Assembly: GCF_965363235.1 (NCBI RefSeq)
Contig: NC_134848.1
Location: 59,296,181 to 59,360,180, forward strand
Source: Mytilus galloprovincialis
Lineage: Eukaryota; Mollusca; Bivalvia; Mytilida; Mytilidae
Direction: 5' to 3'
DNA length: 64,000 nucleotides
Shown here: piece after piece, positions 1-64,000 of the stretch
Position numbering within the stretch: position 1 is the stretch's first letter
Layout: each line of letters begins with the position of its first letter
Program-made: the position numbers and the translations under genes
Notes under the pieces: model-generated
What the model saw: only the letters and a program-made list of their open reading frames with translations
Told to the model about the DNA's origin: nothing
Database searches by the model: none

Positions 1-479
1 TCTGTTTGTACCTTTGTTTTTGATCTTGTCATGATGGTATCTCTGCTGGTATCAACTTAAAAAATATTCAATATTGACAAATATCTATATAATAAACATG
101 CCTAATCCTATAATTTGTTTTATTCAAAAAAAGAAGATATGATGAGATTGCCAATGATACAACTTTACAATAGTTTCTATTGCAGTCATTCAAGATATGG
201 CATACTGATTCCAAAAGACTATTAATTTCCCAATGAGCAACAGAAGCCTTCAACATGTGCGAAATATATGCAACTGGATGTTAAGCAACCTAAAATCAAT
301 CTATCGATTACCTGCTTTATAAAGGAGAATGCGACATAATCCATCTTTGGTAGGTCTTTAGCACAGTATAGACTGTCGATGTATCGGCGGCAACTGAGTC
401 TGTTTGCAGGCTATTATAATATCTAATGACCGATTCTATTGTAGGTGTGATTTATTCCTTTTCAGTTACATTTCATGTG
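1..479. other. Left edge, diverged relative of the tandem unit
   Basis: No gene can be called here. From about 301 to 479 the sequence is a worn copy of the stretch at 780-905: both carry, on the minus strand, a related Thr/Ser/Ala-rich exon-like text, and both end at the same TTTGATTGTTTTAAC string. This suggests an older, shorter internal duplication that predates the 8.55-kb one. The first 300 bases are AT-rich and show nothing recognisable. Confidence 0.45.
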
Positions 480-1030
480 TTTGATTGTTTTAACATCAGT
501 TGAATAATATTAAATAACGTTTCTGTAGCTGATACAAAAGCTGCGGCAGATTCCCTAAGAAGTACCTCACTGTTTACATCAGGTTGGTAACAGACACTTC
601 AGTATCAGAACACAAAATTGCAAATGGTTGTTAATCTATCCATATTGTGTTGGTCTACACGTAATTGTAATATTGCAACGCATCTATAATTTTAATGATT
701 TGAATGCTTTACCTCCCGGACGATAAGCTACCAATTGCAACAATCAATTATCTGCTTTTTTAATGGAGGGTGCGAAAAAGTCAAAGTTTGGTAGATCTCA
801 GCATAGTAGACTTTTCTTGTCGATTTATCAGCGGCAGCTGAGTCTATTGTAGGTGTGATTGATTCCTTTTCAGTTTCATGTTCTGTGTTTGATTGTTTTA
901 ACATCAGTTTAGTAATATTTGATAGCGTTTCTGTAGCTGATGTAGAAGCTTCCGCAGATTCCCTAAAGGGTACCTCACTGTTTAGATTAGGTGCGTTATC
1001 AGGCGTATGAATACGCGTATAAGTTACAAC

Positions 1031-1283
1031 AGTGGTCGAGTGGTGTAAGTAGTTACTACTGTTATCACTAGCCAGTCAACACTGAGATTGCGAGTTTTGA
1101 ACCCCACTCGTGCGGGTGCACTCCACTCTATTCTTAATTGACTAGGATTGTCAGTTTTGCTATCGAAGGTCGGTGGTTTTCCCCGGGCATTCCGCCATAC
1201 TCTACCAATGTAAAACTGGTCGCCATGAAATAGCCTTAATATGGTGCTTAAAAGTGGCGTTAAACTCCAAAAATCAAATCAAC
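1031..1283 (+). repeat. tRNA-derived SINE (copy 1)
   Basis: A box-like TGGTCGAGTGG near the 5' end and a B box-like GTTTTGAACCCC about 60 bp on form a pol III internal promoter. A unique body follows, ending in GGCGTTAAACTCC and an A/T-rich ATCAAATCAA tail. Length (~250 bp) and layout fit a bivalve tRNA-type SINE. It is not a tRNA gene: no cloverleaf closes around the boxes. Confidence 0.75.
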
Positions 1284-2817
1284 AGTTGACTAGTGATATA
1301 ATCCTTCTGTTTCAGCCAGATTTGCAAGGTTTTGCGACTCATTAACAGGTGGGGGTATGGGGGCCTAACGGGATGTTTCAGGACTTTTAATAGACGGAGT
1401 TGTTGGCTTATAACCTAAGCATTTTCGACGAATCATCTCTACCTTCCACGTTGACTTGATCCCGATATCCATCCATTTTAGTTTTTCTAGATAAGTTTCT
1501 TTTGGCCAATTTCTATTTTTTTCACTGTTTTGGCGACGTGGCCTTTTTATACCACCCGTATAGTTTTAGCTAATGTACTAACCATTGCTAACGTACAAAT
1601 AATATATATGCGTATACATATATCCTCTGTATCACTTTATAAATATTTAACAGTAGGGTCAGTTGTCCAAGAGTCACCGTTCCCTCGTGGGTAATTGTGT
1701 GAACCTAGAATCGCCAACAAAATCCAACACCAACAACCTTTGAATTAAACCAGTGTAAATGTACTTTTATTGAATTCTCTACACCAAAATGCGGTAAAAA
1801 ATGGATGCCTTTAATAGTGGCAAATTGCAAATGTATATTAACAACATCTGTGTAAGCAATTCAGGTTTCTCGTTCGTTCCTCTTGGAGATCGTGTTATGG
1901 CAGAGAAGACTCGAGATTTATTAAGTTCAGATACTTTATATAGAAACAACATGATTTAACATATAACAAGTAACAAGTGTAAACGAGATCCAAAATCAAT
2001 AGTATTATATCAAAAAGGCAAAAGAAAACTATAACAAGTTGTCTTCAATTTTGACTTCTATACATCGGTACTTTCTTTACAACAAAAATAGAGCACCAAA
2101 GAACAAAATATGCAAAAATAAACTTATTATTTCTTTAAATTGAATTTATATAATAAGAAGTGTAGCTAACGTAATATAAGTGTTGAAATATCGGAACACC
2201 CTTTTTACGGAAAGTCGAGTGCACCGCCACACGTGGACGAATATGGCTAATCTTTTTATTAATTTTATCAATTAACATCGCAATGTTCTTAAAAAATTTA
2301 GAATAAGAAGAACACAATGCGGTGAACGATTGAAAAGTTTCCCAAATAAAATTCTACATGTAATTTTAATCTTAACCAGTCCACTTAAATGGGGGACAAT
2401 GTTTTATCAAACTTCTAATCACTGACAAAATCTTGGCTATATATTGAGAGAAGAGAGAGAAGTAGACTTTACTTAAGTCACTAATCAAGAGACAAACTAA
2501 ACTTCGAATCGGCCGCTTTTATACCATAATGACCAATGAAATTAATTATTTAAATTTGTTCTCTTTACTCGAAATTAGCCAATTGAAATCCCTGTATCAG
2601 ACATCATTTGGAATCTGTGCCAATATGGATGACATAAAAACATTTGAAGATATCCAAAATGTTTAATCGGCACTATCTACTTAAAATCACAATTAAATAT
2701 GACAGACAAAGATAAACTAGATGGTAAGAGACAACGTCTTTCCCTCTTATGTGAACACGAACTTTAAAATTTATATTATATACGAAAAACCGGCAGAAGC
2801 TATTTTAACAGGCAATT

Positions 2818-3350
2818 TTATCTATACAATTAACTGCAAGTATTACAGTAAGGACAAGAAGCCTGACCAGACTGTTCTTCACACTTGACATCACTGAATG
2901 TGATTGTTTCTTCTAATCTCTCAGGTTTTCCTATGTCACTTATGTTAAGTATTCTATGATCCTTAGCAAGCCTTTAATGGACTCTGTCTTTACACTCGTT
3001 GCACACAAGTAAGTTTCTTTTTATTATGTTGAGTATTCTATGATCCTTAGCAATCCTTAAATATAATTTGTCCCTGCATTTGTCAACCGTAAGCAAGTTT
3101 TGTGTCTGTATGATGGTTGAGTATTCTGTTATCCTAAGCAATCCTTAAAAGGAATCTGTCTTTGCATTTGTCACACGGAAGCAAGTTTTGTGTATGTATG
3201 ATGTTGAGTATTCTATGATCCGTAGCAATCCTACATGGACTCTGTCTTTACACTTGTCACACATAAACAGGTTTTATGTATGTATGATGTTGAGTAATCT
3301 ATGATCCATAGTAATCCTACATGCATTCTGTTTTTACACTTGCATTTCAA
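2818..3350 (-). pseudogene. B-box-like (TRIM-type) fragment with tandem mini-repeats, copy 1
   Basis: Read on the minus strand, the stretch at 2818-3010 gives a text of the form CNECKDRVH...AKDHRILNISDIGKPE, followed by KCEEQSGQASCPYC. This resembles the paired zinc-binding B-boxes of molluscan TRIM-like proteins (Cys/His pairs, DH, second CxxH/CxxC box). Upstream, the ~90-bp piece coding for CDKCKDRVH...LRIIEYST is repeated about four more times in tandem (to ~3350), with stops and frame changes. It is a decayed exon whose first half was amplified; no full TRIM gene (RING, coiled coil, NHL) is present. The family assignment is by motif recognition only. Confidence 0.5.
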
Positions 3351-6159
3351 AATTGGATTTATTCAGCGTGTCCAAATTAAATTCGTATGTACTGAAAAGA
3401 GTTAAGTTAAAATAAAAGTCTTGGTACTTCTGCGAGACAAAATACTATCATGACGCACACAATTTATATGCAAGATTGTTTTCAGCTCTGGAATCCGTGG
3501 CATGGCCACGTACATGTTTCTGTCGGCATAGTATATATATGATATCGCATGTTGATATAAGCATTGTTGTTACTGCAACAACCAGAATAACGGAGAACAT
3601 AATCGGATCAAATGATAGAATATATTTCTTCCTTCCCACGATTGAATTTGCTTATGAATAATCTTGGCACATTTACGGCTAGAGTTTTTTCCTGTTGAAT
3701 ATTCTATGATCCTTAGAGTTCCTTAAATGGAATATATCTTTGCATTTGTCAAACATAAGCAAGTGTTTCTGTCTGATATTGTTTAGTCTCTATTGACTAT
3801 GCTTTAAAAATGAAAAAAAAGTTTGATTTAAAATTTTAATATATTTTTCTTAGTTCTTATTCGAAGGGTGACTGGATAGTTGCCACTTAACATGAAGCAA
3901 CAAACAACCAATCAATCATAATTATATGTACGAATGTCTATAAAAAGGAATTGAACAACGTTATTCATTGATTGAATAAGATTGTCAACTTTTCCGTTGT
4001 CTTTAAGAAGCAACCACTTTTATTGATTATCATTTTTACCAAATTTTCCGCTTTGATACTTAAACTAATGCTAATCACATTTTTTATAAATGATGATTTT
4101 GACATCTGGACTGAAGACAATTCTTAAACTACCTACAGCAATTACCACTAAATATAGAATAACTATATCAATAAAAATATTTCTCCAGCATATTTATATT
4201 TTATTTCGAATTAAACATAATCATGAAGTGATCTAGAATTAGTTTCCTTTTGCCGTTTTCATTTGTTAAATTATTTATATGATGCCCAGATCTGCCACAA
4301 AATAACACACGCCTGTAGAACGGAGATACCGAGACCCACTAGCCCTTCTTTTACTGTAATTCCCTGTAAATTAGCATACCGTTGCAAGGCTGATTAAGCG
4401 GATGAGGTCAATTATTTTTGTTGATACGCCATACTGTGCATAAGCTGGGTTGTCCATTGGTGATGGACAAGTACGCAGCCACGTCCTGTCAAAAAGGGGG
4501 CTTAAAACTCGATACCTGCACGTTCAGAACACTTGCAATAACTATTCTGGGGGTCTTCAGATGTCTGAAACCATCTTTAGTTAGTTGTAACGGAATTTCG
4601 GAGGCTTCCTTCGGTTACAAAGAAACGAAATGTACTGGCCGCTGGTGCAAACACTGGTGTTGACACTGTTATGCCACCCCTCCACGTCGTTGTTGGTACG
4701 GATTGAGGACATACACACGCTCCATTAGTCAATGTCGAATACAGTGTTCCGTATCCAGGTTTTTGTAGAGATAGTTCATTACTTTCTGTACTGTTGGATG
4801 GTCCTCGTTCTCATCTAATTGACGGAAGGTATATGGGATGTGTTCTGGTAGAAGGAACGATAGAGCCATTACCTGTCTTTAAGTACGCATGGACTGTATC
4901 CATTTTGGTGGACTGAACATGTTTTAAGAATATGTTTAACTTGATGTATATATAAATTTGTACATGATTTGTCTAGTTTTGTAGTGGTAAAGTTCTATTA
5001 TTTGACATAATAGTAGTAATACTCTTGACTCTAGACAGACATGAAACACAATAGCAGAAGCACCAGACCGGAAAAAGGAGTGCAATGAAAACATCTGCAT
5101 CCATGGTATGTTGCCGAAGTGTTTACATTTAATTTCCGTTATGCTAGGTTCGTTGTTCGTGTTTTTTGTAGATAGTAATGCCTATTACGACACTACTGTT
5201 GTTTCAAGAAGCACTAACTATACATTACTATTTGTATTAAAACATTCCCCTACGAAAAAAGTAAAATCACAAAAAAACAGAACTTAGAGGAAAATCAATT
5301 CGGAAAGTCCATCATCACATGGCAAAATCATAACAATACGCATAAAAAACGAATGGACAAGAACTGACATGGTACAGGCATTTTCAAATGTAGGAAATGG
5401 TGGATTAAACCTGGTTTTATAGCGCTAACCCTCTCATTTTGATGACAGTCTTATCAAATTCCGTTATATTTACATTGATGCGTTCACTAAACGAACCGTT
5501 TGTTTTTGTTGAAGACAGTATGCTAATTCCGACTTGAAGGGGTATTTTTTGTCTTTCTGTTCGCATCTATTTGATTTCGTGATGATATATGTTAGTATAA
5601 AAATTGGAAAATGTAAGGCGCTTTTATTTTTGTACCTTTGGACATTTAATTGTGTAAAAATGTTTACAATGACATGTTACATTTACTGTTTACTTAAATC
5701 AAATAAAGTATAATCATTGACATTATTTCTTGCACTATTTAAACTCCTTGTCATGTCCTGGCACGACATCTTGTTTTTCCTTGTAGAAACTGCCCCAACC
5801 TTTCAACTATTATGCTGTCGTCTGCTTCTCTTTGTTAGATTATTATCATGTTATTGGTCTAGTTTTTTTTACCAATTTCTCAAAATCGTCAGACCTCCAA
5901 GGCAGAAGTTTAACGATAAACGGTCCTTATTGGTCTAGTTTTTTTTTTACTAATTTCTCCAAAATCGTCAGACCTCCAAGGCAGAAGTGTGACGATGAAA
6001 GATCCTTTGTCTTATGATTCTGCATGTTCAGAAGACATGTACTGCAACAACATGCTTTGCATAACTGTTTCCTTTTGTTCCTTTAGCATACTGGATTTTT
6101 CTTTTAAGGCCTTTTGTCTGTTTTTTAATTTAAAAAAAATGAAGCTCAATTAAAATAAG
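3351..6159. other. Intergenic/intronic part of unit copy 1
   Basis: No convincing gene. Short open frames near 3476 and 5717 recur in copy 2, but they have low-complexity Phe/Leu-rich texts and are explained by T-rich sequence. Around 5837-5990 a ~73-bp segment (GTCAGACCTCCAAGGCAGAAG) is tandemly duplicated; copy 2 has the same at 14170-14330. Confidence 0.5.
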
Positions 6160-6488
6160 GTACGTACTGTAATGTGGGAGTAGCAGTTCAGACTTGGTCT
6201 GCACCTTCTCTACGCCTCAGTTGGCATCTCCCTACAGTAAGTGCAGGTACACCAGTCCGTAACTAAATTGATGGGCGAAGGATGATGCCCCCTTGTTGGG
6301 TGTCGTCATTGTCCAGGACATTAAAGAAAAATCGAGGAGGGTTGTGTGGCTATGGTACTCACAAGTCTCCTCAGATCTTCCTCCGTTAAACGAGAAATTC
6401 TTTCCTGAAAAAGTGTAAACAATTCATAAAGATTGTATTTACAAGTGTTCTAACAATTTGATATTTTGATAGAACAAAGGAATCCATG

Positions 6489-8074
6489 ATATCTCGGCCT
6501 ATAACAAAATCGGACTATAACAAACTCGGCCTATAACATAATCGGCCTCACAAAATCGGACTTTAACAAACTCGGACTACTAGAAGAATATAAGTATAAT
6601 GTTGGCTGTTGTTGTTATTTGAAATTAATTTTCAATTAATTTAAAATGAGTTGTTATCTAAAATTAATTAAATATTTTATTTTTGAACATTTAATTTAAA
6701 AAAATATACGTTAACAAGATATATTTAAAAATAAAAGTACAAAAAAACTTCTATTTGATATTGATATATTGACAATTCACCACTGATTTGTCTTTTAAGT
6801 ATTATTATTTGTTATAATGTCCCTCGCAGAATATTTTTTTATTATATGCATACCGTAATTGATTATGACAGCATGCCACGTGTATCGTTGACACCTTTTT
6901 AATCACCATAAGTTAAACAAACCACTGGCACATGTACTGTTGACACCTATCTAATCACCCAAGTCAGGACAAAACTACCGGTTATTACACGAAATTGGGA
7001 ACTAAATATCCAACTAAATATGTCTTCTCTTGTATTGTCTATAACTGAACTTCAGTTTTTTTTTTGGTTTTTTTTTTATTACAAATCTTGTGTTATTATA
7101 AGACAATTTAGTGAATTGTAGTTTCTCTGGTTTCTGATCATACTTTGTATGGTGGACTCTTGGCGTTATTTATCTGTACAATGTAATACTATTTAATAAA
7201 GCACATTTTAAACTCGAAGGCATTTTGTCATCATCTAAGACTGAAAGCATGCAGATATAAATGGTCATTTTCAAAGCACACTTTTTAAAGCATACATAGC
7301 ACAAACAAAACATACATAGCACATACAGACTTCTGAGTCATATCTGAGATAACATGCAAAAATGAATGTTGTTGTAAAGGCAAAAGCACGAGTATAAACA
7401 TAGGCAGGAGTAATAAACAGCTAGTAATTTGGATTTTCTTTTTCATGTTTTTTTATATTTATGTATAATAAATGTTTGCCTCGGCTTGCCTTTCTAAAAC
7501 ATTGTATCTGTTTGATGTGACCATTTGAATATAATTACCTTTCAATTGCTGAATCCATTAATAAAGAACTACAGAGTAGTGAAATTGTTGAGAAGCCATT
7601 CACTGTCAATCAAATTTCTCTTTGTTTATATACTAATCATACACCGAGGATTAAACACAATAAAAACACGAACACACGTCAATCATTAAAATATCTTTTG
7701 TCAATAAACATAATAAATCACAATAATATTTCAAATAGAAGTTAATTATCCTCATTTAAATCAAGGAATTGTATATTTAAATATACAATTCCTTGTTTAA
7801 ACATATCAATTGAACTCATATATCAAATATTTAATACATTTTTATATATGGTCTTTTTTTCAAAAATATTCATTATAATCTCATAAATTCGTATATAATT
7901 TTAATATACATTGTATAAAGTTTTTTTCTTTTTTTTTATTAAAGTAAAAAAATAACAATCTACTAATTGTAGTCCGAGTTTGTTCAATATATTTCTGCAT
8001 ATAAATAATGGTAGGCCGAGTTTGTTACAGTCCGATTTTGTTATAGGCCGATTTTGTTTTAGTCCGAGTTATAT
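6489..8074. mobile_element. Non-coding element with iterated inverted ends (AACAAA..TCGG family), copy 1
   Basis: The left end repeats a short unit of the type TATAACAAAATCGGACTATA five times (6495-6575). The right end carries the same unit inverted (7970-8065), and ATAT closes both edges. The ~1.4-kb interior is very AT-rich and non-coding, with a 34-bp palindrome at 7762-7795. The layout is that of a foldback or MITE-like DNA element. No transposase and no clear target duplication are visible. Confidence 0.6.
7762..7795. repeat. Perfect 34-bp palindrome
   Basis: CAAGGAATTGTATATTT followed directly by its exact reverse complement, conserved at 16070-16103 in the second unit. It lies inside the inverted-end element and could form a cruciform or be a recombination remnant. 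Confidence 0.85.
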
Positions 8075-8861
8075 CCAGCAGCGGAACAAAGCATGTATGT
8101 CAGCTATAAGTCTTTGTTAAACAAATTATTAGTCTCCAGTTCGTCATTATATTTTCTACCTGCAATGACTGTTTTTATCATTTTTTGTTAAGATACTTTT
8201 GATAGCTGTGAAAAAGAAAGATTTTTTAAAAAATATCTAACTAAAGCTGAACTACTATTTAACAACAATGCTTGATTTATATTTCTTAGGTAAACGTATC
8301 ATAGACAGAATTTTTTAATATCTGCAACTGGTCATTCCTCTCCTCGAGGGTAGCTGCAGCTGCCCTGTTGGGTCCAACTCATTGGATGTCTTCTCTTCCT
8401 CTTCTAGACTCCTTTCCCCTTGCACTCCTGGTGTTGCCACGTCCCCTTGCTCTAACCATCGCCCATATTGCATTCACAGGTGTATATTCTTCACTGTCGC
8501 TCTCATGTCTATCACCAAGCTCATGTGGAGACCTTGAAATATTTGAGTCCTGAAATGGTGCACATAAAAAGATTAGAAATTAAATAAACAAACAATCCTC
8601 GAGAAACAAGTCCGTGTAATTATGCTTCTTAGATACCAATTTGGTTAAGATAAAACAAGAAATTCCATCAAAATAGTTTTGAGGGAAAAAACGTAATTTT
8701 ATTTGAAATATATAGCCAACTTATCATGAGCACTGCATATTTGTAAGATGAAATATTTTTTGAATTAATTAAAAGTTGCATAACTATAATATCTACAGTG
8801 TAACATTTATTGTTCAATGGTAAATATTATTCATTTCACAATACGTTAAAATCTCAAAAAA

Positions 8862-9067
8862 TGTTACCAACCCCTTCCCCCCAGGGTGACTGGAAACGAA
8901 ATTTGGTCATTTGGTCTTCTCCCTACCGGCAGTAAACGCTTGCCGAAGTGGGGCGTTCGTTTTGCTATGCGGGATGTATTATGTTCGCAGACACGTCCGG
9001 TCAGAATGTGGACGTGAAATCCGATGTCTCGGGGGAAAGAGAGTGCCACGCTCTTTGCACGTTAAAG
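8862..9067 (-). repeat. Dispersed mussel-type repeat fragment
   Basis: The segment with GGTCAGAATGTGGACGTGAA and AGAGAGTGCCACGCTCTTTG also occurs at 17408-17614. Diverged versions lie at about 41475-41555 (inside the Polinton right arm) and 47995-48085. The open frame across it on the minus strand is a by-product of the repeat. Class unknown. Confidence 0.55.
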
Positions 9068-9325
9068 TTTGATTGTTTTAACATCAGTTGAGTAATATTA
9101 AATAACGTTTCTGTAGCTGATACAAAAGCTGCGGCAGATTCCCTAAGAAGTACATCACTGTTTACATCAGGTTGGTAACAGACAGTTCAGTATCGGAATA
9201 CTAAATTGCAAATGGTTGTTAATCTATCCATATTGTGTTGATCTACACGTAATTGTAAGATTGCAACGCATCTATAATTTTAATGATTTGAATGCTTTAC
9301 CTCCCGGACGATAAGCTACCAACAA

Positions 9326-9622
9326 TCAATCAGTTATCTGCTTTTTAATGGAGGGTGTGAATAAGTCCCAAGTTTGGTAGATCTCAGCATAGTAGACTTT
9401 TCTTGTCGATGTATCCGCGGCAGCTGAGTCTGTTGGAACATCAATGGCAGATTCTATTGTAGGTGTGATTGATTTCTTTTCAGTTTCATGTTCTGTGTTT
9501 GATTGTTTTAACATCAGTTTAGTAATATTTGATAGCGTTTCTGTAGCTGATGTAGAAGCTGCCGCAGATTCCCTAAAGGGTACTTCACTGTTTACATTAG
9601 GTGCGTTATCAGGCGTATGCAT
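9326..9622 (-). CDS. Ser/Thr/Ala-rich exon-like reading frame, unknown
   Basis: A 98-codon open frame, unusual for this AT-rich DNA, reads as a low-complexity Ser/Thr/Ala/Glu text ending in KVYYAEIYQTWDLFTPSIKK. Three related but more worn versions occur (301-479, 740-1014, and short pieces after 480, 9068 and 17615), so the stretch has been duplicated several times. No signal peptide, membrane segment or known domain is visible. It may be an exon of the gene that also gave the downstream P2X7-like exons on the same strand, or simply part of a repeat. Function unknown. Confidence 0.3.
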   Translation of the reverse strand: MHTPDNAPNVNSEVPFRESAAASTSATETLSNITKLMLKQSNTEHETEKKSITPTIESAIDVPTDSAAADTSTRKVYYAEIYQTWDLFTPSIKKQITD

Positions 9623-9640
9623 ACGCGTATTAGTTACAAC

Positions 9641-9900
9641 AGTGGTCGAGTGGTGTAAGTAGTTACTACTGTTATCACTAGCCAGTCAACACTGAGATTG
9701 CGAGTTTCGAACCCCACTCGTGCGGGTGGACTCGACTCTATTCTTAGTTGACCAGGAGTGTCAGTTTTGCTATCGAAGGTCGGTGGTTTTCTCCGGGCAT
9801 TCCGCCATACTCTACCAATGTAAAACTGGTCGCCATGAAATAGCCTTAATATGGTGCTTAAAAGTGGCGTTAAACTCCAAAAATCAAAATCAAATCAACA
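9641..9900 (+). repeat. tRNA-derived SINE (copy 2)
   Basis: Same element at the same place in the second unit. Here the B box is closer to consensus (GTTTCGAACCCC) and the tail has one extra ATCAAA. It came with the tandem duplication and was not a separate insertion. Confidence 0.75.
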
Positions 9901-11374
9901 GTTGACTAGTGATATAATCCTTCTTCTGTTTCAGCTAGATTTGCAAGGTTTTGCGACTCATTAACAGGTGGGGGTATGGGGCCTAACGGGATGTATCAGG
10001 ACTTTTAATAGACGTAGTTGTTGGCTTATATCCTAAGCATTTTCGACGAATCATCTCTACCTTCCACGTTGACTTGATCCCGATATCCATCCATTTTAGT
10101 TTTTCTAGATAAGTTTCTTTTGGCCAATTTCTATTTTTTTCACTGTTTTGGCGACGTGGCCTTTTTATACCACCCGTATAGTTTTAGCTAATATACTAAC
10201 CATTGCTAACGTACGAATAATATGTATGCGTATACATTTATCCTCTGTATCACTTTAAAAATATTTAACAGTAGGGTCAGTTGTCCAAGAGTCACCGTTA
10301 TCTCGTGGGTAATTATGTAAACCTAGAATCGCCAACAAAATCCAACACCAACAACCTTTGAATTAAACCAGGGTAAATGTACTTTTATTGAATTCTCTAC
10401 ACCAAAATGCGGTAAAAGATGGATGCCTTTAATAGTGGCAACTTGCAAATGTATACTAACAACTTCTGTGTAAGCAATTCAGGTTTCTCGTTCGTTCCTC
10501 TTGGAGATCGTGTTATGGCAGAGAAGACTCGAGATTTATTCAGTTCAGATACTTTATATAGAAATAACATGATTTAACATATAACAAGTAACAAGTGTAA
10601 ACGAGATCCAAAATCAATAGTATTATATCAAAAAGGCAAAAGAAAACTATAACAAGTTTACTGTTGTCTTCAATTTTGACTTCAATACATCGGTACTTTC
10701 TTTACAACAAAAATAGAGCACCAAAGAACAAAATATGCAAAAATATACTTATTCTTTCTTTAAATTGAATTTATATAATAAGAAGTGTAGCTAACGTAAT
10801 ATAAGTGTTGAAATATCGGAACACCCTTTTTACGGAAAGTCGAGTGCACCGCCACACGTGGACGAATATGGCTAATCTTTTTATTAATTTTATTAATTAA
10901 CATCGCAATGTTCTTAAAAAATCTAGAATAAGAAGATAATGTTATCAACAAAAATAAATTACCAGATTAAATTTTATATTAGACAAAATCTTAAAGTTTA
11001 CTTTCAGTTTCAATCTATATCTTATAGCACCCATTTATTTAAACATTCAAACAAAACAATATAAAATGACGATCTCTTAACATTGAAAACAGACAAATGG
11101 CAATTATTGTGGTCTCAATCAAAACATGAAAATGGCAATTTCAAAACATGAAAATATAAAATGACAATTATTTGAATATCAAAAATGAAAGTATTCAAAA
11201 ACTATAACACAACTTTCAAATTATAAAGTCAACATGTATAAAACGCAAAAAAGAATCAATATAACAATATCATAGTCAGGTACATTAGTCAACACGGTAC
11301 ATCACAGTCGCTTGCATTCCTGGAGGCTTTGGCTTCAGTAGCAATCTTGGTCCAAATCCCGGTACATCAAATAT

Positions 11375-11665
11375 GTATGTCCATGCATTTGTCAACCGTA
11401 AGCAAGTTTTGTGTCTGTATGATGGTTGAGTATTCTGTTATCCTAAGCAATCCTTAAAAGGAATCTGTCTTTACATTTGTCACACGGAAGCAAGTTTTGT
11501 GTATGTATGATGTTGAGTATTCTATGATCCGTAGCAATCCTACATGGACTCTGTCTTTACACTTGTCACACATAAAGAGGTTTTATGTATGGATGATGTT
11601 GAGTAATCTATGATCCTTAGTAATCCTACATGCATTCTGTCTTTACACTTGCATTTCAAAATTGG
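11375..11665 (-). pseudogene. B-box-like fragment mini-repeats, copy 2
   Basis: Same mini-repeat set as in copy 1 (units of ~90 bp with CDKCKDRVH-like text on the minus strand). The 3' part holding the second B-box is missing, because copy 2 has unrelated sequence from 10935 to about 11385. Non-functional as seen. Confidence 0.45.
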
Positions 11666-14600
11666 ATTTATTCAGCGTGTCCAAATTAAATTCATATGTA
11701 CTGAAAAGAGTTAAGTTTAAATAAAGTCTTGGTACTTCTGCGAGACAAAATACTATCATGACGCACACAATTAATATGCAAGATTGTTTTCAGCTCTGGA
11801 AGCCGTGGCATGGCCACGTACATGTTTCTGTCGGCATAATATATATATGATATCGCATGTTGATATAAGCATTGTTGTTACTGCAACAACCAGAATAACG
11901 GAGAACATAATCGGATCAAATGATAGAATATACTTCTTCCTTCCCATGATTGAATTTGATTATGAATAATCTTGGCACATTTACGGCTAGAGTTTTTTCC
12001 TGTTGAATATTCTATGATCCTTAGAGTTCCTTAAATGGAATATATCTTTGCATTTGTCAAACATAAGCAAGTGTTTCTGTCTGATATTGTTTAGTCTCTA
12101 TTGACTATGCTTTAAAAATGAAAAAAAAGTTTGATTTAAGATTTTAATATATTTTTCTTAGTTCTTATTCGAAGGGTGACTGGATAGTTGCCACTTAACA
12201 TGAAGCAACAAACAACCAATTAATCATAATTCTATGTACGAATGTCTATAAAAAGGAATTGAACAACGTTATTTATTGATTGAATAAGATTGTCAACTTT
12301 TCCGTTGTCTGTAAGAAGCAACCACTTTTAGAGATTTTAATTATTGATTATCATTTTTACCAAATTTTCCACTTAGATCACTTAAACTAAGGCTAATCAC
12401 ATTTTTTATAAATGATGATTTTGACATCTGGACTGAAGACAATTCTTAAACTACCTACAGCAATTACCACTAAATATTGAATAACTATATCAATAAAAAT
12501 ATTTCTCCAGCATATTTATATTTTATTTCGAATTAAACATAATCATGAAGTGATCTAGAATTAGTTTCCTTTTGCCGTTTTCATTTGTTCCCAAGATATT
12601 TATATGATGCCCAGATCTGCCACAAAATAACACACGCCTCTAGAACGGAGATACCGAGACCCACTAGCCCTTCTTTTACTGTAATTCCCTGTAAATTAGC
12701 ATACCGTTGCAAGGCTGATTAAGCGGATGAGGTCAATTATTTTTGTTGATACGCCATACTGTGCATAAGCTGGGTTAGACATTGGTGATGGACAAGTACG
12801 CAGCCACGTCTTGTCAAAAAGGGGGCTTAAAACTCGATACCTGCACGTTCAGAACACTTGCAATAACTATTCTGGGGGGTCTTTAGGTGTCTGAAACCAT
12901 CTTTAGTTAGTTGTAACAGAATTTCGGAGGCTTCCTTCGGTTACAAAGGAACGAAATGTACTGGCCGCTGGTGCAAACACTGGTGTTGACAGTTATGCCA
13001 CCTCTCCACGTCGTTGTTGGTACGGATTGAGGACATACACACGCACCATTAGTCAATGTCGAATACAGTGTTCCGTATCCAGGTTTTTGTAGAGATAGTC
13101 CATTACTTTCTGTACTGTTGGATGATCCTCGTTCTCATCTAATTGACGGAAGGTATATGGGATGTGTTCTGGTGGAAGGAACGATAGAGCCATTACCTGT
13201 CTTTAAGTACGCATAGACTGTGTCCATTTTGGTGGACTGAACATGTTTTAAGAATATGTTTAACTTAATGTATATATAAATTTGTACATGATTTGTCTAC
13301 TTTCGTAGTGTTAAAGTTCTATTATTTGACATAATAGTAGTAATATTCTTGACTCTAGACAGACATGAAACACAATAGCAGAGGCACCAGACCGGAAAAA
13401 GGCGTGCAATAAAAACATCTGCATCCATGGTATGTTGCCGAAGTGTTTACATTTAATTTCCGTTATGCTAGGTTCGTTGTTCGTGTTTTTTGTAGATAGT
13501 AATGCCTATTACGACACTACTGTTGTTTCAAGAAGCACTAACTATACATTACTATTTGCTACGAAAAAAGTAAAATCACAAAAATACTGAACTTTTTTTT
13601 TTCTCGAGGAAAATCAATTCGGAAAGTCCATCATCACATGGCAAAATCATATAACAATACGCATAAAAACGAATGGACAAGAACTGTCATATTCCTGACA
13701 TGGTACAGGCATTTTCAAATGTACAAAATGGTGGATTAAACCTGGTTTTATAGCGCTAACCCTCTCACTTTGATGACAGTCTTATCAAATTCCGTTATGT
13801 TTACATTGATGCGTTCACTACACGAACCGTTTGTTTTTGTTGAAGACGGTATGCTAATTCCGACTTGAAGGGGTATTTTTTGTCTTTCTGTTCGCATCTT
13901 TTTGATTTCGTGATGACATATGTTAGTATAAAAATTGGAAAATGTCAGCCGCTTTTATTTTTGTACCTTTGGACATTTAATTGTGTAAAAATGTTTACAA
14001 TTACATGTTACATTTACTGTTTACTTAAATCAAATAAAGTATAATCATTGACATTATTTCTTACACTATTTAAACTCCTAGTCATGTCCTGGCACGACAT
14101 CTTGTTTTTCCTTGTAGAAACTGCCCCAACCTTTCAACTATTAAGCTGTCGTCTGCTTCTCTTTGTTAGTTTATTATCATGTTATTGGTCTAGTTTTTTT
14201 TACCAATTTCTCAAAATCGTCAGACCTCCAAGGCAGAAGTTTAACGATAAACGGTCCTTATTGGTCTAGTTTTTTTTACCAATTTCTCAAAATCGTCAGA
14301 CCTCCAAGGCAGAAGTCTGACGATAAACGATCCTTTGTCTTATGATTCTGCATGTTCAGAAGACATGTACTGCAACAACATGCTTTGCATAACTGTTTCC
14401 TTTTGTTCCTTTAGCATACTGGATATTTCTTTTAAGGCCTTTTGTCTGTTTTTTAATTTAAAAAAAAAATGAAGCTCAATTAAAATTAGGTACGTACTGG
14501 AATGCGGGAGTAGCAGTTCAGACTTGGTCTCGCCTCAGTTGGCATCTCCCTACAGTAAGTGCAGGTACACCAGTCCGGAACTAAATTGATGGGCGAAGGA

Positions 14601-14815
14601 TGATGCCCCCTTGTTGGGTGTCGTCATTGTCCAGGACATTAAAGAAAAATCCAGGAGGGTTGTGTGGCTATGGTACTCACAAGTCTCCTCAGATCTTCCT
14701 CCGTTAAACGAGAAATTCTTTCCTGAAAAAGTGTAAACAATTCATAAAGATTGTATTTACAAGTGGTCTAACAATTTGATATTTTGATACTTGATAGAAT
14801 CCATGATATCTCGGC

Positions 14816-16383
14816 CTATAACAAAATCGGACTATAACAAACTCGGCCTATAACATAATCGGCCTATAACGAAATCGGACTTTAACAAACTCGGACTACT
14901 AGAAGAATATAAGTATAATGTTGGCTGTTGTTGTTATTTGAAATTAATTTTCAATTAAACTAAAATGAATTGTTATCTAAAATTAATTAAATATTTTATT
15001 TTTGAACATTTAATTAAAAAAAATATACGTTAACAATATATATTTAAAAATAAAAGTACAAAAAAACTTCTATTTAATATTATATTGATATATTGACTAT
15101 TCACCACTGATTTGTCTTTTAAGTATTATTATTTGTTATAATGTCCCTCTCAGAATAATTTTTTATTATATGCATACCGTAATTGATTATGACAGCATGC
15201 CACGTGTATCATTGACACCTTTTTAATCACCATAAGTTTAAACAAACCACTGGCACATGTACTGTTGACACCTATCTAATCACCCAAGTCAGGACAAAAC
15301 TACCGGTTATTACACGAAATTGGGAACTAAATATCCAACTAAATATGTCTTCTCTTGTATTGTCTATAACTGAACTTCAGATTTTTTTTTGGCTTTTTTT
15401 TTTATTACAAATCTTGTGTTATTATAAGACAATTTAGTGAATTGTAGTTTCTCTGGTTTCTGATCATACTTTGAATGGTGGACTCTTGGCGTTATTTATC
15501 TGTACAATGTAATACTATTTAATAAAGCACATTTTAAACTCGAAGGCATTTTGTCATCATCTAAGACTGAAAGCATGCAGATATAAATGGTCATTTTCAA
15601 AGCACACTTATTAAAGCATACATTGCACATACAGACTTCTGAGTCATATCTGAGATAACATGCAAAAATGAATGGTGTTGTAAAGGCAAAAGCACGAGTA
15701 TAAACATAGGCAGTAGTATTAATTAGCTAGTAATTTGGATTTTCTTTTTCATGTTATTTTATATTTATGTATAATAAATGTTTGCCTCGGCTTGCCTTGC
15801 TAAAACATTGTATCTGTTTGATGTGACCATTTGAATATAATTACCTTTCAATTGCTGAATCCATTAATAAAGAACTACAGATTAGTGAAATTGTTAAGAA
15901 GCCATTCACTGTCAATCAAATTTCTCTTTGTTTATATACTAATCATAAACACCAAGGATTAAACACAATAAAAACACGAACACACGTCAATCATTAAAAT
16001 ATCTTTTGTCAATAAACATAATAAATCACAATAATATTTCAAATAGAAGTTAATTATCCTCATTTAAATCAAGGAATTGTATATTTAAATATACAATTCC
16101 TTGTTTAAACATATCAATTGAACTTATATATCAAATATTTAATACATTTTTATATATGGTCTTTTTTTTCAAAAATATTCATTATAATCTCATAAATTCG
16201 TATATAATTTTAATATACATTGTATAAAGTTTTTTCTTTTTTTTTTATTAAAGTAAAAAAATAACAATCTACTAATCGTAGTCCGAGTATGTTCAATATA
16301 TTTCTGCATATAAATAATGGTAGGCCGAGTTTGTTATAGTCCGATTTTGTTACAGGCCGATTTTGTTTTAGCCCGAGTTATAT
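14816..16383. mobile_element. Non-coding element with iterated inverted ends, copy 2
   Basis: Same element at the matching position of the second tandem unit, with the same end units and central palindrome (16070-16103). It was present before the 8.55-kb duplication. Confidence 0.6.
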
Positions 16384-16500
16384 CCAGCAGCGGAACAAAG
16401 CATGTATGTCAGCTATAAGTCTTTGTTAAACAAATTATTAGTCTTAAGTTCGTCATTATATTTTCTACCTGCAATGACTGTTTTTATCATTTTCTGTTAA

Positions 16501-16736
16501 TAGTTATCAAAGGTACCAGGATTATAATTTAGTACGCCAGACGCGCGTTTCGTCTACATAAGACTCATCAGTGACGCTCATATCAAAATATTTATAAAGC
16601 CAAATAAGTAGGAAGTTGAAGAGCATTGAGGGTCCAAAATTCCAAAAAGTTGTGCCAAATACGGCTAAGGTAATCTATTCCTGGGATAAGAAAATCCTTA
16701 GTTTTCCAATAAATTCAAAGTTTTGTAAACAGGAAA
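16501..16736 (-). mobile_element. Hammerhead-ribozyme retroelement, insertion only in tandem copy 2
   Basis: A 236-bp insert flanked by the direct repeat GTTAA (16496-16500 and 16737-16741). The matching place in copy 1 (about 8191) has a single, uninterrupted GTTAA, so this is a textbook filled/empty pair and the insertion postdates the duplication. Reading on the minus strand, the element runs from TTTCCTGTTTACAAAAC to CCTGGTACCTTTGATAACTA and contains an intact-looking hammerhead motif. It has no coding capacity; mobilisation must be in trans. Confidence 0.85.
16534..16577 (-). ncRNA. Hammerhead ribozyme (subfamily A)
   Basis: Minus strand: stem I GCGUCA pairs with UGGCGU; core CUGAUGA; stem II GUC/GAC with a 7-nt loop; core GAAA; stem III CGCGCG (self-complementary); then UC as the cleavage position. 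All invariant core bases of the hammerhead family are present. The stem III arm has no room for a loop, so strong activity probably needs two copies to pair. Confidence 0.85.
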
Positions 16737-17614
16737 GTTAAGATACTTTGATAGCTGTGAAAAAGAAAGATTTTTTTTAAAATATCTAACTAAAGCTGAA
16801 CTACTATTTAACAACAATGCTTGATTTATATTTCTTAGGTAAACGTATCATAGAAAGAATTTTTTAATATCTGCAACTGGTCATTCCTCTCCTCGAGGGT
16901 AGCTGCAGCTGCCCTGTTGGGTCCAACTCGTAGGATGTCTTCTCTTCCTCTTCTAGAGTCCTTTCCCCTTGCACTCCTGGTGTTGCCACGTCCCCTTGCT
17001 CTAACCATCGCCCATATTGCATTCACAGGTGTATATTCTTCACTGTCACTCTCATGTCTATCACCAAGCTCAAGTGGAGACCTTGAGCTATTTGAGTTAT
17101 GAAATGGTGCACATATAAAGATTAGAAATTAAATAAACAAACAATCCTCGAGAAACAAGCCCGTGTAATTCTGCTTCTTAGATACCTATTTGGTTAAAAT
17201 AAAACAAGAAATTCCCTCAAAATAGTTTTGTGGAAAAAAACGTAATTTTATTTGAAATATATAGCCAACTGATCATGATCACTGCATATTTGTAAGATGA
17301 AATATTTTTTGAATTAATTAAAAGTTGCATGACTATACTATCTACAGTGTAACATCTATTGTTCAATGATAAATATTATTCATTTCACAATACGTTAAAA
17401 TCTCAAAATGTTACCACCCCCTTCCCCCCAGGGTGACTGGAAACGAAATTTGGTCACTTGGTCTTCTCCCGACCGGCAGTAAACGCTTGCCGAAGTGGGG
17501 CGTTCGTTTTGCTATGCGGGATGTATTATGTTCGCAGACACGTCCGGTCAGAATGTGGACGTGAAATCCGATGTATCGGGGGAAAGAGAGTGCCACGCTC
17601 TTTGCACGTTAAAG

Positions 17615-17884
17615 TTTGATTGTTTTAACATCAGTTGAGTAATATTAAATAGCGTTTCTGTAGCTGATACTAAAGCTGCGGCAGATTCCCTAAGAAGTAC
17701 CTCACTGTTTACATCAGGTTGGTAACAGACAGTTCAGTATCAGAATACAAAATTGCAAATGGTTGTTCTATCCATATTGTGTTGGTCTACACGTAATTGT
17801 AAGATTGCAACGCATCTATAATTTTAATGATTTGAATGCTTTACCTCCCGGACGATAAGCTACCAACAATCAATCAATTATCTG
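17615..17884. repeat. Stub of a third 8.55-kb unit
   Basis: The first ~270 bp of the unit recur here and then stop at a run of C. The third copy is therefore cut off, either by a real breakpoint or by an assembly join at the homopolymer. Confidence 0.85.
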
Positions 17885-17908
17885 CCCCCCCCCCCCCCCC
17901 CCCCCCCC
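17885..17908 (+). repeat. Poly-C run (24 C)
   Basis: An uninterrupted run of C at the exact point where the third tandem unit ends. It may be biological or mark a weak assembly join. Confidence 0.9.
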
Positions 17909-18447
17909 AGACAATCAAATGGTTGCTGCCTTATATTCATTTGATAAAATTTACTGTTTGCAATAGCATTAATTGTTCTAAATAATTAGGATGTTCTTAT
18001 CCCAAGCAAACTTGTAGTTTGTACATTAAATCCCCTCTTTACAGCATAGTAAGTATGGTCTGCATCCACTGAAACATCAAGATTCAATATATATTGCATG
18101 ACTTGGTTGAGTTTCAATTTTCAAAATTATTTGTAAACCAACTAATATTGAGCAAAAGACTTAGAATGTACTGATGACATATATTTTGTAGAAAAATATG
18201 GACATATACTATATAGGTGGATATATGCACATAAAACATTAGATGATTACTGATAGGGTAGTCCAATGCAGCATCAGGTATACAACATTGATTAAATGAT
18301 TCACAGACATAATAAGTCATCAGACATTATTAAGAAACACAGCAAGTGGACAGCATACACATACATCAATTTAGAGGCGCATGATACTTGGAATTCACCA
18401 TCCCCCCTTTTTCGGAGTTTGATTACTTATTATCGGTCAATGCCTTG
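17909..18447. other. Gap between the tandem array and the THAP exon
   Basis: AT-rich sequence without a supported gene. It should hold the intron, and possibly later exons, of the minus-strand THAP gene ending at 18480, but I could not identify a second exon. Confidence 0.4.
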
Positions 18448-18479
18448 TCATTTCATATATATATTATACCAGTCATTAC

Positions 18480-18936
18480 CTTTAAGTTCTTCACAGAAAT
18501 GTGGTGTTGCCTGAAGAGGTTGGTCTTTTGATGTGTTGGATCCATTTAAAGTTACATACGCCCCAACATCCCTCCATACTTGATCGACAATTTTACTGGT
18601 AGTGAGCGTGGTTATGCTGGCTTTGATATGTACAGCTCTGTCAAACGGAAGTTTCCTGGATTTGTGCACAGTTTGCTTTAAAGGGGTAGCCATGATTGGG
18701 TATGGATGTTGGGTGGTAGGTCTCCCATCAACAACGTGCTTGCTGCACACATAGGCATGTTTGTTTACATTGGATACGGCGTAATCTTTCCTGCCACAAG
18801 CTTTTACCCACTGTAAAGTTTCTTCCAATCTTGTTTTAGGCTTAGGTATAGGAAAGAATTCCACTCCTGACATATGAGGTTTATGCTTATATCTGTCATC
18901 GCTGTTGCAGGTTCCCCAAACACAACGTTTTACCAT
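18480..18936 (-). CDS. THAP-domain zinc-finger protein, first coding exon
   Basis: The frame opens with MVKRCVWGTCNSDDRY and continues FFPIP...W...VCSKHV, with a conserved Pro further on. This is the C2CH zinc-binding THAP fold, a sequence-specific DNA-binding domain found in animal transcription regulators and related to P-element transposases. Cys5 and Cys10, then Cys and His of the CSKH motif about 55 residues later, are the expected ligands, and the conserved Trp (LQWVKAC) lies between. After about 152 codons there is a consensus splice donor (AAAG/GTAATG at 18480/18479), so the few codons beyond it are intron read-through. Later exons are not recognisable here. Host gene, probably functional in this exon; partner and target unknown. 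Confidence 0.8.
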
Positions 18937-18979
18937 TCTTTTTTACTTTGTTTATATTTTCGCGGAAAAAAACTTGTCG

Positions 18980-18996
18980 GGTATCACGTGACGTAG
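18980..18996. promoter_or_regulatory. E-box/CRE-like composite upstream of the THAP exon
   Basis: CACGTG (18985-18990) overlaps TGACGTA (18989-18995), about 50 bp upstream of the THAP start codon in a locally GC-richer patch. This is the kind of site bound by bHLH-zip and CREB/ATF proteins in TATA-less promoters. Position and sequence support a promoter role; binding is inferred. Confidence 0.45.
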
Positions 18997-19500
18997 GCCG
19001 CTTACGTTACGAATAACCGCTTACATCAAATATAATATGAAAGTCGACTATTAGGATTGATTAAAGATTAAAATAGAACTAAATACTGATATTGCATTTA
19101 AACACAAGGCATATTGCAATACTTATTAATAGCAATTAACTATAATATATATATGTGCAGTTTGTTATGAATCCAACTTCAAACGTAAATTATCGTACAG
19201 ATTATGTTGACCAAAATTAAATCTAATAAATGACGGCGGTGATTAATTTTTGTTTCCATAACACATAAATATAATAGAAAAGACGTCAACACATTTGACA
19301 AAATCCGATGAGAATTACAAATATAACATTAAACATTTAAACTAAATACATGAGTTTGGGATAGACAAGTACCGTAACACGTCTTATAGTAATGTGAATT
19401 CACACTCAGCAAAACAGTCACAATCGGGAATAAGTCACGTTTGGTAATTAAAAGATTAGACGACGTAATGACAAACCACAATCTACCATGTTGTATTAAT
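18997..19500. other. AT-rich gap
   Basis: No open frame, structured RNA or clear repeat recognised. It separates the THAP promoter from a dispersed repeat. Confidence 0.4.
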
Positions 19501-20104
19501 GTCCTTAGCTAGTTTGGTTAAACACACATCGTATGGATCCACCTATTCGTGATGGTGTCCATAAAATTTACGGAGTGTCAATTTTAATCTGTCCTCCTCA
19601 TAACTTTGTTGTAGAAGTTTCTGTGTAAGTAGCACACTCCTGTATATGAAGTCCGTATAGTGTGAACAAGCATCACGCCATCACGAGTTGGTTGACCGTT
19701 TCACAAATGATATCGGATATGTTCCTTACGTCGTAACTACAATCCCCTTCCCTTTCATGAATGTGACCTACCGAATTAGACTACTTACCGGATTTGTAAT
19801 CACATAAGCAACACGACGGGTGCCCCATGTGGAGCAGGATCTGCTTACCCTTCCGGAGCACCTGAGATCACCCCTAGTTTTTGGTGGGGTTCGTGTTGTT
19901 TATTCTTTAGTTTTCTATGTTGTGTCATGTGTACTATTGTTTTTCTGTTTGTCTTTTTCATTTTTAGCCATGGCGTTGTCAGTTTGTTTTAGATTTATGA
20001 GTTTGACTGTCCCTTTGGTATCTTTTCGTCCCTCTTTATCGAAGGGTTCGTTTTTGGAAAGGCGAATTTTGTATCACTCCGGCATACTGCTTTTTACCAT
20101 GCAC
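19501..20104 (+). repeat. Dispersed repeat (GGTGCCCCATGTGGAGCAGG family)
   Basis: Segments of this stretch (GGTAAGCAGATCCTGCTCC read inversely, TTCTTTAGTTTTCTATGTTG, GAGTTTGACTGTCCCT) recur at 60375-60550 in the same orientation and at 60820-61100 inverted. The 96-codon open frame at 19820 is a by-product of this T-rich repeat. Class unknown; likely a DNA-element or LINE-derived mussel repeat. Confidence 0.6.
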
Positions 20105-20354
20105 GCATAAAAAGCGCAAACTTTCAATTTTTTTTTGGCGTGCAAGGACAAGATGATCACCGGAATCGACTGTTCCCAAATTGAAATTGCAACATCACAA
20201 CTTTAACCAACTTTTAGCAAAATTTCATTTCGATATGTCATGTTCAACTTGGGATTTTTTTCGGATTTATCTTGCAATTAATGAGTAGACATTATATTTT
20301 TCGTTCTCTCTCGGGCGGAGAAAACCTGCAGAAATTTAGAGATTTGTATTTTAT

Positions 20355-20363
20355 TATATAAAA
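20355..20363 (+). promoter_or_regulatory. TATA-like box
   Basis: TATATAAAA about 145 bp upstream of the preferred start codon of the C2H2 protein. Transcription would begin near 20385, leaving the upstream ATG at 20379 outside the mRNA. Confidence 0.4.
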
Positions 20364-20498
20364 CCTAAAAAAGTTGACATGTGGAAGTGTGTTTTTTTTT
20401 GTAGTCAAAAGAGTGCGATATTTTCTCGAAAAAAAACCAGTTTCCCAGTTATAATTATTGCCAACTATTACAAATATAAGAAGAACCAGTCACGACAC

Positions 20499-21086
20499 AT
20501 GATGGGAAAACACCACCCTAATTATGAACATTGGAATTGTAGCATGTGCAAAGGGAAGTTTATAAGACGAGAATACTTATACAGACATTTGCAGAAAATT
20601 CATGGTTTGGATAAAGTGAAATCCATAAGAATGGCAATGGAATCTTCAAGAGGTGACAAGAATCAACAACCTTCCTATTATGAAGATATCAGGGAGGATG
20701 ATATCATTTTCGATCTTATCAAAGAGCTGGATTTCAGTGACACATCACAAACATGCGATGTAGATAAAATAATACCAGACGAAAACAACAATGAATCGCA
20801 AGATGATAATGTGGGGCAACAATTAGAGGTATCTGATAGTCAATCATCCATCGAAGAACCACCAGCTGAGCATACGGAGACGGACGTCAATGGGCAGGAA
20901 AACAACATTGAGGCCAGTAGTGTAATAATCGTAAGTGACGACGAGTTGAGTGAAGACACTACTATTGGACGATCAGGAACATATGTTCAGAAAATTATAA
21001 TATCAACGAGGAAAAGAACACACTGTGCGAGTGGAGAGGAAACAGGGAGCACATATGTAGATAATGACTATTTTGCAAAACATTGA
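20499..21086 (+). CDS. Single C2H2 zinc-finger protein with acidic tail
   Basis: A 195-residue intronless frame if begun at the ATGATG pair (20499); the frame stays open upstream to 20379, but a TATA-like box argues for the internal start. Near the N terminus is one classical finger, C-S-M-C then H and H in YLYRHLQKIHG (C-x2-C-x12-H-x4-H). The rest is acidic and Ser/Gln/Asp-rich (DISEDDII-like stretches, VSDDELSED) without a second finger, as in a DNA- or protein-binding regulator. The last codons (about DYFAKH) and the stop lie in a hammerhead-type repeat that begins near 21068, so the original C terminus may have been replaced. Could be a working small gene or a fragment; not recognised as a named gene. 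Confidence 0.6.
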   Translation: MMGKHHPNYEHWNCSMCKGKFIRREYLYRHLQKIHGLDKVKSIRMAMESSRGDKNQQPSYYEDIREDDIIFDLIKELDFSDTSQTCDVDKIIPDENNNESQDDNVGQQLEVSDSQSSIEEPPAEHTETDVNGQENNIEASSVIIVSDDELSEDTTIGRSGTYVQKIIISTRKRTHCASGEETGSTYVDNDYFAKH

Positions 21087-21382
21087 ATTTTTCAAAAAAC
21101 TAAGGATTTTCATATCCCAGGCATAGATTACCTTAGCCGTATTTGGCACAACTTTTTGGAATTTTGGATCCTCAATGCTTTCCAACGTTGAGCTTGTTTG
21201 GCTTTATAAATATTTTGATATGAGCGTCACTGATGAGTCTTATGTAGACAAAACGCGCGTCTGGCGTACTAAATTATAATCCTGGTACCTTTGATAACCA
21301 CTGGGTCGATGCCACTGCTGGTGGACGTTTCGTCCCCAGGGTATCACAAGCACTGTGGTCAACACTGCGGTGTTGACATGAA
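21068..21382 (+). mobile_element. Hammerhead-type repeat, subfamily A, long form
   Basis: From TTTTGCAAAACATTGAA it matches the 16.5-kb insertion (minus strand there) through the ribozyme region to CCTGGTACCTTTGATAAC. It then continues into a second conserved block, CCACTGGGTCGATGCC...GGACGTTTCGTCCCC...GGGTATCAC, which the tandem units at 21.8-22.5 kb also have. The long form therefore has two modules, a hammerhead half and a hairpin half. Confidence 0.75.
21224..21267 (+). ncRNA. Hammerhead motif, subfamily A, core-mutated
   Basis: GCGTCA, CTGATGA, GTC-loop-GAC, then AAAA where the catalytic core needs GAAA, CGCGCG, TC and TGGCGT. All stems are intact, but the G of the GAAA box is A, so this copy should not cleave. 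Confidence 0.75.
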
Positions 21383-21810
21383 TATCAATAATGTGGTCAT
21401 TTTTTAAATTTCCTGTTTCTCTGGGACGAGTTGTTCCGAATTTCTTATAACATCGACCTGATTTGTCGACCGACGTTGATAACGTTGATTGCCGGTTCTT
21501 CTTTCATACAATACATTAAACAACAAGGTCAGTGATAAACGGAATAATATAATAAACGAATGAAATTTAAATGTGTATAACGTAACGGTACCCAAATTGC
21601 ACCTATTTAGCAAAACTAGCAGCGAAAATCTTACAAGATTTTCTAGAGACTAAACAATTTGTTTTTTTATGATTTGATACTAAGCACATCTTTCAACATA
21701 GGTAAAACTATTTAGATATGCACAAAACGTTCACAGTATCAACAGATGAAGTATTTACTGAAAAAGCAAAATGTACTGATCATCTTTTTAAAATGAGCAA
21801 ATACAATATG
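21383..21810. other. Spacer before the ribozyme array
   Basis: No supported gene. A short minus-strand frame (21404-21613) has no recognisable features. Confidence 0.4.
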
Positions 21811-21901
21811 TTACACGGATTTGGCTATACTTTATGGAACTTTTGGATTATAGCTCTACATCTTTTATATAAGCTTTGGATTTTACATATCTTGGCCACG
21901 A

Positions 21902-21945
21902 GCATCACTGAAGAGACATTATTTGTCGAAATGCGCATCTGGTGC
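21902..21945 (+). ncRNA. Hammerhead ribozyme (subfamily B), unit 1
   Basis: Stem I GCAUCA/UGGUGC; core CUGAAGA; stem II GACA-UUAUU-UGUC; core GAAA; stem III UGCGCA (self-complementary); UC cleavage site. Compared with subfamily A, stem I and stem III bases change in pairs, so the fold is conserved rather than the sequence. Confidence 0.88.
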
Positions 21946-22250
21946 AGAAAAATTGGTACCGTTAATGTTATTACTACCACTGGGTCGATGCCTCTGCTGG
22001 TGGACTGTTAGTCCCCGAGGGTATCACCAGCCCAGTAGCCAGTACTCCGGTACTGGCATGAAAATACGGATTTTTTGTGTTATTAAGTTTGCTGTTACAA
22101 AATGTTAAAAATTATTATAAATTAAGGAATGTATCTCCCTCATGCAAAGCTCTGATTCCTTTCACGGATTTGGCTATACTTTTTGGAACTTTTGGATTAT
22201 AGCTCTACATCTTTTATATAAGCTTTGGATTTTACATATTTTGGCCACGA

Positions 22251-22294
22251 GCATCACTGAAGAGACATTATTTGTCGAAATGCGCATCTGGTGC
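22251..22294 (+). ncRNA. Hammerhead ribozyme (subfamily B), unit 2
   Basis: Identical motif 349 bp after the first, with the full core and all three stems. Confidence 0.88.
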
Positions 22295-22569
22295 AGAAAA
22301 ATTGGTACCGTTAATGTTATTACTACCACTGGGTCGATGCCTCTGCTGGTGGACTGTTAGTCCCCGAGGGTATCACCAGCCCAGTAGCCAGTACTCCGGT
22401 ACTGGCATGAAAATACGGATATTTTGTGTTATTAAGTTTGCTGTTACAAAATGTTAAAAATTATTATAAATTAAGGAATGTATCTCCCTCATGCAAAGCT
22501 CTGATTCCTTTCACGGATTTGGTTATACTTTTTGGAACTTTTGGATTATAGCTCTACATCTTTTATATA

Positions 22570-22882
22570 AGTAGTGTAGTATCACTGAACACCCAAAGCC
22601 CCTTGAGTGTGGGTGCATAATTATAACCCCCACCCCTTTTCAAATGGGGCCATAAATATGAGGGGGTTATAAAATATTGGGGTCAAAGTTTTTTTCTTTT
22701 TAAAAATAAGAGGGGGTTATAAATATTTTGAGGTGAAAGTGTAAGCACTTTATAAATGTTCACTTTTAAACACTCTAATAATACACTGATGCAATGCGAA
22801 CCTTCACACCCTATTTTGAATAACTGTCACTCCTTATAGATTTACACTTAAAAGCATTAGCTACATAAACAGATGTTTTAAC
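22570..22882 (+). repeat. Polinton left terminal inverted repeat
   Basis: About 313 bp, matching 43144-43455 inverted with essentially one homopolymer-length difference. Contains two copies of the AGGGGGTTATAAA motif. Confidence 0.93.
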
Positions 22883-23389
22883 AAACAAAAAGAGATAACT
22901 CTATCTGGTTGCAATGTCAAACGTACTTTCGAAAGAAAGGAGAACTGTAAGTAAATGTTAAAAGAATCCAACATATCTTTCAATTGATGCATGCTTCGGT
23001 TATTTTTAATGATGTACCTTTTTTTATTATTTGAAGGTTCAATTTTTACCAGGAGAAGAAATAAAGAAAACACATCACTTGATAGCTTGGTCCTTTGCAT
23101 ACCGACAAGCAAGGAAAGGTCATTGGATACAGTTTGCAATTGATCACCATCGTTTTAAAAGACGTATTCACACGACTGAGACGATAATTACACCTATTTT
23201 GTCTCTAGAACATAGATTGAAAATATACAACTTAATTACATTTAATATACACCATACACACTATAACCCCAAAAATTTAGAATAATAGTTTTTACCATCA
23301 TTGTGACACTCCCAGTATTTAAATAGTATAAAATCACTGTTAAAAGTTGTTCACGACATCAGTTTTAGTGAAACAAAGTTACTGACAAC
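22883..23389. other. Polinton left non-coding arm
   Basis: AT-rich leader between the terminal repeat and the first gene. An open frame at 23031-23285 has no recognisable features. TATAAAAT at 23327-23334, about 60 bp before the CARD start codon, is a plausible promoter element. Confidence 0.5.
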
Positions 23390-23650
23390 ATGCAGAAAGA
23401 ACACAAAGATTCTCTTCAGCGTAATTACGTGAAATTGGTTAAAGAAACGCCGGTGGATGTTGTAACAGACCATCTATACCAGGCTGGAATACTTACTGAC
23501 GAATTGAAGGAAGATATTTTACAACAGTCGAATTCGTATTCAAAAACTAGACAGCTGATATCTACTATTCAGAGAAGAGGTGCACAAGCATTCGAAAGTT
23601 TTTGCTCTGCTCTTACTTTAGAGGGAAATCAAATCTGGTTAATCTTTTGA
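23390..23650 (+). CDS. CARD-domain protein encoded in the Polinton left arm
   Basis: The 86-residue frame reads as a caspase recruitment domain over nearly its whole length. It has an amphipathic N-terminal helix (LQRNYVKLVKETP), then DHLYQAGILTDELKEDI, then KTRQLISTIQRRGAQAFESF. The ILT and RRG/RGxxAF signatures match adaptors such as RAIDD, where CARDs recruit caspases or inflammasome partners by CARD-CARD contact in the cytosol. Such a domain is not part of the core Polinton gene set, so capture from a host and a role in blunting cell death are inferred. A TATA-like box lies ~60 bp upstream, and the frame overlaps the next one. Confidence 0.72.
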   Translation: MQKEHKDSLQRNYVKLVKETPVDVVTDHLYQAGILTDELKEDILQQSNSYSKTRQLISTIQRRGAQAFESFCSALTLEGNQIWLIF

Positions 23651-24207
23651 AAAGTTCAATAACTGATACTTCAGGAGTGAGCAAAAATCGATGTATGTTA
23701 CCTATAGGTGGAGACATATTTGTTGTTCCTAACGAATGGTGTGATAAATTGTTGATCCATATTCGTAAATACGAGAAAAACTCCACAGGTGCTTATATTC
23801 CAACCAAAAAAGGAATAGCTTTGAATTTACCACAATGGGTGCTTTTGGAAATGTATGCTAGTGACATAGATGATGCTATAGGTCAGATGATTGATGATGT
23901 TGACGGAAATCCCGAAATGACATTTCATCTTGGTAAAGGTGTGTACGTTACTGTGAATAGAATATATCCAACCGTAGACGTGCGACAGCGTTGGATGATT
24001 CCCAATTCAAGCCAAGTTGTTCCAACAAAGAAAGGTATTTCTTTAACATACGATAAGTGGGAAGCTCTTAAAGGAACATTTACTGAAGTAAGACAGGTTG
24101 TACCAGAACTGGAAAACATTGTTCCTTGTATTTTAGGAGAAGATCACCAAGTACAAGAGAGCATGTTAAACTGTTCAAGTTGTAATCCATTCGGGGAAAT
24201 TTTGTAA
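23602..24207 (+). CDS. PC4-like protein with two tandem domains (Polinton)
   Basis: Two related segments each end in the PC4 signature. The first has LLIHIRKYEKN...YIPTKKGIALNLPQW; the second has VDVRQRWM...VVPTKKGISLTYDKWEALK. PC4/p15 proteins bind single-stranded DNA and act as transcription co-activators; the K-K-G-I-x-L-x3-x-W block forms part of the binding face. The first ~25 codons overlap the CARD frame and are not PC4-like, so the true start is uncertain. The neighbour downstream also has a PC4-like tail. A role in element transcription or replication is inferred. Confidence 0.6.
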   Translation: MLCSYFRGKSNLVNLLKSSITDTSGVSKNRCMLPIGGDIFVVPNEWCDKLLIHIRKYEKNSTGAYIPTKKGIALNLPQWVLLEMYASDIDDAIGQMIDDVDGNPEMTFHLGKGVYVTVNRIYPTVDVRQRWMIPNSSQVVPTKKGISLTYDKWEALKGTFTEVRQVVPELENIVPCILGEDHQVQESMLNCSSCNPFGEIL

Positions 24208-24277
24208 ACAGCTGTGTATAAAAGCATTGACTTCGTGTTATATTGTCATTAGGTCTTTTACTCGTTCGGGAAACAAC

Positions 24278-24802
24278 ATGATGTCAAGAACAGTATCATG
24301 TGAGACTGGATTAGTTGATAAAACTGAGATGCCACCTATAACGTTTTCTATGGGAGGTAGAATACCATCTCAGTCAAGTGTGGTTTCAAATATATCGTCA
24401 ATATATGAAAAATACACCATGCATATAAACATTATAAAATGGACTGGAGTCGTTGTTCTACTGGCATTAATGTCTACAAGTTTAGCTTTGACCAGTGGAA
24501 TGATTAAGAATAGTGCGCATTATAACTATACAGACTGTAAAAAGATCAAAGGAGCAGAAGATTATCAGAGCAGTGGAATCAACAACATATCATGTGGATA
24601 TCTAAAACAGTTTGATTTACCAGAACAATATAAAGTGACTATCTGCACCCACCAAAAACAAGTTTGGATAGGTATTCGACATTTCATCGGAAATATAACA
24701 AGTGGCATATTTTTAAACAAAAGACAATGGAATTACCTACTGAGAATAAGATCAACTATTAACCAAGCCTTGAAAAGAGCCGACAATGCGAACAGATCAT
24801 AG
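24278..24802 (+). CDS. Single-pass membrane protein with PC4-like C-terminal half (Polinton)
   Basis: Starting at the ATGATG pair (24278), just downstream of a TATAAAAG box at 24218, gives 174 residues. A hydrophobic segment (WTGVVVLLALMSTSLALTSG, near residues 54-73) would span a membrane. The part after it has two N-glycosylation-type sites and Cys residues, then a region resembling the PC4 tail of its neighbour (IGIRHFIGN...FLNKRQWNYLL). A membrane anchor on a PC4-like fold is odd; it could be a virion or cell-surface protein that reused the fold. Function unknown. Confidence 0.5.
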   Translation: MMSRTVSCETGLVDKTEMPPITFSMGGRIPSQSSVVSNISSIYEKYTMHINIIKWTGVVVLLALMSTSLALTSGMIKNSAHYNYTDCKKIKGAEDYQSSGINNISCGYLKQFDLPEQYKVTICTHQKQVWIGIRHFIGNITSGIFLNKRQWNYLLRIRSTINQALKRADNANRS

Positions 24803-25127
24803 ACAACAGCAATTATTTATACATATATTAGTTTTTGGTTTAAAAAATAAACTTATCTAGAATATGTATCAAGTCTTTTTTGTTTTTTTTTTTTGTTTTG
24901 TTTTTTTTGTTTTACTGTGTATAAACACAAGAAATCAAAATCATTCTGAACGGTTTTCATGCATATAGCAGTAAATATCATAATGCCGCATTGGAAGTAA
25001 TTCTCAATAATGGCTAAAAAACGAAAAATGACTCACACACACACACACACACAATCCGCAATCAATTAACATTTGAAGAACAAATGTGTTTAAATATCCA
25101 ACTTACTTTAAAATATCTTTAGTCAGA
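24803..25127. other. Polinton spacer with T/G-rich and CA repeats
   Basis: Polyadenylation-type AATAAA near 24846, then a T-rich tract (24874-24915) and a (CA)n microsatellite at 25032-25052. No gene. Confidence 0.6.
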
Positions 25128-26293
25128 ATGAGTTCATTAAACTATGAGGACTACTTACACAAAATATGGTATGATCTAAAACATCCGGCATCATTTACAG
25201 GTCCTGATAAACTGTATCGCATAGTAAAAAAAGATGGAAAATTTAAAATAGGAAGACATAAAATAAGGCAATGGTTACAGGATCAGGACTCGTACAGTTT
25301 ATCCAGAAATACAGTGCGTAAGTTCAGAAGAAGTAGATATGTTGTCAACACGATAGACAGTTTATGGGAAATAGATTTGGCTCAATTTGATAGCTTTCAG
25401 AGTGAAAATTTAGGTGTGAAGTATTTGTTGTTTGTTATTGACGTCTTCTCAAAACATTTGTGGATAGAAAGCCTGAAAGATAAAACACATAAAAGTGTGC
25501 TGAAAGCTTTAAAAAAAATTCTATCTGGAAGCCGAAGACCAACCTCTATCCGTTCTGATTTAGGTAAAGAGTTTGTCAATAAGTATGTACGCGGTTATCT
25601 TTCAAAAGAAGGGATAAACACATACTATTCTCAAAATGAAACCAAGTCAGCTGTTGTGGAGCGAAGTATCAGAAGTATTAAAACAATCATGTACACATAT
25701 TTCAGACACAAACAAACGTATAAATACATTGACGTTATACAGGATATGGTGGCGAGTTATAATAAAAGACCGCATCGTTCACTAGGTGGATATACCCCGT
25801 CCGAAGTGAACAAACAAAACGCAGATGAAGTTCGACTGAGTGCATATTTTGCCCGAAACACTAGCAAAAAAAAAATGAAAAGAAGAGAACTAAAGATGAG
25901 CAAACAATGTCATCAAAGGGAAAAAAGAAACCAGACAACAGCTTCAAATACAGAGTTAATGATCTGGTCAGGATTACATTTAAACGTCATCCGTTTCAGA
26001 GAGGGTATCAACAGAAATGGACAGAAGAGCTCTTTAAAATTCGACGTCGATATTACCGAGATCGTTTGCCCACTTACTTACTCAAAGATTTGTTAAATGA
26101 AAACATACTTGGTTCCTTCCATCATCCAGAACTTCAGAAGGTTAGAAAAGACGAGAAAAACACGATATGGAAAATCGAAAAAATATTAAGAAAGCGGAAA
26201 CAGAATGGGATTAATCAAGCTTTGGTACGTTGGCTTGGCTACCCCAAAAAATTTGACGCTTGGTTACCGATGTCTGATATTCAAAACGAATAA
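25086..26293 (+). pseudogene. Polinton integrase (retroviral-type DDE with chromodomain), broken
   Basis: The core has the Polinton integrase N-terminal motif (FTGPDKLY...WLQDQDSYSLSR), then a catalytic triad of D97 (WEIDLAQF), D158 (IRSDLGKEF) and E192 (AVVERS), counted from the upstream ATG. A chromodomain-like part follows (TIWKIEKILRKRK...VRWLGYP...AWLPMSDI), usual for Polinton integrases. The enzyme inserts the element into DNA with a 6-bp target duplication. As it stands the gene is broken, by about one break; otherwise it is well preserved, in keeping with a recent insertion. Confidence 0.85.
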
Positions 26294-26332
26294 GTAGTTT
26301 CAAATCTTTGTTTTTCTTCATTCGGTGCCAAG

Positions 26333-26797
26333 ATGAGTATACGCATGGTTCTTAAATCAACAGATGGAAATCTTCTTTTTGAAAACAACACAGCATGTAA
26401 CTTTACAATACAACTGGATAGACAAATAGATCTAACAGGATATTGGATGGTGGGGTTGACAGAAATAAGTATCACGTATAAAGATACTTCGAAGCACATA
26501 GAGGATATCTACGTTTATTCAAACATCTGTGAAGAGAGTTTTGTGGGGTCCTCAGAGAAACCCCTTCTTCGAAAAGTTTACATAAAGAAAGAAACAACGG
26601 AGCAATATACTGTAAACAAACAGAAACACTATAAAACAAACTTAATATTTGGCGTCCCCTATTTTGTCCCTGTACGTCTAGGGCGACTGAACCAAATCCA
26701 TATCTATATAACTGATGAAATTGGACAACCGAGCTCATTCATCAACAAGAACTGCTGCGTGACACTTCATTTAAAAAAGTATCCGTTTCTGCAGTAA
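26333..26797 (+). CDS. Polinton minor capsid (penton-type, single jelly-roll) protein
   Basis: A 154-residue protein placed directly upstream of the basic protein and major capsid genes. The beta-rich pattern ACNFTIQLDRQIDLTGYWMVGLTEI, then IYVYSNIC, matches the start of Polinton penton-like proteins, which are predicted to form capsid vertices. Length suits a single jelly-roll. It ends in TAATG, sharing the A with the next start codon. Family call by pattern and position; structure not verified. Confidence 0.65.
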   Translation: MSIRMVLKSTDGNLLFENNTACNFTIQLDRQIDLTGYWMVGLTEISITYKDTSKHIEDIYVYSNICEESFVGSSEKPLLRKVYIKKETTEQYTVNKQKHYKTNLIFGVPYFVPVRLGRLNQIHIYITDEIGQPSSFINKNCCVTLHLKKYPFLQ

Positions 26798-27267
26798 TGT
26801 TCAATTCACCGTACGTAAGCGATGTACTAGCTTGGGAAGAATCAATAAAAAAAGCGAGTAATCGAAAGAAGCGTGTAAACAATCAGTCAGGAGGCGGTTT
26901 ATCGAAACGTTACAGTAGGAAACGTCGGTTTGTTTTTCCGAAAAATAAATTACCGACAAACGAACCTAAAGTAGAACTGGTGGCTTCAACTGTTGCAATT
27001 GAGGACCGCGCAGAATCGGAACTAAAACACCAAAAGCAAGACAAAACTCCGTACATTGGAAGGAAAAAGTCAAGTTCAATGTCCAAGGGTATAAAAGGAA
27101 AAAACTCAAAAAAACAAAGCATTTCAATCGTCAACTCAAAAGGAGTAAGAGCACAGAAAAGCTCTAAGAAAAAAAAAACTCTCGGGAAGAGGAGAAAACA
27201 AAACAGAGTTCGCAGATTAGATTTCAACACAACCCCATCCATTTTCGATAGAGTAAAGACAAAATAA
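26797..27267 (+). CDS. Lys/Arg-rich Polinton protein, possible core/virion component
   Basis: 156 residues, extremely basic and low in complexity (ASNRKKRVNN, YSRKRRF, SKKKKTLGKRRKQNRVRR). It starts and ends with stop-start overlaps with its neighbours, the capsid genes. Basic composition and position between two capsid genes suggest a nucleic-acid-binding virion protein like adenoviral core proteins, but no sequence motif proves it. Confidence 0.55.
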   Translation: MFNSPYVSDVLAWEESIKKASNRKKRVNNQSGGGLSKRYSRKRRFVFPKNKLPTNEPKVELVASTVAIEDRAESELKHQKQDKTPYIGRKKSSSMSKGIKGKNSKKQSISIVNSKGVRAQKSSKKKKTLGKRRKQNRVRRLDFNTTPSIFDRVKTK

Positions 27268-28586
27268 TGGCTTATTTGAACGATGAAAACACAGACATTA
27301 ACATACCAATGGAGCTAGATTTATTCGATGAACCTAAAAATCAAGTAGCGATCGACAGGATTTTTTATTCAGAAACAAGACCGCTTTCTAACTTTACATC
27401 ATCAGATGCTTCTACAGTTGAATTTTTCATTTCTGGACAAGGTCCTGAATACATGGATTTGAGACGGAGTAGACTGTACGTTCGTGCAAAGATCGTCAAA
27501 GGTGATGGTAGTGCCTTTGATGACACGGATACGACAAGTATTGTTAATTTACCACTCCAAGCCATGTGGTCACAAATCGATGTGTATATGAACAATAAAC
27601 TTGTCTCCGTAAGCACTTCAAACTACCCTTGGAAAGCTTACCTTAAGACGATTTTGAACAGTGGTTCAGACGAGCAGAAATCACAACTCCAGTCACAGCT
27701 TTTTATGAAAGATATCGGCAATTTAGCTTCTACAGATGGGAAATCAGGAGCAAACACAGGTCTAGTCCTTCGTCGAGATTTTATCAAGGCAAGCAGAGAA
27801 TTCGAAATGGAAGGACCGCTTTTTGAAGATATATTTTCATTAGACCATCATTTAATTCAAGGTGTTGACCTCTCGATTAAGTTGTATCGTACTACCAATC
27901 CGTTTTTTGTCATATCAGGTGAAGATGGTGCTGCCTACAAGTTAGAGCTATTAGACTGTGTTTACAAGGCCTGTAAAATTAAAGTCGATCCTGGTATCCT
28001 CGTTAATCATATGAAACAGATCGAAATAAAACCTGTACGCTACTATTTCCAACGTACTGAAGTCAAAAGGAACACCATCAACAAATCCTCAAGTGAGTTC
28101 ATTTGGGACAATCTATTTACCATTCGCCCTAGTACTCTGGTGGTTGGTTTAATATCACAAGATAGCGGTAACGGTTCTTATGGGACAAATCCGTTCTTTT
28201 TTAATCACTACAACGCCACTGACGTAGGTCTATATGTCAATGGAGAGAGCGTTCCGTCAAGACCCTTAAAACTGGACTTTGGAGATAATCGACAATATGC
28301 AGTGGCATACACTAATTTATTTGAAGCCTGTGAAAAGTTAAATAAAGATGCCGGACTTACCATTTCCAGAGAAGATTTTGGTAAGGGTTACACCTTATAT
28401 GCTTTCCAATTGGACCCAAGCGGATTGGGAGATGACTATATAAACTTGGTTAAACATGGAAATGTGAGACTTGAAATGAAATTCAGTACTGCACTTCCTA
28501 CAGCCGTTACCTGTATTGCCTTCGGAGTATTTGGTTCGTTTCTGGAAATAGACAAATCACGTAACGTTCGTTACGTGCAATCATGA
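27267..28586 (+). CDS. Polinton major capsid protein (double jelly-roll)
   Basis: A 439-residue protein with the opening characteristic of Polinton major capsids: a short acidic N terminus, then DRIFYSETRPLSNFTSSDAS and the GPEYMDLRRSRLYVRAKI strand. Further beta-rich repeats run to the C-terminal MKFSTALPTAVTCIAFGVFG. Size and order fit the double jelly-roll capsid family shared with adenoviruses and adintoviruses. Adjacent to the minor capsid, protease and ATPase genes, together the virion-assembly block. The frame is open throughout. Confidence 0.82.
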   Translation: MAYLNDENTDINIPMELDLFDEPKNQVAIDRIFYSETRPLSNFTSSDASTVEFFISGQGPEYMDLRRSRLYVRAKIVKGDGSAFDDTDTTSIVNLPLQAMWSQIDVYMNNKLVSVSTSNYPWKAYLKTILNSGSDEQKSQLQSQLFMKDIGNLASTDGKSGANTGLVLRRDFIKASREFEMEGPLFEDIFSLDHHLIQGVDLSIKLYRTTNPFFVISGEDGAAYKLELLDCVYKACKIKVDPGILVNHMKQIEIKPVRYYFQRTEVKRNTINKSSSEFIWDNLFTIRPSTLVVGLISQDSGNGSYGTNPFFFNHYNATDVGLYVNGESVPSRPLKLDFGDNRQYAVAYTNLFEACEKLNKDAGLTISREDFGKGYTLYAFQLDPSGLGDDYINLVKHGNVRLEMKFSTALPTAVTCIAFGVFGSFLEIDKSRNVRYVQS

Positions 28587-29053
28587 ATGGATACGAGTTA
28601 GAATGTGCCATCAGATCAAATCCGTGTTTACAAAATTTAGTGAAAGGAGTGTATGCTAGAAACAGCTTACCAACGGATGATATGACACAGTACCCTAGTG
28701 CCTATATCGTTAACAGCGACAGCGCCGATCGACCAGGAGAACATTGGTTAGGCATCGTGTTCAAGAACAAATCTGAAGGGATGTTTTTTGATAGTTTCGG
28801 GAACCCGCCAGAATATTATGGTGAAGAATTAAATCTCTTTTTGAACTCTAACGTGAGAAAGTACGAATGTTTTAATGTTCAAGTGCAGTCGAAGAACTCT
28901 TCTCACTGTGGTTTGTTTGTTTTAACTTTTTTAATGTTGATTGTATGTTTAAATTATTCATTAGAAGATATTGCATGTTTTTTTCATTCAGATGATGATG
29001 TTAACGACCGTATTGTTCTTAATTTTGTTAATACGTATTTTAGTTTTTGTTAA
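28583..29053 (+). CDS. Polinton adenain-type cysteine protease
   Basis: 156 residues with the triad order of adenovirus proteases: H54 (EHWLGIVF), D70 (FFDSFGNPP), Q102 (QVQSKNSS) and C109 (SHCGLFVLTF). It would process capsid precursors during maturation. The start codon overlaps the major capsid stop (ATGA). Length is somewhat short for the family but includes all four catalytic positions. Confidence 0.85.
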   Translation: MNGYELECAIRSNPCLQNLVKGVYARNSLPTDDMTQYPSAYIVNSDSADRPGEHWLGIVFKNKSEGMFFDSFGNPPEYYGEELNLFLNSNVRKYECFNVQVQSKNSSHCGLFVLTFLMLIVCLNYSLEDIACFFHSDDDVNDRIVLNFVNTYFSFC

Positions 29054-29132
29054 TAAAATATAGAGTCATTTTTCACAGTATTTAATTGTCTCTCCTCAAA
29101 CCTATCCTCGCACACATACTTTAGACACCGTC

Positions 29133-29801
29133 ATGGAAACGTCGACAACGCTTCTACCTTTCCAAAGTCCATGCACTTGTATGGTATCGGGTGCAACGCA
29201 AAGTGGGAAAACAACTTTTGTTATGAAACTACTAAAACATTCATCAACCATGTTCAAGATACCTCCGGTGAGAATCGTCTATTGTTATACTGAGTTTCAA
29301 CCTACTTTAGAACAAGCTGAAAATACAATACCCAATTTCGACTTGCACGAGGGGTTACCATCTCGAAGTGATCTCATTGAATGGACAAACCCTGAGAAGC
29401 ACACGGTCATTGTTCTTGATGACATGATGAGATTAATAAGCAAAAGCGACGACGCTTTACATCTGGTTACGGTTCTATCGCACCATCGAAACTGTTCTGT
29501 GATTTACATCACACAAAACCTGTTTGAAAAAGGAACACATTTTAGATCCATAAGTTTAAATATTCATATATTCGTCCTGATGGCTAATAACAGGGATAAA
29601 AAACAACTCCTTGCCTTTGCAAGTCAGGCTTTTCCAGGTGAAGTGAATTATTTCAAAGAGGCGTACGAAAAAGCTATTAGCTCTGTTTCAATTGGTGGAT
29701 ATCTCATATGTGACTTATCACCGTATACGGATAAAAGGTATCGGTTACGAACGTCGATCTTCCCATCTGATGACGTCACAGTAGTGTATACACCAAACTG
29801 A
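29133..29801 (+). CDS. Polinton packaging ATPase (FtsK/HerA-A32 type)
   Basis: 222 residues. Walker A GATQSGKT (residues 20-27) and Walker B TVIVLDDMM (91-99) are intact, followed by the SVIYITQNLF sensor-like strand and the HIFVLMANNRDKKQL block seen in A32-like ATPases. It would drive DNA into capsids. Its own start lies ~80 bp after the protease stop. Confidence 0.87.
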   Translation: METSTTLLPFQSPCTCMVSGATQSGKTTFVMKLLKHSSTMFKIPPVRIVYCYTEFQPTLEQAENTIPNFDLHEGLPSRSDLIEWTNPEKHTVIVLDDMMRLISKSDDALHLVTVLSHHRNCSVIYITQNLFEKGTHFRSISLNIHIFVLMANNRDKKQLLAFASQAFPGEVNYFKEAYEKAISSVSIGGYLICDLSPYTDKRYRLRTSIFPSDDVTVVYTPN

Positions 29802-29845
29802 ATAAAAGTAGAGAACACTACCACATGACATCATTGCGTTAGAAA

Positions 29846-30163
29846 ATGTCACTCAGAATCAGATCATACAGTACATTTCTTATTTTTTTGTATCATGCCG
29901 AATCCCGACAACGTAAAGTGTTGATTCAGTCTGCAACGAATGAGCAAATCGATATTTTATCGGAAATAGCATTGAATATTTACAGAGGTGTTTTGCATAT
30001 GAGTCCTCATCATATAAGAAAACTCCGACCTTACCAGTTGAACATTCGTGCCCTGTGTTCCCGATCGATTGCACACAGGCGAAAAAGGAATATTTTGGTG
30101 AGACATCCGATTCTGATAGCACTCTTGATCAAACCAATTTTGCCCCTGGTGAACGAACAGTAA
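29846..30163 (+). CDS. Small conserved Polinton protein (helical)
   Basis: 105 residues. The core QRKVLIQSATNEQIDILSEI, then ALNIYRGV...IRKLRPYQLNIRALCSR, followed by a hydrophobic/basic tail, recalls a short helical protein found in many Polintons and adintovirus-like elements downstream of the ATPase. Its biochemical role is unknown to me. The stop overlaps the next start as TAATG. Confidence 0.55.
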   Translation: MSLRIRSYSTFLIFLYHAESRQRKVLIQSATNEQIDILSEIALNIYRGVLHMSPHHIRKLRPYQLNIRALCSRSIAHRRKRNILVRHPILIALLIKPILPLVNEQ

Positions 30164-30687
30164 TGGCCCAGGAACTCATGCTGATATCAAAGGAACGCTA
30201 TGATCGTTTAATGAAACAGACATCCCTAACGAACAAGAAAGACACAGATGGGAAAAAAATGGATCAAGATACCAACGAAGGGGAAAAAAACGATAGTACG
30301 TTGCTGTCAATGATAGTACATTCTATACCTAAAAGGATGAACAAACGTGCTGTGGAACTTTACAAGTTCATTGTGGCTCAAGATCAAAACGAGCTGAGTC
30401 ATAACGGGCAAGGTGAATTGGTCGTTAATGGAGAATGCATTAAGGGGTCACACATTATTGATCTCATTCGCCATTCTGTGTGTCCTGGGGAAAACACGCC
30501 AATTGGTGACAAAACGTTCAAAGACATTTTAGAAAAACTACATGTACCTAAAAGGTTAATAACAGGAAAAAGAAAGTGTCAATTCAAACAATCAGGTGGA
30601 CTGTTCGTTAAGAGAAGAGGAGGAAGGCGTGACGTTGTACCCGGCATGCGAAATACGAACGAAAAGAAACACTGGTTAAAATATTGA
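30163..30687 (+). CDS. Small conserved Polinton protein with basic tail
   Basis: I start it at the ATG at 30163 (MAQELMLISKERYDRLM), because that codon overlaps the previous stop and the text from there has the LISKERYDRL opening usual for this Polinton protein. The frame stays open 36 codons upstream. A C-terminal region with IKGSHIIDLIRHSV and a Lys/Arg-rich end (KRRGGRRDVV) follows. AATAAA at 30724 ends the rightward block. Role unknown, probably virion-related. Confidence 0.55.
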   Translation: MAQELMLISKERYDRLMKQTSLTNKKDTDGKKMDQDTNEGEKNDSTLLSMIVHSIPKRMNKRAVELYKFIVAQDQNELSHNGQGELVVNGECIKGSHIIDLIRHSVCPGENTPIGDKTFKDILEKLHVPKRLITGKRKCQFKQSGGLFVKRRGGRRDVVPGMRNTNEKKHWLKY

Positions 30688-30723
30688 ATTTATTTGTTTT
30701 GACAAACACTATCTACATTTCTC

Positions 30724-30729
30724 AATAAA
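30724..30729 (+). terminator. Polyadenylation signal of the rightward block
   Basis: AATAAA 37 bp after the last stop. The polymerase gene converges on the same short interval from the right. Confidence 0.5.
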
Positions 30730-30759
30730 TTGTGGTAAAACAAAAATGTCTCTCTTTAA

Positions 30760-33700
30760 TCAATATCCGTAAGGAATGGTGTCGTAATTGTCTAGTAAAA
30801 CTCGTTTATTGTATGTGATACAGTACTTTTTGTTTTCCTCTCGACTATATATTTTTCTGTGCGTTGCAAGGCGGGTGATTTTGCTTGGGTTAGTCAGTGT
30901 TTTATGCACACTCCTATCACGAGAAATCATGCTTTTAATAGCATCGAAATTCACTATGTTTGAATTCGTAAAATTCAGAGTAAAACCTTTCACCTTGCAT
31001 GTTTCTGTACTTAAAGTTCTGTATGCATAGTTCTTATGGCCTCCACATACAAATTCCACAATGTGACCTTCCTCTGGTGATATTTCGGACGTCAGTTCGC
31101 CAAGGTAAATTCCAAGTGTTGGCTCTTTTGTGCCTTTACGAGACAAATACACACAGCTGTCGGTATCGTAATATAAACATTCACTACCGACTAAGTCTAA
31201 CACCGAGTACAGTTTTAACCGTGCCCACATTGTGGTGAATATTGCAATGAAAATGTTCGTTTTTACATCCACAGGTGGAAATAGTGAGTTTTGTGACCAT
31301 TCTAATTGTATGGTATCGTTCGAAACTATGTGAAAGTTTTCTACCATTTTCGTCGGATCTGACAACACCTGAAAGAATTTGTCACATTCCGTTTCGTGGA
31401 AGTATGAATGCCTCTTTAGGATCAGTCTCTGGCCAAATTTTCCCCAAAAACTGTTAAGACATAACTTCGCCAAACTTCTCAAACCGGGGTTTTCTTTGAT
31501 GTTATCATAGTCAAGATGTATGCCTTCGTTTTCTCTATAGAGTCGAATGTATTCTTGCTTTTCTAATTCTGTTTTGCACTCTTTTGGAAATCCGGAACTC
31601 TCCTGTTTTATCTTGAGAAACAATTGCATATAGTCTGAAAACAGACCCCCGGATTTCGTTTCTTTGTCATATTTTGTAGTTTCAGGGAAATGCCATATCT
31701 CATAAATCTTTATAATTTTATATCCTTTTTTAACGGCTAAAAACACCTCGGGTGTAGCATAAGTACCGATGAATGCTCGCGCTTCCTCTGAACACGTGCA
31801 TGTACTTCTGTTTTCCGCTTCTACACAAGTCCTGCAGAGAGGAAAAGTGAGTTTCTTGTTGCATCGATATGGTAATACAGGGTGGTAAAGTCCTCTTGGT
31901 GGCAGTATTTTCAATTTACACAGTCCAAAGTAATTATGTATGTCTTTGAAATCGTTCGTTATGATTTCGGGATGACCAAGAGGATATCGAGAATATTTAT
32001 TAGTCCATGGATACAGGGATGTAAAGTCTACATATTTAATCTTTTCTCCAATATCTGCTTTGCAGTACATTTTCGTCCCGTCGCATCTTCCGCCCATGAA
32101 TGCTTCCCTCTCCGAAATTCTCTCCACCAAATCCAAATTATCAATGAACGTTTTAAGATCGTCTTTTTTGTCAATATCTTGTCTAAATTCATGCTCCCAT
32201 ATATGACGATATCTGTATCCAAGATCTCGAATAGTTGACTCTCTCTTTTTTGTGACAACATATAACTCCTCCATGGATTGTTTAGTAAGTGGATGTTTCG
32301 TTTCCGATCTATCTTTTGGGTAGCATACACGACAACCATGAAAACAGCAACTGTAAAAAAAAAGAAAATTGAACAATACCATGAACGTTTGAGCATGCAA
32401 TGACACACATGAGTATGCAATATGGTACACCAACAGCAAAACATTTTACCGAACTTTTTATGAAATTAACACACGTTTTCGGTACCATGAAATATTTATA
32501 CCCGTAAATGAATACGTTCTGCACTACGCGTAACTTAGAACGCGTCATGAATAACGCGTAACTTATAACATATGATGGAATACGCGTAATTGATTACGCG
32601 CGCGTGCGGAGGGCGGGCGGCGGCGGCGGCGACCAAATTTTTAAGAATATTTTAAGGCACAACTTCATTCACAAACTCACCCTAAAAATTCGTACACTGT
32701 ATTGGTCTCCCGACAGTAACCATCGGTGTGATAATTCGTCCCTGGTATCTTGAATTCACCTCCATTCAGAGCGTGTTGTATATGAATCTTGTTCTGTTTC
32801 TTGGCCCATTCCAACCAAGCAATCGATATTTTACTGTGATTGTATCTTTTGGTATATCCCTCAGAAGGTACATGTGCGAGGGGGCTCTTGACGAATTTTC
32901 TTTTTCCGAATCTATGTTGAGGGTTTTCAGATAAATAGGTATTGGACGAATACCAATTACCATCATGCCACACGTCGAACCCCTCTTCTGTAGGTTTCAT
33001 ACGTTTCCATTCGACATGGTCTGCAGTGAGAGTAGTTACTTGTATGTCATAGTCCTCGGTTAAAAACTTCGATTTGTATATTCCCATGCATACACTGGCT
33101 ATTGTAACGTAATCAAGTGGATCTACCCCGCCTGGATACGTTATTTTTACATGTCCGGTTTCGGGATCGGTGATCTCGGTTTCTGTTCCAGTGACTTGTA
33201 ACATTAGATTTCTGAATTTCAATAGACCTTCTCTCAAAATTGTCGTGTCACTAACACAATACGCCTCCATTTCTTTTGCAAAGTCGAAAATTTCATTTTG
33301 GCGTGACTTGTGCCAAGTTAAAAAGTTTTCTCTGTCTGATGTATTCATGTAATCGGCTCCATAATACCTGGTGGGAGGGTAGGAACCAACGTAATTTTGA
33401 TTTTCCTCTCTGTTGAAAAAATGGGGAAAATAGCCTTTTTTCAATTCCGTCAATCCAAACGCTTTAGGAATTTTCGAAAGTTTCATTGGAAGAAAGTTTA
33501 AGGAGTCCAACACCTTGATGTTCAATCCACGTTGCACTAACATGTACATAATTTTACTCCCGTTGAAAATTATTTCTGGACGGATGGAGTAGGAGAGTAA
33601 CCATTCAAGAAGAAAATAGTTATCGTAACCACTTCCGTTGTGACTGAGGACAATCCCATTTTTATATTGGTCAGAAAATACTGTTCTGCAGAATTCGGCC

Positions 33701-35913
33701 GTTGCGGTACTACCTTTGAACAGTTTCATTCGAAACCCACAAGTGTTAGCACAAGGTCCGCCTTTGAAAACTTTCTTATCACGTTGAGAGCAAAGCGGAC
33801 AACGAACACCACAATACGAACATTTAGTATTGTGTAGTATTGGCTTATCTTTACAGAGGTCACAAGCCGTCTGCATACAAATAAAGTTTACTGTGTGTTC
33901 GCTAGAACCACACCAAGATTTGCTACATGTCTGACACAGTTTACATTTTTCACATTTTTTACCTTTGCCCGTACAATTTTCACACCTTGTATTTGTAGGT
34001 TGGTAGCCGTTTTCGCACTGTAATAATGTATCTTGCTTCGTTTCGGTGTCGAAAAAAATCATAACATTATCGGTAAGTTCCTTGGTAATTCTTCTCTGAT
34101 AACACAGGTGTTCTCCCGTGTAATATTCGTTGCAGCAAGGACATTTCCATTCCCCACATTGGTGAATGGCGGGAGAACGATCGTCCCAAACTAGTATTTT
34201 TTTGCATATTTTACATTGATATCGTTTGTCGCATTCCGAATGTAATAATCCTCCTTTTCGTGTTTGTTTTTTCTCTACGTGTTTTCGAAAGCATTCCAGT
34301 GATCTGCAAATCCTGTTGCATGTACGACAAGACATTATACTGGACGTGTTTATACAGTCCGAGCTGCAGCAGACAGTACATGTTGTTTCACACGAATGCT
34401 GGTCTCTATTGTTGTACGGTTTTAAGCATGTACTACAGAAATAATTGCAGGAAAAGAAGCCCGTGAGACTAACAATAGCTGTAAAATGTTGGAAATCATC
34501 TTGTTCAACCAGATAGAGAAACACTTTTTTGCGCAGTGAATCGTTTTCCCCGACTCGAATGAATTTATTCCCTAATTTAGCTGAAATAACAAGAATTTGT
34601 ATGTTTAACAGTCTTTCAAAAAGCTCTATTTCATTGATATTACACGGTTTTTCTGTACTCACTCCAACCAATTCACAAAGACGTCTAGAAAATAAAGTAC
34701 ATTCTTTCCTCCCCTTTTCTACAACGTGTTTATAATACCAATGCGGGTGACATTTGTGCTTCAAAACTTTATCTGGCATGGAACTAGAGTCTCCCTCTGT
34801 AAGAAGACGCCATTCTACGGGGGAAACTAGTCGACATGTTTTCAGAAAACACACGACTATAGCCATCGGCATGCACATAGTCGTACTGGGTATGTTCACA
34901 ATAGAACGTTTTCTCATTAGACTGTTGTTTTCCCCCGTCAATTTGGTGATACGGAGTCGCCCGCCTCCCGATGGAATATCTATTCGACCCACTGTAATCG
35001 TACAACTGTCGTCAACAGGTAGTTCTTCGTTACTTTGTAACACCTTGCTTATTTCGTCCATCACTATTGATGAGTCCATTTTGTTCAGTTCACGTAGAGA
35101 GACTACAATCGGATCAGTCAAGCCGTTGTGTTCTATGATCACACGAGCGAGACTATTGGCATCTGAATCTTGACGTACTGTATCCAGGATATCGTCGAAC
35201 AAACCATGTAGGTCTTCTGTTATGTCTGACAATTTCTTGTCGTGCAATTGACTGGTAAATTTGGCCTGAAAAGTCTTGTCAATGGCTCCAGTTTTAGCGT
35301 ATGTTCGCTCTTTTATTTGGCTAAATGTGTATGCAGGTTCACTCTCAATGCCCGCCCCAAACTGATGTGTAGAGATTGCTTGATTTTGGGATGATACACG
35401 AGATTTTTTGTACATGGGCACATCAGTGTCGGTGTTTCTTGTTGTTGAGTATGAACAATCGGTGTTTTTTTCATTCCGACTTCTTTTTATCGTTTTCCGT
35501 GTAAAGGAATTTCCTGAATTAGTATCCATATGGTTAGAACTAGAATGTGGATAATCAAATAGGCCCATGTTGAATTCCGTTATTATATCGTGCTCAAGTG
35601 CGTGTAATTCGTACTTTACTTGTGTACTAGACACCTCGTCGCATATTGAACACTGAAAATGCGATGGGTTTGCTTGCCTCCTTAAATGGTTTAATCTGGA
35701 AATTACGTAAGGGTCATCATTCATTCCATAGGCGTGAGCAAACGTCAATAATTGATCAATCGAAGTAAAACAATTTATGATATCCTCTAAGACTGGGCAG
35801 TCGTTCATCTGAAAATAGGATACAGGTTTTAAACCTAGATAGACATTTGAAGTTGAACCATCATCATAACCTACCTTCTTCATTGGCACAAAAACACAAG
35901 TTTGGAGAAACAT
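30760..35913 (-). CDS. Polinton protein-primed DNA polymerase B
   Basis: Two long open stretches on the minus strand. The upstream one (35913-32677, ~1,078 codons) starts with a C2H2-like finger (FQCSICDE...YELHALEH), contains Cys-rich zinc-like clusters and carries the exonuclease motifs FFDTETK and LSHNGSGYDNYFLLEWL. The downstream one (to 30760) has polymerase motifs A (FTSLYPW), B (LCLNSFWGKFGQR) and C (YYDTDSCVY). The ~330-bp gap between them is GC-rich with intron-like edges, and introns are known in some Polinton polymerase genes. The protein would replicate the element from its terminal repeats with a protein primer. No break is evident in the catalytic regions. Confidence 0.9.
32440..32676. 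repeat. ACGCGT-rich tract inside the polymerase gene
   Basis: Iterated ACGCGTAA-type motifs and a GGCGGCGGC run lie in the non-coding gap of the polymerase gene. They are sharply more CpG-rich than anything else in the element. Confidence 0.6.
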
Positions 35914-37865
35914 CTGTTATTATGACGATAAGGGACTCAGTGCTGGCTTCCAGATTTTTACCAATAACCATTCATTTTAAGATTCAGGAATGAAGCAATG
36001 CATGTTTTGTTAGTGTGGGTGTGTATGTGTATATGTTTTTTTTTGGTGAGAGTTGCTTACGTTGGAATCATGTTATTGTTTTGATAAAGCTGTAAGATTT
36101 TTTTTCATTGGTATTTAATGTCTCACTGCAATACCCAGATCCAGTCTTCTGTCTTGTATGATAAGATGTTCGTAAACAATTCTGTAGAACTACTGTTTCA
36201 TTAGCCCTACCCCCCCACTTATCAATATTTTCTTTTCGTCAAATCAGCAAACAAACCAGCTGTTTCCACCAGGTAAAGAAGAAAAATCTAATTTAAAAAG
36301 CTATTGCTCATTTACAAATAAAGAAGAAATAATCACAATTTGTACATTCAAAAATATGTTTATTACATATAACAAATACAAAAAATACATTACAAAGACT
36401 CAAAATGAAAATTTATCAGTACAATCATGTCTAATTAAGAAAAAAAAATGAAGAAAATAACTAAGTCGTGTAAAGATAAATATATATGTTAGAATATTTT
36501 AATAAGAAATAAGCGAGAGAGAAAAAAAACATGGGTTATGCTTTTTATATTTATTTATTGTTAAAAAAATAAGTAATCAAAATTGAATAAGTAAAAAAAA
36601 ATTCAGATTTTTACATTACTAAAAGAATCACCCCCCCCCCCCCCCCCCCCCCCCCCGTGAAAAACAAAGTTATCTCTCCCTCCCCACATGTTTGACACAT
36701 TAATACTTTCCTTTAACCATTTAAATAAAACATATAATACAACAAATACAACTACAATAACATTTATAAAACACAAAAAGTACACCTGGTACTGAATCAT
36801 TCATAACAAAGCATAACATCATATAATACTAACTAAACTAATCATAAAAAAATAGGTACACCCAGATACTGTTTTATTCATACATTAAAAAAAAAGCTTC
36901 TAATCATGAAATAAAATAAACATTTACCACAAAATAAAAACAACATTATTACACACAGATAAAATGTTTATTCAAGGTCACATTATGACAGAGTAAAATT
37001 GTTTATATTATTTTCTGTAAAATTTATTTGAAGGACTTTTTTTCAATGGATATCAATGTTTACTTTCTAAAAAAAAAAACAGTAAAAAAGTGGTTCAATT
37101 GTATCAATATTATTTAAACCCGTGTGAAAATATTTGGTAAAATAATAAAAAAAAATCCAGTTGTTTTCTACTTAAATATTTGAAATTAATAATAATCAAA
37201 TTAAAAACATTAAAGGATGTTCTATACATTGAAATTGTAATTTGCTCAGTGTTCAAGACAGTACAATATGTTGATCAATAGTTACATGTCGGATCCTTTC
37301 ACTTGGTGGATAGCTCCCTCATTAGCAATCATACCACATCTAATCTTTATAAATGTAACCCTAAACAAATGTTTTAACTTAAAACCACACACACACACAC
37401 ACACACAAATATGTACATACAAAAAACTATTCTACACTATATTGAAATTATATCTGTGGTTGTAATAACAATTTTGATTGAAGATATAAAAAAGATATAA
37501 AGAAAAGTGTATATACATACATTTAACCCTTATATTTATACATATTTAAAATGTTTTTATTATGTTTTATTTTATCAAAATTTGAATACCAATATATTTG
37601 AAAATATTAATAGATACTGTACCAAGGGAAGTAATCCCAAAATGATAGTCTCCCCCTTTTTAAAATTATTACTTTTATACAAGGGGGGCATGATTGTGAT
37701 TAAAAAAAATTATAGGTATTGCATGCAATGACCCAGTCATTAGTATAATAATATGAGAAATCCTTTATTTAATTGCATTTCACAAAAGAGTTTGTTAAAA
37801 AAAACCCACAGATATAATTTAAATTTTAAGTCTAAATATATTTACATTACATTTAACATAAAAAA
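35914..37865. other. Polinton right arm, non-coding
   Basis: About 2 kb of AT-rich sequence with a poly-C run (36632-36656) and a (CA)n microsatellite (37385-37407). A short piece at 37300-37335 (GATAGCTCCCTCATTAGCAATCATACCACAT) resembles a tail seen again at 38240-38275. No gene supported; the open frame across the poly-C is spurious. Confidence 0.55.
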
Positions 37866-39768
37866 TCACAAGTTTGGTGTGGAGGTCCACCTCCTCATGA
37901 TGGGTCTGTGGGGTGTTCTCAGTGAGACCCTTCTCCTGGCCACCTTTTGCCTCCTCTTGACCACTCTGATCACCAGAATGGTTATCACAGTGAGTGTAAT
38001 TCCAGCCACTGCACTGATGAGTTTATCTGGAAAAAAATATTTATGATAAGAGTAACTCGATAGTTTTATGTGTTAAAAATAAAAACACTGTGTATGATTT
38101 TCAACTTTTTTCTCATGAACGTTTTACTCTCTAATGTGTAATAAGTTTTTTTTTGTTCTGATATTTGATTACGAATGCTCCGTGTTGAAGGCTGTACCTT
38201 GACCTATTACGGTTTACTTTTATAAAAATGGTAACTTGATGGAGAGTTGTCTCATTGGCACTCATACCACATTTTCATATACATTTGATATATCTATATA
38301 AAGTTAGAGGCATATATATGTCTCTGATAAAAGACTTACTTCTAGATCAGAGACTTTTACAGATGTGCATTAATTCATTTAATAACAGGAGGGCACTGTA
38401 AACATGTAAAACTTGAAGTAGTCTTGTCTTCAACATCCAATGCATTTGTAGTAACACAAGTAACCCTCATCTCTAAAGTCTACATCTTTCTTATTTTTTA
38501 TAATAAAGTCTCACATATAACAAAGGATTTTCCTACATGATTATAAAATTGTAGAGGGAAATATATATTTTTTTATAACATGGTTGTAGATGAGGGGATG
38601 TATATGTTCTTGCTTTTCACATTTTTTTATTCTTTCTTTATTATGAACATACCAAGGATGGTCTCTTTCTCCTCACATGGAGGTGGGGTTGCCACAGACC
38701 ACCTGAAGGCAAATGTGGCCTTTTCTTTTGCTTCCTCCCCAGTCTCTGTGCTTTCTTCTGTGTTCTTCATAATAATCTCCTCTTCTCTCTCCACACCTGT
38801 CTTCTTTCCCAGAACTGTTTTAAGAAAAGTGTAAGAATTAACTTTACATTCCACTTGTTTTTACGAACCGGATGTTTCTAATAAAATCAAGGAGCCGTTT
38901 CAAAACAATTTGTATGTATATAAAGGCTTGTATCATATTCAATTTATAAATACAGCTTCTTTATTATGAATCTAGCTGGTATCATATTCAAATCATAGGT
39001 GTTTTTTTTATGTAGCTTGTTTGTATAGTTGCAATCAGGAATAAAAATTAAAATTTAAATATAAAAATCCCTTACCACTCCTCTAAACACTTCGGAAGTT
39101 TATCGGAAAGGGGTCATCTCAAAATTCATTTAGATGTTGATATAAGCTGTCATCACTTCTTGGATGTTGTTAAAACTTTTAATTGTTTACCTACGACTGG
39201 GACATTTTCTATCATCGTTTTTATGACAAATGAAATTTATTAGTTGGATACACTCGTTCGTAAAACGATTTTTGTTGGTAAATTTGACAATAAATTAAAA
39301 TAAATATTTTTGTATAATTTTCTGGGCATACGTTTAAGTATTTAGTTGTAATTTAACAGTGGTTTCGAAGATACTTTGAGAAATAAATATACTTTTGTGT
39401 CTATATGCAATAAACAGAAAGGGAAAAAAGGGGGGGGGGAATGATTAAAGACATCAAAAGATACAATATATATATTTAGACAGAGATTCATAATAAATCT
39501 TACCTTCAACTTTGCACCCATTGATGCTTATGCCAGCCCCTGACCCAACCCGTACTACTGTTGATGGGGACTGGCATATCACAATGGTGGTGGGGTCGTA
39601 CACTGTGATGCACCTCACACCCCTTCCACATCTCAGCATGGTTTCGGACACTTTATTGCAGACTCGAAAGCCACGGACACATGATTTCTCTTCCTTTGAC
39701 AATACGAAGGTGGCATTAATATACATCAATAATAGTCCCAATGACAAAATTACGTGACGTCCTGCCAT
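37866..39768 (-). CDS. Three-exon gene for a secreted-type single-pass membrane protein (Polinton cargo)
   Basis: Exons 39768-39504, 38814-38653 and 38026-37866 have consensus GT/AG borders, both introns in phase 1, and stay in frame for 195 codons. Exon 1 gives a signal peptide (MAGRHVILSLGLLLMYINAT) and a small Cys-rich ectodomain with six Cys. Exon 2 encodes a Glu/Lys-rich stalk (VEREEEIIM, ESTETGEEAKEKA). Exon 3 encodes a transmembrane helix (LISAVAGITLTVITILVI) and a basic tail (KRRQKVARRR). Splicing, phase-1 introns and domain order are host-receptor-like and foreign to core Polinton genes. It could be a captured receptor or decoy, or a glycoprotein of the element. I do not recognise the family. 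Confidence 0.65.
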
Positions 39769-40594
39769 TTTGATTTCGCGGTCAATAAGTATTTCGCGGT
39801 CAATATGCGATAACGAGGGAGGACGGATACACGATGCATGCATTTTTTACTATTTATTTAATAAGTATTTTTTATTATTATATGATTTTAAAAATAAAAA
39901 GTGAATAAATGAATATTTTTACGGAAAAACTATTCGAATCTAACTTTTACACATTTTTTTTTATCTTGTTTTTTCCCCCCAAAAAAATGACCGCGAATGA
40001 CCCATTTACGCAATATAAATTAGGTCGCCCTAATTTTGGTTAAAAGTTAATGGATTGAATTTCCTAAAGTACAATACATGTGCTAGATAGATTAATAAAA
40101 TTTAGGTTAATCATGAAACTCTGTTAATCACTATTTTGATTGATGTTTCGTGATGGGGAAAAAAAAACGAGAGGAATTTAATTAGACTGTATAAAGGACA
40201 AGGTTGGCCTTAACTTGATATAAAAACAACTGAAAAAAAGTAAGAATTTCAAACTACATTCGACTCACCTTAAAGCTAAAACTTGATTCCGAGAAAGGTA
40301 TGTGCATTAATTGATAACTTTACTTTTTTTTTGTCTTAAAATAAGGGTTTCAATTTTTTCTTTTCTTTTTTTTAAATCAATATTTCGATACAGTTTTAGA
40401 CAAAATAGTTTTGATTCCAATCAATTATAAGAATATGTGAAACAAAAAGATTTTTTGTGGTTAAACAACTTTGACTTGCTTAATTTAGAATAAATATTAT
40501 TTCTAATAAATTTCTGAACTTCAAATGTATATGTATATGTGTGCGTATGTGTCAATTTACGAAAGTTCTGATGTTTTATACTTTTTTACAATAG
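39769..40594. promoter_or_regulatory. Divergent promoter region between the two cargo genes
   Basis: The membrane-protein gene leaves leftward and the coiled-coil gene rightward from this interval. TATAAAAA at 40220-40227, followed by a donor-like GAAAG/GTATGT at 40297/40298 and an acceptor at 40591-40594, suggests a short 5' untranslated exon (about 40250-40297) for the rightward gene. Confidence 0.45.
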
Positions 40595-42590
40595 AAAAGA
40601 AAAATGGTAAATTTTTTACCAGACGAGGATTCGGTATACAACTGGACCGAGTGAGTACATATTTGATTTATAAACATTCAAAGTTCATTCTAAAATCGTT
40701 ACCATCGATTTTATTCTTTTTTTGATTTTTTTCATAAACATTCATGGTTTTTTTTTCAATTTAAGTTCTTTTACATAATCAATTTGAATAATGGAAGTTT
40801 GATATCTTTTCAATTACCTATAACACATTTTAGTTTATGTACAAGAAAACATTAATGATTTATCTCTTTTTTAGTTCGCAGACTGATTTATTTTTACAAG
40901 ACTTTCCATGGAGTGGGGGAGATGCGAGAGGGGAGGAGAGTAGCCCCATTCATTTTGGCACGGTATTTAAAGAAGAACCAATATCGTAAGTTTCCTTGTC
41001 TCTTCTTGTATTTTTGTAGGAATATTGTACCTAACTAAATGGAAATTAAGAATTTGGGACACGAATGTATCGACAATAACATTATTTTTTTTGTAACTCT
41101 GAGACATTTCAATATAATTAAACACATGCTATTTCGGAGTAATGGATAAAAATGTCAGTAACTGCAGGTATAAATATATATATGCATTTTCTATCTGTTA
41201 TGTGAAACTACAACATTATATCTTCACAAAAATGGGAATGTGCTGTTAACATTTATATCCTACTTTTTTAGTTCATTTTCATTCCAAGAATAAACATAAA
41301 AATTAACCATTCGTTGATATTCAGAACTTGACGATTAATTTTGTAGTGGTGTAAAGAGATTCTATGAAGTGGAATCTTCAAGAGAGAGTTCACTTTTATC
41401 ACCAGAAAAAAAGAAATCACCTAGGTAAGTTTTAGATATGTGAATTTTCGGTATATGATGTACAAATTTGCAGTTACATCCAGTCAGAATAGGGGCGATA
41501 AATATGATGTCTCGTGTAAAGAAAGTGTCACGCTTATTGCACGTTAAGAAACCTTGCAACAGCTCTTCCAGGGGATCCGTAGGTGACCTGTTGCAAGGCT
41601 AAATTTCTGTCCCTATGCAATATACTCTCCGATTTCCCGTGGTAATCTACATTTCTCCGACCTTGATCTCCCGCGGACCACCTTATTACAAAACCTATCT
41701 ATTGTGTTTATTGTTAATTTATTTTTGACCTAATGAACATGAAATCTTTTCCAACAACCAATGAATCAATTTTGTATATATTGTATATGATTTTTTTTAT
41801 TCAGCAAAAAAGGGGTAAAACGACGGTTGATAACAGAGGATAAAGAAAATGATCAGAAAATGAAAAGGTAAGTTGCTTTTTTATTGTTTTTTTCCATTTG
41901 TTTACAAACCAAAAATCAAGATTTAATGTCATAACGTAGTATATTTATTAAACATATGAAACCGTAACACGAGATATGACCTTAATCATTATTAAAAGTA
42001 AAAAATGGGGTAGGATACTTTAAGATTAAGCGCTGAACAAAAAAAAAACAAAACTCTCTGGCTGATAATCAATGATTATCTTTGAACGTTGTTAGATTGT
42101 AACAGTGAGAAAAATAGAGAAAGAAGCATTAAAAGGAAAAGATATTGTAACCATCAACGATACAGATACACACAACTACATTGTTTATAGGAAAAAAATA
42201 TCGAGTTATCTCTCTTTATACATAGTCTCAATTATATATAAAAAGCATTTTTTTTATAAAGGTGTTATTTCTTCAATATGCGTTTTCTGTCTTAAATTAA
42301 TAGACAATGATATAACTGTTTTTGCTGGATCAGTGTTTGTTTTATATATGTCTGCTTTGTTCTTTTTATTTTTATAATATTTGTTTTTCAGAGAACAACT
42401 GGATAGACATTCAGATAGTATAAGACCAATGTGTTGGGGGGAAAAATCCTCCCAGATAAAACAATTAACAGAAGTGATAGGGAAAATGGAGGAAAATCAT
42501 TCTACTACTATTCACATCTTAAAGGGTATGATTACCCAGTTGGAGAAAGAAAAGCGAAGAAGGCAGAACATTATTACGCATACATTATGA
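40595..42590 (+). CDS. Five-exon gene for a nuclear-type coiled-coil protein (Polinton cargo)
   Basis: Coding begins at 40604. Exons 40595-40650, 40875-40985, 41347-41424, 41805-41867 and 42392-42590 are bounded by good GT/AG sites. All four introns are phase 2, and the frame holds for 165 codons. An acidic-aromatic start (LPDEDSVYNW, LFLQDFPWSG) resembles activation domains. Next come a Ser/Lys segment (SPEKKKSP), a basic KKGVKRRL patch fit for a nuclear signal, and a C-terminal heptad-like helix (IKQLTEVIGKMEENHSTTIH, ITQLEKEKRRR) that should dimerise. AATAAA overlaps the stop. The five consistent junctions make a real gene likely; family not recognised. Confidence 0.68.
41470..41560. repeat. 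Mussel-type repeat fragment in a cargo-gene intron
   Basis: GTCAGAATAGGGGCGATAAATATGATGTCTCG...AAGTGTCACGC...TTGCACGTTAAG is a diverged copy of the dispersed repeat at 8960-9067 and 17510-17614. It lies within intron 3 of the coiled-coil gene, inside the Polinton. Confidence 0.65.
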
Positions 42591-42866
42591 ATAAAGTATT
42601 TGTACTTGTATTTGTATTGGTTTTTTTTTAATAACACATTCAGTACTAGAAATGTATTGCTCAAAGATTACATTACGTTAATTTCAATAAGTCATTTGCT
42701 CATACTGGAAAATATCGAACATAAACAACAATTAGACACATTACAAAATCATACTTACATTATAGTTTAGTCGCTACACGATTTTATTTGTTTTCTTAAA
42801 TAGAACCCACAACTATTTATACTTCTTAGTATATAAGGATGGGCCAACTTCAGGTGTTGAATCATT

Positions 42867-43143
42867 TAAAAGGAGTGGGTTACACAGATGTTTAAACACT
42901 TGTAGTATATTTAAGGAGTGGTTGCTTAGGTGTTAAAAGACACCTGTTTACATGATTTAAACGTGTGCTTTTACACTGGTTTCTGACAGTGTATTTAGGA
43001 GTGGTTTGCTAGGGTTTTAGGACATCTGTTTTAACTTGTGCTTCTTGAAAAAAATACAATGCGTTCCTTTAAAGGATTGGGTTTGTCATATGCTTAGACA
43101 CCTGTTTCTGATAAAACGTATATAGGAGGGGGTTCACACAGGT
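42867..43143 (+). repeat. Subterminal degenerate tandem repeats of the Polinton right end
   Basis: Units of about 45-85 bp, each opening with (A)AGGAGTGG and containing ACACCTGTTT or ACATCTGTTT, recur about five times and run into the right terminal repeat. The left end lacks them, so the two ends differ just inside the terminal repeats. Confidence 0.65.
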
Positions 43144-43455
43144 GTTAAAACATCTGTTTATGTAGCTAATGCTTTTAAGTGTAAATCTATAAGGAGTGAC
43201 AGTTATTCAAAATAGAGTGTGAAGGTTCGCATTGCATCAGTGTATTATTAGAGTGTTTAAAAGTGAACATTTATAAAGTGCTTACACTTTCACCTCAAAA
43301 TATTTATAACCCCCTCTTATTTTTAAAAAGAAAAAACTTTGACCCCAATATTTTATAACCCCCTCATATTTATGGCCCCATTTGAAAAGGGGTGGGGGTT
43401 ATAATTATGCACCCACACTCAAGGGGCTTTGGGTGTTCAGTGATACTACACTACT
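43144..43455 (-). repeat. Polinton right terminal inverted repeat
   Basis: Inverted match of 22570-22882, near-identical. Followed directly by the second TATATA of the target duplication. Confidence 0.93.
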
Positions 43456-43566
43456 TATATAAGCTTTGGATTTTACATATTTTGGCCACGAGCATCACTG
43501 AAGAGACATTATTTGTCGAAATGCGCATCTGGTGCAGAAAAATTGGTACCGTTAATGTTATTACAA
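43456..43566 (+). repeat. Remainder of the interrupted 349-bp ribozyme unit
   Basis: Resumes with TATATAAGCTTTGGATTTTAC and carries a hammerhead motif, then ends at GTTATTACAAG, short of the hairpin module. The array's third unit is thus incomplete on its right side, independent of the Polinton. Confidence 0.85.
43492..43535 (+). ncRNA. Hammerhead ribozyme (subfamily B), unit 3
   Basis: Same intact motif as units 1 and 2 (GCATCA, CTGAAGA, GACA/TGTC, GAAA, TGCGCA, TC, TGGTGC). It is separated from its own unit start by the 20.9-kb Polinton. Confidence 0.87.
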
Positions 43567-44519
43567 GTATCCATTTAAAAAATAATGAAGAGTAAGCATG
43601 GACTAATATCCAATTGTTCAAAATATTTAAAGAAATTAAACAAAAGCTCTGTTATTAGACTTTTGACTATGTGAATTATAGCATGGAAGCAATTTGGGTA
43701 CTCCTCATTTCAGAATCATTGATGGTTTGGAGGTCAGTTTAGACCAATTTTTCTATGATTCCATATGGAATAAAAATCAAATTGGTTTACCTTTATAATA
43801 AAGAAGGATAGGGCTACAAAATAAACACAGAATGGACATTTTTGTTTTCATCATAAAAAAAACGTAGATGAAAAAACTGTCAAAATAGGTGCAATTTGGG
43901 TACCGTCACGTTACATTTAATTGAAATCAATTAAATAATAACAATCTTCTTAAACTGAAAGATTGACAATACTTTCTTTTATTCGGACTTGATATCATCA
44001 GAATCAAACTAACTTTGGTTTTGTGCAAGTTAAAATAGCCTACCATATAATTCATTTTCTCTATCACAGAGATTTGGTGTTCATGAATAATTTTCCTGTG
44101 CATTTTGCCATTTTGGAATTATAAGCAACTTGTAATTACAGGTTTTTGGCGATGAAATATGTCCTACGATTGTTCTTTGACATCTTAGCCAAAAGTACAG
44201 GGAATAATAAACTACGTACGGGTTTCAATTGAGCACTATTTCTTATGTGCAACTACAAATATTTAGGTCGTTCGACGATCATTTAAACGGATAGTACCTA
44301 CGATTTTCACTAATTTATGACTCAAAATACAGAATTTTAAACAAATATAAAGAATAATTTCATAAGGTTTAAAGAAGATTTTTACAGATTTAACCACCGA
44401 ACTGAATTATTATCTATAGACAATATATTGCTGTAAAGACCGCCTTATTCCTACCACGATAATTGACCTGTGTTTGGATATCCTAATTGTGCCTGCAAAA
44501 CTTGTAAATGTAAGTAAAC
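43567..44519. other. Intergenic, upstream of the three-exon gene
   Basis: No gene or repeat recognised. The last few hundred bases should hold the promoter of the gene starting at 44520, but no clear TATA box is seen. Confidence 0.4.
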
Positions 44520-45990
44520 ATGTCGGAAAGAGGAAATTTAGCGGGAAGAAGAAAACGTACCCTCACAGATTCTGATGGAAAGAGGAACATAGAAGATGCA
44601 CAGGCCACTTATTACAAGTCGAAAATCCGCATTGGAAACGAGATTGCTAATTGGAATGACCTGACCGGTTAAGTCTGGATAGTCACACACAAGTTGCTAA
44701 ACTGCTGTTGGACAGGTTTGTGTGTTGTTTACATTTCTACCTCAGGCATAGATTACCTTAGCTGGATATGGCAAAACTTTTAAGAATTTTGGTTCTCATT
44801 GCTCTTTAACTTCGTACTTTATTTAGCCTTTTTAACTTTTTTGGATTCGAGCGTCACTGATGAGTCTTTTGTAGACGAAACGCGCGTCTGGCGTTTATAC
44901 AAAATTTAGTCCTGGTATCTATGATGAGTTTATTTACATTTATAGCTTCAAAATTCTTGTTCCAAAACAGACCTTTTTTCATATGTCAAAGAAGCACACT
45001 GCTTCTTATTTGTTTATATATTGCCAAATGATGTTTGTTTACTTAATTCTGGACGAGCAAATGTATGTAAAAGCGATAATTATAAGTGTAATAGAATGCG
45101 TTCATTCACGAGGGCCCACAAAGGGGAAATCTTAACTTACTGTTATTAAAAGTGTATTCGGCATTTTATCTGAAATTTCAATTGGTTTTAAGTTAAATTA
45201 TCAATCATAGGTATGCAATTCAAGACAGAAATATCAGTCCTAGAAAGAAATCAAACTTTGAAGACCATGCAATGTTCAAAACACCCAACACACACTGCTC
45301 CATCCAGTACCAGCCTAAATAGTGCAACACCAGATCCCAAAGCCATGACTCCTAGTAAGAAATCAAAACATGAAGAATTTAAAACTCAATCATATGCTGC
45401 TCAATCCAGTCCAAGTATGAATTATGCAACACCGGTTCTAAAAGTATTGACTTCGACACCAGGTCCTCTTGTTGACAATATTCAGCCCATGTCTGATATG
45501 TCCAGAATGTCATCTTCTGAGAGTGAAAGTCAAGCTGAGTATGTATTTGCTAACATTATGCCGAAGTTAACCACGAGCATCACTGAAGAGACATGTATTG
45601 TCGAAATGCACATCTGGTGCAAGAAAATTGGTACCGTTAATTTTATTAACAATTTATTTTATTTTTTATTTTATACATACATTTAAATTGTAATATGATG
45701 CTGATTGGAAAATTGAACATAAAAAGTAAATAAAGGTGATTCATTTATATAATAACTCATACAATTTGCCTAGACTGAATGTGGAATTCATAAATACGTC
45801 ATGGTTTATTTTCAGCGATTCTGATGCACATATCTCAGGAATTGAAGAATTACCAAGTCGTAGACGGTCACATATGAAAGAATCCAGCAATTTCATAAAT
45901 CCTTTTGAGCAAGTTTATTTTGAGAGAAGGACAATGGAAGTGTATACACCTAGAGCTATATCTAAGAACAAAATTGCAAGAAAATGTTAA
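44520..45990 (+). CDS. Three-exon host gene, 216-residue Ser/Thr/Lys-rich protein, function unknown
   Basis: Exons 44520-44667, 45211-45538 and 45816-45990 join in frame (introns phase 1 and 2). Borders are GTTAAG/ATAG for intron 1 (weak donor) and GTATGT/TTCAG for intron 2. The N terminus is basic (MSERGNLAGRRKRTLTDSDG) and followed by KIRIGNEIANWNDL, a motif like those after THAP or in related regulators. The middle is Ser/Thr/Pro-rich with Lys (ATPDPKAMTPSKKSKHEEF). The end is SDAHISGIEELPSRRRSHMK...FEQVYFERRTMEVYTPR. Composition suggests a nuclear protein. Each intron contains a hammerhead-type repeat in sense orientation. Not a family I can name. Confidence 0.6.
44740..44945 (+). mobile_element. 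Hammerhead-type repeat, subfamily A, in intron 1
   Basis: From CCTCAGGCATAGATTACCTTAGC to TTTAGTCCTGGTATCTATGATGAG; matches the body of the 16.5-kb insertion with moderate divergence. The tail is a variant (ACAAAATTTAGTCCTGGTATC) also found alone at 63433-63475. Confidence 0.75.
44851..44894 (+). ncRNA. Hammerhead ribozyme (subfamily A), intronic
   Basis: GCGTCA, CTGATGA, GTC-TTTTGTA-GAC, GAAA, CGCGCG, TC, TGGCGT. Complete core, with only the stem II loop different from the 16.5-kb copy. In sense orientation within intron 1. Confidence 0.85.
45555..45660 (+). mobile_element. Hammerhead-type repeat, subfamily B, in intron 2
   Basis: A short fragment holding the ribozyme half (CCACGAGCATCACTGAAGAG to GGTACCGTTAAT), beginning ~15 bp after the exon 2 donor. 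The open frame reading through it from exon 2 is accidental. Confidence 0.75.
45577..45620 (+). ncRNA. Hammerhead motif (subfamily B), stem III variant
   Basis: GCATCA, CTGAAGA, GACA-TGTAT-TGTC, GAAA, TGCACA, TC, TGGTGC. Core and stems I and II are intact; stem III is no longer self-complementary, so this copy may be weak or need a different partner. Confidence 0.78.
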
Positions 45991-45999
45991 ATCTGGGAA

Positions 46000-46745
46000 T
46001 GACAACAACAAAAGGGGTAATACTCGTTGGCCAATTAGAGTATGCTATTCATTACATAGGGTTTAGGTTGTAACTTTGGTGAAAAATTCAAATTTCAACA
46101 CCGATGTTTCAATTGTGGTTTCAACCACTCATTCTCACATGCAAAAAAAAAAACTCTGTATCGACTTCCTTAAAACTTCACACAAACTAATAATAATAAC
46201 TCTTACAAGATACAAGGCATAACTATCGATTACTTTCGAGGTGATAACAGAATACCCTCCTGATCTAGTAACTAAGACGACACCTCTCCAAGGACAGAAA
46301 AAACTAATTCCAAACATTGTATCTACTATGACAAGTTTAACTAAAATAATACACCTGTTTTTCCAACACTTGATACCAGGAACCAAAGTTTCCAAAATGA
46401 TGTTACCCCTCAAGATATTAATGTGAGAAATTGCAACTTCTATAAATCCAGATGACGATAGTAGGTTATCTAGAGTTGTCCGGTCAAAGGCAGTAAATGG
46501 CCTTAAAAATCATCTCACTTCCGTATCAGATCACCGTGATTAGATGCCGTAACTACATGGAAAACAACATATAAACCTTCCCCTTCAAGCTGATGATATG
46601 GACCAACCACCCATATATCAAAACCGTCCAATAACAACCATTATAGAACAGACGCATGCTTTACAAAATGACAATTATTCGTATGGAACTATTTTTCCTC
46701 TAGATACAAACAAAAGTAATTTAAGTAATTTAACACAATTCTAAA
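46000..46745 (+). pseudogene. Worn coding-like stretch, unknown
   Basis: In changing frames the plus strand gives protein-like text (RLSRVVRSKAVNGLKNHL; LPLQADDMDQPPIYQNRP) ending with a stop near 46744. Gln/Asn-rich text of this kind is common in the ORF1/gag-like part of retroelements, but there is no diagnostic motif. Treated as a fossil fragment of unknown origin. Confidence 0.25.
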
Positions 46746-46959
46746 TTTATATGATTGTTATTGTTACAAGAGTAAAGGTTTGATCATACAAGATGATTAT
46801 ATTATAAAACCCATTAAACAATTCGATTATTATAATAGCAATAGTAGAGAAGTCCACTCAACAACAGTTTACCTGCAAACTCTCAATCTGATCATTTTGG
46901 ATTTTAGATTTATTTTTACTGTTTCCACGTCATGTAATGTTGTCATTTTATCGGTATAT

Positions 46960-47245
46960 TTGACATGCCCATCAAGCGCGGAGGTTTGATTACCCACAAC
47001 ACGAAATTCAACCTACCATGTTCTCTTAAAATGTCCTGTACCAAGTCAGGATTCGAATATGGCAGTTGTTATCTAATAGTTCATTTCTATGAATGTTGCA
47101 TTGGTGTTTATGTTGCACTTCTGTGTTCTGTTATTATGTTGTTTTCCGCTGATAGTTTATGCGTTTCCCTCGGTATTAGTTTGTTACCCGGATTTGTTTT
47201 AGCTCAATCAATGTATGACTTTTGAAAAGAGGTATACATCTGTTG
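46960..47245 (+). repeat. Dispersed repeat (TACCAAGTCAGGATTCGAATATGG family)
   Basis: Similar text occurs at 57480-57600 (TACCAAGTTAGGAATATGACAGTTGTTATC). T-rich and non-coding; the open frame over it is a by-product. Class unknown. Confidence 0.5.
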
Positions 47246-48690
47246 CCTTTATTTACTCCTACATTTGTGGGGTTTCATAATGTAACAACTTAAGTGCTGT
47301 AAGTGAGAAGCACAGGTTTTAGAACGCAACGTTGATATGTGTGTTAATGAAATGGAAGTTATAAGACTTATTTTCAACATAAAGAATTGAAATACTAAGA
47401 ACTTCATAATAAAAATAGTGATATGTTAGATGTATTCAACAGTTGGACATGACATTTCATCGTATATTCGTGCATCCAGCCAAATCTGTATTCATTGACA
47501 TGCTGATCAAAACAATAATTGACATTGAGTATGAGGTAAACAAAGGTAGAACAATATGGTAAGCTATTGTTAACCCTCGACCAGGTCATTATGAGGAAAA
47601 CATGTACTTGTTAAAATAAATTGTGTAACATGCTTGGTATAGGAAGTACTAGTATATGGGCACAAACTTGCTGTCAAATGGCTACGACTAACGTTTTTAT
47701 AGTGCTGATGAACTGATTTATGAGCTTTGCGAATACTGAAAACGGATAACGCTTTTCCAATCAGTGGAAGGATATTTTGCCGGATTAATTGTTGGTTGGT
47801 TAACGTCCATTTGCAAATATTTCATGCAAATTAAAGACGAAACAAGATACACAATAAGAAGGTCTTGTAATAAAGGCCATGGGGGATGAAGGTCGGGGAA
47901 ATTTGGACAGCCACTTGACAATGAGGGTATAATGTATAGGACAGACATTTTGTCTTGCAACACACCACCTACGGACCCTCAAAGAGTTTTGGCAAGGGTT
48001 CTTTACATGCGAGACCGTTGCACTCTCGATACATTGGATTTAACATCCTCATTCTGACCGGACGTGGCTGCAAACTTGTAAATCCCGCACAGCCATTTCC
48101 AAGCGTTTTACTGCATGAATTTTCTAAAACATTTTAGTATCGTCGATTTGTTCAAATAAGCAGATATTTACATTTTTATGATGATGACTTGGCCGATAAA
48201 TCAGACCGGTTATATAATCAAAGCGCGAAAGCGCTGTAAAGGCAGTTAATTACAGGTTGTGTGTATTTCTAGTCCAGTTATATCATTATCTTCCATAGAA
48301 CAGAGGTGGTTTGTAGTATTTAAGATTTAGAGTTCTCTTGTACCTAGTTCACCTATATCTATAGTCTACTGTTTACAGTATATTTTCTGTACCTCGCCAT
48401 GAAATGCATTTTTAAGACATAAGAACTTTTCCTTTTTAATGTAAATAAAACTATTTTTAATTATTGATTATATACACATATTCAATTACTCCTATCCTAT
48501 GAAAAATAATTCACAAAGATTGACTAGTCTCCGTTCTGTGTGTATTGCTAGAACATCAAGTAACATAATGGTTAATGTACATAGTAACATGTCAACTCTT
48601 TTGAAGACAGAACTTTTTTAAAATTGTCCCTCCAAGCAAAATTATTTTTCAGTATAAACATGATAAAGTTATCTACCTGTATTAATGACC
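47246..48690. other. Repeat-rich intergenic stretch
   Basis: No gene. 47995-48085 is another diverged copy of the CATTCTGACCGGACGTGG dispersed repeat seen at 8.9 and 17.5 kb; the rest is unassigned. Confidence 0.45.
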
Positions 48691-49084
48691 TAGAGACTCT
48701 CAAGAGCCTGTGTCGCTCACCTTGGACGGTCTATGTGCATATTAAACAACGGACACATATAAAATGACAAAATTGTGTTTTTGATGATGGGGATGTGTTT
48801 GTAGATCTTTCTTTACTGAACATTCTTGGTGCTACAATTATCTCTATCTATAATAAACATGGCCCAGTATTTACAGTTGAAAATATTTTTTAAAAATTAA
48901 CAAAAAATACAAAAATTTATGAAAATTGTTAAAAATTGACTATAAAGGGCAATAACTCTTTAAGGGGTCAACTTAAAATTTTGGTCATATTGACTTATTT
49001 GTAGATCTTACTTTGCAGAACATTATTGCTGTTTACATTTTATCTCTATCTATAACAAGTGAAACTGCGAGCTACTGCTCACTG

Positions 49085-51093
49085 ATGATACCCCCGCCGC
49101 AAGTGGATAATATTAATAGTGTAAAAATATGCAAGTGTTCGGTAAACAGGAAGTTGTCGAGTGATGAATCTGAAAACGCATCACACGGTATAGCTGACTT
49201 ATATAAATCCTGAAACCAAATTTCAGAAATCCTTGTATTGTAGTTCCTGAGAAAAATGTGACGAAAATTTTCAACTTGGCTATCATGTGTAAAATCAGAC
49301 AAGTGTTCGGTAAACAGGAAGTTGTCAAGTGATGAATCTGAAAACGCATCACACGGTATGGCTGACATATATGTTAGACTCAGATCGACGTCCGGCCTCT
49401 AATCGACGTCCATTCCTCAAATCGACGTCCGTTCCTCAAATCGACGTCCAAATCTGACGTCACATTCTCAAATCGACGTCCAATATTGTTATTCTCTATA
49501 AATCGGACGTAATGTATTGCCATAAACGACGTCCGATTGATTGTAGTCGTCTTTAATTCATGTTCAATATCAATAAATAATAAATTACGGGACTTAATTT
49601 ACACTTATACATATACATGTTTTGTATGGTTCTTATGACAACTAAATTTTCCGAAACATTTATACATACTTTCCGTATACATTTCTTCAACCAGAAAACA
49701 TGTATATTAATGTTAATCCTGATAAAAGATTATCCAATTGATCCACATAATAGTGTGTCATTCCTATTCATAATAATAAATTACATGCATGTAAATGTAT
49801 GGCAATTAGTAAGCAACCCATCAACAAAGAAAACCAAACGAAATCTAGGAGCTTTATTGAGTCTTCAACAATAGACAAAATGAGAGTATTATAATTCGGA
49901 CTCTGTAAAGTTTTTTTCCAACAAATTTCTAAGTTTTACACATGGAGTGAAACGTAAACACAAGAAATTGGCATTATGTTTTATGTTGTGCAGTTACACC
50001 ATGTACACCACTATTTTGGGTTAAATGCAGTGCTCACACACATGTTTAACCCCGACATATTCTGTATGGGCCATCAGTGCATTGGTTTTCGATGGTTTAT
50101 GTCTGTGATATTTGTCTTTCGGAATTTTTTTTTATAAAGAAGACCGTTAATTCTTTTATTTGAATTGTTTACATTATTTATGTCGTGGCATTTTATAGCC
50201 TTTGTGGTATGGGTTTTTATCATTGTTGAAAGCCGTATGGTTTATAATTGCTCACATCCATTTTATTTGAACTCTGGTGTATAGTTGTCCCTCTGGAAAT
50301 CATATCCATCTCTAAAATTTAAAAATTGATATCACAACCTGTTTAAAAACTTAGTCTAGTCTTTTAATAATTAAAAAAAAAAACACTTTTTTTTTAAATA
50401 GATCTTATTTGTCTCACATAATAAGGGACGATATCAAAAGTTCAATGAAGTATAAAAAAAACTTAATTCATATAGTTTTTTTCACTGACCCCCCCCCCCC
50501 CCCTAACCCCTATTAACTCATGATTTGGGAATAATAAATTGACCAATAATGATATATATAAAATCGATGTCAATTAGACAAAACTTGCAACAATTTTCGA
50601 ATTTTGAACCCCGCCCAAAAATTATTTGAGTTAAGTTGTTTTTTTTTTATCCTTCATTGATTTTTTTTATATCGTCCCTAAAGGTTTAAATGTATCAGCT
50701 GTTATCGGTTCACTTCAGTTTTATAGTCTGTGTCCAAAACGGACTTTGACTAGAGAAGCTAAAATCGGACGTCGATTAGAGAATGTCAAAAAATGGACGT
50801 CGATTAGATAGGCATAAAATTGGCCGTCGATTTGGAATGTTATTTTATTGTGACGTCACATTTGGACGTCGATTTGAGGAACGGACGTCGATTAGAGACC
50901 GGACGTCGATCTGAGTCTTACATATATAAATGTTGATACCAAATTACAGAAAGGGTGGATGTGTAGTTCCTGAGAAAAATGTGACGAAAGTTTCATGGGA
51001 CGGACTGACTGACGGACTGATGGACGGACTGACGGACGGACTGACAGACAGAGGTAAAACAGTATACCCCCCCTTTTTAAAGCGGGGGTATAA
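49085..51093. mobile_element. GATACCCCCGC-ended repeat, middle layer
   Basis: Begins GATACCCCCGCCGC and ends AAAGCGGGGGTATAATA, an imperfect inverted pair. It contains a ~170-bp direct repeat (GTGTTCGGTAAACAGGAAGTTGTC at 49136 and 49302) and a GACGGACTGACGGAC run near its right end. Interrupted by the element at 49373-50919. Confidence 0.5.
49373..50919. mobile_element. 1.55-kb element with iterated ATCGACGTCC inverted ends
   Basis: The left end runs AGACTCAG then ATCGACGTCC at least five times; the right end is the same inverted (GGACGTCGAT repeated, then CTGAGTCT). ACATATAT stands on both sides (49365-49372 and 50920-50927), and removing the element restores the host repeat. The interior is non-coding and T-rich, with a poly-C run near 50490. 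An 8-bp duplication fits hAT-like chemistry, but no transposase is present. Confidence 0.75.
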
Positions 51094-51492
51094 TAATATT
51101 TAAGATAATAACCAAACTCTGCAAAATTTCCTTCAAATTACTAATTTGGGGGCAGCAATCCATCAACGGGTTGTCAGATTTGTCTGAAAATTCCTGGGCA
51201 GATAGATCTTCACTGAAGAGACAATTTCACCCTATGTCAGATTTGCTCTAAATGCTTTGGTTTCAGAGTTATAAGCCAAAATCTACATTTTACCTGCATG
51301 TTCTATTTTTGGCCATAGTGGCCATCTCGGTTGGTTGACCGGGTCTAACCACACATTTTTTAAATTAGATACCGCAATGATGATTTTGGCTAAGTTTGGT
51401 TAAATTTGGCACAGTAGTTTCAGAGAAGATTTTTTGTAAAAGTTTATGGACGACGAAACCAAGTGATGAGTCAGGTCAGGTGAGCTAAAAAG

Positions 51493-52998
51493 GAGTTTTT
51501 AATCAAGGTAACAATGACATCTGGTGGCCATAAAAGCTGTCTCATTAGCATTTTAACCACTTCCCATATTTGCTTTTAAGACAATAGAAGAAAATTATTC
51601 AATGCAAAAACAAAACTTACTTGTAAATATGAAATTCTCTTTACAGTATGAGTTTTTCTCATTGTTGGAGATTGTACAGTAGTACAGTCCTGTAACTGCT
51701 TATACCCATTTCTTATCCCCTTTAGTTTGATAAACTCACAGAATATCATATATTTACATTGTGCCACATCTCCTTATTTTTATATGCATTACAATAACAT
51801 GAACAATTGTAATTCAAATCTATATATCAAAGCAAAATGAATTTCACTACTTTCATTCATGCATCCTTTGGAAAAATATAAGTTCTAAAATGACACAATA
51901 TATGTTTATTTATATAAAAATAATATTTAGTTTTCGACTCTTAACAGGTATAAACAAGAATGTGTCCCCAGTACACGAATGCCCCACTCGCACTATCATT
52001 TTCCATGTTCAGTGGACCGTGACATTGGGGTAAAAACTCTAATTTGGCATTAAAATTAAAAAGATCATATCATAGGGAACATGTGTACCAAGTTTGAAGT
52101 CGATTGGACTTCAACTTCATCAAAAACTACCTTGACCAAAAACTTTAACCTGAAGAGGGACAGACGGACGGACGAACAGACGAACGGACGCACAGACCAG
52201 AAAACATACTATCGTAGGTGGGGCATAAAAATGCACAGCTGTGTCATGATTTGTGAAATCTGTGCTGAAAACATAGGCATTTATGGTGTTTGAGTAATTC
52301 CATCTGTGAAGCTCAACATTAGCTCGTCAGTTGGTGGTGGACAGTTATAAATCTTTCCTGCAGGATGAATGTACATCTGTTCAGGAAAACCAATTTCACA
52401 AATCAAAACTTTCCTCTAGATTTCTCCTACAAAATTCATCCAGTTTAGTTCTTTTGGTTTAACGGGAAACCGTCCTGATTTTTAATTTTGTAAACAATTC
52501 AGTCTCTTGCTTACAAATGGTGCATGAAAATAGGATGGGAATGCATGGCAGTAGACAAGTCTCTATAAAGTGGGTATGTGCCCTGAAAAAAGTTTTATAA
52601 CATTAGCTTTTTTGAAACTTGTGAAAGACTTGTGCAACACACATACCTAAATAACTATAACATAGGTGGAGAGCATCATTCATGTCAATGTTTTGTTCCT
52701 GTTTACATTGTCATTGATATTTTTCAAGAAAGCCCGAGGCATAGCTCATGAATTCTTGTCATTACAACCGAAATTTACATAATTACTGCTAAAATAATTA
52801 TCAGTATAATATATCTCTTGTAGAAAAACCATACAATTGTAGTATTAACCAAAAAATGTCAAACAGATGATATTGAATCGTAATCCCAAAAGTTATGACG
52901 TCTTGAATTCACCCCCCTTTTTATTCTAAAACGATAATTGCGGTTGCAAACAGACTTTGGTTTACTTGCATGGCGATTATATAAATAACAGTATATAT
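51493..52998. other. Intergenic with a dispersed bivalve repeat
   Basis: 51960-52230 is a repeat with CCCCACTCGCACTATCATTTT, then ACCAAGTTTGAAGTCGATTGG and a GGACGGACGAACAGACGAACGG run, another common bivalve pattern. Nothing else is recognisable. Confidence 0.5.
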
Positions 52999-53022
52999 TT
53001 CTTAAAGAAAATAAAGTTTTAC

Positions 53023-53223
53023 CATGAATAGTTTCCTGAACGTAGTCGTTTTCAGTAAAATGTGCCTTGCAAACAACAGCTGATTGATATGGGTTCTACG
53101 ATTGCATCGCACATGACAATCTACGTTTGCGTTGATCCAACTTTTCCTTCTTATTAAGTCATTTAGAAATGCAAGTCCTCCTCTTAAATGACACTCAGGT
53201 ACACACCAACAAGGACTAGGCAT
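53023..53223 (-). pseudogene. THAP-like first exon, frameshifted
   Basis: Begins MPSPCWCVPECHLRGG, a THAP-type opening (C-x4-C). It continues FLNDLIRRKSWINA, then in a different frame gives VCKAHFTENDYVQETIH, the C-x2-H half expected of THAP domains. A donor (CATG/GTAAAAC) closes the exon at 53023. The two halves are out of frame as sequenced, so this host exon is a pseudogene or the sequence has an error. Related to, but distinct from, the 18.5-kb THAP exon. Confidence 0.55.
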
Positions 53224-53278
53224 CGTTAATTGTGTGATTGTGCGAGTGCAAAAACGGAAGTTAAGGACGGAACTGACT

Positions 53279-53885
53279 GGTCTCACTAATAAGAGACAAG
53301 AAGAATTTTAGAGACAAACAGCGACAAGAAGTTTAATTTAGTGACGAAGCGACAATAACTAACAAGGGACAAGCGAATCGTAATTCTCTCACGAGGCTAT
53401 TCTCATTTGATGTGATAGGGTGAAGCTACACCTATCAAATATGTCCCTATGAAAAAGAAGAATTTCACTGTTAGAAAGGAAATGATATTGCATGGTTTTG
53501 ATTCAATAAATTCTTTAAAAGGAAATTGATTTTTTTTTGTTTTGATGGCCAATTTTTAGCGTGTGCATAAAATATATTTTTTTTATATCTAATAAAAACT
53601 AATCCCTTTCTACTTAATAAAAACATATTTTTATCTATCAATGTACAGTAATATAAAAAAGTTTTATAACCGCCCCTATAATAAAAAATAACGCATGTTT
53701 TTTTTAATATCTATGGGGAATAAGTTGTTGCAATGACATTTTTTTTATTTATGTATAGTCGCTATATAGTCTTCTTGACGCTTCTTCTCGCTAAATTAAT
53801 TCTATTGTCGCTTCTTATCGCTATTTTAATTTTATTGTCGCTTCTTATCACTTTTTGACGCTTCTTGTCTTTAATTAGTGGAACC
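53279..53885. mobile_element. 607-bp MITE-like element with iterated GCGACAAGAAG inverted ends
   Basis: The left end begins GGTCTCACTAAT with AGACAAGAAG/GCGACAAGAAG units; the right end has CTTCTTGTCGC-type units and closes ATTAGTGGAACC. The interior is T-rich and non-coding. It lies just upstream of the broken THAP exon. No clear target duplication. Confidence 0.6.
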
Positions 53886-54379
53886 CTATTCAGGAACGAT
53901 AATTTCATATTTTACATAACTGAGACCGAAATAACTATAACGTCATACGGCTTCACGTACAGAAATATTTTAAATTGTATATTATGCAATATAATTCACG
54001 GTCAGTCGACTTTTAATTATAATATCATGTTATATCAACGAGTGAAATGATTTTAAAATATCTTTAGATCGCAAATAGTACTCGAAATTGAACGGACCTC
54101 TTTCCACACGGAATTCGAATAATGATAGTTTGTAATCAGATTGACTGCTTATAATGCAAAAGACACATTAATAAACAGATTTTTAAAACGAACAATAGAC
54201 ACTGATCGTTTCTTTATTTCCCAATGTAAATGAAAGGAACAAAAACCAATACATTCCACAAAAAGTAGAGGAGAAATTTAAACATTTCCGGATCTATTTC
54301 TTGCAAAATGACCCCCAGCAAAGACTTGCGTAAGGAAAGATGAACCTCATGACTTGAAAGTCAGGCCTTAAAGCACTGC

Positions 54380-54540
54380 CTTTAAAAATATACCTCATCT
54401 TGATTATTTACAAGATAAGTTTGAAGGGGAATATTATCCTGCTCAAAATGTATCTATTGATGAGTATCGTTCCTTTAAAAGAAAGATTAGGCATCAAACT
54501 ATACTTAAAAGACTAGCCGAACAAATGGGGTATCACAGCT
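54380..54540 (+). pseudogene. piggyBac-type transposase fragment
   Basis: Text PHLDYLQDKFEGEYYPAQ, then NVSIDEYRSFKRKIRHQ, resembles the stretch of piggyBac-family transposases that contains the second catalytic Asp (SxDExxxxFKGR). Only ~55 codons remain, with the following GIK/W region absent. A plain DNA-transposon scrap; family call from one motif. Confidence 0.45.
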
Positions 54541-55480
54541 TTCTTACTTTGTGATTCTCCGACTGCATATTGATTTCGTTTCAGTGAGTTTGAATGATGA
54601 AAGTTTTGTTCCACTGTAATGGGATTGTAAGACAATGATAGCCGGGATAGGTAAGATATATTTTCGCAAAGCAATAGTGGAGATGAGAATGATGATGAAA
54701 AAGATGGATGTAGTTCATCCCTAAGTAAGAAACTGAACGGAATTAAAAACGCAGGGAAAAACAGGCGTTCCATCATGAAGGTGAAACCCAACACCAAATA
54801 CGTGGAAACAAGGGTGGTGGACCTATATCCTTTGAAATGGAAATCTCTGATATGATTGGGCAAGATTTAGAGCTGACAAAACAGTTGTATTTCCCAAAAG
54901 GAAATAACACAATTAGAGGTAAAATTAAACTAACCGAGACATATTTTCAAAATATAGATCTGCAGTCCAATGCAATTAATCACGTTTCTAATTCAAGTTT
55001 CTTATCATAGTCAGACATTTTGTTCAGTTTAAAAGTACAGCAACTTAGAAATAAGAAAGTAAATCGAAGACAATGATGAACATAAATATGCACAACTACA
55101 ACAGGGTTTTAATTATCTCGTCAATCTAATTTATTGAGTGCCAATATACAGTTAATTGCTTCACGTCCAGTGACACTGAAATTACCCATAGTCCTTTAGA
55201 TTCTGAAACGGCCAATCAAAATAATTAAAGAATGTGAACAAAGTGTAGATAATCACACTCAACTGAAACAGTTTTTCCTAGTTATCCGAAAACTCTTAAG
55301 ACGCCAAAAATTAAGAATTCAAAACAAGAGAGACATGAACAACCTAGACATGCTAGAAAATTTAGAGAAAAAGAAACAGTCAAATTTAATGACCCGAAAG
55401 AAACACTTATAATTGGTAGTTCGGTGACTCGCGAAAGCCGTGGTAAAGAAAACTCTTGGGGCAAATACATCTCACATGTG
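54541..55480 (+). pseudogene. Degraded ORF1-like scrap
   Basis: Interrupted coding-like text on the plus strand (Ser/Lys/Asn-rich, then FNDPKETLIIGSSVTRES near 55380-55435). The LIIGSSVTR string resembles the start of an esterase-like domain in ORF1 of some LINEs. Too worn to place. Confidence 0.3.
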
Positions 55481-56885
55481 TGATGCTAATGGAGTCACCC
55501 TCTTTAAATAATTACTTTCTTAGTTACTTCCTTAATTCATACTTTCCAAGAAGTAAATGATCAGAAGTCAATATCTTATATGCTGTTCTGAACCATTTTC
55601 TATACTTAAAATCGCTTCTTACAACAAGACATTTCCCTACTTAATTTAACTTGTGAATTGTTGTTAAACGTAGTTCTATTTTGGAATATTTATTGTTTAT
55701 TCTGGTACCAAATTAATATGACCATTCATTGTTCCTTTAAATAAAGACTACAGTAGTATAGCGCTGTTCGAAAGTCATTAATCGATTGAGAGAAAACAAA
55801 TCCGGGTTCCAAACTAAAACCGAGAGAAACCCATCAATTATAAGAGGAAAACAGAAACTCTGCAGTGCAACAAAAAACAAAAGACAATGCACACACACAG
55901 AAACGAACTATAAGATAACAACTGCCCGTTTCCCTTCCCAAAATGCTGCCTATTACTTGTCCAAAAAAAAATCAAGTCCAGTAAAACCTGTGTCTTCCCA
56001 GAAACCGGAATTGTCTGTTATATCGGTCGATGTAAACACTTGTCCCTAAGTGTGACAAGATGACAAGGGCAGAAGTGACCTTCAAATATATATTCTGCAC
56101 ATTAAACCTGGGACAGTTTGTTTTTTTATTCGGGTCTGTTCTAGCATCGAGTTGATAACTATTACTCTTACTTAATGTTATATCATTTATTTATAAACAA
56201 ATCCACTGTTCTCTCTGTACATAAAATGTCAAAAATATTTTTAATGACGACACGGATTTGATACTGGTCACGTGTAGGATTCCGTATCTCATTTCATGAA
56301 AGTTTCCTTGTGACGCATACGTACAATCATCTTAATTTTCTAAAAAAAAATAAGTGAGCGCACACATGTGTAACAGTAGGTACAGTTCACAATTAATATT
56401 ACATTTCCTGACCATAGATATTACCCAATGCAATTGTCAGTCCAAATATTTTTGTCAACCAATGTCTGAGGTGAATATAATATGTTTGCACCATGATGAT
56501 TATAACAAGATATAATTATTCAATGATTTAGATGTTAAGGTCTAGCAAGTACATAAAATGTTCGTTGTAAGAATTAGGTTGGTTAGAAACTGATGTATTT
56601 ATTGACATGCTTTCTTAAATTGTGCCATCCAGGTGAATGGTTAAAAATATTTTTGTCATTCGTTGTCTTCTTCATAAGATAAAAAATTCTTTATTAATCC
56701 AATTATGGACCCTTGCGGGGTTTAAAATTCATACAATGATTTGTGTTATAACAATGAAATAATAAAATGAAATACACCACAAATACATAAAAAAAAAAAA
56801 ATACAAATATTTTATTGGCACATACTCATTAAACAATAAATGGTTAAGACCTATGGCATTACATATAACTATAATAATTGACATG
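55481..56885. other. Intergenic with one dispersed repeat
   Basis: 55780-55930 carries ACAAATCCGGGTTCCAAACT...GAGAGAAACCCATCA...ACACAGAAACGAACTATAA, a repeat I remember as common in bivalves; the 87-codon open frame there is a by-product. The rest has nothing recognisable. Confidence 0.45.
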
Positions 56886-56888
56886 GTA

Positions 56889-57372
56889 GAATGGTAAACG
56901 GACAGAAAGTCACAGGACATAAAGTCACAAATTTGGTAGGACAAAAAGTCACAAATAATCTGTTGACAGTTGTTTGAATATATGAGAGAAATATCTTGAA
57001 ATATTTACTTTTTTAAACATAAAGTCTTATTAAAGTTTAGGAAATGTGTCATTATACTTGAAACATGAAGATTTATTTAATTCTAATCATGCAAAAGAAA
57101 GATTGCTTGACACCATGAAGCCATTTAAGTGACAAGCCACTTTCACACTTAGTTTTTTGTAACAATTATTTGAACATCTTTGATATTTTTTGATAAATTT
57201 TGTTCACAAAGCTAGTTTATATACAATAGTTCAAGAAAAATACAAAAATATTTTTGTAGAAAAAAGCGTTTTTTATTCAAAGAATATAATCAGAAAAAAT
57301 GAATTGTGACTTTTTGTCCTGTGACTTTTTGTCTGTGACTTTATGTCCTGTGACTTTCTGTCCTACATTCGG
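56889..57372. mobile_element. MITE-like element with iterated GGACAAAAAGTCACA inverted ends, copy 1
   Basis: The left end has GGACAGAAAGTCAC, GGACATAAAGTCAC and GGACAAAAAGTCAC in series; the right end has the inverted GTGACTTTTTGTCC series. The ~330-bp AT-rich interior is non-coding. Confidence 0.7.
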
Positions 57373-58039
57373 TAGAATGAAAGAGAAAGTAACATGGGAG
57401 ACAATCAATTTATGTAAGGATTATTCCCCTTTATTCACTCATACAGGTTCAATCCACAATTTTCTTCATAAGAAAATGCCTGTACCAAGTTAGGAATATG
57501 ACAGTTGTTATCCATTCGTTTGATGTGTTTGAACTTTGGTTTTGCCATTTGATTGGGGACTTTCCTTTTTGAATTTTCCTAGGAGTTCAGTATTTTTTTT
57601 TGTGATTTTACTTTTTAAACAGATATGGTGTTTTGCGCTTCATAAAAATGAAATGCAGCCCCAACTGATTAGATATAAGGGTATTTTTCTGCCATGTACA
57701 CACAGCAACCAATTACTAGATAATTATGTATATAATTATATTTTTTTTACAATTGCAAGAATAAAGGACCTTAGAGATTTGACAGCAGTTTATTAATGCA
57801 TATATTAGCATTTACATACGAAATAGATGAAATATGCATACACATAGATAGAGAAATGTGTATTTAAATTTATTGTTTTTAAAATATATATATGGATAAT
57901 CCCAAAGAGATTAAGCCATTTACAGAATTTGTGGATCTCCATTCAAAACTCTGGATAAGAAAAATACTTAACTTTTTAAGTATATGTTTATCTTCAGTGG
58001 TCATTAACCATAAAAATTTTGATTTGCAGTCTACCGTCA

Positions 58040-58460
58040 GTCTCCAACGGTAAACGGAACGAGATAGGACAAAAAGTCACAAATAATTTGTTGACAATTA
58101 TCTGAATATATAAGAGAAAGATCTCAAAGTATTCTCTTTTTATGACATATAATTTTAGGTAAATTGTGCAAAAGCCTTGAAAATGAAAAGTTGAATTAAA
58201 TTTAATTTCCAAAGGAGTTTTTTTTTTTGACACAATCAAGCCATATATATATAAGTACCAAGCCACTTTGACATTTTGTTGTCATAACAATTATATGATC
58301 ATTGTTGATATTTATTTAATAAATTACAATTACAAAGTTGCTTCAAACATAATATAAGAAAAAACGAAAATAAATGTTTTTAAATTTGGTTTTCTTGTTC
58401 TCAAAACTGAATTGTGACTCTTTGTCACGAGACTTTCTGTCCTACATTCTCTCCAACCCC
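58040..58460. mobile_element. MITE-like element, same family, copy 2 (diverged)
   Basis: Starts TAGGACAAAAAGTCACAAATAATTTGTTGACA, matching the inner left part of copy 1, and ends TGTGACTCTTTGTCACGAGACTTTCTGTCC. Interior related. Older or less complete than copy 1, with fewer end units. Confidence 0.65.
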
Positions 58461-58807
58461 ATGCCGAGAGAGGTATCCATGCGGCCTTGCGGGATGGTAA
58501 AGTAGTTCGGTCAGAATTTGGACAATACAAACTACCCTCAACTCAGAGAGTGCCGAATGAGCAAAGTGAATAAATATCCAGGAAAAATTTTGATAATTAG
58601 TATTTCTTCAAAACTAGTGGCATTTAAACCGACTAGAATTTTTTTTTTTCGAAACCAAAATGAAAGGGGACAAAAAACTACGAGATTCGTGTTAATCGAT
58701 GCATTTGACATTTGTACTTCAAATAAAATATATTTCTGTGGCATGTATTACAAGCATCGTCTGTATATCAGCATTTTAATTGCGTATTTGAATTTAACTT
58801 ATTTTTA

Positions 58808-59080
58808 ACAAAGTACACATGTAAGTGGATAATTTTGTTTGTACGATGGACAACGAAGTGACCTACATTATGCCACCACTCATCTGTTCATTTGTTTTTA
58901 TACACATTGATACCAAAATGGTAATTGGTTCATGTTCTATATGATCATTTCAAATGTGCATGGAACTCGATATCATCAGCTATAATATTCATTACATTTA
59001 TAATTTCAATGCACAGAACCACCAGCAAAACATATTTTTCTCTACAATTATATCTCTTTTATGAACAAGAACTGGACACT
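58808..59080 (+). repeat. Diverged repeat pair, member 1
   Basis: ACAAAGTACACATGTAAGTGGATAATTTTG...GGTAATTGGTTCAT...TCAATGCACAGAACCACCAGCAAAA parallels 62082-62600 in the same order with much divergence. No coding capacity. Confidence 0.5.
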
Positions 59081-60370
59081 TTTAATTTGCAAATCCGCAG
59101 CCGCCTCTCCTTAAAGCGTGTCATGTTTATAACAAAAATGTGCAGAATAACATTGGATTCAATACATTCCTTACTTTGCTGCCGTTATTATAAAATAGAC
59201 TTTGCAATTTGATTTAGAAATAAACATGGGCTTTTCAATATCACATGCACCAGGGCACAATCCAATGGGAACGACCATTATCCCATAGGATATTTTTGAG
59301 TCCAATGCGACAAATAAAATCCACCAATTGGGGAATTGAAATCCTACGGGACAAATTAAAATTCCATGGGTTTCAAATTATAAATATACACTAATGTGTA
59401 TGTTACAATGAGTTCCGTATGGTAGTATTAAAACTGTTTTATATATAATAGTGGGAAGTCAATCAAATATAATCCTTGAACCATGTTAACTGAAATAAAA
59501 TGATCACAGGTTTGAAAATAATTAAAAAAAAATATTGTTTTGAAATCTTTGTCTTGTTTATTTTATTATCAAAAAAATATAATTGAAAAAAATATAATTG
59601 AAAAACATATTTTATATTCTGATTGAATAAACTGTCAAGGCACAGTTTATTTATAGTTTACTCTTTCATGATGTATAATTTGCTTTGTTCTAGTTTCATT
59701 GTAATACACGAATATGCAAGCTATTTGAATTTTATACCATTTGTGGTGTTCATAATATTATGTTCATATTTGCAAATTTAATCAAATAAACCCTTTTCAA
59801 GGTTGTTTTTTTTTTCTTGTTTCAGCTTGTTGTTTACAATTATTTAGTCCACTATATAAGATCGAGTCGAGTAAATAATTAATTCCATCACTAGAATTAT
59901 TCTATTGGATGGAATTATTCAATTATTCCTACAATTCTTAGAGAAAACATTTTTGCAATTTGTTCCTCAAAGATCTTCCTCTGTACATCTTTTGATGGAG
60001 AGATGTAAATGAGTGGACAAAGCAAGTTCATTTCAACAACATAATACAATTTTTTTCCTTCATTTGTCCCTTCTTTCAATTGATATTTATGTTGTTGCAT
60101 TTACACGATAACGTTTTTGTGCATCTATGATAGGACTTTTTTTTCTAGTCATTAATTTGAAATTTCCTATTTCTATTGTAAGAAAAAACACATTTCATTT
60201 CACATTGATAAAAAAAGCTCATAATGTAGAAAAATATCAACTACGAGTTTTCTCTTCAGTATGATGATCACAAAAACCAAGATGTCTGACCTACAAATAC
60301 TCATAACTAGTAAATACTAAATCGAGAGAAATACAGCAGTAAAAAAGGTTATTTTATCATGTGTACGAAC
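59081..60370. other. AT-rich intergenic
   Basis: No gene. 59255-59365 has several TCCTATGGGA/TCCAATGGGA-like words of a short, partly palindromic repeat. Confidence 0.4.
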
Positions 60371-60374
60371 ACTT

Positions 60375-61140
60375 TGAGGTTCGTGTTGCTTATTCTTTAG
60401 TTTTCTATGTTGTGTCTAGTTTTCTATGTTGTGTCATGTGTTCTATTGTTTGTCTGTTTGTCTTCTTTCATTTTTAGCCAGGCGTTGTCAGTTTATTTTT
60501 GATTTATGAGTTTGACTGTCCCTCTAGTATCTTTCGTCCCTCTCTTTGACAAGCTTTCATTTTAATATTATTTCTATGAACTGTAAATTCAGAAATTATT
60601 ACGTGCATTATTGTCTTTCCGAATTCTATATTATAACATTATCAATTTATAGTTAACAACATTTAAACTAAAACACGCAGTTATCCCATTTAAAGTGAAC
60701 AAGTTAAAAGCTCAAACTCCTAGATCGAAAACAATCTGACTGATTGTCGGTTTTTATTTTAATCTTCAATCGATTCAAAAAAGAAAAGACAAACAGGCTA
60801 ATTATAGTGCACAAGTAAGACACAACATAGAACACCAAATACTTATCAGCACGAACTCCACTAAAAACTTGGGGTGATTTCAACTAGATGCTCCGGAAGG
60901 GTAAGCAGATCCTGCTCCACATGTGGCACCCGCCGTAATGCTCAAATATTTACAAACCCTTTAAATAGTCTTAATTCGGTAGGTCATATTCGTGAAAAGA
61001 GAACAGGATTGTAGTTATGACATATCAGATATTATCTGTGAAACGGATATAACGTAGCGGTCAACCAACGCGTGAAGGCGTCCGTAAAATTTTCAAAGGG
61101 TTGGTTTCAACTTCACCATTTGGAACTCTTGGTTTAATTG
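60375..61140. repeat. Dispersed repeat in foldback arrangement
   Basis: 60375-60550 matches 19885-20040 in the same orientation, while 60820-61100 matches about 19540-19905 inverted. The two halves thus face each other across ~270 bp. Possibly two insertions or a rearranged one. Confidence 0.55.
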
Positions 61141-61679
61141 CTTCCTTGCGAACAGCAACCCTATATCAAGGAAATACAAGCATGGGAATATCGTATGAAT
61201 TGAGATATATGTACTCCGTAGTCAGATGCTGCTGGAATCAATGACATACAGCAATAACATAAGACTTTGTAATTTACTTATATATATACTATAAATTGAA
61301 ATGCTAAATCTTTAGTAATGGTTACATATTTGATGCCATAGTAAATGTTAATTGGAATAAAATTCAAATATGGATGACTGAGGATATAGAAATAGGATCA
61401 GTACATATTTTTTTCCGATCGACAATAAAAGATATCATAAAGCCCAACGCCCGCTTGGCTATGCGCAGCCACATCTGGTAGTTTTATCTTAACAGGTAAG
61501 ACGTTAATACTGGTGATACCTGAGGAAACTTTTCCGCATATCTTTCACCTTGTTCACACCAAACATGCAATTTTCCATGTTTCACACAATATGTTATGAA
61601 TTCAAATACATTGTATTTTAATCTACAATCGATTCAAATATCACAATGAAAAACTATCTGCCTTCTTGGTAAAAAGATT

Positions 61680-62045
61680 TGTTTATTGCAAGTGTTGCAG
61701 TATAGACAACAAGCCTGTCCAGAATGTTAATGTCACTTTACAGTACTGAAAGCGATCGTTTCATTTGACTTTTTCTGTTTTTCCTATATCCTTTATGTTG
61801 AGTATTCTATGATCCTTACCAATCCTTAGGTGGACTCTGCCCTTACCTTTGTCACACATAAGCAAGGGTTTTTCTGCATGTTATTGTTTTGTCTCCAGAT
61901 AATGCATTTAAAAGCTATCAAAATAGTTTAATTTATGATTTTAACATGTTTTCTTAATTATAATTACCTCAAGGGTAACTTGGTACTTGCTACTGGGTGT
62001 TAGGCAACCGACAATCAATCAATACTAATTGTCTGTAGCAGCATT
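61680..62045 (-). pseudogene. Diverged third locus of the B-box-like part of the 8.55-kb unit
   Basis: Parallels 2820-3080 and then 3780-3920 of the tandem unit with much divergence. On the minus strand CDKGKGRVHLRIGKDHRILN, then IKDIGKTEKVK, is the same B-box-like text with one zinc-ligand Cys replaced by Gly and a stop soon after. Only one mini-repeat unit is present, so the ~90-bp amplification happened elsewhere. Confidence 0.5.
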
Positions 62046-62081
62046 TAAATCATGAATTTGCTATAATTATTTTGAACAAAG

Positions 62082-62600
62082 TACAAAGTGCAAAGTGGAT
62101 AATCTTTTCTGTACGGTGGGCAACTAAGTGATCCGCATTTAGTCAGAACTCCTTTGTTCTCATTCAAGGGCGATCATCGTCTTCTCATTCTCCTCCATAT
62201 AATTAATGTGTTTGCCTCATTCCACCATGATGCTAACACGGTAATTGGTAAATATTCTGTTTAATCATTTCAAATGTTGACTTCGTCAACAAATTCAGTG
62301 GAATTATGTGGCCGATTACTTGCAAAACGACAAAGAAGCTTACAGAAATAGTTCACATCGTTAACTTCAATGATGATCCTGCCTAATGATTAATTATCAT
62401 CAAAGAACAATTTGGAAAAAAAATCGATAACTAGTTAACTAATATTTTGTAATCTCACCTCAGCCCCATGAAACATTTAAATATGTGGTATGATTGCAAA
62501 TGAGATAACTCTCCGCCAGAGTCCTAACATCTGTAGATGTTTTCAATGCACAAAACCACCACCAAAATATACAAATTATCTCTTTTATGAACAGAAAAAA
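62082..62600 (+). repeat. Diverged repeat pair, member 2
   Basis: Second member of the pair at 58808-59080, longer by an insertion in the middle. Lies directly after the diverged B-box locus. Confidence 0.45.
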
Positions 62601-64000
62601 AAAAATGATCAACAACCGCGTTTGTTGCATTCAACAACATTGTGTAATCTACGAAAGAAGCAATGTCCAGCAGTGTAATCTATGAATAATGACAGTAGAA
62701 ACATAATCGAATGAATACATCACCATGTAAATATGTCAGGTTCTTTTATAAATTTTATAATTCCCAATTATCAACCAATGTATGTGGTTTTCTTTTGCAT
62801 ATTTAGTTGCATATTTAGTCATTGGTACAACCTGGAAGCCATATTTTCTTAAGTTTCATGCAGGTTATTTTTGTACCTCAGATTAATAATTGGGTAAATT
62901 AACATAATGGAGGTTATACCTGTAAACAAATAATAAGTTGTGTGTTTATTGTGATTGACAAAACATTCCTGTGCAATATTTATTTTGTTAGCACTTCTAT
63001 AGTCTTTTATTCCAATATTATTCACTCGTTCGTGTTATGGAACATTTTTTCAAGCAGAGAGTTCAGAGGGCTTGATAATTACACAAAAAAATGTTAATAC
63101 TGAGGAACAATGATATATATTTATGTCACCAAGCATGAGAAACATTATTGGTCTACTTTTTTAATCATGTCTGTTCATATCAATAGAAAATCGGAGTTTT
63201 GTTTATTGTTGTAAAACCAAATACTTCTACGTAGCAAAACATATTATATAAAATGTAATTTGTTTGTTTTACTATAATATAGTTTCACATTACTTTTCAA
63301 ATTATATTGTCCATATCTTGAACTACTAACAGAAATGGTGAAATGTCTTAAAAACTTTCATTTCTACTTTATTTTAAAAGATCTTGGATGTTTTGTATAC
63401 TAACAACTCTCTATCAACCATCAAAAATCAAAATACAAAATTTAGTCCTGGTATCTATGATGAGTTTATTTATATAACTGAAAAGATAAACACTTCAAAT
63501 AATATATGTTGTAATTTAAAGATTTAATTTAAAGAAAACAAAGGTCCTGTTTAAACTTAAATATTCATAAATGATCTAATATTCAATATTATTTTAAATT
63601 AGAAAATACTTTGCAAGTGTAGATAAATTATGTATAATGTTTAATGGCAGATCTTGGGAGCGTTTTGTTGTTGTTGTCATTTGAGTTTGTTAATTGTTGA
63701 GCATATCCTCAATGCAATGCCTTTAGATGTTTTTGTTGTTTTGTAGCGGTCTGATTAATTTATACCCTATATCCCATTGTATTAATAAACTGAAATAGAA
63801 AGTTCGTTGAAATATATTTGGTTTACCATATTGAAAGTCTTGTTGTTATTTACCACCTTTTCCTTCTTAGTCATATATGTATTTAAATTTTCCATTTGAA
63901 CACCAATCTAAAGGTTAAGGCAAAAGAAAAAAATTGACAAACATCCGGCATATACCATTAGAAAATCTCGAAAGTTTGACTGCACAATAAGCTAAAAATT
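62601..64000. other. Right edge, AT-rich
   Basis: No gene. 63433-63475 is an isolated tail of a hammerhead-type repeat (ACAAAATTTAGTCCTGGTATC), identical to 44898-44941 in its core but without the ribozyme. Confidence 0.5.

Follow-up and report, generated by a model that had tools for sequence, protein, structure and literature searches.

The seven hammerhead motifs in a 64,000-nucleotide stretch of the Mytilus galloprovincialis genome (the window) very probably mark genomic copies of a non-coding retroelement, the non-LTR retrozyme of mussels. The retrozyme family is already in print and is not new; the new hint is a common position at which its insertions end on the 3' side. The window itself provides evidence in the form of the motifs with their folds and compensated pairs, the lengths of the units, and the duplicated targets and ends of the insertions; self-cutting, circular RNA and ligation have been shown in M. 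galloprovincialis (Cervera and de la Pena, 2020; PMC7229834). The same work counts ∼5000 hammerheads of type I, which fall into two families, and describes repeats of 350–390 bp, abundant circRNAs and ligation of the retrozyme RNA by RtcB.

All seven motifs of the original prediction were found at their coordinates, starting at 16534 (on the minus strand), 21224, 21902, 22251, 43492, 44851 and 45577. A hammerhead pattern allowing up to three mismatches matched seven times in the window and not once in 100 dinucleotide shuffles. When a covariance model is trained on these motifs, it recovers all seven at 70–77 bits, as it must by construction, and its next-best match is a single one at 9 bits (E 1.8). 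All 12 base pairs of a type I fold (three helices, helix I open) are present in every motif, and the stem sequences of subfamilies A (stem I GCGUCA/UGGCGU, stem III CGCGCG) and B (GCAUCA/UGGUGC, UGCGCA) are as first given. The core CUGANGA...GAAA...UH is intact in six motifs; 21224 reads AAAA in place of GAAA, and this copy is predicted to be inactive because G12 is changed to A. Stem III, described as self-complementary, is a palindrome in six motifs and reads AUGCACAU in 45577; it was read in five motifs, 22251 and 43492 being identical to 21902. We conclude that the seven hammerhead motifs are real.

The differences between A and B are compensated in stems I and III, as had been claimed, and also at two pairs in stem II, which the claim had not included. 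In the pairing table 60 of 60 cells are paired and four of the 12 pairs changed on both sides. The number of paired cells, the number of cells with a two-sided change and the covariation score each exceeded all 500 shuffles; of the 500, 119 reached the observed number of two-sided pairs and 432 that of further pair types, and all of the compensated changes sit on the single A/B split.

The Rfam search that had been proposed as a check gave no match at the gathering score (34 bits for RF00163, Hammerhead_1). When the five distinct motifs were scanned in short stretches, type I was the best family for all five, with RF00163 scores below this cut-off at 26.5–33.0 bits (33.0 for 16534, 26.5 for 21224, 31.2 for 22251, 32.5 for 44851 and 28.3 for 45577); E-values scaled to the whole window would be weaker, ∼0.03 for 21224. 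Two Rfam scans whose stretches covered the four B copies listed no match to them. The original prediction had named the lack of an above-threshold match as grounds for refutation, and taken literally this is what was found, but it is outweighed by the near-cut-off scores, the covariation and the published mussel work. The mussel families are classed as type I though they are without most of the loop-loop nucleotides (PMC7229834).

The retrozyme sequences of the window, with the domain and the transposon discussed below, are the following.

16501–16736, minus strand: A16, A-type insertion of 236 bp; hammerhead 16534–16577, predicted cut after base 16540 (sense); target duplication at 16496–16500 and 16737–16741, GTTAA or, in the element sense, TTAAC.
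21073–21418, plus strand: A21, A-type, about one unit, 346 bp with approximate limits; hammerhead 21224–21267.
21811–22569, plus strand: left part of the tandem B array, 349-nt period; hammerheads 21902–21945 and 22251–22294; left target copy TTACA at 21811–21815.
22325–22417, plus strand: structured domain, directly 3' of the common 3' end position; further copies at 21976–22068 and 21297–21385 (A-type).
22570–43455, no strand assigned: Polinton/Maverick of 20,886 bp; terminal inverted repeats of ∼0.3 kb starting AG; target duplication TATATA at 22564–22569 and 43456–43461.
43456–43565, plus strand: right part of the B array; third hammerhead 43492–43535; right end at GTTA, then TTACA (43561–43565).
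44737–44932, plus strand: A44, A-type insertion of 196 bp; hammerhead 44851–44894; target duplication TTTACATTT at 44728–44736 and 44933–44941.
45572–45645, plus strand: B45, B-type insertion of 74 bp; hammerhead 45577–45620; target duplication TTAAC at 45567–45571 and 45646–45650.
63433–63472, plus strand: A63, A-type remnant without a ribozyme; unit 3' end only, from 9 nt past the cut.

The motifs had been counted as seven copies. The Polinton interrupts unit three of the B array; when it is removed the hammerheads at 21902, 22251 and 43492 follow one another at a spacing of 349 nt, twice. Because the Polinton split one array, the seven motifs represent five insertions, and seven independent copies are rejected. 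A by-eye comparison of ∼10 nt with A16 indicates that the two ends of A21 probably meet on the unit; it contains the downstream structured domain and has no clear target duplication at its locus. B45 is hardly more than a hammerhead with 31 nt past the cut. A63, also with no clear target duplication at its locus, matches A44 as far as 48 nt past the cut; A63 and A44 are of one subfamily.

Target duplications of 5, 5, 5 and 9 bp flank four of the six loci (A16, the B array, A44 and B45). Empty sites support those of A16 and B45: the former lies at ∼8187–8191 in the paralogous copy of an 8.3–8.6 kb tandem duplication, and at the latter the public proteins P0121 and P0122 both continue across the position without an insert. 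For the B array and A44 the duplications are read from shared words, and the B array has other candidate words of 6–7 nt. These sites bear on the view that the repeats are passive satellite DNA spread by recombination, with the hammerhead as a relic. The tandem B array and the dead core of 21224 would fit such an origin; A16 and B45, which are dispersed, 5'-truncated single copies with an empty site and a 5-bp duplication each, the compensated stems and the circRNA published for the mussel family (PMC7229834) speak against it. We consider a purely passive satellite very improbable and, given the empty sites, reject it as the whole story.

The retrozyme assignment agrees with what is described for animal non-LTR retrozymes, namely tandem hammerhead units of ∼150–450 bp with a GC content below 50% and target duplications longer than 4 bp: the B array has 349-nt units and the B unit 38.7% GC, the other loci are single, and the duplications are of this length where present (four of six loci). 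Compared by description rather than with clone sequences MN642551–MN642576, the elements share with the published mussel retrozyme the host, the type I hammerhead, low GC and two similar ribozyme families, its repeats being ∼350–390 bp and those here 349 and ∼346, and no essential difference was seen from the available text (Cervera and de la Pena, 2020; PMC7229834). The hammerhead, retrozyme and mussel parts of the original reading are all supported, with compensation in each of the three stems. Satellite retrozymes of newt and axolotl also carry type I hammerheads in tandem units of ∼330–350 nt, but have a weaker helix III and need dimers for efficient cutting, whereas the mussel motifs here can form 2 bp and a tetraloop, are palindromic in six of seven cases, and belong to a family of which a single repeat has been measured to cut (PMC7229834). 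Plant LTR retrozymes share a ribozyme-made circRNA as transposition intermediate, but have type III hammerheads in LTRs, a PBS and PPT, 4-bp target duplications and a length of ∼700 bp (PMC7229834), in contrast to the type I hammerheads, 349-nt units and 5–9 bp duplications here; this class was rejected on hammerhead type, type I being the best family in all five distinct motifs. Penelope-like elements, which are present in mussels (PMC7229834), carry minimal hammerheads in pseudo-LTRs, and a type I hammerhead whose helix III is short and palindromic would also suit these. The 349-nt period and the presence of helix III, usually absent from minimal variants (PMC7761336), argue against them, and neither reverse transcriptase nor GIY-YIG was matched in the eight ORFs scanned of the 14 with at least 150 aa; we regard this origin of the motifs as very improbable.

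The original prediction held that stem III has no loop and hence predicts pairing between neighboring copies. This was too strong, since its 8 nt suffice for 2 bp and a tetraloop. When two copies are folded together in ViennaRNA, five of the seven motifs (A16, A21, B1, B2 and B3) give the two-strand hammerhead as their best structure, and A44 and B45 do not; a monomer hammerhead is the minimum-energy fold of none of the isolated 44-nt motifs. On these folds both a monomer and a dimer route are open. One cloned mussel repeat cuts itself at ∼0.1/min (PMC7229834) and most invertebrate hammerhead motifs cut as monomers (PMC7761336), and with the tetraloop fold this leads us to reject dimer pairing as a requirement: pairing between copies is possible but would not be needed.

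In the four loci with target duplications the distance from the cut to the 3' end is 31, 31, 39 and 44 nt, and in A63 it is 48 nt, so that five of six loci end at a common unit position just 5' of the structured domain, and A21 alone ends elsewhere; the 5' ends are scattered. For uniformly distributed ends, five of six within 17 nt has a chance of 0.0002, the best five of six having been picked post hoc; with A63 left out, four of five lie within 13 nt (chance 0.001). The target duplications of the four insertions resemble TT(W)ACA, with a naive, post hoc chance of 1.5e-7. The adjoining domain is 90% identical between A and B over 52 nt and has four two-sided compensated pairs between two distinct sequences, the only ones. 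A shared 3' end with scattered 5' ends suggests, from few copies, a single fixed priming site for copying, the RNA being uncut or circular; the point at which most of these few copies stop may mark the start of the copying enzyme.

We propose that transcripts of tandem copies would cut themselves after GUC/AUC through the type I hammerhead, that the resulting 349-nt (B) or ∼346-nt (A) pieces would be made circular by a host ligase, and that another element's reverse transcriptase would copy the circle back into genomic DNA, at times running round it more than once and so giving tandem arrays. The proposed starting point of this copying is the fixed site adjoining the structured domain on its 5' side, the RNA being circular or uncut and the target resembling TT(W)ACA. 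For animal retrozymes in general we suggest, tentatively and at somewhat short of even confidence, target-primed copying from one fixed place on circular RNA, immediately before a conserved structured domain at which the borrowed reverse transcriptase would dock. Pairing of UUAC/UUA at this place with a target end in TGT(W)AA may occur; several laps would give arrays, and early stops 5'-truncated single copies. It is unlikely that the template was instead the hammerhead-cut linear monomer. A63 begins 9 nt past the cut. A search with part of the B unit in translation matched one protein, P0124 of a public contig, in which the retrozyme sequence starts again one or two bases past the cut, a comparison at the protein level only; none of the six loci ends at the cut, which is internal by 31–44 nt in all four loci with target duplications, and the B array holds three hammerheads.

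The ribozyme result is a confirmation from raw sequence of a family whose activity in mussel had been demonstrated before. Animal retrozymes have no conserved motif pointing to the mobilizing machinery (PMC7761336), and the common 3' end, the target consensus and the adjoining covarying domain are possible pointers to it. If copying does start at a fixed site, insertion ends would help to identify the partner retrotransposon, and the insertion anatomy, testable on any mussel genome, could outweigh the ribozyme finding in importance. The available text of PMC7229834 has no mention of a common 3' end or target consensus, nor did literature searches on mussel and animal retrozymes and insertion ends, within the text available, bring up a fixed 3' end; a literature search with two words of the element's sequence gave no paper. 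The hammerhead pattern had no match in the viral contig and genome contig collections, nor had the looser A pattern or the structured domain pattern in the viral contigs. A shorter domain pattern matched twice in the genome contigs, in bacterial MAGs by title, and these were judged to be chance from the titles alone. The Polinton that divides the B array points to a Mytilus host: it contains a capsid-like ORF that is 99% identical to M. edulis protein P0011 over 71% of its length.

Motifs were present at all seven positions named in the original prediction, three of subfamily A (16534, 21224 and 44851) and four of subfamily B (21902, 22251, 43492 and 45577); 16534 lies on the minus strand. A degenerate pattern allowing up to three mismatches matched exactly these seven in the 64 kb and nothing in 100 shuffles, and a covariance model built from the seven gave no persuasive match beyond them (best 9 bits, E 1.8). 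The Rfam search that had been proposed as a check reported no match at the curated cut-off; under permissive settings Hammerhead_1 was the top model for all five distinct motifs (21902 and 43492 are letter-identical to 22251 over the motif), with bit scores of 33.0 (16534), 26.5 (21224), 31.2 (22251), 32.5 (44851) and 28.3 (45577) against a cut-off of 34. The E-values, 1e-6 to 8e-4, refer to searched stretches 81 to 2501 bases long; scaled to the whole window they would be weaker; two B sequences matched Hammerhead_1 only when 81-base stretches were searched, the four B copies being unmatched in longer stretches. In 21224, G12, the catalytic base in the hammerhead mechanism, is replaced by A, so this copy is probably dead. 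The family itself is already known, because Cervera & de la Pena (2020; PMC7229834) reported it for M. galloprovincialis, where about 5000 type I hammerheads form two similar families and usually sit within repeats of about 350-390 bp; their account includes cutting at about 0.1/min by one cloned repeat, abundant circRNAs on northern blot and ligation of about 30% of monomer by RtcB. Its identity here is thus ordinary and the added detail modestly useful.

All seven motifs, as five distinct rows, entered the covariation alignment, in which standard pairs filled 60 of 60 cells. Two-sided changes occurred in four of 12 pairs, one each in stems I and III, where compensated A/B differences had been noted, and two in stem II; one further pair changed on one side. 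Because every change falls on the single A/B split, the covariation is one comparison carrying four compensations. The observed percentage paired, two-sided cells and covariation score were each reached by 0 of 500 shuffles; the number of two-sided pairs was matched by 119 and that of further pair types by 432. Stem III, described in the original prediction as self-complementary, is no palindrome in 45577. In ViennaRNA calculations, which cover secondary-structure energies only, the monomer hammerhead (-3.7 to -5.8 kcal/mol) was the best fold for none of the isolated 44-nt motifs. With two copies, a double hammerhead (-27 to -30) was preferred for motifs 16534 and 21224 (loci A16 and A21) and for each of the three motifs in the B array, and other folds for 44851 and 45577 (A44 and B45); the predicted pairing between copies is possible but not demanded. 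A 2020 review (PMC7761336) states that the majority of invertebrate motifs cleave as monomers.

The insertions and associated features are as follows.

1-17900: large direct duplication, most blocks 96-99% identical, at a spacing of about 8.3-8.6 kb; A16 in the second copy alone
A16 (motif 16534), minus strand: 236 bp, exact limits; target duplication (TSD) GTTAA, TTAAC in element sense
B array (21902, 22251 and 43492): 2.44 retrozyme units; TTACA on both sides, with other shared words of 6-7 nt also on offer
22570-43455: Polinton/Maverick, 20.9 kb, inside the retrozyme array; inverted ends of about 0.3 kb starting AG; 6-bp TSD TATATA
A44 (44851): TTTACATTT at each side
B45 (45577): 74 bp; TSD TTAAC

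The limits of A16 are exact because the paralogous copy of the tandem duplication within the same window is empty. Joining the window flanks of B45 gives MPKLTIYF..., the same reading with which two public proteins from other contigs run through the site without an insert. The 3' ends of A16, B45, the B array and A44 lie 39, 31, 31 and 44 nt past the predicted self-cleavage site (cut), and at about the same place in a unit alignment that did not include A63. Over all loci the 5' ends are scattered, the outermost lying 197 nt upstream of the cut and 9 nt downstream of it. A63 (63433-63472), an A-type remnant without ribozyme, has no clear target duplication and shares sequence with A44 to 48 nt past the cut. 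A21 is the exception: it spans roughly one complete unit, and its two ends seem to adjoin at a different unit position (about 10 nt, by eye). Under uniform ends, the chance of five of six falling within 17 nt is 0.0002, and without A63 that of four of five within 13 nt is 0.001, both figures being after the fact. Drawn from four to five insertions, a fixed 3' end and a target preference are suggestive.

Were the template a hammerhead-cut linear RNA, copies should end at the cut. None of the six loci does so, and the cut site lies inside all four TSD-flanked loci. A public contig represented by protein only (P0124) suggests a retrozyme copy with its 5' end at the cut, as expected if some templates are linear; at protein resolution, its retrozyme sequence seems to start at the first or second base past the cut. 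A better fit than cut linear RNA is a template, circular or uncut, on which copying always begins at one site. On such a circle or uncut RNA, copying would start directly before a structured domain, the unit stretch after the common 3' end position; this domain may have a docking role. In this domain A and B are 90% identical over 52 nt, and the sole two distinct sequences differ by four two-sided compensations, a count reached by 40 of 500 shuffles; two of six outer-stem pairs are broken in A21.

The array containing 21902 and 22251 extends to motif 43492, the hammerhead spacing across 22570-43455 being again 349. ORFs of this segment match integrase core, adenovirus-type protease and DNA polymerase B, the last in each of two ORFs, at 30760-32445 and 32677-35916; further matches, to an ATPase/helicase family and, below the curated cut-off, to a double jelly-roll capsid, were weak. 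This gene set, together with the ends, is Polinton anatomy. The element is probably young, because its inverted ends are >99% alike. Its capsid-like ORF is 99% identical to M. edulis protein P0011 over 71% of the ORF length, and the top matches with names were all Mytilus.

Between two oppositely oriented retrozyme copies lie a THAP-domain ORF (18448-18942, minus strand) and an ORF (20340-21086) with a zinc-finger-like stretch seen by eye, for which there was no Pfam match. Both A44 and B45 (44500-46000) appear to be intronic and sense-oriented within a single putative Mytilus gene, for which splice sites were placed by eye. The conceptual exons of this gene match the M. coruscus protein P0123 at 83%, with 33% of the query covered. 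Self-cutting intronic RNA could influence splicing; B45 begins 33 nt past the inferred donor GT (45539).
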